From Diphasiastrum complanatum (Eukaryota; Streptophyta; Lycopodiopsida; Lycopodiales; Lycopodiaceae), in contig MU832143.1 in NCBI GenBank assembly GCA_029204225.1, positions 21,023 to 85,022 on the forward strand: DNA of 64,000 nt, in the 5' to 3' direction. The notes below the pieces were generated by a model. That model was not told the DNA's origin. It saw nothing but the letters and a program-made list of their open reading frames with translations, and did no database searches. The position numbers and the translations under genes were made by a program. Within the stretch, counting starts at the first letter, position 1. Every line of letters begins with the position of its first letter. Of this stretch, positions 1 to 64,000 are shown one piece after another.

Positions 1-747
1 TATCCCACAATAAAAACATTTGAACTTGGACTTATCTTGCTTCCTACTTTGCAAAGAAGAAGAATGCTTTCCATGCTCCAAACTACCTTGCTTGGACCAC
101 TTGCCTTTGAACTTGCCCTTTGTGAAAAGAGCTTCTTCATCTCCACCTTGTGTTGATGCACCACCACCTTTGGCTTGCAACCTATGCTCTTCAGCCACCA
201 AGATCTCTTGCAAGTCATTGACACTTGGCAAGGACTTTTGTATAGCAAAGCATTGTACAAGGTTAGAATGTTCATCAAGCAAACCATTCAACATGACTTG
301 AACTAGTTCCCCATCCTTTATGCTTTCATCTATGCATGCTAGATCATCATTCAAGGATTTAACCTTCAAGACAAATGAATGTGCACTCTCTCCCTCTCTT
401 TGACAACTTTGGAAGATTTGCCTTCTTAGGGTGAGAACCCTAGATGTGGATTTGGACTCATAGATCTTCTTCAAAGCATTCCATGCTTCACTTGAAGAAG
501 TACATTTACCAACTTCTTTAAGAAGTTCATTGGTGACATTCATCTTTATGATATGTAAGGCTCTTTTAGCCCTTCTATCAAAATTTAGTTGCTCTTGAAG
601 AATTAGAGGTCTTTCTTCAATTCCCACAACTATATCCATTAGCTCATTCAACTCTAGTAAAGACTCCATCCTCACTTTCCAAGTTGAATAGTTTGTAGAG
701 TTTAACCTCTCTTTAGCTTCCAACATGATTCCACCATTGGATGTCAT
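1..747 (-). CDS. Ty1/copia gag (UBN2 type), open at window edge
   Basis: A minus-strand frame of 249 codons runs from the ATG at 747 to the window edge without a stop. It reads as a copia gag of the UBN2/retrotran_gag_2 kind: an ERLNSTNY...WKVRME segment near the start, a long charged helical region, and CFYCG at the edge, the first half of a CCHC zinc knuckle. Gag packages element RNA into cytoplasmic particles. A primer binding site and an LTR in the same orientation lie upstream at 1910-2604, so this is the 5' third of an element whose pol and 3' LTR are outside the window. The intact frame suggests this copy is younger than most elements here. Confidence 0.85.
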   Translation of the reverse strand, partial: MTSNGGIMLEAKERLNSTNYSTWKVRMESLLELNELMDIVVGIEERPLILQEQLNFDRRAKRALHIIKMNVTNELLKEVGKCTSSSEAWNALKKIYESKSTSRVLTLRRQIFQSCQREGESAHSFVLKVKSLNDDLACIDESIKDGELVQVMLNGLLDEHSNLVQCFAIQKSLPSVNDLQEILVAEEHRLQAKGGGASTQGGDEEALFTKGKFKGKWSKQGSLEHGKHSSSLQSRKQDKSKFKCFYCGI

Positions 748-939
748 GATGCTAAAATCTTCTTGTGTCCTTAGGCTCTGTTCTAATGCACCTAGCACTC
801 TCCTTTCTCTCAATAAATGAAGAAGGAGAAGATCTTAAAAGATTTAGAACCCTAAATGACCTCTATCTTGAAACTATTTGGCTTTCAAGCATAGAAAGGA
901 AGATTGAAACACATGCAACACTTTGCACACACTAAGAAT

Positions 940-1430
940 GGATTACAAACTCAAACCAACCTGAACACACTCTTGCTTAAGCTCTCAAACTTTCCAGCAA
1001 GTGACCAAATCAAGTTATGGTGTGAAGAGTTACTTGCATTCTTAGAAAATACCCAAAACTAGGATGCCAAAATTACCTAGTAATGAACAAACTTGATCAA
1101 CATATGATCACCACACTAAGATATTGATTCAACCTGTAAAACCACATGTAAACCACACTTCTAAAAGTTTATAAACTCCAGCAAGTGATAAATACAAGAT
1201 TTAGAGGTGAATGAATGAGCACACTTAGTGAATCACAAGACTAGCTTCACTATCTTGTCAAAATTTGGTGTTTAGATGTAGATCTAAGATCACTTCACAT
1301 GAGAATGTTCCTCAACCTGTTAAGAACCTGAAAACACACTTGCATAATGGTTAACACCTTCCAGCAAATGCTCCAATCAAATTACATAAGGAGAGTTACT
1401 TACATGCTCAACAAAGTACACCAAAATTTA
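940..1430 (-). repeat. Three degenerate ~184-bp repeats in the copia leader
   Basis: A block containing CCAGCAA recurs at 994, 1178 and 1361, spaced 184 and 183 bp. Similar flanking words (aacctg, cacac upstream; gagttact downstream in two copies) recur with it. The repeats lie in the 1.16-kb untranslated leader between primer site and gag. The copies are diverged, so limits are approximate. Confidence 0.6.
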
Positions 1431-1909
1431 TGCCAAAATTGATGACAATCTTTACAATATGCTCTTCACAATGGAGCTTACAATATGTTCACCCAAAAAA
1501 GGGGATCTTTCATCCAAATGGGAGCTTTGCTCAGCCTTTAGGAGAATTACAACTCACTCAAAAGAGCATTTGTCATCCACTTAAGGAGAAGTTTCATCCA
1601 CTTAAGGAGAGTGTTCATCCAAGAATGGAGATTGTCAACAATAGGATTGAAAAGAACATTGTTAGTATTGAATATGCACAAGCCTCACAATCAACAAGTG
1701 ATTAGGTGTTATGATCTGATCCAAAATAGTTTCTTTTCAGCCTCTGATCTTCAATAGACCTGAAATATGCTTTTGATCCACAAGTTCAACTCACAAAACA
1801 AAGGTTAGTAAGATTTGATCAACAAAGCAATGCAAAATCATGCTAGAACTTGATCAAACATCCAAATATCACCAAAAATGGAATACTTACTATGAATAGA
1901 AGCCAACCA

Positions 1910-1921
1910 GCTCTGATACCA
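1910..1921 (-). other. Primer binding site (tRNA-Met type)
   Basis: The minus strand reads TGGTATCAGAGC directly after the LTR end. This is the usual plant copia primer site, complementary to the 3' end of initiator tRNA-Met. It fixes the orientation of the element and the inner edge of its LTR. Confidence 0.85.
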
Positions 1922-2604
1922 TGTGAAAAATACAGATCCTAAGTGGATCTAAACTCCAAGATCATTGGCTTGAATGCTTGCACTCCAAACTACATAAGCT
2001 AGGAATTGGCAACACATTCTATGCTACCTAGAATGCAAAGAACTTGATCAAAAAGCATTTATCACAAATGGAAACTTCCATAAACATCAAGTGCGGCCCA
2101 AAATAGCATTATACAATCCATAATACATCAGCCTATCACTTTTGGAAAGCACCTAAGATCATACACACAAAGCTTGAACTCAATCACTACACAATGCCAA
2201 CAATGGAAGGAGAACCCAATAGAAAAATCTCTCATTAAGCAAATGAATACAATGGATCTGCTCCAACCTGTTTCTCCACGGCCTACCTGCTATATATAGC
2301 TGAGAGAGATGACTCTCTCTCCTCTCTCTAGACCCTCCTTACCTAAAATATGCCCTATATAGGTAAAATTGGCATATATGTCCAAAATACATGAAAATGG
2401 ACTCATTTCGAAGGTCTTGAAGTTTGACACTTCTTCATACTGAAAAAATACACTTACTAAAAATATCTAGACCTGTTTCACACGTGTGAAAAGTCAGATC
2501 CTAAACTATGTGCCATTTTTAGCAATTTTGGCCTAAAACTAGACAAGGAAATGTTGACAATTTTCACAGGATCCACTCTTGGTCCTTTTTGTACTTTTTT
2601 CACA
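1922..2604 (-). mobile_element. 5' LTR of copia element 1
   Basis: The 683-bp segment starts TGTGAAAAATAC on the plus strand and ends GTACTTTTTTCACA, giving imperfect inverted TG...CA ends. Its inner edge abuts the primer site. A TATATATAG box near 2290 lies on the expected side for minus-strand transcription. The second LTR is beyond the window edge, so LTR divergence cannot be measured. Confidence 0.75.
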
Positions 2605-2689
2605 TGAATATGTACAAAGTTGGTAACCGTCAACCGCCTTTGGGATATTTGTTTGTCCAACTGTTTTTGGGTTACTCTCCATTGGCAAA

Positions 2690-3110
2690 GTCGGTCAGCA
2701 AAAAGGCGAAAAAGACAAAGGTGCCTTAAAATGATTTCTAAGGTATTCTGGCCACTTGGCCAATGTGTCGCATTTTTTGCTAAGGTGCGAAAAAGCCGAA
2801 AATGACGAAGGTGCCTTAAAAATGATTTCTAAGTTATTCTAGCCACTTGGCCAGTGTGTCGCATTTTTCGCTAAGGAGTAAAAAAGATGAAAAAGACGAG
2901 GGTGCCTTAAAATGATTTCTAAGGTATTCTGGCCACTTGGCCAATGTGTCGCATTTTTTGCTAAGGAGCAAAAAAGGCGAAAATGACGAAGGTGCCTTAA
3001 AAATGATTTCTAAGTTATTCTAGCCACTTGGCCAGTGCGTCCATTTTTTGCTAAGGAGCGAAAAAGGCAAAAAAGACGAAGGTGCCTTAAAAATGATTTC
3101 TAAGTCATAG
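2690..3110. repeat. 90-bp minisatellite with a 181-bp dimer pattern
   Basis: The word GGTGCCTTAA begins at 2720, 2810, 2901, 2991 and 3081, so the unit is 90-91 bp with about 4.6 copies. Units alternate: copies 1 and 3 read AAGGTATTCTGG, while copies 2 and 4 read AAGTTATTCTAG and have an extra A. The array therefore grew by duplication of a two-unit block. No coding potential is evident. Confidence 0.9.
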
Positions 3111-3629
3111 AAAATCTCAAAGGAAAAAATGTGAAGGCCTTCGGTTTTTCAGGATGCTCATTACTTGAACGATTTGTTTAAGGTTGAGCATAAGAAATCT
3201 AACAGATAGCACAAAAAAATTGCGGATGAAACCGCGTACTCTAAGCTATCTCTGAGTAGCTAAAAACTCTGTCTGATGCACTTCGGCTGATAAGCAATAA
3301 GCGCGGGTAGCAATAACTCTAATGAAATCTGAAAGAAAATCTGAGCTAGAGAGCTGAGCAAGATGTGTTTAAAGTCTTTGATGATCAACTATTCAACTAA
3401 AGCAATTAACGTGTATCCAGTAGGATAGCTAATCAGGTCGCAGATCGCAATAGCCAGTTGGCCATAATGTGCTGACATCCATCCAGCTAGGACTTCCCAG
3501 AAATTCACTTGCAAAGCAGTTAGGGAAAGTCTTTAGTTTCATATCAAGTGGAACAATAATTGTCTTTCATTGGCATGGCCGACGTCTTCGACTTTATGAT
3601 TTAAGGAATTTGGTCCTATAATTTAGAAC
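3111..3629. other. Intergenic, no feature recognised
   Basis: AT-rich sequence with stops in all frames. I see no gene, LTR edge or repeat that I can support. Confidence 0.5.
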
Positions 3630-3774
3630 CTAACTAATCCTATGAATGATATCTAACCTATCTAGGGTAGCCTACACACGTGGAAACATGGATTCACAGT
3701 GTGGAACCCACCTATGTACAATTTACATGGTTTTGATCAAGCTAGATTTGGCAATTTTTTTACAATTTCTCACA
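3630..3774 (-). mobile_element. LTR end fragment, minus orientation
   Basis: The reverse complement begins TGTGAGAAATTG and carries a GCCAAATCTAGCTTGAT-like stretch. This resembles the start of the LTR at 5769 and of the minus-strand LTR ending at 16040. It is probably the first ~145 bp of an LTR of the same family. The far edge is not visible. Confidence 0.5.
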
Positions 3775-5768
3775 CAATTTTGATTGCAATACTTGCTTTA
3801 TTATCAAGAAAGGAAATGTCATTGCCAAAGGGATTATAGATGTTAGGCTTTTCAAACTTAATGTTTCTGTGAGGACTAATCACAATTTGGATGTGATGGA
3901 AGCCAAAGGAGAGCTTGTTTCTCAAGAGGAGAGATTGGAGCATCCAAATCTCAAATCCTTGGATGTTGGTTTTGATGTTAATGTCAAGAATGATGTTTCA
4001 AGTGTGGATGAAAGTGCTTCTAATGTTGGTGATGTCAAAGATCTTGCAAGGCTCAAGGAGGAATCAAGTGAAGAAGAAGGTGTAGAGTATCAATCTCCAC
4101 ACCTAGGCACACCAAGGGGATCACTAAAATCCAAGGAGGAGCCATCAAGGCTTGTTTGAATAAGCAAGGATATGCAAAGGGAGGCACTATCTCATCCACT
4201 TCTAACACCTTCATGACTTCTTTGATAGATGAATCAAGTTGCTTTGATGATGTGTCTAAATCTCAAAGTAGACTTGAGATAATTTCACATGACTAGGATG
4301 TTTGCTTGATTAAGGGGGATGGTGAAGTAGTAGCAAGAGGGACTAGATGTGGAAAGATTTTTAAGATGAATCCTTGTGATGAGACTAAACTTTGTGAAGG
4401 AACGGTCAAGAAGAGTTTGGATCATCCTCAATCCATGTTTTCTATTATCAAGAAGGAGACGACAAGTGATTTGCCTCAATCTAAGTCTCATGGTGGTAAG
4501 TCTTATGGAAATAGTGTTTTGGAAAAAACACAAGGGAAGTCATTGCCAAGGTGTTCTACTCTTCCTCATCAAATTTTACAGCTTTTGAATTTGGATGGTC
4601 ATGTTTCTTCGACTAAAAGCAAAGATGGTGCTTTTATGTGTGTGACCTTCATTGGTGATTTCAATTGGATGTATCTCTTATCAATGGTGTTTGATAGAAA
4701 GATTTCAAAATTTGACAATTGTGGGTCTTGAGATCTATATGATTTGTCTATATTCCTTTTCATGTAAGGAGTAAGGAGAATCTCATTTCATTCAAGAGGA
4801 TGATGGTAGGATCTACAACAATCCAGAAGTATGATGGAGAATGGCCAAGGTTTGAGGAGGAGATTTCACAACTCATGGTGCCAAGGAGATTTTCAAGAGG
4901 CAAGGCTGAGTCTATGTGGCTCACACTTCATGGAAAAGAGAAGAAAATTTTAGGTGGTATCTACTCCAACTCATCCACTTTTGCTTCCCTTCTATCATTT
5001 GATGAATCACTTTGCTTAATTGATGAGATATTTGCATCTCAAGATTTGAGTGAGGCATTGGTAGTATTGTATGATGCCTCTTGTAAGGACATATCTTATG
5101 TTCTAAATGGTTTATAATTGTTCCTAAATCAATTGAAAAGCAAGTGGTTATATCATCAAATGTATGCTCTTGGATCTTGTAAGAGCGTTCTCATTCATAG
5201 AGTGAAAATTTGTGTTTTTTCATTTTGGAGGCAATTTACACACTTCTCATGATAATAATTGAATCATCCACAAAGAACACTTATATCCATGAGAAAGTAA
5301 GAAGCCTCAATGACTTCAAGATTTTATTTATTACAAGATTATAACTATTATACAAAACGTTCATAGTTTGCGGACTACTCAAGCTAGTATGCAAAATCTT
5401 GGTAATCAACACTTGTGTCTACTTTGTGATCTTGATCTCCATGGTCATTATGACGCATTAAGGCCTCATATTTTCTTCATGGTGCAGCTATTTTCAAGGA
5501 AGAGGAGCTTTAAAGTCAAAGACCTTCTTTAAGCATGGAAGGAACCAAAGGAAAAGGTGCCAAGATGGTGGAATGCTCATTGAGGAAGTTGGTAATGGAT
5601 TTCCATCAAGGAGATATTATCATGGCTATGGTGACATCACATTAACCTCAGTATTTAGTAGCTGATTTTCAGAGTTTTGTACCTACAAATGATGTATTTA
5701 TGAATCCATAATCAGCCTGTGAAGATTTGTATAGTTTGTCATAGTTAATCAAGCTATTTTTTTAGGAG
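3775..5768 (+). pseudogene. Degenerate copia-like internal region
   Basis: It opens with a frame reading IIKKGNVIAKG...RLFKLNVSV, which resembles the end of copia protease and start of the pre-integrase region (unsure). Open stretches at 3869-4159, 4306-4731 and 4800-5117 follow in different frames. They are acidic and Ser/Lys-rich with no motif I can name. A plus-oriented LTR start at 5769, preceded by a short purine stretch, supports plus orientation for the remnant. Reverse transcriptase motifs were not found. Confidence 0.4.
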
Positions 5769-6412
5769 TGTGAGAAATGTGGCAAAATATAGCTTGATTA
5801 GGCCAATTTTGGATACGTAATGCCATTCCACATGTGTGGATCATGTTCCCACATGTGAATCGTAGGCATAGGTTGACTCACAGTTAATTTCAAGAACTAT
5901 GTAGGCAATTAGTCAAGTTTTAGAAGACAATTTGCATTTTTGCTAATTTTTAGGTTTTTGTAGTGGTGCAATTTCATTGGTTAAGAAAGGGCAGGATGAG
6001 GGCTTATGAGTGAAAAAGGTACAAGTTTTGGTAGAAAACATGCCATCTCAGATTGAATTTAGTCCATCATCTATATTAACCACTTTGTAGCTCGTTTGTG
6101 ATGGATAAATGTTAGAAAAAGTGAGATTTGCACACTTGTCTCTCAATTTTCATGCATTTTTTTTGAGTTAATGCTTCAAGTTGGATCTTTGTTAGCACTT
6201 TATGCCCTAACCTCTTTCCATACAATAGGCTGTACTTCACACGTGTGAAGCCTTCTTGACCTTCAAACTCTTGAAAATTGATTGTTCTTGCATGCTTTTT
6301 GAGTGTAGATCAATTCTAACTTGTATTAGTAGAATTGATAGTAGATTTGCATCCAATCACACTTGTGGATCAAGTACATCCATTTATGGTCCTTTTTCTC
6401 ATAATATTCACA
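5769..6412 (+). mobile_element. Putative 3' LTR of copia remnant
   Basis: It starts TGTGAGAAATG after AGGAG and can be closed at ...ATTCACA (644 bp). The start matches, in inverted orientation, the fragment ending at 3774, and resembles the 692-bp LTR at 15349-16040. The right edge is chosen by its CACA end and is tentative. Confidence 0.5.
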
Positions 6413-7650
6413 AAGACTAGATGATTCCCCTCAGAGGTTGAAGGTATGAAAGGAGAACAATCAGAGGACAATGAGAAAGATGCAACAGTCTATTCCGTAT
6501 ATAACCATGGAAGCAAACAACCACCCATGTCAATCCCAAGAACACAATTGATAATGATCAGGCCAATGAGGTCTATATATTTCAAGAAAAGATTGATAAG
6601 AAAGTTGATCAAGAGGCTGCAACAACATTTTTTACTGAAGCATAAGGAGAAGAGGCCACAACTAAAAGGGAGAAACCACAAAACAATGACCAAGACAAGC
6701 CTAGCAAGGCCATTTGCAGAATTCCATTTCAAAATTTGTAGTGGATTTAGTCGGGTTTAGTCAAATCCAATTGACTAATTAAATCCAAAATAAATCGCTA
6801 AGCCAACTTCCAAAACATAGACAGTAGATATCAAAAACCACATGTCCATTGGAGATATATAACAAGATTGATAACTTTTGTTTTTTGTGGCACTACAAGC
6901 CAAGCTTGTTGGCAAAAGGTATCCAACGACAAAAATAACTCAAAACTACCACAACCAGCCATTTATGTTAGAGCAACATGATTATTGTGATACACATGAC
7001 AAAGGGTCGACTTTGAAATTGGGCTATGTTGCTGTCTATAGCACCTACAATTTGATGTCATTTATTGAAGATTTTTAACTCTAATTATGCATTAAAAATA
7101 TCGCTTACTCAACTTTGCAATTCAATTTAGAACTAGAAACTAGTAAAATAGTTTGAAGTAGAGCCCAATAATACATACTCCTTGAAATGAACTTGGTGAG
7201 TAGAATACACTTGCAATAGAGATTTGGAGTTTCAATCCCAATGCATTTAAAAGACACTCATTGCAATGGTGGTCAAACACTTAGCCAATAAAAAGGTATG
7301 TGCAAAGAATTGTTGAATTAGGCTCCATATTGTGTAAGGGTATCGGGATTCTCCTAACGCATGGGAGCCATGCATCTAGAAGAGCTATGTATAATACAAA
7401 AGTATTTTTACTGACAATCATTAAAAATTCGAGGAAAATTATATGCTCACTTGTAAAACAATGGCAATTCAATAAAGCATAATGCTTTCTTTTCTTTTTT
7501 TCTTTTTTTTTTTTGTTGGGGAGGGGGGGGGGGGGGGGGGATGTAGGTACTATTGCATCAAATGGAAATTGTTGATGCAAGGTGGAAAAAGCGTGTTTTT
7601 TAATTTTGTCAATTGTGTTCCAAGATCTAATAATCATGTACGACTATAAA
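6413..7650. other. Intergenic sequence with T and G homopolymers
   Basis: Short unrelated open stretches (for example 6446-6760 and 6878-7078) show no recognisable domain. A T-rich run at ~7490-7514 is followed by an almost pure G run at 7518-7540. Nothing else is supportable. Confidence 0.5.
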
Positions 7651-7812
7651 AGTGGTTGGGCATTAATAGAGACATTCAAGTCAACTATGGAAGGCCCTAT
7701 ACAATAGATACTCATTACATGTGACCCTTGTAGTGGTTGGGCATCAAGAGATATTCAAATCCATTGTGAGAGGAGCTACACAACATACACTCGTCACTTG
7801 TATGTGCCTATC
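7651..7812. repeat. Two diverged 81-bp tandem copies
   Basis: AGTGGTTGGGCAT starts at 7651 and again at 7732. It is followed in both copies by similar ATTCAA and CATTACATGTG / CGTCACTTGTATG segments. No coding function is visible. Confidence 0.6.
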
Positions 7813-8490
7813 AAGAGAAACAATTGAATTAATTGTAATATGAACATTGTTAATGAGCTCTATCAAAAGGGGCTATGATATTATGAGACGAGGAGGACTT
7901 CGCACATGCCTTCATTCTTGTCAGTTGCATTTAAACCCAACACTGGCATCTTGCTAGAGTCTATTACACATTTTAGCAAGTGTTGAACATTAAGAGAACA
8001 TTCATGGATATAAAGTAACCCTGATTAGAAATGTACGAATTTTGAACATCATTTATCGATAGTTATTTTAAATTTTCTTACAACTAGGCCTCTAGAGGAA
8101 CTTGTCCTTTTCTTTAGCAAAAAATTTTAGTGTGTGCACTACCAAACTCTCAAAGCTCATCAATAATCAAAATTTCAATATTTTCTCACACTTGCACAAG
8201 TCTGTACAATATAGAAATAATCTAGACGCTATTTGCTAGATCCAATGGCATGCTAAATAAGCATACCTTTGTGCCCAAAGCATGTCAATCATTAGAGCCC
8301 AAAAAGTTGATCTTTCCATCTTGCCAAGACAAACAAAAATAATAATAATGTGATCATCAAAAGCTCTAAATTCCATCTTGCACTCCCCTCATGCTTGATA
8401 ATGAACTCTTGACCATTATTCCAATTTGAGTACAAGTTGCTTCTTGTATGGCAATTTGCGTAGTGAAGGTATACCATAATAATATAATGG
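7813..8490. other. Intergenic, no feature recognised
   Basis: AT-rich with multiple stops in each frame. No conserved domain, LTR edge or clear repeat was seen. Confidence 0.5.
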
Positions 8491-8875
8491 CATCTAGTTC
8501 CAAAGAGCCCAATGTTGTGATAGCTTTTGTTGCAAAGTAGCATAAATATAGGGCACGTGGCACCTTGTACTTGCCTTAGATGAAGGCACAACTATCCAAT
8601 AAAAGGAAGAAAATTGTAACACACAAAATGAAAGATTTAGCACTCAACAAATTTATATTCTAAACATAGGGCAAATACAATGCCATCTAGTTCCAAAGAG
8701 TCCAAAGCAGTGTGGTAGGTTTTGTTGCAAAGTCACATATAAGGCACATAGCACCTTGTATGTGTCCTAGGCAAAGGCAACATGTCCAACAAAAGAAAAA
8801 AAAATCACAACACAAAAAGGAAGGAGTTCAATACCCAACAACTTATATTCTAATGCCCACCTTGTACCAAAGATA
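8491..8875. repeat. Two ~192-bp tandem copies
   Basis: CATCTAGTTCCAAAGAG occurs at 8491 and 8683. After each come the same landmarks in order: TTTTGTTGCAAAGT, GGCAC...CACCTTGTA, CCAA(T/C)AAAAG and CTTATATTCTAA-like. Divergence is moderate. The unit has no evident open frame. Confidence 0.7.
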
Positions 8876-9376
8876 TCTTACGTGCATTGATGTCCTTGTT
8901 AAATCTATTGGGTTTGGTTACCAAAACATTACTGCTAGTTAAGCTACGTAAAGAAGCTCAAAAATTCAAGAAAGAAACAAGAGATGCTTGATGAGGAAAT
9001 GACCATACACAACCAGCCTTTGTGGGCTATTTATATATCCAAAAGAGAGAAGAGTAGATGCCAAGAACTGGATACTACGGATTGACAGCCTTGAGAGTTG
9101 GATTGTTGATGTCAACAAACACAAGAAACACAAGTGTGTTTTGTTTGACACCAACAAACCCTCCCTCAAACAAAACATCACATTTCTTTTATGAATTCTA
9201 CTATCACCTATATGTAGACTCCACGTATTCACACATCATTTGTGTGTGGTCTACGCAGCTATACATGGACTGTGATTAAACCATCTTTCACCTACTACAT
9301 ACATCATAAATTCTAAAGAGCTACTACTACTTCCTATTCTTCAGTTAACATGGCAGTTTCTTGATTTGTTTTCTCA

Positions 9377-9685
9377 TCATAGGCCTTTCTTCTGGCACTT
9401 CTTTGCAAAATGGCCAATTTTTTCACAATAGTTGCGTGTGGTTCCTTCCTCCTTGTTGTGCTCTCCCTTGCTCTTGAATGGGTTTCTCTTGTTTGCCATA
9501 TAAAGGGCAATGTCATGCCCATTGTGATAGCCTTCAAAGGATAGATGTTTGCGCCTTAGTTCTTCTTGAAGCAGAGCTGCCTTGATGCTTGTAATGTCAT
9601 GAGTATGACTAATGCTTCCAAAAATAGAGGCGAATTGAGCATAAAACTTCGGGCAGGCTATGAAATAGTGATACAAGAGCTTCAT
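9377..9685 (-). pseudogene. Copia gag C-terminal fragment
   Basis: This 102-codon open stretch reads as the second half of a copia gag. A helical part with LLQEELRRK is followed by a Lys/Arg-rich spacer and NYCEKIGHFAKKC. The latter is a zinc knuckle C-x2-C-x4-H-x4-C whose first cysteine is replaced by Arg. No LTR or pol was found next to it, so it is an isolated relic in intergenic DNA. Confidence 0.65.
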
Positions 9686-12560
9686 CCTCTTTTATTTCTG
9701 ATCCGATTGCACCTGCTTGTTGTTTCCTGTTACATCCTGTAACATGATCTATGAATCTGCTCTCATAGATCTTGAGAGTTATGTCTCATCAACCCTGATC
9801 TTACTGAGATGAAATGGATTTACATGACTTCGACTAGGCTTCCTTGATCTCACTCCAAAAGACCACAAACCATCCAGGTTCAAGCATCCAATGCCAAGCC
9901 TACATACTCGCAAATACAACCAATGCATAAAGCCTCAAAGAGATGGCTTACCAATGCTCCTGATGGTAGATAACACTCCATCAATGTCAATCCAAGTATT
10001 GACAAGCAACATTTGAAGTAAACATTGTAGCAAATCAGCTTCATTTATGAGATACATGTGGTGCTATGGAACTTAGTAATCCATGATCGGGAAGCCTTGA
10101 TGGTGAGTTGGATGCTATGGTAAGAGAGACCAATTGACTTATAGGTCAAATCTTGCTAGCTTGTTTTTTTTTGTAAAGAGTCCAAGTTGATATATGATCT
10201 ATATTCTATGTGAATGCTTGTCAAAGTGTGTAACCTATAGGAGAAAGCTCATGAGTTGTAGGGCATTCATCAGAGTCCTTGGTAGACTCATATGCTTGGT
10301 GCATGAAGGATGAATGATAGCTTGGCAAGGCAAGGCAAAGTGGAATGGATGATTGGATGGGACACTTGGATAGGGATGTATCTCTGGGAGGTAGACATAT
10401 ATACAAATGCATAAAGATGTTGAGCTTTTGTTGTCTGATTCAGATCTTGGCGGCGATCATGGCTATCAATATTTGGATAGGTGGTGATTGTGACTATTGT
10501 CACTGTCAAAACAACTGCACAATATCAAGAACATCTAGTATAGGTGACTAGCCTTATTTTGAATGGTACCACGTCAACAATCAAATTTGGCAATATGTCG
10601 ATTTGAGTTGGAGTTGGTTCGCTCGATAGTTTGACCTGACAATTGACTGTCACGTAGATACTTGTTTTCGAATCTCGTGTATTCATGCAGACTTTGCGAC
10701 AATGCGTGTAAATATGTAGCAACTTGAATGAATTGAGATTAACAATAAGATTTAGGAAGAGAAGGAATAAATCCAACCCTAAGTCACCATCCCTTCCCAA
10801 GGATTGCAACAATGACTTTGTTGCTTGACATAGATATGGTTGGGAAGCTGGAAGCTAGTTCAACTCTATCCACAAATGCTAGGTTTTCCACATAGCTTGT
10901 GTATTCAAGTTAGCAAAATCACAACTTTTTATTATTAGAGTGTTGCAAGGAAACTTTTGCTCATTTGAATTTTTTTCTTCTTCCTTAAGATAGCACTTTG
11001 TATAATGTCTACGAACTACAACCTATATTGTAATATAGACTAACTTGCACAATGAAAGGGCCATCCATTTGTATTCGATGCTTTCCTTTTTTTTGAACAA
11101 GCATGATAGCCTATAGATGACTCTAATCATGAGATCACTTCCTTGTAAGCCTTAACAAAAATTTTTAATGCTACGTGGATTATTTCATTGCATGTCGTAA
11201 TAGAAAAAGCTAATGTTATTAATGATATGGAAAACAACTTCATGCATAAGGTGAAATAAGTGCACGCTTCTAAAGTGACCAGGCCAAAATGAAAGCAATT
11301 TTAATGTACTAAAGTCAATCACTAGATTTAAGTACTTCTTTTAACTTTGATTTTTTAATAGCTTTCCTTCAGCTTGAACATATAGTATTGTCTTCACAAG
11401 ACAATGCCAAAAAATACACACCTGGGTACTTTGCAGGGGAAGGCCTGACCTTCTTTCATGGTTTAGGCTTTAAACTTGGGCTCCCACCGTTCCATGGCCC
11501 TTGGGGGGCTAAACTAATGAAGGCTCACCGCTTGGTGACGACCAAGCCCAAACATCTCTTACATGTGCAAAGTGTTAGCAAAGGCCAATTAGAGGGCTAC
11601 GGGGCAAAAGGCCCTGACATTGCCAAGTGGTGAGCCTCATTGGTTTAAAATTTAAATCCAAGACCAGTTGTGCTCTATAATCAAGGTACAATCCGTACAA
11701 CTTCACAACATGAATCACCTTGCCATGCTGACTTCATGAATGAGTGTGTCACTGTTGTATCAAGGTGAACTTCATATTGCTCATACACCTTCGCTGAAGC
11801 CTTCTTGCCATGTTGACCATACAAATTCGTATAATGTGCAAAATTTACACTTGCTATCAAGAAGCGAGCCCTCACACATGTGCATCCTCAATTTGAGGTG
11901 AATTAATGTTCACATATATGTGAGCATCAAAGTAAAAACTCACAATTTGATTATGGAATAAGAAAAACTCTCCACCGTGTGTAAATATGCTTCTTGGTTT
12001 CCAAGGGAAGTCTCAATTTTGGAACCAAAAAAGCTTTGGATGTCAAGCTAACCAACCATATCGAGATATGAGGTCATGTTGGGTCAAATCGGCTTCTTGT
12101 TTTTTTTAAGAAGACTTAAACAAGTCCTTATCTACTATAATTTCACCGAAACTTGGACTAAGTATCCTTCATGAGGAGGCTGGCTACAACATTAGCAAGT
12201 AGAGCCGCTAGAGTGGCGAAACCTGTCACCGGATGATAGTCAGCCATCAAATGAAAGATACATGACGTAGCAGATGCAAATGGATTGACTTAGATTAGAC
12301 GAGATGTAGCAGTTTCAGATGGATGACTCAGATTAGACCCGACGTAGCAGCTGCAGATGGTTGATTTAGGTCAGACCTTTTTTGTGAGCCCTGCTATGGC
12401 CTGAAATGAGGCTCCTGTGAACCAACCACAATATGCCAGATGTATGCTATAATCCATTCACAAATGCTAGGACCTAGGACCTATTGTTGTTTTACATAGT
12501 TCCCCATTCATTCTATGACTCATGCCACACCTCCTAGATTTAAAGTTTTAACCGCCTTTC

Positions 12561-12565
<5 letters not shown>
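9686..12565. other. Intergenic, no supported gene
   Basis: Several short open stretches occur (10525-10812 minus, 11388-11633 plus). None has a recognisable domain, start context or partner exon. The stretch at 11388 is richer in G+C than its surroundings. I can support no feature here. Confidence 0.45.

Positions 12566-12600
<35 letters not shown>
12566..12600. repeat. (CT)n microsatellite
   Basis: A pure CT run of about 35 bp follows a pyrimidine-rich lead-in. Unlike the CT tracts further right, no LINE 3' end precedes it. Confidence 0.9.
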
Positions 12601-12604
<4 letters not shown>

Positions 12605-12894
12605 CATACAATGTGACGTACAATACACTCTGATAAGGATTCTCGACGTATAATAATAAAGCAATTTCTCTCACAACGTTTGCAGATATACGACGATTCA
12701 TTGCTGATGGCGGGAGACTGTTTGGATCGTTGCTTTGTGTCGATCTTCGTCTAGAAGCCAGTCTTCTTTTTCATCACAAATCTGAAACACATTCCAACTC
12801 AAACAAACAATAAACCGTTAATGATTATCGGCGTGCAAGATATTCTTCTACACATTGCTTTGCTTTTAACCACCTCGTCAAGGTTTCCTAAATA

Positions 12895-13380
12895 TTGTTA
12901 TGATTTTCCCTCGTTCGAACTTGCCTGTTGATCTGTTACGTGTGTGTGTTTGCTGCTTCATTCAATTTTTACAATCATCTACTGATCTCGTCAGCGTGCA
13001 CAGATTATCCTAGACGTTGATAAGCTTTCTACTTTCTCATCAAACTGATTAGACATTTGTTACGCTTTTCCCCTCATTCGAAACTTTCCTGTTTAAGTAT
13101 ATGCGTCATGTGAGTGTGTGTGCTTCATTGGTTATTTGGGATCATCTCTTAATCTCATGAACGTGTACATTTTTATGCTGGAGGTTACTATGCTTTTCCC
13201 TGCTGATTATGCTTTTCCCCTCCTCGTTCAAACTTACCTGTTACACGATATTATACGTCATGTGCGTCAGTTTGCTTAATTCGCTGTTTACAATCATCTC
13301 TGAATCTCATCAGTGTGGATAGTATTATCCTAAACGTTTCCATGTTTTTTCGCATCTCATTCAAAGTTCTTAGGTGTTGT
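12895..13380. repeat. Three degenerate ~150-160-bp tandem units
   Basis: Blocks of the form TTTTCCC(C)TC...TTCgAAC...CCTGTT, then CGT(C/G)ATGTG-like, then ATCATCT..TAATCTCATCAGCGTG and a TATCCTA.ACGTT segment recur. The TTTTCCC landmark is at 12904, 13066 and 13213. Indels give uneven spacing. The sequence is unlike the transposons nearby. Confidence 0.6.
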
Positions 13381-14224
13381 TATTCTTTGTATTTCCTCAT
13401 TTAGACTGAAACCGTGAGATTTTTCCGGATTTTGCCACGCTTGCGTGTGTAACCATTGACGAATTTCCATGTGACAATTTTCAGCTCTTGCTTAACTCCC
13501 AAAGGTGGGATTCAAATTTATCTGCCCTTTAAGCTCCGTGACTCGCCCCGTCTTCTACATATAATGAATTAAGCCTCGTAACTTTATCCCGTTCCACTTC
13601 CGTCTGAGGGCATGACTGAATTAAGCTTTAGGCTTTTTAGTGTTAATGTGAAAGTGGTAAGCTATTATGATGATTTGCTAAAAGCGGAGCTGTCACTCCG
13701 AGGTGAGTTTGAGCATCAAATTGAGTAGTTTTAAGATTAATTTTAATTTTCAAATTGAGTAGTTTTAAGATTAATTTTAATTTTTTTATAATGCAATCGT
13801 TGATTTAGAAATTTTTAACAGTTAAGGCAAAGCTTCTCTTCAAAGATCAATCACCTTGTTTATAATAATGTATCAATTACCTTGTTTATAATGATTAATT
13901 ATCATAATAATCAATTGGTGCTTTGAAAATGGCTCAACAGAAAAATTTTCGTAAGTTTTATAGGATATCATTTGACCAGGAATGAAATTCCACGAGCTTA
14001 TTCACAGTTTATGGAAGGTTATTCACAGACGTGAGGATCGTGAAGTTGCTATGAAGGAAATGGCCACAGAAAGACTGAATAAGATAGCTCATTATTTTAT
14101 GAGATTGCAATATTCATCAAAACATATCATGCTAACATCACATGTCTATGCGGCTTTATTGAGGTAAAGCTTTTCTTCTATATTGGAATGGGCTCGATAA
14201 TTTCGTTTTCTTTGTCAAGAGCAC
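13381..14224. repeat. AT-rich stretch with a ~32-bp tandem duplication
   Basis: The block AAATTGAGTAGTTTTAAG plus ATTAATTTTAATTTT occurs twice in direct succession at about 13719-13783. A 61-codon open stretch at 13982-14167 has no recognisable domain and I do not call it a gene. Confidence 0.55.
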
Positions 14225-14335
14225 TTCAAAAAATATCAAAGTAATTGTGATCATATACTAAAGCTAGACATGTTTGAAATTGCTACATGATTAAGATGCC
14301 CAAGCCCATAGTGCCAAATCAATTCTTTATTGACA
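14225..14335 (-). pseudogene. Copia pre-integrase remnant
   Basis: The minus strand reads KELIWHYGLGHLNHVA, the GAG-pre-integrase signature (LWHxRLGHLN). It is close to the gag fragment of the same orientation. The protease region between them is missing, so element 2 has an internal deletion. The frame closes with a stop soon after. Confidence 0.75.
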
Positions 14336-14363
14336 AGAACAGAGATATTTAAGGCATGATTTG

Positions 14364-14717
14364 TTACAAAATAGTTTTTTGTAGAATCTGATTCCTAAGC
14401 ATGAGAACCCTCGAAGTGTTACTAGACTCATAGATAGATTTTAAAGATTCCCAAGCCTCTTTAGCACTCTTACATGATGATACTTCCCTTAAAAGATCAT
14501 TGCTTACATTCATCTTAATACAGTGAAGTGCAAGCCTAGACCTCTTCTTGTATCTCACTAATTCCTGTGCACCTAGAGGTTCATCTTCATCATCTATTAG
14601 AAACTCATAAAGATCCTGGAGCACCATTAGTGACTCCATCCTCACTTTCCAAATAGCATAATTGGTAGAATTTAACCTCTCACTAGCTTCTAGAAGGTAG
14701 GCTCCCACTGATCCCAT
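14364..14717 (-). pseudogene. Copia element 2 gag, N-terminal part
   Basis: This frame of 117 codons starts at the ATG at 14717. ASERLNSTNYAIWKVRMESL is the UBN2-type gag start, close to the gag at 1-747, and a conserved AWESLKSIYESS segment follows. It stops at 14364 before any zinc knuckle. A leader, primer site and LTR lie upstream on the same strand. The copy cannot make a complete gag. Confidence 0.8.
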
Positions 14718-15336
14718 CTTACTAGCAAGATTCTACACACAAAATATAGATTCGTTTGGACCTGAAACTCACAAAGGTTTCTAACTTGCAGTGTTTCACT
14801 CAAATGTTGACTTCTAATCCAACAGATGGATTTGTAATCACAGTTCTATCACTCCCTCACAAAGCTAGAATGAAGATAAGATGAGATGAAAACTACTCTC
14901 AAGCAAATCTTGCCAATCTTGGCTATTCTTGGACAAAAACTGACTCTATCTCTCTCATTCACTTTGATGTACTTTCAAGACCTGGTTTTCACTTTAAGAA
15001 GGTCTGAAATCAGCCTAGATTAATTAGTTTTTATGAAACAAATTCAAAACTAATCAATGGCAATGATCTTGGTAGCTTATCCTAGGATTTGCATGAAAAA
15101 TTACATCAAACTGACACCAGATGAATTTTCTATGATCCAATGAATATGGGTTATTAAATGCTGGTTCAGAGATGCCCACACGTGTGAACAATACAGATTT
15201 TGATCCTGAAAAAGTTTGGGATCAAATCCCCTCACCAAAACCTGGATACCAGCTCGCCCTTCCAATACTAGCTTTTTGCACCAAAACTTGCTAAAACTGG
15301 ATTAGATTCAAACACAGATCAATGGCCTTGTACTTG

Positions 15337-15348
15337 GCTCTGATACCA
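15337..15348 (-). other. Primer binding site of copia element 2
   Basis: The minus strand reads TGGTATCAGAGC, directly after the LTR end. It is identical to the site at 1910-1921. Confidence 0.85.
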
Positions 15349-16040
15349 TGTGAAAAGTACAGTACTAAGGACCAAAAATGGATCTTTGAATGATCCACAA
15401 GGTGATTGTATGCTTGTTAAACAATCTACCAGAAACTAGTCATCAGAAAACAAGATCTAGTTTAGCAGCTTGATAGGAAACAAGTAGAGACAATCAAAGC
15501 ATTGGTCAATTAGTATAATCCAACTCCACACGTGTGGAAATAAGGCTGTAGTACGGCCTGTAGACAATGTTTACAAAGTGCCAAAGCTGGGTTTCATTGG
15601 AAATCAAGAGTAATCACCATACAATGAGAGGAAACTCGAGTTTCTCCTTGAGGCTCCAAAAAGTTTCTATCTTCACACTATGGAGAATGGGAATACATAG
15701 TAAAACACACTTCCTTTGCAAAGTTAGGTGAAAATCCAACATGTAATAAGGAAGTAGACTCCACTTTCTTGCCCTAATGTGAAAACCCTAGCTTAGGATC
15801 CAAGAGTCATGCTTGGTAGGTGCATGGTAGGTACAAATCTCATTATAAATCATGGTCTAGATCCTACAAAGTAGGAATCACTACCAAATGGACACAACCA
15901 CTCCTCTTGACTCGTGGTAACCTACTTTAGGTGTGTATGTACAAGTGGCACTTTGGCCATTCAAGTAACCAACAAACAATATTGACAAAATGTACAATAT
16001 TCTACATGGCTAGATTTGCCAATGTAGGCAATTTTTCACA
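15349..16040 (-). mobile_element. 5' LTR of copia element 2
   Basis: A 692-bp segment with TGTGAAAAGTAC at the left edge and GCAATTTTTCACA at the right, forming inverted ends. Length and ends resemble the LTR at 1922-2604, so both belong to one copia group. The matching 3' LTR is absent to the left, as expected for a truncated copy. Confidence 0.75.
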
Positions 16041-17165
16041 TCTTAGTGTGTCAATATGATCATCACCTAGTTTTCGTATGCAAGTGGCAAGCTTAAAAAC
16101 AATGTCATAATTGCGTCTAAATCGTTGATGACTGATCTGATAGCCGCCATTTGCTCAAGGAGGGTCTTGAACTAGTTGATATGATTCTACAAAGTGTTAC
16201 ATCCATGTCCAGTCTAGAGGATAATATGGTATCATAGTCGCCGCTTTCACAGATTAGTGCATTCCCAACTGTGCCTGACAAGGCAATATGGTGCCTGGTC
16301 TCATCCACAAAGGTCGTGGAGGTCTTGAGAGATGGTGTGCCTGCTTGAGCCTAAATGCCAGCCTGAGCTGTTTGTTATGGACTAGCTGTAGGCCTAATTT
16401 TTCATCCCTCCACACCTTAAGTGAGAGCGTGAACATATTATTATGCTTGTAACTTGGTATCAAGGTTCTTTATGGTACAAAAATTTTATGCCAACTTAAA
16501 TAGTATCTAGATCAAAGAGGGCCCATTTCCTTAGTGTTGGCTCAAATGAAAAGCAAGTCAGAGACTGGTTAGTAGAAGCAAATAATGTAGTGAGAGATTT
16601 TTCCCTTGATAGTGGTGTTTGAATTTTTTGTCGTAATTAAAAAAAACTTAATTTCTTGTTTTGGGTGTCAGTCTTTTCTACAATGGTCAAGTTATTATTG
16701 GATCCCTCTCATCAAATAGTCAAAGTTGATTGCAAGATCTGTTCAAATTCTATTACAAAAAGTAGGATACTACAAACTTTAGATTTTTTGATTTTCTTGC
16801 ACTTCAGTATATCCATCCTTTTTCTTGGAGATCTTTGTTATCGTATTTTCTACAATTTACTGCTTCACTAGTAGTTTATGGTTCTTTATTTTGATTATTA
16901 GTATTTGAGATACTTACAGTTTGCCAAGTTTGTGCCACTTAATCTTTTTCTACATTTGCATATTTTCTATTTGGATGATCGTTCTTCCTTAAGTAGGGTG
17001 CTCCGCTGCACTTTATAGCTCCTCAATTGGATGTATTGATGTTCACTTTATGATTTTCCAATTTTCATTAGTTTTCAAGACTATCCTTTTGTGCTTTTTT
17101 GTTTCCTTCTTTGTAGATGTTTACATAATTTTTCGTCCTACAATAAGGTGCTTGCAATGCATTTT
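16041..17165. other. Intergenic, weak retroelement traces
   Basis: A primer-site-like word (CTTGGTATCAAGG) at about 16451 hints at an old leader region. No LTR pair or convincing domain was found. Open stretches at 16254-16463 and 16656-16871 match nothing I know. Confidence 0.4.
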
Positions 17166-17169
17166 TTAG

Positions 17170-17665
17170 CTTGTAAATCTAATTGGCCTACAATCCAAAT
17201 CGGCATTTGCCCAAAATTTATCACCGTTAAGAACCTTACCATTTCTCATCACTATTCCATCTTCTATGGAATACTTAAGATACGTATGATGCTCTCCTTT
17301 TGCTTGTCCATGACTAACCTCCTATTCCACTTTCTTACAATGAGGATCTTCCTGCTGAGCCTTCCTTATCTTAGACAATAAGTCATTTTTGATAACTACA
17401 AATGACGTCTAATACACTATACGAGATAGTGCATCTGCCATATGATTCTCAGCTCCTTCTTTTACCGAATCTCCATTAGGAATTTTTTCATAAGCTCAGA
17501 CCATTTGGATTGCTGGCCTTTAAGGTCTAGTTGCTTACAAAAGGATCTATAGGTATCATGATTAGTAGATACCTCAAATTTTGATCCATGCAGATAATGC
17601 CTCCCATGCCTTTAATACATGAAGAATGACATACAACTCCAGTTGAGCTACAATCATCTTCATTA
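17170..17665 (-). pseudogene. Ty3 RNase H/integrase-linker relic
   Basis: Minus-strand frames, joined across stops, read LELYVILHVLKAWEALSAW, then DLKGQQSKWSELM and ENHMADALSRI, then YLKYSIEDGIVMRNGKV. These match in order the end of RNase H and the linker to integrase of the Ty3 element at 25700-26130, where the same landmarks read ADALSRI and YLKYTIEDGMIKRNGK. Several frameshifts and stops make it a decayed copy. No LTR is visible nearby. Confidence 0.75.
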
Positions 17666-17725
17666 GTTGTTTGTATCGACTTTTACTTGAGTGACTATGA
17701 TGTCAAACTCTTTCCATAATATATT

Positions 17726-17860
17726 TTGTCTAAGACATTGATCTCAGGAATTGTCATCCTTCCTTTTTCCATGTTTCTAGTGTAATGGAATAATTGTCTA
17801 AGACATTTATGTCAAGAATTTTTATTCTTCCTTTTTCCATGTTTCTAGTGCAATGAAAAA
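17726..17860. repeat. 68-bp tandem duplication
   Basis: TTGTCTAAGACATT starts near 17727 and 17794. Each copy continues into TTCCTTTTTCCATGTTTCTA. The second copy has several substitutions. Confidence 0.75.
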
Positions 17861-17978
17861 ATCAATCGTCAAGTGGAATTCTTCTTCCCATATGTTCTTT
17901 CTTATTCCTTATGTGTATGCTTATCTAACTCACTCCTATAATGATTGTAACCCATTTGACTTTTATTTTTGAATTTTG

Positions 17979-18088
<110 letters not shown>

Positions 18089-18304
18089 CTAATAAGATAT
18101 CAAAATGTATCAGATACAGTCAAAGCACCGTGTGCTAACAAAGCCAAAGCTAATAAGTGTGCGTAAACTGCAACAACAACTAGTGATGTTAAATCTTTGA
18201 GGTGTACGAAATGAATGAAGATGCCCATGACTATTCTAGTGCTTCAAGTGTCTACTGCAGCGTGCTCATCTCTCCCCAAAGTCTTACCTCGTGATGCACA
18301 GTTC

Positions 18305-19095
<791 letters not shown>

Positions 19096-19242
19096 ATATG
19101 CTTGTCCTCGTTGATAGAATATCGCATGATAGCCAAGAAAGGAGAAGGCACATTCTCAGAAGTATTAAAAGCGCAGTGCCTCAAAACAAACAAATATGTT
19201 GCCATCAAGTGTATGAAAAACACTTTTGGAAGTTTGGATCAG
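19096..19242 (+). CDS. MOK: MOK/LF4-type protein kinase, exon 1 (glycine loop)
   Basis: This exon encodes the N-lobe start of a Ser/Thr kinase of the MAK/ICK/MOK (RCK) family. IEYRMIAKKGEGTFSEVLKA contains the glycine loop GEGTFSEV, and VAIKCMK carries the ATP-binding Lys. It ends SLDQ at donor CAG|GTCTCT, phase 0, and joins VTNLREIQ of exon 2. The 5' edge is uncertain. No ATG lies upstream in frame before a stop; either an acceptor AG at 19094-19095 opens the exon, or translation starts at the internal Met at 19126. In animals and Chlamydomonas, MOK/LF4 limits cilium length (established knowledge); a role in sperm flagella here is inference. Confidence 0.8.
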
Positions 19243-19556
19243 GTCTCTCTCAATCTCACATTCTCTCTTTGTGGAGTGAGCTAAACAAGTTCTCTATTTT
19301 ATGTTCAATAAATACAGCACTCTCCCACAAAATGTAAGATGCATGTAGATGTACATTGTTTCATCTTGTTGCAATTTTTGTTACATTTTACTTCTCTCTC
19401 TAGATAAATCAAACTTATGGTCGCAAGCCATTATAATATGCTCCCAAAAGCCAAATATATGTCAATCTACATTGTTTTGTTTTGATTGAACCTTTTGGTA
19501 CTTGATGCCATCTTCTTCCCTATGTAGAATTTAATTTACGTTTATTGGCTTCCAAT

Positions 19557-20300
19557 CATGCCACACTACTTGGACTCGGGACTCTCACACTGCCTCAGAT
19601 TCACATTGGGATAGCTCAGGGTGTCTTCTCACCAGCTAGCTATCAAGAATGGGAGGTTCCACAGAATTCTCAGAGAGGAGCGAATTTGCCAATTATGCTC
19701 TCTAGATGAAGTGGAGTTTGAGGAGCATTTATCTTTAGTTGTCCTATATACTATGAGATCAGAGGGAGATATCACTGCCTGTTTCGAGACATGCCTACCA
19801 CTCTACGCTCTCTCGTAGCGAGGCGAGATCTATGTGGCACAGCTCCGCATCTTACCACTCAGCCCTTGAATTCTTCTTTCTTTATCAGGCGGAGATTGCG
19901 AGATACAGTGCATGATGATGATGATGGTTATGACGATGATGAGGCTGAGTGTACTTCTCACCATCACTCTATTGCCACTCTATTGCCAGGATCACGAGAC
20001 CTCCTATGCAGAGACACTTCATATAGACGACGTCAGAGGGCTCCAGCGCCTGCAGCTCGCATTACATCTTTCTATAGCATCAGCATGAACTTTACATCAT
20101 GACATAGATGCATTTATTATTATGCACATACTCTCTCATTTCCGCACTTACCTTAGTTTGTACTAGATGTTTCTTTATTACAGCTTCGGAGACATTTTAT
20201 ACGCTCCCATTGTTACTACATACTTGCCATGCATTTCATTAGTCTTATATGCCTTTTAGCATGAAAAATACATTAATAAAACTTGCTTTTTTTCTTTATT
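19557..20300 (+). mobile_element. LINE-1: 5'-truncated LINE, ORF2 C-terminus and 3' end
   Basis: The frames read HQLAIKNGRF...EERICQLCSLDEVEFEEH, the C-terminal zinc-finger-like region (C-x2-C...H...C) of LINE ORF2. QPLNSSFF (19860-19883) and an acidic DDDDGYDDDEAE stretch follow, then a RITSFY end. The 3' UTR closes with ATGCCTTTTAGCAT (imperfect hairpin, 20249-20262), TTAATAAAA and a pyrimidine tail. It lacks everything upstream of the finger. Another LINE 5' end begins right after the tail. Confidence 0.85.
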
Positions 20301-22078
20301 CTCTCTCTTAGCGCTCTAGCTCCATCCTCATTGATTTCATGGCTCCACGTAAGCGTGGGGGAAGTAACTCCCCCGCTCTCCACCTCATCTCGGAAGTAGC
20401 TCCAATGCGGATTCCAACACCTTTATTGCTACTGATTTCATCGCCGACAGACCTCCAGCTCCAGAGCTGCCATCACTGTCCTCCAGCGCTCCAGCGCTGG
20501 CATCACCTGCAGTGCTGCCCATTGCTGCTTCCAATGCTGCCTCTGCCTCTGCCTCTGCCTCCAGCGCTGCCTCTGGCTCCAACGATGCCTCCACTGCTGA
20601 GAATATCTACAACGATGTTGGGAACATCTCTAGTGCTGCTGGGGACACCTCCAGCAGTGCCCCCAATATTATTGCCACTGACTCCATCGCTGGGGGGACA
20701 GTCAGTGCTGTCCCTTCCTCATCTGACATTTCTTCATCGTATGCTGCCTACCTATCAGGTTTTACCAAAAATGCTCGACATCTACATGCCTAGGAAAGCA
20801 TTTGAGGGCTATCTAAAAGCAGAGGTAGATGCCTTAAAATTCGAAGTATAGCAGCTTAAGCTGACAATGTCGACGCTGCTCCAAGACAACATGGCTCTCA
20901 AACAGAAAATCCAGACATTGGAAGGAACGCCATCCCCAATGACAAGCAAAATCGATGAGCTAGAACGTCACCTGAGTGAACACAAGGAGACTACAAAAAC
21001 TTGCGCTTCTTTATTTCACAAACCCAACAGTTTGTCGTTCTTGCATAACGGCTCACTCATTGAATCGAATGGAAATGTCAATATTTCTTCTCCTTATGTG
21101 CATTATGCTTTAGAAATGGTTGAATGCATGAATATTGTGATTTGCAATATTGCTCGTTCAAGAATGCAAGAAAATCTATTAGGAGGCTAAAGCATCGGGA
21201 CGTTTTGCTATTTATCGGGATGGTCATTGATATTTGGATCGTGGTCCATCTACCTCTAGTGCCTAGGAAGTTGGGGCTCTCGGGCGTAGGAGCAGCCTGA
21301 GGCCCCATCCACATCATCTCGTATTGGTCTTTGGAACTGTAACGACATCCATTCTTCAGCAGCTGCAAGAGATTTAGCAAACTTCATAGCAAAGGGGCAC
21401 ATCCTTCTTTTCACTGAGACTCATGAGAGTCAATTTCGAGGACTACCGGAGTTTCATGGATTCAGATGGTTTTTGGTTTTTGGATTAGAGACTAGATCTG
21501 TAGGGGGCGGAGGTTTTGGTGGAGTTGCATGCTTATACAGGGACTCATTATAGCCTATCATTGATCTGGTTCGACAGGATGAGCATGCGTGCTATTTGTG
21601 GCTTCGATTTCTTGGCTGGAGTATTGGGCTTGATAGGGATTTGTATCTGGCAGTTTGCTATTTTCCAGTAGAGTCTTCGACTTTCGCTGATAGTATGGGC
21701 CCCCCCATATGCTGATCTCTCATCAAATTTCTTCTTTACGTGGAGCGTGGTTATATACTTCTAGCCGGTGACTTCAACGCCAGGACCTCCTCTAGACAGA
21801 TAGAGTTTCATATGATCACTGATGACCCTTTAAGGATACATGCCATGGATAGTACGGATATGGGGATTGACAGGATATCTGCTGATGATTGTGGCCCAGC
21901 CTCTACATATGGTGAGCACTTTCTTTTGCTGGGTGAGGCCCATGAGCTTTCCATTTTTTATGGCTTATCCTGTTGGCCAAGATCTGGTGACTATACTTGC
22001 CACCCTCATGGTGGTGGGCATAGTGTTGTGGATTATTTCATGAGGTCACCATCTCTTATACCCTTTATTACGTCCACG
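20301..22078 (+). mobile_element. LINE-2: 5' half (ORF1 and endonuclease)
   Basis: It begins at the pyrimidine tail of LINE-1. ORF1 opens with MAPRKRGGSNS at 20339, is Ala/Ser-rich, then forms a coiled coil (YMPRKAFEGYLKAEVDAL, DNMALKQKIQTLEG) broken by a frameshift and a stop. From 21300, WNCNDIHSS-like and FTETHES lead into the ORF2 endonuclease; GDFNART (21763 on) and GHSVVDYF carry the catalytic Asp/Asn/Asp signature. The sequence breaks after SPSLIP at about 22078, where Ty3-derived sequence follows. Reverse transcriptase is missing. Confidence 0.8.
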
Positions 22079-22084
22079 TCCTGA
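21740..22084 (+). pseudogene. LINE endonuclease (APE-like) fragment
   Basis: This is the open part of the LINE-2 endonuclease: AGDFNARTSSRQIEFH, then GEHFLLLGEAHELSIFYGL, then the TCHPHGGGHSVVDYF end. Exonuclease-endonuclease-phosphatase enzymes nick the target strand to prime reverse transcription. The N-terminal part lies upstream in other frames. The reading frame ends in foreign sequence at the junction. Confidence 0.8.
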
Positions 22085-22439
22085 ATATAGGATTCAGTAT
22101 GATCCTAGACTTGGATACACGACGGTACTCCAGTGCTCGAGATTATTGCTTACGCCACATCATACTGGACGAGACCTGTAAAGTAATTAATAACCTTGTG
22201 AGGCCCAGACACACTATTTGGAGTTAATACATGGTTTAGGACAGTCAATGCATGTGTAGAGTATCAATAGCAATGGAATTTCTTAATTGGGGAGTTTAGG
22301 CCTTGCATGACTGCATGCACAGGGTGGTCTTGGTTTTGGTTCCTTGGCATTCCTGGTTGTTCCATATTGCTTGGTTTCAGATGATGTAGCCGAAATGTTC
22401 CCTTCGTCGTCGCGATGTTGATCCTGAGCTGTTCCCATT

Positions 22440-24350
22440 CTTACCAGCTGCCATTCACCAGGTTAATTCACCAGGTTCGCCTTCACCATAGTCGACGTTG
22501 TCGATAGATTTAGTTTTTGGTCCAGTGAGATGGTCATCCTGTTGAGGAGACCACATGGGAGCCTATTGATGTCTTTTATCATACACCATCACTTGCGGAT
22601 CAGGATCGTGCTCTTGCTGCACTTGTTGATTCCTCTACATCAGATGCTGCTCTAGTTGTTGATGCACCAGGGCTTGCTGCTGTTTGATCCAGTTTCTTTT
22701 CGACAGTTGGGTCTTTTTTTGTGTCGGGGAGAGTTATGGACTTGGCTCATTACATTCGCCACGTCCATTTACATTTACTTCACTTTATGCATAAGCAGGC
22801 CTTGGGCCCTTTTTTATTCATTATTGACACTTAGACTATATGGTTGGCCTTGGGCCTTATTATTCATTATTTGGACATTTGGACATATTCCTGGAGAGTG
22901 GGGGCCTTTTTGAAGGGCGCACTATTATCCCTCCCAGTTGGGCCCTAACCACTGGAAGCTTCCTTTTAGGGCTTCCTCTAGGCTATAAGTAGGGAATCTG
23001 TGTCATTTGTTACTCAGCTGATGATATTGATCTCTCTCTTTAGTCTCCTTAATTTCTTTTTCCTGCTTTCTAGGGTTAAGTCTTGCTTATGTGATGGTTT
23101 CATAGCTTAACTCTAGATCAGTTGTGATTGCATTCGTAACTAGTAGGATGTTGTAAAACGCCTTGTAGAGCTTGCCAAAAGTTGAATCAAAGTTTTATGA
23201 AGCTTTCCTTGAAGTTAGAGCCAAGAATTCGGTGAATTGTTTTTGTAGAAGGCCGAAAAAAGCTGAAAAATAGCCTTTTTTTGGTGATTTTTGGGGGATG
23301 GATTGCTCTCAATCCACAAGGGGATCATGCTGAAGTTTTTCACAGCCTGTTTAGTACTCATCTTGACCTATCCAACAAGCTATCAGACTTATAAATTGAT
23401 GGCCGGGGGCTTATGCTCCGTCTCCATCAACTTTGAAGCAAAAAGCTCTTCTACAAATCATGAAATCTTTGTTCTTAGCCCATACTTCTTCTTAGGACCT
23501 GTGTGAATGCTTCACGGAAGTCTAATAGACCATTTAAGATTGTTGGTAACATCATTTTTGGGCTTGGGGAGGTGTTTGCATGTTTTTAGACAGTATGGCC
23601 TAGAAAAAGTGGGCCCTAATACAGAATTCAGACGCTCTGTTTTCGCATGTGTGAAGCTGAGTTGGCAGGCTGATGTGTCAACCATCTCGGTCACTTGGTC
23701 TTCCTCCGTACTGTGCTTTACAGCGCCTAATTTGGTGCACTGTAGCTCAAGTTATGGCCATTTGAAGTTTTGGCAATTTTGTGAGCAAAATTGTCAAAAT
23801 CCGTAAAGGTTTTGATTGCATGCTTGCTTTTTCCCTAAATTGTGGTATTGTACTTGTATGGATTGGTTGCATGTTGATTTTGAGAGTGTTTTTGACATGC
23901 ATGAGGGATTTACAGTCGTTTTGAGTGGTCATACGCATGTGCTATGATGGTTGGGTCACAAATTAATGATTCTGGCTGACAATGTCCGTACAACTGAAAT
24001 TTACATAAAAATTCCGTAATGTCAAAAAAGCAGTTGATGTCACATGCTTTTTATGCCGGACTGACATTATGTTGGTAAGATTAGGAATCGAACAATATGT
24101 TGATTTTTCCGATTTCAAATGCCTATATACTGAAAGTGTTTTTGATGAATTTCAAATTACGTAAAATTCAAAAAAAAAATTAAATTTCAAAAATTCAAAA
24201 TTTCCAATTTTTTGAATTGTCTATAAAATGAACTAAAGTTAGTGAATTGACCATATTGGAGTCAATTTGAGTCAGAATTGGTTAACTGTACTTTACTTAT
24301 AGTTAAGAATAGACGTATTCATTAACTAAAGTTAGTTATTAGATAGATAA
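22440..24350 (+). mobile_element. 3' end of an older Ty3 chromovirus with LTR-like sequence
   Basis: At 22518-22687 one frame reads FLVQ(stop)DGHPVEETTWEP, a chromodomain core with its Trp codon changed to TGA, followed by an acidic/Ala tail ending at 22687. This is the C-terminus of a Ty3 chromovirus integrase. Next comes LTR-like sequence with TATAAGT at 22984; its limits are not clear. It differs from the 24.4-28.0-kb element, so two Ty3 elements are superimposed. 23200-24350 holds no other recognisable feature except A/T-rich runs near 24170. Confidence 0.55.
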
Positions 24351-24355
24351 TTGAA

Positions 24356-24790
24356 GATGGCAGAAGAAGTTGCAAATTAGGTTGTGCCAAATCCGGCTGC
24401 ACTATCATTGCCATCAGTTGAGTATGGCACTCAATGACATGAACCATCAGAATAATATGAGAGACAAATAGATGGAAGTTCATTTGAACCAGATTAAATT
24501 ACTGTCATCTTTGAATCTCGGGTTTCAGCCTGAAATCTATTCAGGGGAGAAGGAGAAGAAACCGGAAGTTGCGGAGGACTGGCTTGTTAAGTGGAGCAGT
24601 TATTTCAGTGTGCATGGACTTCCTGATGAGAAGAAGATTGAAAGTGTCGTGCTAATATAATATGAAAATGATTCCCATTTTGGTCATATTTGGAACATTG
24701 TTTGGACCGAAAGAAATGAGGACTCTAGTGAATCAAGTTCACAGGGGTCTCAACTAACAAAGAAAAATAAGAAGATTGTGGAACAATATA
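24356..24790 (+). pseudogene. Ty3 gag remnant
   Basis: An ATG at 24357 (MAEEVAN then stop) is followed by broken frames. At 24472-24660 an open part reads PEIYSGEKEKKPEVAEDWL and KWSSYFSVHGLPDEKKIE, like the start of a Ty3 retrotrans_gag domain. Most of gag, the knuckle and protease are missing before integrase-like sequence begins at about 24795. Confidence 0.6.
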
Positions 24791-24794
24791 CCAT

Positions 24795-25988
24795 TTGAGA
24801 TGGATTGTTATTTTGGAATATGGAAAGGTTTGTGTACCTGGTGATGATGAGCTCAAACGCAAGATTTTGTTTGAGTGTCATGACATACCCCCTGTGCAGG
24901 ACATCCCAGTAACACAGGACTCTTGACTTGGTCAGAAGAGAGTTTTATTGGCCAAAACTCAAACCATACGTCGAGTCATATGTCACCAGGTGAGAGTTCG
25001 AGAAGAGGATGTGCACAAAATTGCCTTTCGGACTCGTTTTGGACACTATGAATTTTTAGTTATGCCCTTTGGATTGACTAACGCCCCTGCAACATTTATG
25101 ATGTTAATGAACGATGTGCTTAGACCGTTTATGGGCAAGTTTGTGGTTAATTTTGTTGATGACATACTTGTTTACAGTTGTGATGATGCTATGCATGTTA
25201 ATCACCTAAGAATTGTGTTATCAACTTTGAGGGAAAGCACATTGTTTGCTAATGAAAAAAAAAGTGAATTATGTAAAAAAGAAATAACATATTTGGGTTT
25301 TATAGTGTCAGCATATGGAATAAAACCGGATCCGCAGAAAGTTGATGTTCTTCTTGCTTGGCCTGTTCCTACAGACTTGACGGCACTAAGAAGCTTTCTA
25401 GGGTTGGCTGTGTTTTATCGTAAAGGTGTGAAGAAATGTTCACACGAAGCTGCACCGTTGACCGATATGTTACAGAAAAATAAATGGAAAGAGTGGATGG
25501 AAGTTCAGCAGCGAAGTTTTGATGTTTTGAAACAAGCTGTGGCTGACTTCGTCACTTTAAAAATTGTTGACCCTCAAAAACCATTTGTCGTAGAGACGGA
25601 TGCAAGTGACATTGCCGTTGGGGCAGTTCTGATGCAAGAGGGTAGGCCTGAGGTCTTTGAGAGCAAGAAGCTCAACACTACGCAGAAGAACTATCCAACT
25701 CATGAGAAAGAGTTGTATGCCATTATCCATGCTTTGACGACATGGAGGCATTATTTGTATGGTGCGGAATTCTATGTGTACACTGACCATAATACTTTGA
25801 GATATTTCTGCAACCAGCCAGACCTAAGAGGGTGGCAAGCCAGGTGGGCTGAGTTGATGCAGGAATTTCACATGGAAATTCGGTACAAGAAAGGTGCCAA
25901 AAATTATGTGGCTGATGCATTATCTCGGATATTGTATCAGATGTCTTTTGTGGTCATAGAAAATGACCTGATTGCTGAGATTAGATAG
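24795..25988 (+). pseudogene. Chimeric Ty3 pol: misplaced integrase piece fused to RT-RNase H
   Basis: Sequence at 24795-24985 reads DGLLFWNMER, PGDDELKRKILFECHD and WPKLKPYVESYVT, an integrase N-terminal region. It joins mid-RT at VRVREEDVHKIAF. RT follows with FGHYEFLVMPFGLTNAP, the catalytic NFVDDILVY, then the connection and RNase H (VETDASDIAVGAVL, ending ADALSRI). The first RT motifs are missing. Integrase normally follows RNase H, and a second, different copy of that region does lie at 26100. So the order is rearranged. The RT-RNase H frame is open for 346 codons. Confidence 0.85.
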
Positions 25989-26059
25989 GCTCAGCAAGAG
26001 GATCTTCATTGTCAAGGAATTGTGAGAGAGGCAAATCTTGCGCAAGTAGAGTCTCAAGA

Positions 26060-26960
26060 TGAGAGTTCTAGTCTCTTTGCTCACACTTACCTTAAATATA
26101 CCATAGAAGATGGTATGATTAAGAGAAATGGCAAGCTTCTCGTTCCAGCTTGTGAGGAGCTGTGTAGGAAGATTGTCTATTTACGTAAGATCAACCTATG
26201 AGTTGATCTTACGTAACTTTTGGTGGCCTAAATTGAAAAAAGATGTTTACCATTATGCGACACACTGTTTGAAGTGCCAGGTCAATAAAGCTGAAAGGAT
26301 TAAAACTCCTGGAGTTTTACACCCTCTACCTATACCAGTGGAAGATGGGAGAGTATCTCCATGGATTTTATCACTAACTTACCTTGTACACAGTCACAAC
26401 ATGATTCTATCTTTGTAGTAGTTGACAGACTCACGAAGATGGCTCATTTTATTCCAACTCGTAAAAAGATTGATGCGGCTGGAGTAGCTAATTTGTTTAT
26501 CGAGCATGTGTTCAGACTTCATGGATTACCGTCATCCATAGTGTCTGACAGGGATACTCGATTCACTGGAAACTTTTGGACTGCAGTTATGGCCAAACTA
26601 GAAGTCCAATTAAGAATGAGTAGTACAGAGCATCCTGAAACAGATGGTCAAACTGAGAGAGTCAACCAGACCTTAGAGGATATGCTTAGAGCATTTGCTG
26701 GTGATAAGCAAACTCCGTGGGAGAAGTACTTGCCACTGTTGGAGTTTGCTTACAATGACAACAAAAATGTGAGTACTAAGATGAGTCCTTTCGAGCTTCC
26801 TCAGAGAGTGCCTAGTGTGGCTAATTTTCTAACTCCAACGACTGAAATGCTTGAGTTAGCGAAGGTTAATATTAGGCAAGCGATGGATCGAGCAAAGTCA
26901 TATGCTGATCAGAATCGCACGTCTAGAGAGTTTGTGGTAGGAGACATGGTGTTTCTCTAA
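26060..26960 (+). pseudogene. Ty3 integrase
   Basis: YLKYTIEDGMIKRNGKLLVP leads into the zinc-binding region, which is broken by frameshifts (FWWPKLKKDVYHYATHCLKC). From 26361 the catalytic core is open: MDFITNLP, VVVDRLTKMAHFIP, SDRDTRFTGNFW and EHPETDGQTERVNQTLE supply the D, D and E positions. Integrase inserts element DNA into chromosomes. The frame ends at 26958 with a stop just before the chromodomain part. Confidence 0.9.
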
Positions 26961-27005
26961 GTACCCAAGGACTCTAAAACCCTTAAGACGGGCAAATGTT
27001 ACAAG

Positions 27006-27569
27006 TTGTCCCCGCGTTATTGTGGATCCTGGAAAATTGTTAAAAGAATCAGTGATGTTTCTTATAAGTTATATTTTCCTAAAACTTGTAAAGTGCATCA
27101 TGTATTTGATGTTTCTAGATTGAAACGGGTTTTACATAACGGTGATAACTTGTTGTCTGATGGTTTGTTTGCATTCCAGGAGCAGGGAGAAGTAACCCAT
27201 GGGCCAGCGAGGGTATTGGATAGGCGGGAAAGAAATTTACGCAACCGTCTGATCCGTGAGTACTTGGTCGCTTGGCATGGCAGGCCTCTTTCTGATGCTA
27301 CCTGGGAGACCGCCACAGTCTTCGTGGAGAGTACCCTAGATTTGCCATCGCGGACGATGTTACCTGAGGGGGGAAGGGATGTTACAGCTTTTACTCCCTG
27401 TCCCGGTTGTTTACTGTTTTTACTTATAGATGTACTTCCTGTAAATACAGAAATGGCTAAGTCACCGGCCTGTGGTGACCTTTATAACAAAAAAGTAAAT
27501 ACAGCTGTTAGTGATGTTTTTGAGCCTCAGAGTCACATGTTGCTTGGGTATAGGGTATTGGGTCATTAA
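27006..27569 (+). pseudogene. Integrase C-terminus with chromodomain
   Basis: YCGSWKIVKRISDVSYKL is the integrase C-terminal beta domain. ARVLDRRERNLRNRLIREYL with VAWHGRPLSDATWETA is a chromodomain, which binds methylated histone and marks the element as a chromovirus. One stop separates it from the core. The frame continues past the LTR start at 27380 and ends inside the LTR at 27569. Confidence 0.88.
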
Positions 27570-28037
27570 TTCGGAGTGGCTGAACTGACCTCCTAAAAAG
27601 TAGGAGAGTTGACTAGTCAATGAGACACATGTCATATGCTCATTGGGACACTTGGTCCAGTGAATGAGTGACACATGTTAGGGTTGACCGGTCAAACATG
27701 ACACATGTCACATGCTCACTGGGACACTTGGTCCAATGGATGAGTGACACATGTCAGCCTACTCACTTGCCTATGTGTCAGGGTACTGCCGAGTGGCAAG
27801 TGTCGACAGTGCATGCAGTTGGCCATGTGTCGAGATTTAGGAAGGGTCAGGGTTAAGGGGTGCTTGAGGATTTTGGATAAGTGAGCCTAGAGAGAGGCAT
27901 TCCTCATCATAATCTATGCAGCAAAGGTTGGGAGGAGACAAGGCAGCCAGCTCCATCTTGTGTTAGAAGTAACTTGATGCTTGTATGTGTAGGAAATTAG
28001 CAAGGTTTGAAGAGAAGATCAGAGAGGGAGTTTGACA
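27380..28037 (+). mobile_element. 3' LTR of the Ty3 chromovirus
   Basis: It starts TGTTACAGC after a purine tract (GGGGGGAAGGGA) and ends near TTTGACA. Internal words such as CATGTCACATGCTCA, GGGACACTTGGTCCAATG and GCCTATGTGTCAGGGTACT also occur, inverted, in the LTR at 54382-55000, so the two elements share a family. No 5' LTR of this element was found. Confidence 0.75.
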
Positions 28038-28184
28038 TGGATACACGATACTCCAGTGCTCGAGATTATTGGTTATGCCATGTCATATTACATACACACA
28101 CCTTTACCAAGATGCTCTCTCCTTTCTACTCCGAAATTCTCCTTATGATAGTCCACTGGTAGTCCCAAGCTTCTCGTTTCTTAT

Positions 28185-28670
28185 GTATATACGACATTGA
28201 TATCTTTGATCTACCATAGGGATCCCATCAGTATATCAGGAGGGTTATTTATTGTGCATATTCTCGAGTGACATGGCAGGGGCCCTTGAAGGTCAAATTG
28301 GACTTCTATCGCTTCAGTTTCCTAGAGCTAGACAATGATGGGGTCCCAGTTTTGCCTCATTACTTGGATAGTGGACTTTCACATTGCCTTCGATTTGCAT
28401 TGGAGTTTCCTCACACCAGCTATATGTGGAGACAGGGTGATTCCAGGGCATCCCTCATATGAGCAGACTTTGTCTGATGTCCAGGGGGAGATGGAGTCGG
28501 AGGAGCATTTTCTATTCAAATGCCCTATCTATTACGAGATCCGTGGACATTATCATTGTCTTCACCAAAATTCACCAGTCACACTGCACTCACTCATTTC
28601 ATATGTTGATCCTCAATGTGTGGTATTGATGTTGCTGCATGAGATGTTTCTGCTTCGTAGGGATATTTGC
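28185..28670 (+). mobile_element. LINE-3: ORF2 C-terminal fragment
   Basis: Frames read SHQYIRRVIYCAY, then DGVPVLPHYLDSGLSHCLRF, then EEHFLFKCPIYYEIRGHYH, the post-RT region and zinc-finger-like end of LINE ORF2. Reading frames shift at least twice. The fragment is cut at 28670 by a copia LTR. Whether it belonged to LINE-2 before the Ty3 insertions cannot be decided, since the RT part is missing. Confidence 0.8.
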
Positions 28671-29671
28671 TGAAGAAACAAAACGTTTCTAATTACAAAG
28701 CTTTGCTAGCTTTCAGCCCTTTGCCTGACGAAGATTTTCGCGAACACGAAAGTCAAGAGACACGAAGCACGAAAGTTTCGCGAACACCTGATGGGAAGAC
28801 ACGAACGCGAAAGATTCACGAACAAGTATCTTTTGCGGTCCAACACGAGAAAGTCAGACGACGGAAACGAAACCAACGACGCGACATGAAAAACGTCGCG
28901 AAACCTTTTCTGCCCTCACGCTCCAAAGAGTACCAGCAAAGATCATACAAGTACCTAGAACTACAAATGTCTGATCTGATGGCATGACATCAGCAAGTAC
29001 ACTCTAGGTCGTGGCTAATCTGCCACTCTTGTAGTCCTCTGATTAGTTGTAGATTTAGTTACTCTAATCTAAAAGGTTACAAAGAGCGACTATATACTTA
29101 CTGGATGATACTTGATACCAGATATACGAACATACAGATCGATGTATGAAGGAGTCTGATGCTAGTAAGCAATCAAGACGAAAATATAGAGACCAAGTCC
29201 GCCTGCGAGTGAGGCGAGTTCTGTAAGCAGGATCCACAGGATCTATAGGTCCGCTAGTAAGCGAGACATCCACTCGTGAGAGAATTGTATTTCTCTCACG
29301 CCAACGCATTGCGTGGATATGCATGCAGTGCTTAAAGAATCAAGAGAAAATAAATAGATGATCTTGTAGCCATTATGCACATGTCTTCCTTTATGATGAA
29401 TGATCTTGAATGCAAATTTATCTACTGTTATTCGTGTGTCTGATTCTCTCATTCATTTAAATCCGCACATTGGTTGAATTTGTTGAATGCTACATTAATT
29501 TATAAACGTAGATCAGCAGTGCGTGACTATATTCTGGAAGACTGTAGGAGTGGTTCAGCTGGCAGTATCCAGCGATCGCATCTGAACTCTATTCGAACTA
29601 TTTGCGACTGTTTCGCTTTCACGACTGTGTTTCGCTTTCGCTTTCGCGATTCATTCGCGTGTGTTTTTGCA
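28671..29671 (+). mobile_element. 5' LTR of copia element 3
   Basis: A 1001-bp LTR from TGAAGAAACAAAAC to TTTTTGCA, repeated at 32973-33955. Over the first ~390 bp I count roughly 25 differences (about 93-94% identity), so insertion was not recent. It holds many GCGAA/CACGAA words. Flanking 5-bp duplications are not recognisable. Confidence 0.9.
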
Positions 29672-29675
29672 TTAG

Positions 29676-29688
29676 TGGTATCAGATCC
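29676..29688 (+). other. Primer binding site of copia element 3
   Basis: TGGTATCAGATCC lies four bases after the LTR end. It matches the plant copia initiator-tRNA site at its first ten positions. Confidence 0.85.
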
Positions 29689-29790
29689 TACCTTTCTTGT
29701 CATAATCTGACGTAGCCAAGAAGCTATCAGATCCAGGAGGCCAAGCATTCAGACAAACAACCATCAACAAGAGAACAGACTTCAGAAGCA

Positions 29791-30471
29791 ATGGCTTCAA
29801 TCAACAGTATGTAGAGCAAGATCTGCACAATTATTGATTCCTCAAGATCTAACTTTCTAGCCTGGAAAGTTAAGACATCGTTGATACTCAAGGGCGAAGG
29901 TTTATTCCCCTGGGTGGATGGCACAGAGGAGATGCCTACGACATCAGGCAAGGAGCTACGCGAGTGGAGGGAGAAAAACGACAAGGCAGTAGCCTTGCTA
30001 TCATCTTCCATCGAAGATAGTCTCACACTTGACCTGGCAACACTCTCCAAAGCTAAGGAGATGTGGGATGCATTGCTCACAAGATTTCAAACAAAATCAA
30101 GAAGTCAAATCATGATGCTGGAAGATTAGCTGACGAATCTACAGTGGGATGGGAAAGACCTCACTTCTTTCGTAAGGAAGATGAAGGATCTATTCCTATC
30201 ACTACATAACTCTGGAGCAGAGAACGCAGTGTGAGTTGAGAAGCAGCTCACCTACCTGTTGAGAGCCTTACCCAGATCGTTCCAGACAACGAGGACCCTG
30301 CTCGCGAAAGATCCTACCATGAACCTCGAAAAGGCGATTGTCGAGATTGGAGAGGAAGTCGAGGCCAGAGAACACCTTGATCACAAGGATGGTTCTGACC
30401 AGGCCCTCTACGGCAATAAAGAAAAATCCAAGAAACAATTTAAGCCTAAGAGGGAGTCGAATCAGAGGTAG
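29791..30471 (+). pseudogene. Copia gag with in-frame stops
   Basis: The frame starts MASINSM then TAG (29812), and continues SNFLAWKVKTSLILKGEG. A UBN2-type region follows (AKEMWDALLTRFQTKS; two more stops) and then LLRALPRSFQTTRTLLA. The stops are single-base changes in an otherwise continuous frame, consistent with ageing after insertion. Confidence 0.85.
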
Positions 30472-31350
30472 GATCATGATCAACAAGCAGAAGGGACCAG
30501 CAAAGGCAACTGGAAGAGCAAAGGGAGGTCGAAGCAGCAAGGTGCAGACAAGAAGACTTGCGTGAGATGCAGAAAAGACAGGCATACGGTTGATACATAC
30601 TGGCTCAATCCCAAGATTGACTGTATCCACTGCCACAAGAAGGGTCATGCAACCATGGATTGCCGCCAGAACCCAAGAAACAAATCAGCACAGAACAGAC
30701 AGGAGAACAACAACAGTTCGACCGCCTATATCTGTGAAGACGTGTGTGCAGCGTCGACTTCTGACACACATGAGGTGATCCTAGATTCGGGAGCCACCTC
30801 ACACTTCGTGACATCAAGACGAATCATGTCTGATTTCAGAAGTGCAGATCCTTCAAGATTCATAGTTCTTGGAGATGGATCTAAGCATCAAGTGAACGGT
30901 ATTGGTTCACTTTGGCTCAACACCAATGGCAAAGACAGACAACTCGAAGACGTTCTGTTCGTGCCTACACTACAGCCAGACTTGCCTTCTGTAGCAAGAA
31001 TAGCAGATGCAGGAATGCGTGTGACGTTTTCTGACGAAGCATGCAACGTGGTTGACGCTAGTACCAGTACTCTGATCGCTCAAGGCAGAAGGAAAGGTAA
31101 TCTATATCATCTGAAGGTACGCCTACCTGCAGATCAGGTGCATCAGACTCATAATGAATCGCCAGACACTCTGTGGCACAAAAGACTATGCCACATGAAC
31201 TCAATGGCACTTTACCAAGCAAGCCATCATGGAGTGATAACAGGGGTCAGCATCTCAAATGCAACCAGTTCGACCACCTGTGATGCATGTTTGAAGGGCA
31301 AGATGTCACGCACTCCATTCATCAAAGACTCCTACAAAACGACCAAGATT
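30472..31350 (+). pseudogene. Copia zinc knuckles, protease and pre-integrase
   Basis: Two knuckles occur: CVRCRKDRHTVDTY, with the last Cys changed to Tyr, and CIHCHKKGHATMDC, intact (30622-30663). The aspartic protease motif VILDSGATSHFV is intact. Pre-integrase LWHKRLCHMN (normally LGHMN) and CDACLKGKMSRTPF follow. The coding sequence then jumps straight to the pre-RT region at about 31350, so the integrase core is deleted. Confidence 0.88.
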
Positions 31351-32965
31351 CTGGAGTTAGTGTCTACATCAGAAGGGTTCTGTGGATTCAGTGGCGAACC
31401 ACAGACTTTCGAGGAAGCGATTGAATGTCCAGAAAAGGACAAATGGATCCAGGCCATGAACGAAGAGATGGAGTCCATGAGGAAGAATCATGTATGAACG
31501 TTGCAACCATTACCACATAAGCGCAAGACTGTCAAATGCAAATGGGTTTTCAAGCTCAAATATGGACCAGATGGGAATTTGACGAAATACAAGGCAAGAC
31601 TGGTAGCGAAGGTTTTCTCTCAGAGATATGGTATTGACTACTCTGAAACCTTCTCTCCTGTCATTAAACATTCGTCCCTGCGTCTGTTATTTGCATATGC
31701 AGCAACTTACGACCTCAGGATCCACATTGTGGACGAGAAGACAACCTTCTTGCATGGCGAGCTAGACGAAGAGTTCTATATGGATCAACCCCCCGGATAT
31801 GTCTCAAATTCACTTGCTGACTATGCATGCAGAATGCATAGAAGTATCTACGGTCTGAAATAGTCAGCCCGACAATGGTACAAGAAGAAAGATCAAGCCC
31901 TAAAATCATTAGGATTCAAGCCTCTGTTGGCTGATTCTAATGTGTATGTCAGAGTTACAGATGTGCAGATCATCATTGTGGCTGTGTACGTGGACGAAAC
32001 TCTGATACTTTGCAAGAGTGAGCAGCTGATTGCTGAAGTGAAGACAAACATCTCGAAACATTTCAAGATAGTGGATCTGGGAGAAGCCAGGAGTTACCTA
32101 GGCTACAAATTGAAAGGGACTATGAGGGAGGTAAGCTATACCTTCACCAGTCCAGATACACCCAGAAGATCCTAGAGGACTTTGGGATGCTGAACTGCAA
32201 GGGAGCGAATACTCCAATGCTCGCAGGGACGGTGCTGACAAGCAATGATTGTCCGAAGACTGAGGAAGAGAGAGAACAAATGCAGCTCACACCTTACAGG
32301 GAGCTGATAGGATCACTGATGTACCTTGCTGACAACACACGCCCTGATATTGTTTATGCAGTATTCAGGATGAGCCAATTCTGCACGAATCCAGGCTCAA
32401 CACATTGGAAGATTGCAAAACGGATTTTGCAATATCTTCAATTAACAAGGGATTATGGCTTGTGTTATTGTCGTGATGCAGGTTTCAGCATGCTTCCTAC
32501 AGTGATGCTAGCTGGGCATCTCTCAAGGACGATTGTAAAAGTGTCTCAGGAGGATGCACCATCGCATCAGAAGCAGCAGTTCTCTGGGTCAGCAAGAAGC
32601 AGACCCTTGTAGCCCAGTCATCCTGCGAAGCAGAGTACGTTGCAGCAACAAAGATGGCCAATGAGATAATATGGCTAAGGCAGTTCCTGGACGAATTGGG
32701 CGAAACAAGGAACGAGCCTCTGGTTTTGTAGATGGATAACACCTCTGCAATACATCTAACAAAAGATCCTGTGTTCCATTCGAGAACGAAGCATATTGTG
32801 ATCAAGTATCACTTGATCAGGGATCTAATTGAAAAGAAGATGCTGCAGATCACCTTTATCGGAACGAAAGACATGGTTGCTGACATCTTCACCAAAGCCC
32901 TAGACAAAGGACTTTTTGAGAGACAGAGGAGCAGTCTCAGGATTGTAAAGCTATCATGCTTTGAG
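31351..32965 (+). pseudogene. Copia reverse transcriptase and RNase H
   Basis: EPQTFEEAIECPEKDKWIQA is the entry to RT. KCKWVFKLKY, KARLVAKVFSQRYGIDY and FSPVIKHSS follow. The catalytic box reads VYVDETL instead of YVDD (GAA at 31996-31998). Stops lie at 31495 and 31861, with a frameshift near 32150. RT continues with SLMYLADNTRPDIVYAV. RNase H holds SSCEAEYVAA and ends DIFTKALDKGLF. The element cannot encode an active RT. Confidence 0.88.
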
Positions 32966-32972
32966 AGGGAGC
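32961..32972 (+). other. Polypurine tract
   Basis: TTGAGAGGGAGC sits directly before the 3' LTR, where plus-strand DNA synthesis starts in copia elements. Confidence 0.75.
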
Positions 32973-33955
32973 TGAAGAAACAAAACATTTCTAATTACAA
33001 AGCTTTGCTAGCTTTCAGCCCTCTGCCTGACGAAGATGTTCGCGAACATGAAAGTCAAGAGACACGAAGCGCGAAAGTTTCGCGAACACCTGACGGGAAG
33101 ACACGAACATGAAAGATTCGCGAACGAGAAACTTTTGCGGTCCAACACGAGAAAGTCAGACGACGGAAACGAAACCAACGACGCGACATGAAAAAGGTCG
33201 CAAAACCTTTTCTGCCCTCACGCTCCAAAGTGTACCAGTAAAGATCATACAAGTACCCAGAAGTACAGATGTCTGATCTGATGGCATGACGTCAGCAGAT
33301 ACACTTTAGGTCGTGGCTAATCCGCCACTCTTGTAGTTCTCTGATTAGTTGTAGATTTAATTACTCTAATCTAAAAGGTTACAAAGAGCGACTATATACT
33401 TACTGGATGATACTTGATACCAGATATACGAACATACAGATAGATGTATGAAGGAGTCTGATGCTAGTAAGCAATCAAGACGAAAATACAGAGACCAAGT
33501 CCGCCTGTTAGCGAGACGAGTTCTATAAGCAGGATCCACAGGATCTATAGGTCCGCTAGTAAGCGAGACATCCACTCGTGAGAGAACTGTATTTCTCTCA
33601 CGCTAACGCACTGTGTGGATATGCATGCAGTGCTTGAAGAATCAAGAGAAAATCAATAGATGATCTTGTAGCCATTGTGATGAATGATCTTGAATGCAAA
33701 TATATCTGCTGTTATTCGTGTGTCTAATTCTCTCATTCATTTAATTCCGCACATTGGTTGAATTTGTTGAATGTTACATTAATTTATAAATGTAGATCAG
33801 CAGTGCCTGACTATATTCTGGAAGACTGTAGGAGTGGTTCAGCTGGCAGTATCCAGCGATCGCATCTGAACTCTATCTGAACTATTTGCGACTGTTTTGC
33901 TTTCGCGACCGTGTTTCACTTTCGCTTTCGCGATTCATTCGCGTGTGTTTTTGCA
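32973..33955 (+). mobile_element. 3' LTR of copia element 3
   Basis: Same ends as the 5' copy (TGAAGAAACAAAAC...TTTTTGCA) but 983 bp. A short indel near 33680 (corresponding to ~29380 in the 5' LTR) explains most of the length difference. Substitutions are spread along it. Confidence 0.9.
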
Positions 33956-34758
33956 TCATTGTCAGAGAGATTAGGATGGATACCATGACTCCCAGCAGAC
34001 CTAGATTACCTCCTTTTCTCTGGGAGGTGCCCAAGAGCAGGTATTGATGCCAACATTTTGTCAAAGGATGAGTTAGATATCTATCTCGGGATGTTCACCG
34101 TGATCGCCGACTGTGTACTCTTTCCAGACCACACATTATGGCTATGCAAACACTATGTCATGGGGGTGGAGAAATCATGTGCATAATGTCAGGCAATTTG
34201 ATTGAACTTGAATTTTTGAAAGTTTTGAAGTGAGCTACTTAATAAGGATTTGAATTTTTTTGTAAGAAATCAATTGTCAAAGGAAGGGGGAAAATGCCAA
34301 AATTATTTAGAAGATTTGATACGACAGAATCTTGATCCATGTCAAAAAGGAATGAGTTGTGATACTTTGGAACTATAATCACATAAAGATATGAGTGGTT
34401 AAAGAATTGAAGCACATTGGTATGTCAAATGAAAATATGCAAACTAACTTGTATGAAATGTTATTGAGTACTAGTGCTGCAAAGATTTTTGTGTATTGCT
34501 TCAACTGGTCACAGTATTTACTGCTCGGTGAAAAAGTTCACAATCAATGGAAACCTCTCAGGATCTTCACGCCAATTCATTCCTAGTTCGTAGTAGACCT
34601 GGGGGATTCATCTCTTTAGTTTGATTCATGTTATTGTTAACTGTAAGCACTTTTGAAAGAAAATGGTTTTAAAAGTAATAAAAGGGTGCTATTGTCATTG
34701 ACTCTTGATGTAGTTCACAGCTTTAAGACATGTACTGACAACCAGCTGCTGAATGCAG

Positions 34759-34838
34759 GTGACCAATTTGCGCGAAATTCAGGCTTTGCAGAGACTTTCC
34801 CCTCATGCACATGTTATCAAACTTCTGGAAGTCCTTTA
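34759..34838 (+). CDS. MOK: MOK/LF4-type kinase, exon 2 (helix C)
   Basis: 80 bp between acceptor GAATGCAG and donor GTAAGT. It reads VTNLREIQALQRLSPHAHVI then KLLEVL plus TA of the next codon. The Glu of REIQAL is the helix-C partner of the ATP-binding Lys. Phase 0 in, phase 2 out, and the joins on both sides keep the frame. Confidence 0.88.
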
Positions 34839-35583
34839 GTAAGTATGAAGAAGGGCACACTTCCCTCTTATATTCTTTAATTAGACTTGTAAATTAAGTT
34901 ATAATCTGCATAACATGAATCAATGCCATTGTATATCAGCATTGTTTTTTAAAACTACATTGTTAAGAAGGATGATCATTTGGAAAGTGCACACATACGT
35001 TTCATCACTTGACTGAAAAGTATCCTCTTTAGATCTAAATCTGCTATAAATATCCTGAACTTTTTGATATAGGAATATATGACTCGAACTGTTGTAAATA
35101 GCCCGAACCCATTGCAGCTGCTTTAGTAGCGCTCTGCAGTGTTTGACTATTATTGATTGCTTGCCTCAATGCCGTGTGTTATTTTCCACATTCTTACTTG
35201 ATTAGAAAGACCTCTAGCAAAAGGCTCCTTGTCTGGTTCTTCTGTGATGAAGGCATTTGGTTCTATGAATGTGTTTGCAACACTGGTACTAGGAAAACCA
35301 TTTGACAATTTTTCGAAAAGGCCAAGTCTTGATTCATGAGGGAATGCTTCATGTGCTGAATTGGCTAGTGCTTATAAAGACATACACTAGATTATAGAAG
35401 GATGTATTAGATAGTCCTGCCATCAAAGGCAACAATCATAAGCATGAATATGATTTGAGAAGTAGGTTGAAGCACATGGTTTGTATACAAAGCAAACAGG
35501 AATTTGATGTACTCCTTAAGACATGTTAACTTAGTCATTTGTTCTTGATTGCAAGGAAATGCTTAGCTTACCTCTTTTTCCAG

Positions 35584-35714
35584 TGATCAGCCTACAGGAA
35601 GGCTAGCCCTGGTTTTCGAGTTGATGGATATGAACATTTACGAGATTATCAGAGGGAGGAGAACGTATGTTGTGGAGGAGCGCATCAAAAATTACATGTA
35701 TCAACTAATGAAGG
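35584..35714 (+). CDS. MOK: MOK/LF4-type kinase, exon 3 (hinge to helix E)
   Basis: 131 bp from acceptor TTTTTCCAG to donor G|GTGTGC. After completing Tyr it reads DQPTGRLALVFELMDMNIYE, then IIRGRRTYVVEERIKNYMY and QLMK. ELMDMNIYE is the hinge and helix D typical of RCK-family kinases. Phase 2 in, phase 1 out. The frame is intact. Confidence 0.88.
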
Positions 35715-36201
35715 GTGTGCAATTGGCTGCTGTATTTTTCCACTTATTCATCAGTACTAAGACGAAAAGCCTTTATTAATAAGACTTTGCATAGTGTAAT
35801 CGGACTTTTATTCCAGGTGTGCCAAGTGTGCTGATGTCTAGACTATAAGATGGGTTGTACAGTTCTCTAACGTTCGTCGAACAAATTTCCATGCTAGGAA
35901 GGACAATGCTTAATTTATTTTGAACTAGCATACTAGCATACCATAAAAACTAGGCATTTTGCCTTCACAGCTGTTAGAATATTCCATGACTTCAGGATAA
36001 CTTACAGTAGTTGCTTTCTGCTGTCATGCAAATGCCTATATATATCAAATTGATCCTCTTTGTACTTGACTGTCTCAATTTTGTGGTCAGCCATCAGCAC
36101 TATAGGGTACTTAGGAAATTTGTAGAAAAATCATCATGAAGGAATTTGAATCAGTATTTTGAAGTGAGTTTGTTTCAAAGAGTCAACCTTTCTTGATGCA
36201 G

Positions 36202-36284
36202 CGATGGATCACATGCATCGAAATGGCATTTTTCATCGAGATATAAAGCCAGAGAACATTCTTGTCAGGGATGAAATCCTCAAG
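36202..36284 (+). CDS. MOK: MOK/LF4-type kinase, exon 4 (catalytic loop)
   Basis: 83 bp from acceptor TTGATGCAG to donor AAG|GTAGTC. It reads [20 protein letters not shown] then [15 protein letters not shown] is the complete catalytic loop with the base Asp, the phosphate-contacting Lys and the metal-binding Asn. The RNGIFHRD context is typical of MOK/MAK kinases. Confidence 0.9.
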
Positions 36285-36600
36285 GTAGTCTGATTTTCCA
36301 AGTACGATGAATTGAGGAGCTTTGAAGTCAACACATCTACAACTAAGGACATATTATTAAATTTCAAGTTTCAAACCTGTATTGCATGGGGACCACAAAG
36401 CATTAAATGTCTTCATAATAATGCTGTGAAACCTTTAATTGTGTATGGACACAAGATTTCAGGATTCATTGTCTAAGTTTTTGAACTTGGTCACTTAAGT
36501 GATTGCTTCACATATAGCACAATATAAAATTGTAAACTGTCCTTGGCTCCGATGGTAAACTATGTAGAATCTGATTGTTTTTACAAAACATTTACTTCAG

Positions 36601-36671
36601 CTTGCAGACTTTGGAAGTTGTCGAGGTGTATACTCTAAACAACCTTACACCGAGTATATTTCGACAAGATG
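36601..36671 (+). CDS. MOK: MOK/LF4-type kinase, exon 5 (DFG and TEY)
   Basis: 71 bp from acceptor TTACTTCAG to donor TG|GTAAGA. It reads [20 protein letters not shown] then STR and the first two bases of Trp. DFG binds magnesium. TEY is the activation-loop dual-phosphorylation motif, which separates MOK from its TDY relatives MAK and ICK (established knowledge). Intron 5, 26.4 kb, follows. Confidence 0.92.
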
Positions 36672-37611
36672 GTAAGAGTGTGCTTTTTTGAATGGTATTG
36701 TATCAATAAAAGTTGTTTCTTTCCTTTCAACTATACACATACATGCGGAGATAGGTGTAGCAGATTTAGCTGAATGTCCAAGTAACAACTATGGAGATTA
36801 ATGAAGCCTGGTGTTTTCTGCAAGGACTACATGACATAGTTGCAATCTTGTGAAAGTAGTATGTTTCAAGAATCTCAACTTCCAAAAGAAAATTGTCTCA
36901 ATTTACAGAAAAAATATCGCAAAATGAATGTTGCTGGTTTCACTTCCCATTTGCTTGAAATCTTATCTTCATGGGGAAGACACTTGGAGAAAAATTGTTC
37001 TCTTTTTTTTGATACATAATGCATTGCGGAAAAGAGGATATGACATAATTCCTGTTGAGGTATACTTTGAAAACATTTATCAATGTTGTCAATTGAATTC
37101 TGGACAAATAATTACTGTCTGTCTGTCTGTCTCTCTCTCTCCCTGCTATGGAGGGTGCCCTCCCTCTCTATCGCAGCTATGGTGGCGCCCTCCTATCCCT
37201 CGCTGCATCTCCGTCTCTGACCATCGCCCTGCTGCCTGTCCATTGCTCCCTCATTGCCTGACCCTTGCTCCCTTGCTCCCTTGCTGACCATCGCTCCTCG
37301 CTGCCTGCTGACCATCGCTCCTCGCTGCCTGACCATCGTTCCCTGTCCTGTCCCTCGCTGACCCTGTCCCTCCATCGCTGGTCCTGTCCCTCGTGCTTGT
37401 CCCTCCTCACTGATCCTCGCTACCTGTTCCTTGCTGCCCTGGCTGACCACCTGCCCCTGTCCCTTTTTCCTCACTGATCCGGTCCCTGTCCCTCGTGGCT
37501 GACCACCACCCCGGTCCCTTGTCCATCGCTGTCCCTCTCTCCTGTCCCTCCATCACTGTCCCTCCCTCTCTCTTCTGGCCCATCATTGTACCTTCCTTCC
37601 TAATCATTATG

Positions 37612-38515
37612 GCTGATTGGCAATCAGTGAATTGGAAGGGGAAAAAGAAAACCCCTCCCCCTTCTTCTTTTGTTTTCTCAGCCATCCGTACTACGGCTCC
37701 AAATCCTTTTACCTTGTCCCCTCCCTCTCCTGCTGCCACCTTAGGCTTTGCTGTTGCCACCTCACCCTCTCCCCTCGCTGTTGCTGCCACCTCAGACCTC
37801 AATGCCACCTCACATCTGCTGCCCAACGAGATGGCTACTGCTGACATGGCACCCCCCTCCACCTCATCCCTCTTCTCTGCTTCTTCTCCCTCTTCTTTCA
37901 CTTCTTCTTCTTCTTCCTCTCTCACTACTGCTCTCCCCTCCCTTTCACCCTCCTTCCGCATCGTCTTTACACCAACTCACAGCTCCTCCATCTACCGTAC
38001 CCATTTCCTACACTCCCTCCAAAACAGTTGAAACTCTTTTCCTCTTGGGAAGCCGACCAAATGAGAACAGAGTTCCAGCTTTTGAAGCAAGAGCTCTCAC
38101 AGCTGAAAGAAGTAGTGGTCTCCTTAGTAAAAGAAAAGAACTTGTTGCAGTCCAAAGTCACCTCATTGGAGCAGCAGCCTCGGAATTGACCACCACCATG
38201 ATACGGGAACTTGAGAGTAGAATTGAGCAGCATAAAAATTCATGGGCAGCGGTCTTGAAGGAAGGCTCCAAACCTAGTGCCCCCATTTCCTTGGTCAGCA
38301 AAAACCCCACAACATCAAGGTTCGCGGGATACCCGACACTCAAGACGCCATTGCCGAAGCTACGAGTTTTCTCGAATCCAGTCTAGGACATGTGACAGAT
38401 GGGCTGGATACAGCTTGGAGGACCACCAGAGATGCAGCCACACTGATCATTCGCTTCACATCCCTAGAACGCCGCAGAGAGGCTTTACGCTGCCCAATCA
38501 CGTGGTACTACCATA
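37612..38515 (+). pseudogene. LINE-4 ORF1 (coiled coil plus RRM-like)
   Basis: It starts MADWQSVNWKGKKK, then a long Ser/Pro/Thr/Ala-rich stretch. After a frameshift comes YTPSKTVETL...QLLKQELSQLKEVVVS, a heptad coiled coil, then WAAVLKEGSKPSAP. Finally VRGIPDTQDAIAEA...DAATLIIRFTSLE resembles the nucleic-acid-binding fold of L1-type ORF1. At least three frame changes break it. ORF1 proteins coat LINE RNA; that role here is by analogy. Confidence 0.7.
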
Positions 38516-38667
38516 TATATGGATGACGATCTTACCTACATCCAGGTTGAGGAGAGGCGTAAAGCCCTCCAGGTAGCTCGAGAGACTGGTAGACGGGTTA
38601 TATATCGAAATGATCAGATACGGTTTGTGCTGGCACCCCTAGCAGTTCCCAGAGCTAGGAATTCTGG

Positions 38668-39859
38668 GCCCCCGGGTCTTCAGATTGGGGTATGGAATTG
38701 TGATGGCATCCACTCATCCTCTACAGCAGGTGATCTGATTGACTTTATCACTGGACGAGACCTATTGTTCTTCATGGAGACTTGCGAGAGCCAGGTGCGC
38801 GGTTTACCCACCTTCTCGGGATACAGATGGGAATTAGTATACAGATCTGAGACTAGATCAGCCAGTGGCCGTGGTTCCGGATGTCTCTACAAACTTCATT
38901 AGATATTTGAGTTCGTCAGGCATGATGAGCACACACGATATATTTGGCTCCATATCACAGAACGAGTGATTTGTTTGGACATGGACATCTTCGTTGCTGC
39001 CTGCTATTTTCCTCCAGAGTCCTCGTCCTTTGTTGAGGGAGTTAGCTCACCTTATTTGGATCTTTCAGTGGATATCATCAGATTTGCAGAGCGGGGGCAT
39101 ATTTTCCTCACGGGGGATTTTAATGCCCGGACAGCCTCACGACAGATAGAGTTCCATGATGCTACAGATCAGATGCGAGTCCATGCCTTTGATAGTGATA
39201 GCTTGGGGATCACCAAGATTTTTGCAGATGGACCGGGACCTATTACATCATATGGCGAGTACCTGTTACAGTTTGGTGAGGCACATGAGTTAGCCAGTTA
39301 TAATGGCCTACCTCACTGGCCTAATTCTGGCAGCTATACTTGTCACCCTCACAGTGGCAGTCACAGTGTGGTTGATTACCTCATGGGGTCACCGTCATCC
39401 ATTCCTCTTATTCACAGCTTCCATATCTCCCCTACCACCCTTTTTGATCATTCGTTCCTATCCTTCGCCATTGGCCACCTTCCACCACCACAGCCTCAAC
39501 ACCAATCCATACTTCCCCGTGCACCCAAATACACCTTTCACCCCCTCTCTATCCCTTCTAAACCTCATAAGCACAAACTAGTCCATCCACGATCATCCCA
39601 ACCTTTCCACCCACTGTGGTATGATGCGGAGTGTCGATCCCTACACCACTCTGTCACACATGCTCGTTTCCACGCCCGCCATCTCCTCCGCTCTTCACGG
39701 CAAATGTACAACCGCACACTCCGTCCCAAAAAATGTCCCTATGATGACTCTAAAGGAAACTGTCTTGTGAACCTCCTTCTCAGTTCCTCCTCAGGTGCCT
39801 TTTGGCGTGGGTTTTTCCCTCGCATCCCCTCTTCTGGACGACTTACATATCTGGACTGA
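38668..39859 (+). pseudogene. LINE-4 ORF2 endonuclease
   Basis: IGVWNCDGIHSS, LLFFMETCESQ (metal-binding Glu), then GDFNARTASRQIEFHD and SHSVVDYLMGSPSS give the full APE-type order. One stop lies at ~38901 and a small deletion precedes it. An open frame runs from 38966 to 39859, through the linker WYDAECRSLHHSVTHAR, to a stop before RT. Confidence 0.85.
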
Positions 39860-39946
39860 CTATGCTACCCAACTTTACACTATACCCACTGATATGCCCA
39901 TCTCCATCTCTCCTCGACCTTCAGACTTCACCTTTTTCACCCTGGC

Positions 39947-41141
39947 TTGGTTCGGGCAGCAGTCAAAAAGCTAAAAACCCACGGCACCAGGGACATTGAA
40001 GACCTTGAATCTGAGCTACTAATTCACGCCCCCCCCCCCCCCCCCTCGATACCCTTGCCCCTACATTATCCACTCTCCTTAACCATGCTGTTGTTGAGGG
40101 CTTCCCATCCTCTTGGTGCACCAACATACATCCTATCCACAAAACGGTGACCCCATGGTACCTGGTAATTACCGCCTTATTATGATTGGGCACGTTCTCG
40201 CGAAGTTATATGGCACCATCCTCCAGTCTGCAGTTAACTCAGAGGCAGAGTTCAGGAGATTACATGCTTTGGGTCAAGCAGGGTTCTGCGCTCATTATTC
40301 CACTACAAATCATATATTCACACTTCGAGCCCTTATTGAGGAAGCTAGACATAGGAGAGAAAAGGTTTATTGTTGTTTTGTGGACTTCAGGAAAGCCTTT
40401 GATTTTGTTCCACGCCCATTACTTATCCACAGACTCCGTGACCTAGGGTTCTCTACAAATATTATTCTAGCCGTCATGGCTCTCTATGAGAGGGTCTTGG
40501 GGTGCTTTCGTCATGGTAGTGGCATCTCTTAGCAGATCTGGAGTACTATTGGGGTTAAGCAGGGATGCTCTCTCTCACCAGTTCTCTTTGGATTATATAT
40601 TGACGAGCTAGAGTAGGTCATTTCTCAGTGTGATGGGTATGGTTGCCGGCTTGGGGACATTCTGATTGCCATCCTTCTCTATGCGGATGATGTGGTATTA
40701 GTATCCCGTACCAGAGAGGGATTACAGAGACAGTTGGATTGTTTACACACCTTCTGTACCCAGTGGGGTTTAGGGGTGAACCTCTCAAAGACCAAAGTTA
40801 CGGTCTTCAATACTTCTCGGGCCTTCATGCAGCGCCAAGAGCTTACCCTTGATGGACAGTCCTTGGAGATGGTCTCTTCCTACACTTGCCTGGGTGTGCT
40901 CTTCTCTGGTCCTACCTTCAGTATGAGACAGGCAGCTACTTCTAGACTTGGGAAAGGTCACTCTTCCCTAGTCCAGCTGGAGAGACTCTGCTTCCGTAAG
41001 TCTATTCGGGATGCCCCGAGTAAGTGCAGACTATTTGGCACATCATCACCCCTCTGGCCTTGTATGCAACAGAGATATGGTGTACATGCCTATCATCTTC
41101 ACACTGGTCCAGCATTTCACGCTTACAGACCACCATGTTAG
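39947..41141 (+). pseudogene. LINE-4 ORF2 reverse transcriptase
   Basis: Motifs in order: GNYRLIMIGHVLAKLYGTIL, CCFVDFRKAFDFVPR, GVKQGCSLSPVLFGLYIDEL, LLYADDVVLVS and GVNLSKTKVTVFNT. The catalytic ADD is intact. A C run at 40029-40045 disturbs the frame at the start, and stops occur at ~40531 and ~40615. Confidence 0.88.
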
Positions 41142-41384
41142 CTTGCATGATCCGAGCGAAGCCCTCGGTTCCACATGAGATCATCCTTGCGGAGTTTGCC
41201 ACCCCTCCTATTCAGCTTGAGGCAGCCTTCCAGCTTATCACATACATCTAGAGAGTTCAGGCACTTCCTGATACAGAGCAGCGATATACATAGCTTGCAC
41301 TTATGTCCTCTCATCACCTTCAGACTTAGGGATACTGGCTATCATGGTTCTCTTAGGCATCGCACTTCCTCATAGAAGCATTTG

Positions 41385-42140
41385 GTTCTGGTCCTCCGGG
41401 GCAAAGTTGGCATTCTTGAGGTTGATGTTACTTACCTCAAGAATGAATTGGAATCAGATGAAGAGGAAGAAGAAGGAAGCGGCAATGTGATTCATAAGAT
41501 GTGGCAAAGCAGCTTCAAGAGCGGGTTCGCTCACTGGAGCAGCAATTTCAGCAATCGAAGAGTTCTTGGGCCGCCGTGCTCAAGGGATCTAAGCAGGTTA
41601 TTTCTGAATCTATTCAAGAACATCAAAAAAGAGATTTCAATGCCCTCAATGTTAGGGTTAGGGGAGATTCTTTTGCGGGTAAGGACCTCGTGGCTGAGGC
41701 AAATGCTTTCATTCATTCCACCTTTGGTCTCAAAGAGGATGTCATATCTGCTGCTTGGGTGGGTAAGCTCCAATCCACCACAATGTTTCTGCGTTTCAAG
41801 GATGCGTTGCTTCGCCAAAAGGTTCTACGTAAAAGAGGTTGCCTGAAGGGGTCTACTATTTTTATGGATGAAGTCTTGACGCCCATTCAATGGACTGAGA
41901 GAGAAAATTATCGCAGATGCTAAGGCCAACGGTTTCCGGCTTTGAGCTACGGTCATTTACTTCCTCTCCTACGTGAGAGATGAGCTTTTTTTACAGAGTG
42001 ATTTACATTTTAGTTTAGTTTTCTGTTGACGGCATTGTCCCGTCCGAGTTCCATTTACTTTGTTGCACTCCTTTTCGTCTTATACGCCTTTTGGCATGGA
42101 AAAGACATTAATAAAGCTTTCTTTCTTCTTTCTTCTCAAG
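41385..42140 (+). mobile_element. LINE-5: ORF1-only LINE derivative
   Basis: It consists of an ORF1 (coiled coil and RRM-like part) followed directly by a LINE 3' UTR with ACGCCTTTTGGCAT (42084-42097), AAAAGACATTAATAAAGC and a CTTT tail. ORF2 is completely absent. The ORF1 end appears natural (DELFLQSDLHF...LVFC then stop at ~42028). This resembles mammalian HAL1 elements, which keep ORF1 but not ORF2. Confidence 0.75.
41501..41923 (+). pseudogene. LINE-5 ORF1 protein
   Basis: An open run of 140 codons: AKQLQERVRSLEQQFQQ (coiled coil), SKSSWAAVLKGSKQ, then LNVRVRGDSFAGKDLVAEAN and TTMFLRFKDALLRQKVLR, an RRM-like segment, and GSTIFMDEVLTPIQWTE. An acidic segment with DEEEEEGSG lies upstream (41447-41481) in another frame, so one frameshift near 41500 splits the protein. 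Its end continues in a shifted frame. Confidence 0.65.
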
Positions 42141-43563
42141 ATGTTAACTTTCTTTCTTTCTTTCTCCACGGTTCCATCTCGATCTCCACGGTTCCATCTC
42201 CATCTCCACGCAGCCATCTTCATCTCCTCGTTGCTTCCATCTCCATGCAACTCTCACTTCTTTCTAGCTTTCTATGTGGCTAGATCTACCTTTTATGTGC
42301 ATGACACTTTCTTGCATCAGTTTTAGCTACTCTAAGCTTGTTTCTCAAGATTTCATCGGTGCTATCACACCACTCCTGAGAACATCTTCTCGTTGAATGA
42401 GTACACTTCTAAGCAATTTGCTGCTTTTCTTTCACAACTCAATGAACGTCGTGCGGATTTGCTTACTAAGACTGCCATGATTGACGCTCAACAGACTGAA
42501 ATTGCTTCTCTTCGTGCTGCACTTAGTGCTTTGCAAAGGGACATCATCACTAATATCTCCTGTGCTGTTGAGGGTACTAAGGCATCCAGGAGTAAGCTTC
42601 CCCTACTTGAGCGCCAAATACATGACACTGTTGAGTGCACTGCCCGGATTCCCGTTCTTGAACAGTGGCTTCATGAGATGGTGGAACATGTACAGAAGGT
42701 ACCTACTCTCGAGCAAGAAGAGACCAAATCATGGGCTTATATCCTAAGATCATCTATCACCTCTTCGTCTTCTGTAGCACCCTCCTTAGACACCACGGTA
42801 CAAGGCGTCTTGGCAGTACAACAATGCCGAGATGACAAAAAGCTCAACTTAAGATTCTGGGGTCTTCCTACTGAGGACACATCACTGGACCAGGTAACCT
42901 CTTTGTTTACTCACGTATGGGGCTCTCAGTTCTAGGTATCCAATATGCTTGTTGGCGCCTCCAACATGATTTGAAGGTATTATTTGTCAAATTCAAAACT
43001 ATGGATGACCGACAGAGACAGTTCTTCGTGCGCGTCATGCTCTCCGAGGCTCTCAGATTTACGTAGATGATGACCTTACTCACTGCCAATGGTTATAGCG
43101 TAAAACTATTATTCATGAACGGGTGGTATTCACAACTCTCGTCTTCTGGACCACTTTCCTTGTTCCTCTGATGTCACTACCCAAGCCTCCTTTTTGACAC
43201 ACGCCCTGACTACCGCCGCTCATGCCATTGCGCCCCCTCGCCGCTTCTCTTCTCATCGTCGTACCCATAATAAATGGTATGACAACGACTGTTCTTTCTT
43301 CCAGATATGTCGAGTTCCTTAACTTCTCCAATTCTACACTTTCTTCTTCCGCGGAAAAGCAGCTTCGATCTTTTCTCTGTAAAACGAAAGTGTCCCGTTC
43401 CTCCTACCTCCTTCGCTCCCTCCACTCTGCTTCCTCGACTACTTTTTGGAAGATCTTTCTTCATAAGCCCCTATCCATTGCACCCATCCCCCTTCAATCC
43501 TGGGTCGACTATGCAACCAACCTATATACAACTACTCACCCTTCCATCGGGTTGTATGAGTGA
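42141..43563 (+). mobile_element. LINE-6: 5' end with ORF1, internal deletion
   Basis: It starts in the CTTT/CT tail of LINE-5. A leader with repeated TCTCCACGGTTCCATC precedes ORF1. After ORF1 only a short ORF2 stretch remains (THNKWYDNDC-like, the linker seen as WYDAEC in other copies). At 43563 minus-strand Ty3 sequence begins. The 5' region and ORF1 start match LINE-9. Confidence 0.7.
42393..42935 (+). CDS. LINE-6 ORF1 (coiled-coil protein)
   Basis: An intact run of 180 codons starts MNEYTSKQFAAFLSQLNERR. Residues ~1-110 form a long coiled coil (QQTEIASLRAALSALQRD). WAYILRSS follows, and KLNLRFWGLPTEDTSLDQ begins an RRM-like part that is cut by a stop. Placement and layout match other ORF1 copies, but the sequence is a distinct subfamily. 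Likely non-functional because of the truncated C-terminus. Confidence 0.65.
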   Translation: MNEYTSKQFAAFLSQLNERRADLLTKTAMIDAQQTEIASLRAALSALQRDIITNISCAVEGTKASRSKLPLLERQIHDTVECTARIPVLEQWLHEMVEHVQKVPTLEQEETKSWAYILRSSITSSSSVAPSLDTTVQGVLAVQQCRDDKKLNLRFWGLPTEDTSLDQVTSLFTHVWGSQF

Positions 43564-43599
43564 AGGGCGTTTCTGAGGAGCTTCACCTTTAATTTTATC

Positions 43600-44500
43600 T
43601 TCTTTCTTTCTTTTTAAAAATTTCTTTTTAAATTGAAAGTCTTTATGAGGAGGCTGCTCAGAAAGGGGTTGCTGTCTCGCCCTCTTTCTATCCACTGAAT
43701 CATCATAGATTTGAGCATATCTGAGAGCTTGCTCAAGGGTAGTAGCGAGTTTCTCTGGATCTCTACTTTATATTCATCTTTGAGGCCACGGACAAATCCC
43801 TTGACTTTCTGATAGTCATCCATATTTTTAATCTTTAAAATTGCCTCTCGATACTGCGAGATATATTGGGATAGGGACTTGTCCATTACTGTTTTCTCCC
43901 AGGCTTCCCAGGCTCTATCAAGTTCATGTTCCGGTAGGAATTCTCTTAGGAAGGCTTCGTCAAAGGCCCTTCCATGACCGGGAAGTTTGCCCAGTCTCCT
44001 GGAGATTTAACCACCACTCATAGGCCATGGGCCCTAGGAGAAAGATTGGCCTCTGTAGCTTGCAAATGGTCAGGGGTCTGTTGTCGGATCCCTACATCAG
44101 GGATCAGCAAGAAAGCAGACGACGTGCCAGCTATTGAGCCCAAAAGAGGCCAAAAAAGGATTCATAGTCAGACGGGATTATCAAGCTCACAGGTAAAACG
44201 ATGCGAGGGGCAGTCTTGAACATTAACCAATATTCAAAGCCAAATAAGTGAAGTGCAATTGTGGCCCACTGATTAGCTAAGCAGCCAGCGGCTCGAGCGT
44301 TCTCTTTTATAGGCTGTCGCCTCTGTGCTGCACGGATTTACATAAAGGCTTAAGAAGCTGATGCATCTTCAACTCAAGTAAAGTGAGACACTAGAAGTAG
44401 AGGCAAATTCCAATTGACCTACATTCGTGAGCGTTCTTCCATTTGCTGAGGAAGGTTTGTAGAATGTCTGCATTTTTATCCTTCTCTTCCCCAAAGTAGG
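43600..44500 (-). pseudogene. Ty3 gag fragment
   Basis: The minus strand reads FLREFLPEHELDRAWEAWEK, then MDKSLSQYISQYREAILKI and VKGFVRGLKDEYKVEIQ, the retrotrans_gag domain. The longest open run is 43614-43886. A frameshift near 43960 separates the upstream AYEWWLNLQETG. No LTR or knuckle is attached. The part at 44060-44500 is probably leader or gag N-terminus but shows no motif. Confidence 0.75.
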
Positions 44501-44504
44501 AGGC

Positions 44505-44821
44505 GCCGACTGCCTCCATCAGGGCCCACTTACTTTCGCTGATATGTACTTATAATTAATCTCCACCTTGCTGGGGTTGTGGGCATTGGTACTTTTTCTG
44601 TAATCCTTATGTTATACCTGGCCCGGGTTGTGGGCTTATTTCACTTCCGCTTTGTTCTACTTTCATTCGTGGCTAGTTTATAGCACTTTACGGCCATGTC
44701 CTCCTATGGATGATGCTCCCGCTGTTGCTTGTACATATTTTTTTTTGGTCTTATGCACCCACGGGTGCCCAAAAGACGTTAATAAAGCTTTTTCTCTCTC
44801 TCTCTCTCTCTCTCTCTTCAT
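44505..44821 (+). mobile_element. LINE-7: solitary LINE 3' UTR with CT tail
   Basis: Closely matches the 3' UTR of LINE-8 (46690-47050), including GGGTTGTGGGCATTGGTACT. It has the hairpin GCACCCACGGGTGC (44755-44768), AAAAGACGTTAATAAAGC and a (CT)n tail. It is a heavily 5'-truncated insertion. LINE-8 starts immediately after the tail. Confidence 0.85.
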
Positions 44822-44845
44822 CCCATTCTTAAAGCAGGGGATGCC

Positions 44846-45121
44846 ATGAATGTCCACAACTATCGCACTATTATGATTGGTCATACCATGGCCAAGTTGT
44901 ACGCCACTATTCTCCAGAACTTCGTTATGGAAGAGGCTGATTCTCGACTATTATATGCGACTGGCCAGGCTGGCTTCCGCCGGGGTTATAGCACTCTTGA
45001 TCATGTCCTCACTCTACGTACTATCATTGAGGAGGCAAAGCATATGGGCAAGAAGGCATTTGCTTGTTTCATTGATCTCTCTAAGGCCTTTGATACTGTT
45101 CCCCGTCATCTTGATCAGTAG
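44846..45121 (+). pseudogene. LINE-8 ORF2, first RT motifs
   Basis: HNYRTIMIGHTMAKLYATIL and GQAGFRRGYSTLDHVLTLRT lead to CFIDLSKAFDTVPRH. The frame is lost by a small indel at about 45112-45140, just before VALYERVL resumes in the next open run. Only this lesson separates it from the 476-codon frame. Confidence 0.85.
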
Positions 45122-45156
45122 ACTACGTCAGCTTTTTCGGCTCTATTCTCGCGGCA

Positions 45157-46587
45157 GTGGTTGCTCTGTATGAGAGAGTTCTAGCACGTATTCGGCTGGG
45201 TACTGATTTGTCTTCTCCCATCCGTAGCACTGTTGGCGTCAAGCAAGGTTGTCCACTATCCCCTCCACTCTTTGCACTTTATATTGATGATCTTGAGCGC
45301 CTCATTCGTGAAGAAGGTGGAGATGGTTGCCCGCTGGCTCATTTGCTCATCCCCATTCTGCTTTATGCTGATGACATTGTCCTGCTTTCTTCCTCACCAG
45401 AAGGGTCGCAGTGTCACTTACAGGTCTTACATCGCTTTTGTGTTGCTTGGGGTCTCTCTGTTAACTTAAAAAGGACGAAGATCATGATTTTCAACACCAA
45501 TCGACAAAGCCTTCACAATTATCAATTCTTCTATGACGGCCTGGAAGTTGACATTGTTGCCTCTTATACTTACTTGGGAGTCCTGTTTACTGCGCCCCTT
45601 CTTGGTTTCCGCCAGGCTGCATTTGCGCACATTTCCTCCGGTCTTTCAGCATTGGTCCAGTTCAAGCGTGGTTGTACAATGAATCATATTTTTGATCCCG
45701 CTATTAGATGCCAATTGTTTCACACACAGGTGGTTCCAGCAGTGATGTATGCCTCCGAGATTTGGTTGCCAGGACTTTCTCTCCGGGACTGGGCAGGCAT
45801 TTCCCGCATTCAGGCCTTTATGTTGGGTCGCATGATACGTGCCAAGACTACCACCCCTCATGATATCCTATGTGCTGAGTTTGCTACTCCTCCGATCATC
45901 CTTGAGGGCTTTTTCCGCCTTATTCTTTTTCTTCAGCAGATTCAGGAGATTCGTGCATCTCACCCGGATAGATACATAGTTGTTGCGGTTACTTCTTCAT
46001 GTGTCCTAGCTGATTCCCATGCCAAGCTGTCCTGGTACCAGCAGGCATCTGATCTCTTACGACATCTGGGCATCTCTATCATGGATCTTCCTTGTGGTAC
46101 GCATTCATATATCCGAGGCTATTTATTCCGTCGATATATGCAGCAGACTTGGAGCTCCCTCCCACCTTCCCGTGTTCGATTGAGCTATTACCAGAGACAC
46201 TTCCTCTCTCTGGATCCTTCTGGTTTGCCATTGCTACCGCTCTATCTCTCACAACCCCTATCACACGGCCTGCGCTATCGTCTTGGGCAGTTGCGCATTT
46301 CCTCTCATCAGCTTGCTATTGAGGCCGGTCGTGCATGGGATATCCCCCGGGAGCGTCGTCTATGTCGCTTGTGCTCGTTGCAGGAGGTGGAAGATGAAGC
46401 CCATTTCCTCCTCAGATGTCCGTTGTATTATGAGATATGGGGGAGGTATTATTGTCTCTTTCGCGATGGCCCGCATACACTTCACAGTTTTGTCTCCTAT
46501 CCGGATGCTCGTTGCTTGGGACTTCTTGTTTGTGAGATGCTTACCTCCGTCAGTCTCATCTGCCTGCACCAGATCACCTGGGGTTAG
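45157..46587 (+). CDS. LINE-8 ORF2: reverse transcriptase to zinc-finger-like region
   Basis: This is the longest intact LINE frame here (476 codons). Residues ~20-90 carry GVKQGCPLSPPLFALYIDDL and LLYADDIVLLSS with the catalytic ADD. NLKRTKIMIFNT and the thumb region follow. Near the end, HQLAIEAGRAWDIPRERRL and CRLCSLQEVEDEAHFLLRC form a C-x2-C...H-x4-C finger. A frame change near 46540 moves the true C-terminus to another frame: WQLLLTGFFRTRAHADDSDD, then PPRKKPR. The protein would reverse transcribe LINE RNA at the nicked target in the nucleus. Confidence 0.88.
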   Translation: MVALYERVLARIRLGTDLSSPIRSTVGVKQGCPLSPPLFALYIDDLERLIREEGGDGCPLAHLLIPILLYADDIVLLSSSPEGSQCHLQVLHRFCVAWGLSVNLKRTKIMIFNTNRQSLHNYQFFYDGLEVDIVASYTYLGVLFTAPLLGFRQAAFAHISSGLSALVQFKRGCTMNHIFDPAIRCQLFHTQVVPAVMYASEIWLPGLSLRDWAGISRIQAFMLGRMIRAKTTTPHDILCAEFATPPIILEGFFRLILFLQQIQEIRASHPDRYIVVAVTSSCVLADSHAKLSWYQQASDLLRHLGISIMDLPCGTHSYIRGYLFRRYMQQTWSSLPPSRVRLSYYQRHFLSLDPSGLPLLPLYLSQPLSHGLRYRLGQLRISSHQLAIEAGRAWDIPRERRLCRLCSLQEVEDEAHFLLRCPLYYEIWGRYYCLFRDGPHTLHSFVSYPDARCLGLLVCEMLTSVSLICLHQITWG

Positions 46588-46595
46588 ACTCCTGG

Positions 46596-46700
46596 CAGCT
46601 GCTTCTCACTGGCTTCTTTCGGACTCGAGCACATGCTGATGATTCCGATGATGAGATTCCTATCGCTGTGCCACCGCGGAAAAAGCCCAGATGTAGTCGG
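46596..46700 (+). pseudogene. LINE-8 ORF2 C-terminus: PIP-like box, acidic and basic tail
   Basis: Out of frame with 45157-46587 after one indel, codons read QLLLTGFF (46596-46619), ADDSDDE, and PPRKKPR. Q-x-x-L-x-x-F-F is the consensus of PCNA-interacting peptides, and PPRKKPR resembles a nuclear localisation signal. The same position in LINE-15 holds QPQITSFF followed by an acidic run. Confidence 0.6.
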
Positions 46701-46983
46701 CACTCGCCTCCATCGGGGCCCAGTGTACGGTCCACTCAGCGAACACTTCACACTTACTTTTGCTGATATGTACTTATTCTCCACCTGGCCCGGGTTGTGG
46801 GCATTGGTACTTTTTTTGTAGTTCTTCTGTTATACCTGGCCCAGGTTGTGGGCTACTTTCATTCGTAGCTAGTTTATAGCATTTTATGGCCACGTCCTCC
46901 TATGGATGATTCTTCCACTGTTGCTTGTACATATTTTCTTTTTGGTCTTATGCACCCACGGGTGCCCAAAAGACGTTAATAAA

Positions 46984-46987
<4 letters not shown>

Positions 46988-47050
<63 letters not shown>
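46988..47050 (+). repeat. (CT)n tail of LINE-8
   Basis: About 62 bp of CT follow TTAATAAAGCTTT. LINE-9 begins at its end with no spacer. Confidence 0.95.
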
Positions 47051-47052
<2 letters not shown>

Positions 47053-47490
47053 CAAATCATCCTACGGCTTCACTTCGCCTTCCTCCAGGCTTTGTCTTGG
47101 CACAAAGCGTGCTAAGAAGTTTATGTCTATAGGCTCTCGCAAATGTCTTCGTACTTTGGAAATTGCATCCACCATGCCTACCGATTTTGTCAGCGCTCCA
47201 CCGCCATAGATTGCTGCTTCGTCCTCAGCTGCTATGGGAGACATGCCACACCACTCCCGAGAACATCTCCTCGCTGAATGAGTACATTTCTAAGCAATTT
47301 GCCGCTTTTCTCTTTCACAACTCAATGAACTTCGTGCGGATTTGCTTATTGAGACTGCCACGATTGACGCTCAATAGACTGAAATTGCTTCTCTTCGTGC
47401 TGCGCTTAGTGCTTTCCAGAGGGCCCAAAAGACTTTAATAAAGCTTTCTTTCTTTCTTTCTTTCTTTCTCTCTCTCTCTCTCTCTCTCTC
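47051..47490 (+). mobile_element. LINE-9: 440-bp LINE derivative (5' end joined to 3' tail)
   Basis: It has a LINE-6-like leader and ORF1 start (NEYISKQFAAF, IDAQQTEIASLRAALSAF in broken frames). It then jumps at GAGGGCCCAAAAGAC straight into the 3' terminal box TTTAATAAAGC and a (CTTT)n(CT)n tail. The hairpin's left arm is missing. Length and structure suggest a short non-autonomous element or an abortive template jump. Confidence 0.75.
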
Positions 47491-47570
47491 CAGCGATGGT
47501 TGCTCCTCTAGCGATGGTGATAGCTGCTTCCTTGTCTTAGGCCCTGGCCTGGTCCGCCCTCTCTCAGCGC

Positions 47571-48890
47571 CATGGTCCCTCCTCGTGCCGCTGCTGCTCG
47601 CAGGTCCTCACGCTCTCCTACTCTCGCTGCCACCTCCTCACTCACCCCCTTTGCTGACCCCTCACCCCCTCCCGCTGCGAGCCTAGCCCCCACCCCCTCG
47701 CTGCCACCTCCCCTCCCCCCTCGCTGGTCCTCCCCCACTCGCTGATCCTTTCCCCCCTTCGCTGACCCCTCAGATCCCCTCTTCGCTGATCCCTTAGATC
47801 CCTCATGCTCTCCTACTCTCGCTGCCACCTCCTCACCCACCCCCCTCGTTGCCCCCTCTCGTTGCCACTCCAGTCCCCCCCCTCGCTGCCACCCCGGCTG
47901 ATCCCTCACTGCCATGCCAGCCCCCCCTCGCTGCCACCTCACCTCACCCCCTCGATGACCCCTCACCCTCCCTCGCTACAACTCCCACTCCCCTCGCTAA
48001 TGGCTCACCACCCTCCCCCTCGATGCTGTCCACTAATATGGCAGTGCTGCCTGCCACGCAGGCAGTGCGGCATGCTGACACACCACACCCGATTCCACCA
48101 TTTTCTGTCCATTCTGCTCCTATCCCTGATTCGGCTCTTCTTCCGTCTTCTGACCCTATTCTTCCCACACTAACCATTGCTCACTCTTCTCCCTTCCTGG
48201 TACCACAGTCTACAACCAATATTCCATATACGCCTTCTAAATCAACTGAATTTTTTTCCTCTTGGCATATTGATCAATTCAAGGCAGATTTCTAGTTTTT
48301 GTGGCATGAAATTTTACAGTTGAAAGGAACGATTACCTCTTTGATCAACGAGAAGAAGATATTGCAGTCCAAGGTTGCCTCACTTGAGCAATCCATCGGG
48401 ATCAAGCAGGCCGCAGCTTCTCTTTCTTGGGCATCGGTTTTGAAAAAGGGCAAGCGCTCCCAACTCCTCGGTTATCTCAGCCACCATCTTGGAAGAGAAA
48501 TCTCGAGACCAAAAAGCCCACAACATTAGAGTTCGTAGGATCCCGGATACACAGGATGCATTGGCTGAAGCCAAACGCTTTCTCGACACCACTCTCGGGC
48601 ACATGACAGAGGGGTTGGACACCGCATTGAGGACCACTAGAGATGCAGCCACACTCATTATTCGTTTCACCTCCCTTGAGAGTCGCCGAGATGCTTTGAT
48701 GTGCGAGCTAAGCTACGTGGTACCACTATCTATATGGATGACGACCTCACATATATCTAGGTAGAGGAGAGGCATAAGGCCTTTCAGGCAGCCCGTGAGT
48801 CTGGCAGACGAGTCATTTACCGAGATGGACGAGTGCGCTTTCTTGACAGCGCCCTAGTAGCTCCCAATGCTAGGGATTTGGGGTCCCCAG
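47571..48890 (+). pseudogene. LINE-10 ORF1
   Basis: It opens at about 47571 as MVPPRAAAARRSRSP, then a long Pro/Ser/Thr-rich segment encoded by TCGCTGCC-type repeats (open run 47849-48295). The coiled coil SLINEKKILQSKVASLEQSI, then SWASVLKKG and, in another frame, HNIRVRRIPDTQDALAEAK and DAATLIIRFTSLESRRDAL follow. GTTIYMDDDLTYI precedes the end. Several frameshifts break it. Confidence 0.7.
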
Positions 48891-48929
48891 GTTCGGGAGT
48901 GCCCCGGGGGCCTATCCACACCATCTCCG

Positions 48930-50660
48930 GATTGGAATATGGAACTGTGATGGTATACACTCTCTTCCATAGTTGGCGACTTGATCGATTTCATCAGTGG
49001 CAGAGATTTATTGCTTTTTATGAAGACTCATGAGAGTCAGGAGAGAGGATTACCTATGTTTCCAGGATACAGATGGGATTCCGTATACAGACCTGAGACT
49101 AGATCAGCTAGCGGTCGTGGATCCGGAGGTGTTGCATGCTTATACAGAGAGTCTCTTCATCCAAGCATCGAGTTCATCAGACACGACGAGTGTCATGCCC
49201 ATGACTGGTCTTGGGTAGCGTGTCCACGCTAGGGACCGGTAGACCAACAACCCGTAAGTTAATTGTGACTATAAGGGAATTGGGGCCCTTATGTGTACAT
49301 GGTCATAATTAATGGTTGTAGGCCTAAAACACTTGATGGTGGATTTGTATGGGTCTATCAGTGAGTCTTTGGGGAACTAGATGACGTGGCCCAGATAGGC
49401 TGTAGAGGTGTCCAGTGAGGTGTCACAGTGCACTACTAGTGGTGCATGGGACTTGGAGGGTATAAGTATACCTATTGGGCTCTCATTAGTGTATGCTTGA
49501 TAGGATGACGGTGGTAGGATGCTGCTGGCGTGACGCCTCATTCCTCTTTGAGCGATTGATCCATAGCTTGGGGGGCTAGATCCGTTCGATCTAGGTTTGG
49601 TTGGGTTGGTTTGTCCACCATCAGGTTCTCTTGTGTTGCTTGTGATTGGCATGCTTAGAATAGGATCCTTGGATTGAGGACTTTATAACGAGCATGCACG
49701 ATATATATGGATTCGTATTGTTGGACATGATATTGGTTTGGACAGGGACCTTTTTGTGGCGGCATGTTATTTTCCTCCAAAGTCTTTGTCCTTTGCTGAG
49801 GGCACAGGTTCACCCTACCTTGATTTATCGCTTGATATTATCAGATTCGCAGAGTGGGGGCATATTCTCCTCACTGGGGCTTTTAATGCCCGAACCTCAT
49901 CACGGCAGTCAGAGTTTTATGACATCACCGACCAGCTCCACGTTCATGCCCTTGACAGCGATGATATGGGAGTTACCAGGGTTTCAGAGGACAACTTGGG
50001 ACCTACTACCCCTTACGGTGAGCATTTATTGCAGTTTGGAGAGGCCCATGAGTTAGCCATTTACAATGGCCTAACTTGCTGGCCAAACTTCGACAGTTAT
50101 ACTTGTCATCCTCACAGTGGTGGACTCATAGTGTTGTAGATTATCTCATGGGATCACCATCTTCCATACCTCTCATCATTGATTTTCATGTATCTCCCAC
50201 CACTCTCTTTGATCATTCCTTTCTCTCCTTCGCTATCGGTCGCCTCCCACCTCCCCAGCCATCCTCATACCCCTTGCTTACACGAGCACCCAGGTATACA
50301 TTCAATTATCTCTATACGCCAGTCTACCAGGAGTTCCTAACCTCCTTACTCCATTCCTTCCCACATGATAGTACAGTCGAGACTCAAGATGCCTTTCTTA
50401 GCACTTCTCTTCATATCGCTGCTTCCCTAGCTTTTCCATCTAAGTCCCATAAAGGCAGATGCAAACGTTCCTCATCAATACGGCCTCCACAACCCCCGTG
50501 GTATGATGCTGAATGTTGCTCTCTTCATCACCTTGTCACCCATGCCCGTACTTATGATCCTCATCTCCTCCGCTCCGCCAGACGCTCTTACCATCGCACA
50601 CTCGGCCGGAAAAAGCGTGCCTCTGATGACTCATTGTCTCTGATCTCTATGAGCATGTGA
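48930..50660 (+). pseudogene. LINE-10 ORF2 endonuclease, interrupted
   Basis: Before the LTR: LLLFMKTHESQERGLPMFPG (the catalytic Glu of MET-H-E-S is kept) and SASGRGSGG. After it: LDRDLFVAACYFPPKS, then GAFNARTSSRQ, where the catalytic Asp of GDFNAR is Ala (GCT at 49879). The last part VVDYLMGSPSSIPLI lies in a new frame. The linker WYDAECCSLHHLVTHAR runs to 50637. Confidence 0.85.
49191..49687 (+). mobile_element. Solo LTR with 5-bp target duplication
   Basis: A 497-bp insertion starts TGTCATGCCC and ends near GACTTTATA, flanked by ACGAG on both sides (49186-49190 and 49688-49692). The uninterrupted paralogue at 57190-57215 reads GACGAGCATGCACGG, confirming the empty site. TATAAGTA occurs near 49459. 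It is related to the LTR at 61779-62293 (shared CCAACCCAACCAA...CCTAGATC, inverted). A single LTR without internal region implies LTR-LTR recombination. Confidence 0.85.
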
Positions 50661-50785
50661 GCAGCTATCATCCTCGTCGTCATCATAATCCTCATCCTCA
50701 GACACTAAATCACGCGATCTCCGCCTAGTGAAGAATGAAGTAATTAGTGGCTATGAGGTGAACTGATGGGGTGTCCCGTATAAAT
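50638..50785 (-). mobile_element. LINE-11: short minus-strand ORF2 C-terminal piece
   Basis: The minus strand reads PLITSFFTRRRSRDLVSEDE then DYDDDEDDS...HRDQRQ, preceded by TAG where a CAG (Gln) codon would complete QPLITSFF (50753-50730). It lies just downstream, in minus orientation, of the tail of LINE-12, and is cut at 50638 by the end of LINE-10. Confidence 0.7.
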
Positions 50786-50985
50786 CTTTATTAACATCTT
50801 GAAGGCACCCATAGGTGCTAAAGAGACATACATATGTACAAAGCATGGGAGCATCGTCAATGTGCAGATTGAAGAAAACTGTACATGAGAACTAAAGTAA
50901 TGTAAACAATAGAACGCCCATAACCCGAGCCAGGTAGGACTGATAACTAGGAGAAAGCGGGGATGCCCAGAGAGAAAGCAAGAAA
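50786..50985 (-). mobile_element. LINE-12: solitary LINE 3' UTR
   Basis: The minus strand carries CCTGGCTCGGGTTATGGGCG (related to the LINE-7/8 UTR), then GCACCTATGGGTGC (hairpin, 50804-50817) and GATGTTAATAAAGA. It begins at the CT-type tail of LINE-13, the same head-to-tail pattern. Confidence 0.75.
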
Positions 50986-51606
50986 GAAAGCTTTATTAAC
51001 GTCTTTTGATGCCAAACGGCATATAAGACCAAATAAATACATCTCAAGTGTGATAGATACTGAAAGGAGCGTGTAAATGTCTCCCTAAACAAACGACAAC
51101 TACTAGCTAAAGAAATTGGTCTATCAAGACCAGATAAAAACTCTAAAATGCTCTTGGACATGGAAGTTTGAAATATGGTACACTGGGATGTCATATAGCT
51201 ATACAAAAACCGTTCGAACTAAGATCATGTCACCACTAAAACGTTGTTAAAGAAAGTAAGTATAGAAGAGGATGCAGGTACTGGTGCTGAAGCATTGGGT
51301 CTAGGTATATGAGGTCTCTTGGTAACTCTAGCATTTGATCTGCAGACAGTTGCTGATGACGATCGCGATGAGAGTCCCGAGGTAAGATATCTACTCACGA
51401 AGCATTAGTGCCACACATCGAGGGTCAACATTTGAAATGAGAGAGCGAAGTGTGACTGGAGAATCCCGGAAAAGAACATGATAGTGTCTGCGAATCTCAT
51501 AATAGACAGGGCAGGCATCTGAATAGGAAATGCTCCTCTGAATCCCCCTCACCTAATGTGCACATCTAACAAACTCTGCTCATATGAGGGATGCCCTGGA
51601 ATCGCC

Positions 51607-51608
<2 letters not shown>
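50986..51608 (-). mobile_element. LINE-13: 5'-truncated LINE 3' end
   Basis: The minus strand starts right after the (CT)n tail of LINE-14 with GGCGATTCCAGGGCATCCCT, as in LINE-3. It then carries a broken zinc-finger-like region (CTLGEG...EEHFLF) and LTLRSLIS. The 3' end is ATGCCGTTTGGCAT (51022-51009), CAAAAGACGTTAATAAAGC and a (CTTT) tail. Confidence 0.8.

Positions 51609-51680
<72 letters not shown>
51609..51680 (-). repeat. (CT)n tail of LINE-14 (GA on plus strand)
   Basis: About 70 bp of GA on the plus strand, directly following the minus-strand AATAAAGCTTT end of LINE-14. LINE-13 starts at its far edge. Confidence 0.95.
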
Positions 51681-51684
<4 letters not shown>

Positions 51685-51719
51685 TTTATTAATGTCTTTT
51701 CCATGCCAAAAGGCATATA

Positions 51720-52100
51720 AGACTAATGAAGTACATGTCATGTATGTGGTAACCATGGGCTCGTATAACTCTCTCCATAGTATGGACATCTCGTGTATCA
51801 TCAGAGCGACACACCGTGGGTCCTCATAAGCTATGAGAGAGCATAGAGTGGTAGGCATCTCTCGGAACAGGCAATGATATTGCCCTCTGATCTCATAATA
51901 TACAGGGCACCTAAATATAAAGTGCTCCTCAGACTCCACCTCACCTAGAGAGCAGAACTGGCAAATCCGCTCCTCTAGGAATACCGTGGAACCTCCCAGT
52001 GTCAATAGCTACCTGATGAGAGGACACCCTGAGCTGCCCCAATGTGAATTCGAGGCAATGTGACAGTCCCGAGTCCAAGTAGGGCGGCATGACCGGGGTC
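51720..52100 (-). pseudogene. LINE-14 ORF2 zinc-finger-like end
   Basis: EERICQFCSLGEVESEEHFI then FRCPVYYEIRGQYHCLF gives the C-x2-C...H-x4-C pattern, followed by LCSLIAYEDPRCVALMIHEM. It ends in the 3' UTR without the QPQITSFF and acidic tail, so those codons are lost here. Confidence 0.8.
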
Positions 52101-52124
52101 CGAGTCCTCATAAGCTATGATTGG

Positions 52125-52819
52125 TCTTCGCAGTGTTCACTTCCAATCCCCATCTGGTACAAAATCCCTGTAAACAATCCAGCTGCCTCTGCAAACCCTC
52201 TCTGGTCGGGGATACTAGTACTACATCATCCGCATAAAGGAGAATAGCAATCAGAATGGTGCCAAGTCCACAGCCACCCCTGCCACACTGTGAGATGACT
52301 CACTCTAACTCATCAATGTACAATCCAAAGAGAACCGGTGAAAGAGAACATCCCTGTTTCACCCCAATGGTGCTCCAAATGTGATCAGATAGGCCACTGC
52401 CATGTCGGAAACATCCCAAGATCTTCTCATAAAGAGCCATCACTGCTAGAACAATATCTATGGAGAAACCCAAGGTCACGAAGTCTCTAAATGAGTAGGG
52501 GGTATGGTACAGAATCGAAGGCTTTCCTGAAGTCCACAAAACAGCAGTAGACCCTCTCTTTCCTGTACTTAGCTTCCTCAATCAAAGTTCGAAGTGTAAA
52601 AATATCGGAAACCTGTCCCAATCCATGTAATCTCCTAGCTTCCGCCTCTAAACTCACTACAGACTGGAGTATGGTACCATAGAGGTTCGTGAGAACAGGT
52701 CCGATCATGATGGTGCAGTAATTACTAGAAATCATGGAATGGGTTAGGAGTTCAGATTCAAGGTCTTCGATATCTCTTCCCTTATGGGACATCATTCTCT
52801 TGATGGCCACAAGTACCAT
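52125..52819 (-). pseudogene. LINE-14 reverse transcriptase
   Basis: Motifs: SSNYCTIMIGPVLTNLYGTI, CCFVDFRKAFDSVPY, GVKQGCSLSPVLFGLYIDEL and LLYADDVVLVSPT. Stops follow PLLI and YIDELE, and a frame change lies between motifs. The stretch between MIGP and FTLRTLIEEA has lost a few codons compared with LINE-4. Confidence 0.85.
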
Positions 52820-53013
52820 GTTAGAGGTGAAGAAGGTGAACTCAGAGGGGCATGGGGAGATAGAGATGAATGTGTCAGTGGGTATGGTATATAGGTTGGT
52901 AGCGTAGTCGGTCCATATGCGGAGGTCGTCCAGGAGAGGTGGTGGAGCACGAGGGATAAACTCACGCCAAAAGGCGCCTGAAGAGAATTGAAGAGAAGGT
53001 CAACAAGACGCGT

Positions 53014-54380
53014 ACCATCAAACTGGAACTCATACACATGAGTATCCTAGGCTATGTGTGGCTTCCGCATCGTGTGCCAACAAATGCCCAACACCACATC
53101 AAACCGCGCAAGCCGTGTTATCTCAAAATCCAACTCTTCTATGTACTTTGTACAGTTAGTTGAATGCCCACAACCCTCTCATCCCAAATCTCTGTACCCT
53201 TTTCATCAGCCATTTCCACTGTGGACTGGTACTGGGATAGTTGAGTACTCACACCTAAGTTGAATTCGAGACACCCAATGTCAATTAGAACCTGAACATC
53301 TCTACCACACAGTTGTCCTCGCATAACAACTAGAGAAGTGTTAGGAAATTGATACCCTTGGCGAGTCGATTTTGGCAAAAGCGCTGGTGGAGCCGTGTCC
53401 ACTCTCATGACCACCGAAACATTCATGAGGCATGGAACATCTGGATTGGCTTCCTGCTCAATCTCTTCCGCTATCATAGGGTCATCACCCTTGTTCATCT
53501 GGTCCACCTGAAGATTAATTGTGGTCCACATCAAGTTTCGTGGACATTCCTTCCACCTATGCTGCCCCAAACATCCAAAACGGAGGTTCTCCCTCTTTGC
53601 ACGTTCTTGGTCTTGAGGTGACAACATTGAAGGACGCTGACCCTTTTGGGCATTGGGCTGCCCATACAACCCTTTGCCTTTGGGGGCCCTGCACCCTTTT
53701 CCTTTTGGTCACCTCGAGCTTGCCACTGACTGGTTTGACATTCAAATTTTCTCTTTTTGTTCCATTTGCCCTTGCGTCCCCAAGGTTGTTGACCACCTGT
53801 AGCTACCACAACAAGATCCGGGCCTCTTTTTCCATCTTCATAATACAAAGCCATCTGGATGGCTCCCTGCAAATCATGAGATTGCTCCTTCCGCACGAAA
53901 GGGCGAATACTCTCTGGAAGTCCCTCCACAAAGTGAAATATTTGCATGTACATAGGAACTTCCTGAGGAATGCGTAACAAAGCCTCTCATTACTTGTCTG
54001 CATAATCCTGCACGCTCAAGTTACCCTGCTTCAAATAAGTCCATTGTTGCATGGCTCTATAGTTTTCATCCATACGCACCCAATTTTGCGTAAACATTTG
54101 CCGGAATGCCTCCCATGTGGTTGGAATTAGGTCATCATTTCCAACTTCCTCCACCAACTTTGTGCTGACTCTTGAGAACGATATGTGGCTTCAACAATCA
54201 TCTCAGTTTCGTCCTCTATACCACATATCTGGAATGCTTTCTCCCATTTTTGCAACCAATTCTCAACGACATCTGTAGTTCTCATACATACTGCTCTAGT
54301 GAACTTCGGAGGTTTTAGATCCTTGATAGTAGGTAGCTTCCTCTTTCGAAACCCCAACTCAGCTCTGCTCTCATACCAAG
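53014..54380 (-). pseudogene. Ty3 gag-protease, truncated
   Basis: From 54399 down: PPKFTRAVCMRTTDVVENWL and QESAQSWWRKL (retrotrans_gag), MYMQIFHFVEGLPESIRPFV, then a knuckle FGCLGQHRWKECP. The protease-like part is RDVQVLIDIGCLEFNLG, where a D-S/T-G is expected. It runs into DVVLGICWHTMRKPHIA and EFQFDG, the stretch before RT, and is cut at 53013 by LINE-14. Frames shift several times. It lies next to its own LTR and primer site. Confidence 0.82.
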
Positions 54381-54381
54381 C
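54368..54381 (-). other. Primer binding site of the minus-strand Ty3 element
   Basis: The minus strand reads TTGGTATGAGAGC two bases after the LTR end, a variant of the initiator-tRNA site TGGTATCAGAGC. Confidence 0.7.
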
Positions 54382-55000
54382 TGTTACACACAAGCTCACA
54401 AACCCTAAGTAAATACACAGAATTACCCGGCAAATCCGTCACTTTATTAATCTCAATCTAATGTACATAGATCAACAAGCAAACATGAGAGCTCTATTGC
54501 AACCATAGCTGCATAGGAATATGATAGGGAATGCTTGGCAAGGCTCACACTATATCCCCTCAAGCACCCTTAACCCTGACACATCCTAACGTCGACACAT
54601 AGCCAACTCCATGCACAATCGACAATTGCACTTGGTAGTACCCTGACACATAGGCAAGCTAGTAGGTGGACAGTCTGACACGTGTCACTCATGCATTGGA
54701 CCAAGTGTCCCAATGAGCATATGACACATGTCCTTTTGACCCCGTCCGACAAGTGCCACTCATGCACTGGACCAAGTTTCCCAATGAGCATATGACATGT
54801 GTCATGTTGACCAAGTCAACCTTCTTTTTAGCAGGTCAGTCCAACAGACTCTCATGGGACCTAGTACCCCCTTGGCCATCTCGGAATTAGTCACTATAAC
54901 AGATATTTACATTGCAATTTACAATTGTCTCCACAGGCTGGTGACAGCCATTTACAATTTATAATTTACATTGGGCAAGGGATTCAAAGTACATGTGACA
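54382..55000 (-). mobile_element. 5' LTR of minus-strand Ty3 element
   Basis: The 619-bp LTR has inverted ends TGTTACA (54382) and TGTGACA (ending 55000). It shares with 27380-28037 the stretches GTCACC.GCCTGTGG, ACTTGGTCCA and TGCCTATGTGTCAGGGTACT. The upstream flank is CT-rich, running into the tract where LINE-15 starts. Confidence 0.8.
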
Positions 55001-55016
55001 AACCCCCCGCCTCGTT

Positions 55017-55018
<2 letters not shown>

Positions 55019-55097
<79 letters not shown>
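55019..55097. repeat. (CT)n tract preceding LINE-15
   Basis: About 79 bp of CT. LINE-15 starts at its right edge with TACCGCTCCTGC. No LINE tail precedes it (a Ty3 LTR does), so it was probably a free microsatellite used as target. Confidence 0.9.
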
Positions 55098-55099
<2 letters not shown>

Positions 55100-55473
55100 C
55101 GCTCCTGCATCCTGACCGCTACAGATGCGCTCCTGATCCGCTACTCTGATGGCGCTGATCCATGCACTGATCGCCTACAGTGATGACACACCCTGATCCG
55201 CTCCTGCCCTGGCCCTATCGCTCCTGTCCTGGCCCTGATCCGCCTTGTCCTGTCCGCCCCGCCCTGGCCCTGTCCCGCTCCTATCCTTGCCCCATCTGCT
55301 TGTCCTTCGCTCTTTGTCCTGGCCCCTACACCACTCATGTCCTTGGCCCTGAATCTGCTCTTGTCCTGGCCCTGATCCGTCCCTGTCGTCCCGCCCTGAT
55401 CCGTATCTGACTCTCTCTCCTCTCTCCTCTCCTCCTCTCTCTCTCTCTCTCTCTCTCCCTTCCTCGCTGCTCC

Positions 55474-56860
55474 ATGGCAGCTCCTCCTCGCGCCCCTGCT
55501 CGTAGATCAGCACGATCCCCAAGCCACCTCTCACTCACCTCCCTCACTCACCACTCACCTCCCCTCGCTGCCCCTTCCCCTAACCCCCCTCGCTGCTCCC
55601 TCTCCTTCCACTCGCTGCTCCTTCTCCTTCTCCTTCCCTCGCTGCCCCTTCCTATAACCTCCTTCGCTGCTCCATCCCCCCTCGCTGCCCCTTCCCGCGC
55701 TGTGCTCCCTTCCCTCTCGCTGATCCTTCTTCCCCCCTCGCTGCCCCTTCCCTCGCTGCTCCCTCCCCTAACCCCCTCGCTGTTCCTTCCCCATCCCCCC
55801 TCGCTGCTCCATCCCCCCCCCCCTCGCTGACCTCCCCTGATCTCTAGCTGCCACCCCCTCACCCATCCTCCTCGCTGAACCCCCTCCTTGTCACCCCCCT
55901 CACCTCACCCCTCGCTGATCCCTCACCCTCACCCCCTCGCTGATCTCTCACCTCACCCCATTGTCATTCCAGCCCCCCTCGTTGCCACTTCACCTCACCC
56001 CCTTGTTGACCCCATCTCCCTCTCCTACTACAACTCTCCACCCCCCCTCTCTGATGGCTGCTCCCCTGATTCAAGCTCCTCTTCTGTCTTCTGACCCTAT
56101 TCTTCCCACACCCTACCATTGCTCACTCTTCCTCCTTCACGGCACCACAGTCTACAGCAATATTCCGTATACGCCTTCTAAATCAATTGACTTTTCTCAT
56201 CTTGGCAGAATTGATCAATTCAAGGCAGATTTCCAATTTTGCGGTTATGAAATTTCACAGCTGAAAGGAAACGGTTACTTCTTGGTCAACGAGAAGAAGC
56301 TATTGCAGTCCAAGGTTGCCTCACTCGAACAATCCATCGGTAATCAAACAGGCCGCAGCTTCGGAATCCACCACCAACATGCTACGGGAGCTAGAAACCA
56401 AGATTGAGAAGCAACACGAAGAGGCCCTTTCCTGGGCATCAGTTTTGAAAAGGCACCCAAACCAGGCTCCCATCTCCTCTGTTATCTCAGCCACCATCTT
56501 GGAAGAGAAATCTCGAGACCAAAAATCCCACAATATTAGAGTTCGTGGAGTTCTAGATACACAGGATGCATTGGTGAAGCTAAACGCTTTCTCGACATCA
56601 CTCTCGGGCACATGACAGAGGGGTTAGACACGCATGGAGGACCACTAGAGATGCAAGCCACACGCATTCTTCGTTTCACCTCGCTCGAGAGTCGTTGAGA
56701 TGCTTTGCGGTGCAGAGCTAAGCTACGTTGGTACCACTATCTACATGGACGACGACCTCACATATATCCAGGTAGAGGAGAGGCGTAAGGCCTTTCAGGC
56801 AGCCTGTGAGTTTGGCAGACGAGTCATTTACCGAGATAGACGAGTTGCGTTTTCTTGACA
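55474..56860 (+). pseudogene. LINE-15 ORF1
   Basis: MAAPPRAPARRSARSPSHLS opens it, parallel to MVPPRAAAARRS of LINE-10. A Pro/Ser-rich stretch from TCGCTGCC-type repeats follows. Then YTPSKSI, a coiled coil (LRELETKIEKQHEEA) with SWASVLKRHP, and NIRVRGVLDTQDALV, the RRM-like part. GEERRKAFQA-like and RVIYRD words mark the end. Frameshifts lie near 55830, 56200, 56315 and 56600. Confidence 0.7.
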
Positions 56861-56934
56861 GCGCACCTAGCAGCTCCCAAGTGCTAGGATTTGGGGTCCC
56901 CGGGTTTGGGAGTGCCCCGGGGCCCCACCCACAC

Positions 56935-57685
56935 CATCTCCGGATTGGAGTATGGAACTGTGATGGTTTACACTCATCCTCCATTGCTGGCGACTTGATC
57001 GATTTCATCACTGACAGAGATTTGCTGCTCTTTATGGAGACTCATGAGAGTCAGGAGAGAGGATTACCTATTTTTCCAGGATACAGATGGGATTCCGTGT
57101 ACAGACTTGAGACTAGATCAGCTAGCGGTCGTGGATCCGGAGGTGCATGTTTATACAGAGAGTCTCTTCATCCGAGCATTGAGTTCATCAGACACGACGA
57201 GCATGCACGGTATATGGATTCATATTATTGGGCAGGATATTGGGTTGGACAGGGACCTCTTTGTGGCGGCCTGTTATTTTCCTCCAGAGTCTTCGTCCTT
57301 TGCTGAGGGCACAGGTTCACCCTACCTTGATTTATCGCCTGATATCATCAGATTCGCAGAGCGGGGGCATATTCTCCTCACTGGAGATTTTAATGCCCGA
57401 ACCTCTTCACGACAGTCAGAGTTCTATGACATCACCGACCAGCTCCGCATTCATGCCCTTGACAGCGATGATATGGGAGTTACCAGGATTTCAGAGGACA
57501 GCTTGGGGCCTACTACCCCTTACGGTGAGCATTTATTGCAGTTTGGAGAGGCCCATGAGTTAGCCATTTACAATGGCCTAACTTGTTGGCCAAAATCTGG
57601 CAGTTATACTTGTCACCCTCACAGTGGTGGACATAGTGTTGTGGATTATCTCATGGGATCACCATCTTCCATACCTCATATCTGA
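56935..57685 (+). pseudogene. LINE-15 ORF2 endonuclease
   Basis: RIGVWNCDGLHSSSIAGDLI, LLLFMETHESQERGLP (catalytic Glu), LDRDLFVAACYFPPESS, GDFNARTSSRQSEFYD and GHSVVDYLMGSPSS: all APE-type catalytic positions are present. One frame change at about 57215 splits it and another follows IPHI at 57685. Confidence 0.88.
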
Positions 57686-58329
57686 TTTTCATGTATCTCC
57701 CACCACTCTCTCTGATCATTCCTTTCTCTCCTTCGCTATCGGCCGCCTCCCACCTCCCCAACCATCCACACCCCTGCTTACACGGGCACCCAAGTATACA
57801 TTCAGTTCTCTCTTTACACCAGTTTACCAGGAGTTCCTCATTGCTCCATTCCTTCCCTCGCGATAGTACAGTCGAGACTCAAGCTGCCTTTCTTAGCACT
57901 TCTCTTCATACCGCTGCTTCCCTTGCTTTTCCATCTAAACCCCATAAAAGCAGAGGCACCCGCTCCTCATCGATACGACCCCCACACCCCCCGTGGTATG
58001 ATGTTGAATGTCGCTCTCTTCGTCAGCTTGTCACCCATGCCGCACTCACGACTCATCTCCTCCACTCCGCCAGGCGCTCTTACCGTCGCACACTCCGCCG
58101 AAAAAAGCGTATATATGATGACTCCGAAGGAAACGCGTCTTGTTGATCTTCTCTTCAGTTCCTCTTCAGGCGCCTTTTGGCGTGAGTTTATCCCTCGTGC
58201 TCCACCACCCCTCCTGGATGACCTTCGCATATGGACCGAATACGCTACCAACTATATACCATACCCACTGACGCACCCATCTCTATCTCCCCACGCCCCT
58301 CTGAGTTCACCTTCTTCACATCTGACATG

Positions 58330-59300
58330 GTACTTATAGCCATCAAGAGAATGAAGTCCCATAAAGCAAGAGATATGAAGACCTTGAATCTGAACTCCTA
58401 ACCCATGCTTCCGACCTCCTTGCTCCCACACTAGCCACTCTCCTCAATTCCGCCGTTGTCTCTGGTTTCCCCTCATCCTGGTGCACCAACATCATCCACC
58501 CTATTCATAAAAATGGTGATCCCATGATCCCTGGTAATTACCGCACTATCATGATCGGACATGTTCTCACGAAGCTCTATGGTACCATACTCTCCAGTCA
58601 GTGAGTTCAGAGGGGGAAGCTCGGAGATTACATGCATTGGGGCAGGCAGGTTTCCGATCTCATTATTCTACCACTGACCATATTTTTACACTTCGAGCCT
58701 TGATCGAGGAAGCTAAGTACAGGAAAGAGAGGGTTTACTGCTGTTTGTAGATTTCAGGAAGGCCTTCGATTTTGTACCACGCTCCCTGCTCATTCAGAGA
58801 CTTCGTGACCTTGGTTTCTCCACAAATATTGTTTTAGCAGTGATGGCTCTTTATGAGAAGGTCTTGGGATGTTTCCGACATAGCAGTGGCTTATCTGATC
58901 ACATTTGGAGCACCATTGGGGTGAAAACAGGGGTGCTCTCTTTCACCGGTTCTCTTTGGATTGTATATTGATGAGTTAGAGCGAGTCATCTCACAGTGTG
59001 GCGGGGGTGGCTGTAGACTTGGCGCCATTCTGATTGCTATTCTCCTTTATGCAGATGATGTAGTACTAGTATCCCCGACCAGAGAGGGTTTGCAGAGGCA
59101 GCTGGATTGTTTACAGGGATTTGTACCAGATGGGGGTTGGGGGTGAACACTGCGAAGACCAAGGTTATGGTCTTCAACACTTCTCGAGCCTTCATGCAGC
59201 GCCAGGAGCTCATCTTAGATGGACAGGCCTTAGAGGTAGTTTCCTCCTACCTATTTGGGGATACTCTTCTCTGGTCCTACCTTCAGCATGCGGCAAGCTG
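58330..59300 (+). pseudogene. LINE-15 reverse transcriptase, heavily frameshifted
   Basis: GNYRTIMIGHVLTKLYGTIL, then in other frames FDFVPR, STIGV and LFGLYIDELERVISQ, then LLYADDVVLVSPTREGLQRQ. Lesions are mainly one-base indels in short homopolymers (for example GTGAAAACAGGGGTGC where other copies have AAGCAGGGATGC). The DNA is otherwise close to LINE-4 and LINE-14. Catalytic ADD codons are kept. Confidence 0.85.
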
Positions 59301-60113
59301 CCACCACCCGACTTGGTAAGGGGCTCATCCGAGATGTTCGCAGTAAGTGTAGACTCTTTGATACTATTGTCACCCCCAGCCTTATTGCAGCAGAGACATG
59401 GTGCACCGGCCTCCCTTCATCACACTGGGCCAGCATTTCACGATTGCAGACCACCATGTTAGCCCGTATGATTCGGGCGAAGCCCTCGGTTCCACATGAG
59501 ATCCTTCTTGCAGAGTTTGCCATTCCACCCATTCAGATATATGCCGCGTTCCAGCTTATCACATACATTCAGAGAATCCAGGCTCTGCCCGATGAGGATC
59601 GAGATATACATAGACAGCACTGGTCTCCTCACACTTTCTTCATGACCAGGGCTATCGACTATCGTGGTTCTCTCAGGCATCCCATTTCCTCCTTGAGTCA
59701 TTTGGTATCTCCATTACAGAGCTCCCCTCAGGTACTCATCAGTATATCAGGCGCATCTTATATCGGGCATATCTCGACCGCACTTGGGGGCGACAGCTTG
59801 GGGTGAAACCGGCTACTACTGGACTCATTTTATTGAGCTTGACATAGCAGGGGTCCCGGTCTTACCGCATTATTTGGACTCGAGACTATCACATTGCCTC
59901 AGATTTACATTGGGACAGCTCCGTGTATCATCACATCAGTTGGCTATTGAGACTGGTAGATTCCAGGGTACCCCGAGAGAGGAGCGGATTTGCCAGTTAT
60001 GCTCTTTAGAGGAGGTGGAGTCAGAGGAGCACTTTATCTTTAGGTGCCCGGTATATTACGAGATCAGAGGGAGATACCATTGTTTGTTCCGAGACACACC
60101 TGTCACCTTATGA
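59255..60113 (+). pseudogene. LINE-15 post-RT region and zinc-finger-like end
   Basis: GILFSGPTFSMRQAATTRLG, LQTTMLARMIRAKPSVPHEI and a second open run with VPVLPHYLDSRLSHCLRFTL, then EERICQLCSLEEVESEEHFI and FRCPVYYEIRGRYH. The C-x2-C...H-x4-C set resembles the zf-RVT end of plant LINEs. A stop at 60113 separates it from the C-terminal tail. Confidence 0.85.
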
Positions 60114-60152
60114 TCGCTCATAGCTTATGAGGATTCCCGATGCGCGGCACTC

Positions 60153-60500
60153 ATGATACGAGAGATGTTTATACTACGACAGGATTTGTATCAGACAGCC
60201 CAGCCGAGTCAGGTTTCTCAGCCTCAGATCACTTCTTTCTTCTCCAGGAGGAGAGGACATTTTGATGACGGTGACGATGATGATGATGACCTACTTGCCC
60301 ACATAGACCAAAGACAGCGTCCCACACATACCCATGTTGCAGCACGAGCTACTCGACCTATCACGAGGAGACCTCTTCATCCTCTCAGACGACGTCAGAG
60401 ACCACCAGTGGCCCTTCATGCCACAGGCCATATTACATCCTTCTATATCATCAGCACCAGCAGGACAGGACTAGATGATAACCTCATATCTCACTCATGA
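60153..60500 (+). pseudogene. LINE-15 ORF2 C-terminal tail with PIP-like box
   Basis: It continues the same frame after one stop: MIREMFILRQDLYQTAQPSQ, then QPQITSFF (60219-60242), SRRRGH, an acidic run FDDGDDDDDDL, an Arg-rich part, and GHITSFYIIS near the end. Q-x-x-I-T-S-F-F fits the PCNA-interacting peptide consensus exactly. The tail is shared with LINE-1, LINE-8 (as QLLLTGFF) and LINE-11. The function is inferred from the motif. Confidence 0.7.
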
Positions 60501-60712
60501 CTGTTAGCAGTATACATGCTCCCACATGTTTCTAATAGCATCACATCTATTTCAGTTTATAGCTTTAGCTCTAGATTGCTACTTTGTTACTGTTTTGGAG
60601 ACGTTTCATACGCTCCTATGGTTACCACATACTTGACATGTACATTTACTAGTCTTATATGCCTTTTGGCATGGAAAAGACATTAATAAAGCTTTCTTTC
60701 TTTCTCTCTCTC

Positions 60713-61764
60713 CGCCCTAATCCCGACCTCCATTGGGCCTCACCATTCACGCCCTGCTGCCGCAGACAGCCGTGACAACAACGTGCACCTGAGAGAGAGG
60801 AAAAGAGAGAGAGCAGGGCAGCTATGGAGGGAGGAGGTGCCGCGACCCATGTGCCCACAACCACACTATTCAGCCGGCCCACAACACTGCCTCACCAATG
60901 CTCGAGACTGCGAGCAAGACAACAAAAAAATTTGGATTCTTTTGCCTCCATTTGCAGGTTGTTTGCTTCTATAGGTTCAAGGATCATCCCGCAAGTTTCA
61001 ACAAGCAACCATAACTGAGGAACCTCCCCACAGCTTCTTGGTTTACTTCCAGTAGAATCCTCTATTCATAATGCACATGCTTCACTTCAAAGCTTTTTGT
61101 AGAATAGAGATGGTAGAGAACCCACAAACCCTTAAAAAACAGCATGCGGTACGTTTTCAAGCACTCCATACCGCTACTTAGCATTCTTGGTTTGATTAGC
61201 CCAAATCACAAAGCCACTCAACAATATAGAGTAAAAATTAAGAATAATCCTGTAACAGGCAGCATATATCGACTAATAGTCGCCTGCAACCAATTTTCTA
61301 TCTTTCCAGCATAGATTCAGGTTTCAATTCCTTACTACCTTAAATCACAACTAGCATGCATTCAGCTTTACCGAAATGGTTATGAAAGTAGGGAGGAAAT
61401 CAGTGCATGTCGGAACAAGAATTCTCTTTCAATTCCACAACACACACAATCACTAAATTGGTTTAGGACAAGCTTCAATCTGACATTCCACACCGAAAAG
61501 AAGGATTCCGAAGCAGCATGCAACCCTCAATTCAGCTCACCAAAAATCCAGCAACCCGAAAAACAGAAAATTCATCACTTCATGCACACAATTGGAAAAG
61601 CCAAAATCGAACGAACAATCATGGGATCTTTCCAGACCGGTTTCAACCAGAAAAAGGTAGGACACCTATTTGGAAGACCATCGATTTACCGAAACTCGCT
61701 GGATTGTTGTCGACTCGATTCCACCACAAACCGGTCCACACCAAGCCGCTCACACGACCCGATT
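60713..61764 (-). other. Probable Ty3 leader sequence, no gene
   Basis: It lies between the LINE-15 tail and a minus-strand primer-site-like word. Short open stretches in both strands show no domain. It may be the untranslated leader of the element whose LTR is at 61779-62293. Confidence 0.4.
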
Positions 61765-61778
61765 GGCAGCTCTGATAT
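61765..61778 (-). other. Degenerate primer binding site
   Basis: The minus strand reads TATATCAGAGC next to the LTR end, two changes from TGGTATCAGAGC. Confidence 0.5.
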
Positions 61779-62293
61779 AGTAAAACGTCTCCCAAGACTC
61801 CAAGTCTGGGTAGAGCTCCAAGAACACGAAGGAGAAGTGCAGTAGACTAAACCAACCCAACCAATCCTAGATCTCCATTGATCTAGCCCTCGAGCACTAG
61901 GGAGTTCGGAAAATCAACTATGATAGGAAGCGCTTACCAATCCAACAGCATAATGGCCGCAGACTCTCAATGATCCTCATGGACACGGGTGATGGTATAT
62001 AAAGAGTGTAGAACCCACCTTGTCTACCTATGCACTGAATCCCATGTAAGCATACTATCAATCCATGTCAAACTCCCACGCATGTCCACTTCATGTAGGT
62101 ACCTCTAACCCATAATAGCCAAGACCCATGCAAAAGCACAGTGCATGTACATCCTATCCCATACTAGGATGCAACACACATGCTAATACTGCATGCGGGT
62201 GTGACCACATGGTCCTACTCGACTACTATCCAGGCTTAGTCCCTATGTCCAAGGCAACTCCTAATGGTCCAAACCCCCATTAGGGCCATGACA
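61779..62293 (-). mobile_element. Ty3-type LTR
   Basis: On the minus strand it starts TGTCATGGCCC at 62293 and ends beside a primer-like site at about 61779 (515 bp). It shares TTGGTTGGGTTGG and nearby words with the solo LTR at 49191-49687. A protease fragment lies directly against its 5' edge. Confidence 0.65.
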
Positions 62294-62602
62294 CTTTGAC
62301 ATCCCAAATTTTTGTGTCCGCCCTGAGGCTAGATGGACCACATAATGGTGATCACTGGCCGTGGTGGGCACCCGAAGCTTTTGCACAAGCCGAGCATTTA
62401 AAAAGTTGTGAGTACTTCTCGAATCAAACAGTACATTTATGTCTTTCCTTAAAATATTGCCTCTAACACAAAACAATTGATTAGGCTTGAAAGAAAGTAT
62501 ACTGAAACTACTAGTACAATCACAACCATTTAACAAATCGACTTGCAATTTACCTGCCAGCTTTACAAAGATGCTCAAAAGTCTCCTAAAAGGAGCTTTC
62601 AA
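62294..62602 (-). pseudogene. Ty3 protease fragment abutting the LTR
   Basis: The minus strand reads RGNILRKDINVLFDSRSTHN then FLNARLVQKLRVPT and VVHLASGRTQKFG. It is a retroviral-type aspartic protease in which the active-site D-S-G is D-S-R. The frame continues into the LTR and ends at 62261. RT, integrase and the rest of pol are absent between protease and LTR. Confidence 0.75.
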
Positions 62603-63069
62603 AGAAGAAGAAATAGTATTTGTTAAATGTCGATTCTTATTCTATCTACACTATTTAAGGACCCTCACGAAATTTAAGGTCCCCTTAGGCTATTCAATTC
62701 CTGAAATTAGGCCCCATGGTCTCATTATTGAACAATTATGAACAAAGACCCAAGTGGTCCAACAACATGATCCTAAGTAATAGTTATCAATGTTTGCCAA
62801 CCATATGAATATTGTCAAACAACATCCCGATGTTCTGATATAATGTCTTGAATTTCTCCCTTCAATGTATATATACTTTCAAAGCATCGCTTTTTAAAGC
62901 ATCTACAAAAGGACATATTTATATTTATCCTTGTTTTCATGGTATTAAGCTGATAAATATCTACCTTCACAACATGGCTCTCCATTTCTTTAGTATTTCT
63001 CAGTTGAAATGTGAACTTATATTATCGTAGCTTATTCAGCAGTCTTATGCATGTTGTTGATCTATATAG

Positions 63070-63180
63070 GTATCGTGCCTGAGTGTCTGTTAACTGACGG
63101 CTACTACAACTACAAGATGGATATGTGGGGTGTGGGCTGTGTTTTTTTTGAGATAGTCAGTTTGTTCCCTTTGTTTCCAG
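63070..63180 (+). pseudogene. MOK: MOK/LF4-type kinase, exon 6, with a 2-base deletion
   Basis: It runs from acceptor CTATATAG to donor CCAG|GTCTGG. It completes Trp and reads YR, then loses frame. GCCTGAG stands where Ala-Pro-Glu needs two more bases (GCNCCNGAG), giving an immediate TGA. After that the correct frame is ECLLTDGYYNYKMDMWGVGC then VFFEIVSLFPLFPG, the APE-to-helix-F region with the helix-F Asp. All other exons are intact, so this is either a true null lesion or a base-calling error in a C run. Remaining kinase exons lie beyond the window. Confidence 0.85.
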
Positions 63181-64000
63181 GTCTGGCATGATAACTATGC
63201 TACAGTTCTTGAAGGCTTTATATAGCAGTGATGTGCATTAACTTGTACCTGCATCTATGGATCCTAAAACTATGTTGTTTAGAAGCTGTAACTTTATAAT
63301 CTGGTACTGATAATATGCCATCTTATCGAGCATAGCAATCAATTTATGTAAGTTCCGATCTTGTTTTTCCTACAATATAATTGGTTGAAACTATCATGAA
63401 TCCTCATTGTTAACAACTTCATCCACAGCTTTAAAAAGCTCTATATTTTCCATGCTAGCTCCTCTTATGAATTCAAATTTGTATATGCTAGTGATTAATA
63501 TGTTAGCTTAATCCGTTATTAGGCCTTGTGTCATCATTTTTGAGATGTTACATGTTTATTTTACCTACATTGCCGAACTTTTGGGATATCATATTCCTTT
63601 TGTACAATTATATTTCAAAGTGCAGTTGGGATCATAGGTCTGTTGTGTTTCCTCTATTTTCCTCTCAAACAAGCGTTTTTTGAGATGTCAGATCTTTTTG
63701 TGTTATTTAATTCATTGAGATCGTGCATGCATACTTCCTGAAGCTTACTATTTGTCTGAATACTAGTTATTCGTCTCATTTTTAAGTGAGATTTTCTAGT
63801 ATTCTGGCCCTTATGTTAGTATTTGGGTCCGCACTTATATTTTTCACTTACACACTATGGTTTCAGTTTATAATCCCATCATTTATACATTAACATTTGC
63901 TATTTGAGCCCTAAAGTAGACTGCTCTATTCAAACAGTATTCTGGATGTATTACTGAAAATGAATAGAACCGTGTTTCTGATTTGGCATTCACGTGGAAG
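63181..64000 (+). other. Kinase intron 6, start
   Basis: AT-rich sequence with stops in all frames. No exon continuing from FPLFPG (next expected segment: a helix with VNELDQISKI-like residues) was found before the window ends. Confidence 0.6.

Follow-up and report, generated by a model that had tools for sequence, protein, structure and literature searches.

LINE copies set head to tail on pyrimidine tails and TC tracts in a 64-kb window of Diphasiastrum complanatum, with probable insertion into (TC)n

LINE copies in the window

We analysed both strands of a 64-kb stretch of lycophyte DNA (the window), in which we selected and placed 14 LINE 5' ends and counted nine LINE 3' ends. The copies, their tails and the adjoining TC tracts are collected in Table 1. 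A reverse transcriptase (RT) domain was found in LINE copies, and arrays are present on both strands. An earlier sequence-only reading had numbered the copies, and by position its LINE-2 appears to be our f, LINE-6 b, LINE-8 c, LINE-9 d, LINE-10 e, LINE-12 and LINE-13 m3 and m2, LINE-4 a and LINE-15 L15. Copy f (20312) lies outside the span for which that reading described its pattern.

Copy b is interrupted from ~43590 to 44520 by an insert with a minus-strand Retrotrans_gag match (E 9.7e-5, just under the cut-off), which is probably foreign sequence. Between a and a2 no tail was found. The reading frames ahead of the 5' end of m1 looked retrotransposon-like by eye; a retrotransposon gag at this place was rejected after Pfam found no family in either frame.

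Table 1 LINE copies, tails and TC tracts placed in the window
Feature	Position	Strand	Remark
Copy A, 5'-truncated	19549..20285	+	5' end not at TC; tblastn and tail reading
Degenerate tail of A	20273..20308	+	last letters TCTCTCTCT; f starts here
Copy f	20312..22084	+	5' region through endonuclease (EN); lacks 3' part
Piece g	28151..28668	+	broken at both ends; 5' end not at TC
(CTGT)n(CT)n tract	37117..37141	+	not a LINE tail; ahead of a
Copy a	37142..41386 (start 37130-37142)	+	5' UTR, ORF1, EN, RT; lacks 3' end
Predicted APE-type EN domain of a	38684..39490	+	one in-frame TAG
Copy a2	41387..42121	+	ORF1 piece, 3' UTR, tail
Tail of a2	42108..42166	+	TTTC and TTC units, then 28-base unit; b at its end
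Copy b	42167..44792 (start ~42166)	+	interrupted
Tail of b	44779..44818	+	TTTTTC(TC)12; c starts here
Copy c	44818..46989	+	5'-truncated inside RT domain
Tail of c	46976..47049	+	TTTC(TC)31
Copy d	47050..47448	+	5' and ORF1 piece fused to final ~25 nt of a LINE
Tail of d	47435..47490	+	(TTTC)6, then (TC)n
Copy e	47491..50640 (start ~47490)	+	5' end intact; lacks 3' part
(CT)39 array	55020..55097	+	not a LINE tail; ahead of L15
Copy L15	55098..60696	+	nearly full length
3' hairpin region and tail of L15	60653..60712	+	(TTTC)3(TC)4, then non-LINE DNA
Copy m1	51681..53046	-
Tail of m1	51609..51692	-	TTTC(TC)36; m2 starts here
Copy m2	50991..51608	-	5'-truncated near C-terminal cysteine-rich region
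Tail of m2	50970..50999	-	m3 start here judged by eye
Copy m3	50781..50972	-	3' UTR only; degenerate tail at 50794
Fragment m4	50641..50780	-	behind m3 tail; 3' side broken; 76% to A over 75 bp

LINE starts on tails and TC tracts

Eight of the 14 5' ends lie on the 3' tail of a LINE in the same orientation (seven if one degenerate tail is dropped), and two more, those of a and L15, lie on TC tracts that are not LINE tails, which brings the starts at a tail or TC tract to 10 of 14. Seen from the other end, another LINE follows directly after eight of the nine 3' ends, a count of layout in one window. Since the tails cover 427 of the 128,000 strand positions, a naive binomial gives p ~5e-17 for the eight starts on a tail and p ~4e-9 for the four of seven truncated copies that start there; a TC tract lies no more than 6 bp away in 8/14 starts (fraction 0.0089, p ~1e-13), and two of the seven truncated copies pass this strict cut (p 0.0016), all of these values presupposing independent insertions and applying to starts that were chosen by us. 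An interruption of its tract puts m3 3 bp outside the cut. Target-site duplications are invisible in a dinucleotide repeat.

The first 400 bases are 74-75% pyrimidine in a, e and L15 and 58-63% in f, b and d. Because a, e and L15 are this rich in pyrimidines at their own 5' ends, CT beside a full-length 5' end counts for less as evidence than CT beside a truncated one. Copies c, m2 and m3, all 5'-truncated, start at a tract with no visible spacer. At the remaining four 5' ends (A 19549, g ~28151, a2 ~41390 and, on the minus strand, m1 ~53046) there is neither tail nor TC tract; m1 carries a (TC)36 tail, yet its 5' flank is non-TC. The tail preceding m4 (50780, minus strand) is degenerate and lacks TC. 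Three of the nine TC arrays of at least 8 units are free of a LINE (12569, 18306 and, on the minus strand, 18015).

According to the sequence-only reading, f, b, c, d, e, m3 and m2 each begin in or just behind the tail of the LINE before them, share its orientation and have no spacer. Start and orientation hold for all seven; the lack of a spacer does not hold for b, which is not directly behind the a2 tail because a 28-base unit (42138-42165, ending (TTTC)4) lies between them, and the tail from A to f is degenerate. We also recovered its placing of a and L15 at CT tracts outside LINE tails, and, as it had noted, full-length and truncated copies alike make use of TC tracts. Its wider interpretation was a plant LINE lineage that selects (CT)n through its endonuclease or through annealing of its tail. 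Layout, tract use and plant origin stood, the last through a Diphasiastrum complanatum protein (locus prefix O6H91) that is 94% identical to L15 over 70 aa. The four misfitting starts, the three LINE-free arrays and the pyrimidine-rich 5' regions of a, e and L15 weigh against the proposed selection of (CT)n.

Kinship and decay of the copies

Most adjacent copies are not each other's closest relatives, and their truncation points differ; the exception among the joints is b and c, neighbours that are 83% alike over 266 bp. For most joints this excludes one tandem or segmental duplication, in keeping with the earlier interpretation. Among seven RT pieces measured, that of c is the least disrupted, and its direct neighbours b and d have no RT part. 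Disruptions in five EN pieces ranged from 0.40 to 1.33 per 100 codons, with a and c similarly clean. The differences between copies are too weak for decay to prove different copy ages, and this reading was rejected.

Tail and hairpin at the 3' end

Six of the nine 3' ends (b, c, d, L15, m1 and m2) share the usual tail, namely TTAATAAAGC followed by a TTTC-type unit and TC repeats. The 3' end of a2 has TTTC and TTC units, and those of A and m3 are degenerate. None of the nine tails was poly(A).

The tail is preceded by a hairpin in which three pairs are changed on both sides between two subfamilies (six distinct of eight sequences). Its covariation score and the number of cells paired were above all 500 shuffles; its count of pairs with two-sided changes was reached by 158 of the 500, and its count of pair types by every one. 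The compensatory changes, seen between two subfamilies only, are perhaps one event. These counts exclude one alignment too short for the hairpin and one with misaligned ORF1 pieces. A DNA scan of viral contigs with a 22-base pattern gave no match, and 98 stretches found in prokaryote contigs with an 18-base pattern, 80 of them listed, were set aside as chance. Proteins crossing the junction gave two matches in other genomes, neither with the tail.

Encoded proteins

On its structure model the LINE endonuclease is APE-type, and a low-confidence model of ORF1 looks most like L1 ORF1p; the models of both proteins are of middling or low confidence. By sequence, neither EN nor ORF1 had a match in the PDB, and ORF1 had none above cut-off in Pfam. 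A Pfam search of the C-terminal piece for the restriction-like endonuclease of the R2/RLE clades gave no match. The RT relative P0022 matched R2 proteins best (95.9 bits, against 55.3 bits for human L1) and the RT of copy c did likewise (55.3 against 47.8 bits), in a comparison whose PDB matches comprise L1, R2 and a few others. The five best-ranked named matches in Ceratopteris and Adiantum were 35-46% identical; a fern origin, which they first suggested, was rejected in view of the Diphasiastrum protein.

Discussion

We consider it fairly probable that these copies belong to a lycophyte APE-type LINE family that inserts by target priming into (TC)n, including the tails of older copies. At a (TC)n/(GA)n tract the endonuclease would nick the GA strand; once freed, this strand, ending in GA, could pair with the (UUUC)n at the 3' end of the LINE RNA, in part through G-U, and prime reverse transcription. 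The inserted copy would end up with TC on either side and thus with a fresh target at its own 3' end. Later insertions at that place would necessarily be head to tail and in the same orientation, so that successive, often 5'-truncated insertions would let an array grow.

R2-type RTs are able to jump templates. If, within one insertion, the RT switched from the 5' end of one LINE RNA, often an incomplete one, to the 3' tail of a second, the resulting head-to-tail concatemers would show the same layout, including joints between a truncated 5' end and a tail, and no TC target would have to be chosen. The higher RT scores of P0022 and copy c against R2 proteins than against L1 fit such jumps, the 28-base unit and the chimeric copy d resemble them, and the decay differences are weak enough to agree with them. 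However, adjoining copies come from different subfamilies, which would require RNAs of several kinds to come together in a single event; the TTTC units are seemingly element-derived, and the long, unbroken (TC)31 and (TC)36 tails do not resemble them; and the starts of a and L15 at TC tracts other than LINE tails go unexplained. We regard template jumping as rather unlikely. That the TC is the element's own, arising from a 5' UTR rich in pyrimidines and from slippage of the RT at the tail, with tail and head brought into contact by recombination between TC tracts and the spacer lost, seems to us improbable. The composition of a, e and L15 speaks for it, as do the RTE elements of Lepidoptera, whose microsatellite 3' ends seed microsatellites according to the abstract of PMC2887409. 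Yet c, m2 and m3 start at a tract without having a 5' UTR, the 5' ends of f, b and d are less pyrimidine-rich, and a same-orientation recombination that removes the spacer would be needed at eight of nine tails.

Coverage is lost in GA/TC repeats, and assembly is difficult across the TC tracts of 62-78 bp at 46988, 51609 and 55020, which makes a collapse or misjoin conceivable at these places. The tails at 20312, 42166, 44818, 47490 and 50970, however, measure only ~30-60 bp and are spanned by single reads, and the layout is the same on both strands, making an assembly error very improbable as the explanation. A single tandem or segmental duplication of a LINE would account for the regular head-to-tail order and for the adjacent pair b and c, but the kinship and truncation points of the other neighbours contradict it for most joints, and we give it almost no credence.

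Target-primed insertion into (TC)n would make these LINEs similar in mode of action to the algal Zepp elements and the animal microsatellite LINEs, a likeness that need not extend to clade membership. The sequence-only reading knew of no described plant case, which holds for land plants, where our literature search over titles and abstract openings found no LINE of this kind, but does not extend to the green algae: arrays of Zepp and ZeppL in Chlorella, Coccomyxa and Chlamydomonas, within the Viridiplantae, are ascribed to nested insertion into existing copies and, owing to 5' truncation, are made up largely of 3' ends (PMC8226300). Nesting in tandem is what the tails running into a LINE recall, as far as one window goes. 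Zepp and L1-1_CR end in (A)n (Table 3 of PMC3747384), whereas the window LINEs end in TTTC units and (TC)n; Zepp sits at telomeres or centromeres, whereas these LINEs are known from a single 64-kb window.

Among the Tx1 and R1 clades there are LINEs with a microsatellite as target, including one in fish that uses (TC)n. Both clades are described as target-specific and APE-bearing, and some HERO families and Togen target (TG)n (PMC4640811). A microsatellite target and a putative APE-type endonuclease would be shared with the animal LINEs, unlike which the present copies have a land-plant host and an ORF1 model most like L1 ORF1p, their specificity being read in one window. The Drosophila elements HeT-A, TART and TAHRE, which attach at chromosome ends, likewise form head-to-tail LINE arrays. 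Their tails are poly(A) (PMC10088271), in contrast to the arrays here, which have none and occur on both strands. The RTE elements of Lepidoptera share microsatellite 3' ends with the window LINEs, and the abstract describing them carries no mention of nesting within the same family (PMC2887409).

In flowering plants, 224 of 233 L1 families end in (A)n, nine have no repeat and none has another repeat (Table 3 of PMC3747384); the pyrimidine tails of the window LINEs differ from this mostly poly(A) pattern. In the LINE1-1_ZM group of maize and sorghum, plant L1 elements with a stringent 3' end, a hairpin close to that end carries compensatory changes, as here (PMC3747384). The same source carries Ohshima's proposal that the ancestral green-plant L1 recognised a specific 3' end, a trait that one plant lineage later gave up. 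Placed between green algae and flowering plants, a lycophyte LINE whose 3' end has a hairpin and a tail other than poly(A) offers a testing ground for this idea. We suggest, tentatively, that the copies may represent a land-plant lineage outside the known target-specific clades, combining an L1-type ORF1, an endonuclease targeting TC microsatellites and a hairpin/(UUUC)n 3' end, which would make its own target, form arrays without a growth limit and be a surviving relative of the ancestor proposed for green-plant LINEs, with its strict recognition of the 3' end.

Should insertion into (TC)n hold genome-wide, the window LINEs would, as far as our literature search shows, provide the first example in land plants of a LINE that targets a microsatellite, and an example of insertion renewing its own target. 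It would also be a possible origin of some of the TC microsatellites in such genomes.

LINE copies and their 3' ends

By self-comparison of the window and a translated search with LINE proteins over its full length, we found 14 copies or pieces of one LINE family, of which A, f, g, a, a2, b, c, d, e and L15 lie on the plus strand and m1-m4 on the minus strand. Direct inspection covered positions 36,500-64,000 completely, together with 17,900-22,700, 27,500-28,760 and 12,000-13,000. The 3' end was preserved in nine copies. Seven of these (a2, b, c, d, L15, m1 and m2) ended in TTAATAAAGC and TTTC-type units, with TC repeats following in six; the 3' ends of A and m3 were degenerate.

Eight of the nine 3' ends were aligned over 42 bases running up to and into the tail, omitting d, whose LINE 3' end amounts to its final ~25 bases. 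A two-part hairpin, in which TCTT..AAGA encloses an inner stem of five pairs, was paired in 94.4% of cells, against 28-53% in slid controls. Three inner pairs differed on both sides between two subfamilies (ATGCC/GGCAT and GCACC/GGTGC). The paired-cell share, the covariation score and the count of cells with both sides changed lay above every one of 500 shuffles. The tally of pairs altered on both sides did not (158 of 500 shuffles matched or exceeded it), nor did that of pair types (matched or exceeded by all 500). Since there were only six distinct rows, in two groups, the compensatory change may have been a single event.

Relatives were present in Taxus (P0121), Ceratopteris and Adiantum by sequence search. 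In the clubmoss Diphasiastrum (Lycopodiaceae) itself, the D. complanatum protein P0125 matched L15 at 94% over 70 aa, 86% over 58, 88% over 52 and 70% over 195, and was 87% identical to e over 169; to our reading, this annotated gene would be a copy of the same LINE that has lost an internal part.

Probable insertion at TC tracts

Directly after eight of the nine tails stood another LINE in the same orientation, the sole exception being L15, which is followed by non-LINE DNA. The head-to-tail stacking claimed by the sequence-only reading was thus borne out; its claim that the joints lack a spacer held at most tails but not between a2 and b, where a 28-base unit intervenes. Eight of the 14 5' ends fell on the tail of another same-orientation LINE (m4 being doubtful), those of a and L15 lay at TC tracts other than LINE tails, as had been proposed, and those of A, g, a2 and m1 lay at neither. 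With tails making up 427 of 128,000 strand positions, the naive p was near 5e-17 for the starts as a whole (8/14) and 4e-9 for the truncated copies (4/7), values that presuppose independent insertions and a 5' end list of our own compilation. A stricter count, which required a regular TC tract within 6 bp, retained 2/7 truncated copies (p = 0.0016); m3 fell outside this cut because its TC tract is interrupted.

Over their first 400 bases, a, e and L15 are themselves 74-75% pyrimidine (58-63% in f, b and d), so a TC tract preceding a full-length copy proves little. The truncated copies c, m2 and m3 lack this pyrimidine-rich part, starting within the reverse transcriptase (RT) domain, near the C-terminal cysteine-rich region and in the 3' UTR, respectively. 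When they were aligned with uncut relatives, the start fell at a TC tract (placed by eye from a short match for m3), and the earlier claim that truncated as well as full-length copies begin at such tracts stood.

Coordinates of features in the window
Position	Feature	Reading
17980-18086	(TG)18(GA)36, no LINE	
18306-18417	(TC)56, no LINE	
27581-27930	Inverted repeat of 54500-54843, 79% alike (self-comparison)	
28669-29672 and 32971-33956	Direct repeats, 93% alike (self-comparison), adjoining LINE piece g	Probably LTRs of a single copia element
42137-42165	CAAGATGTTAAC(TTTC)4 between a2 tail and b, resembling the last dozen LINE bases plus tail	Looks like a very short LINE copy, or else the product of a template jump
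47050-47448	Copy d: ORF1 piece fused directly to the last ~25 LINE bases; small, internally deleted, SINE-like form	
49190-49685	~495 bp beginning TGTCATGCCC, within e, bordered by 5-bp repeat ACGAG	Appears to be an LTR-type insertion that postdates e
~50640	Inverted joint of plus-strand e and minus-strand m4, both broken there	
53139-53986 (minus)	Frames beside the 54500-54843 repeat, no Pfam match	Gag-like (retrotransposon) in appearance, to us
55098-55460	5'-UTR-like sequence lying after a (CT)39 array and before another TC tract (55411-55457)	May be a remnant of another 5' end, preceding a true L15 start at about 55460

Origin of the arrays

Most likely, the family takes TC/GA tracts as targets, and the 3' TC of each insertion can receive the next. 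The GA strand would be nicked, the freed strand end would pair with the (UUUC)n tail, and copies would insert singly, one after another, each leaving TC at its 3' end as a possible site for its successor. The order, joints, tails, hairpin and adjacency of copies from different subfamilies are direct observations, and the pattern is strong within these 64 kb. Counting against TC targeting are the four non-TC 5' ends, among them that of m1, which combines a TC tail with non-TC DNA before its 5' end. Also against it are three long TC arrays in the window that carry no LINE; a LINE does not accompany every long TC array here. Template jumping yields identical joints, and some of those in the window may have arisen that way; candidates are the 28-base unit (42138-42165) and the chimera d.

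A single segmental duplication, which the sequence-only reading had named as grounds for refutation, was contradicted for most joints and, for these, rejected as the origin of the arrays. The best matches were L15 for e (81% over 3,246 bp), b for d (92%) and, above 100 bp, g for m2 (79%) and L15 for m1 (87%), none of them a direct neighbour; the neighbours b and c are the exception in being alike (83% over 266 bp). Decay differences lend weak further support against one duplication. Across its 567 codons, the RT piece of c carried two frameshifts or stops (0.35 per 100), compared with 1.30 to 2.94 per 100 in the other six (a, L15, m1, A, g and m2; p 0.05-0.13 singly, 0.026 pooled), a comparison that excludes c's direct neighbours b and d, both without an RT part. 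Five endonuclease pieces showed 0.40 to 1.33 per 100 codons.

Related systems and neighbouring elements

In green algae, Zepp is reported to insert into existing copies and form tandem arrays (PMC8226300), microsatellite targets are on record for animal LINEs (PMC4640811), and head-to-tail LINE arrays are described at Drosophila telomeres (PMC10088271). L1 families ended in poly(A) in 224/233 cases in flowering plants and 2/15 in green algae, where 8/15 ended in other repeats (PMC3747384 Table 3), and land-plant LINEs belong to the L1 and RTE superfamilies according to a 2022 review (PMC9033089). Given the Zepp arrays and animal microsatellite LINEs, and with no land-plant LINE targeting TC repeats described in the titles and abstract openings of the literature searched, TC targeting in a land plant, if it holds genome-wide, would appear to be new, the general phenomenon being known.

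Among the other elements, the frames enclosed by the direct repeats next to g carried the copia-type Pfam domains RVT_2, gag_pre-integrs and Pol_BBD.
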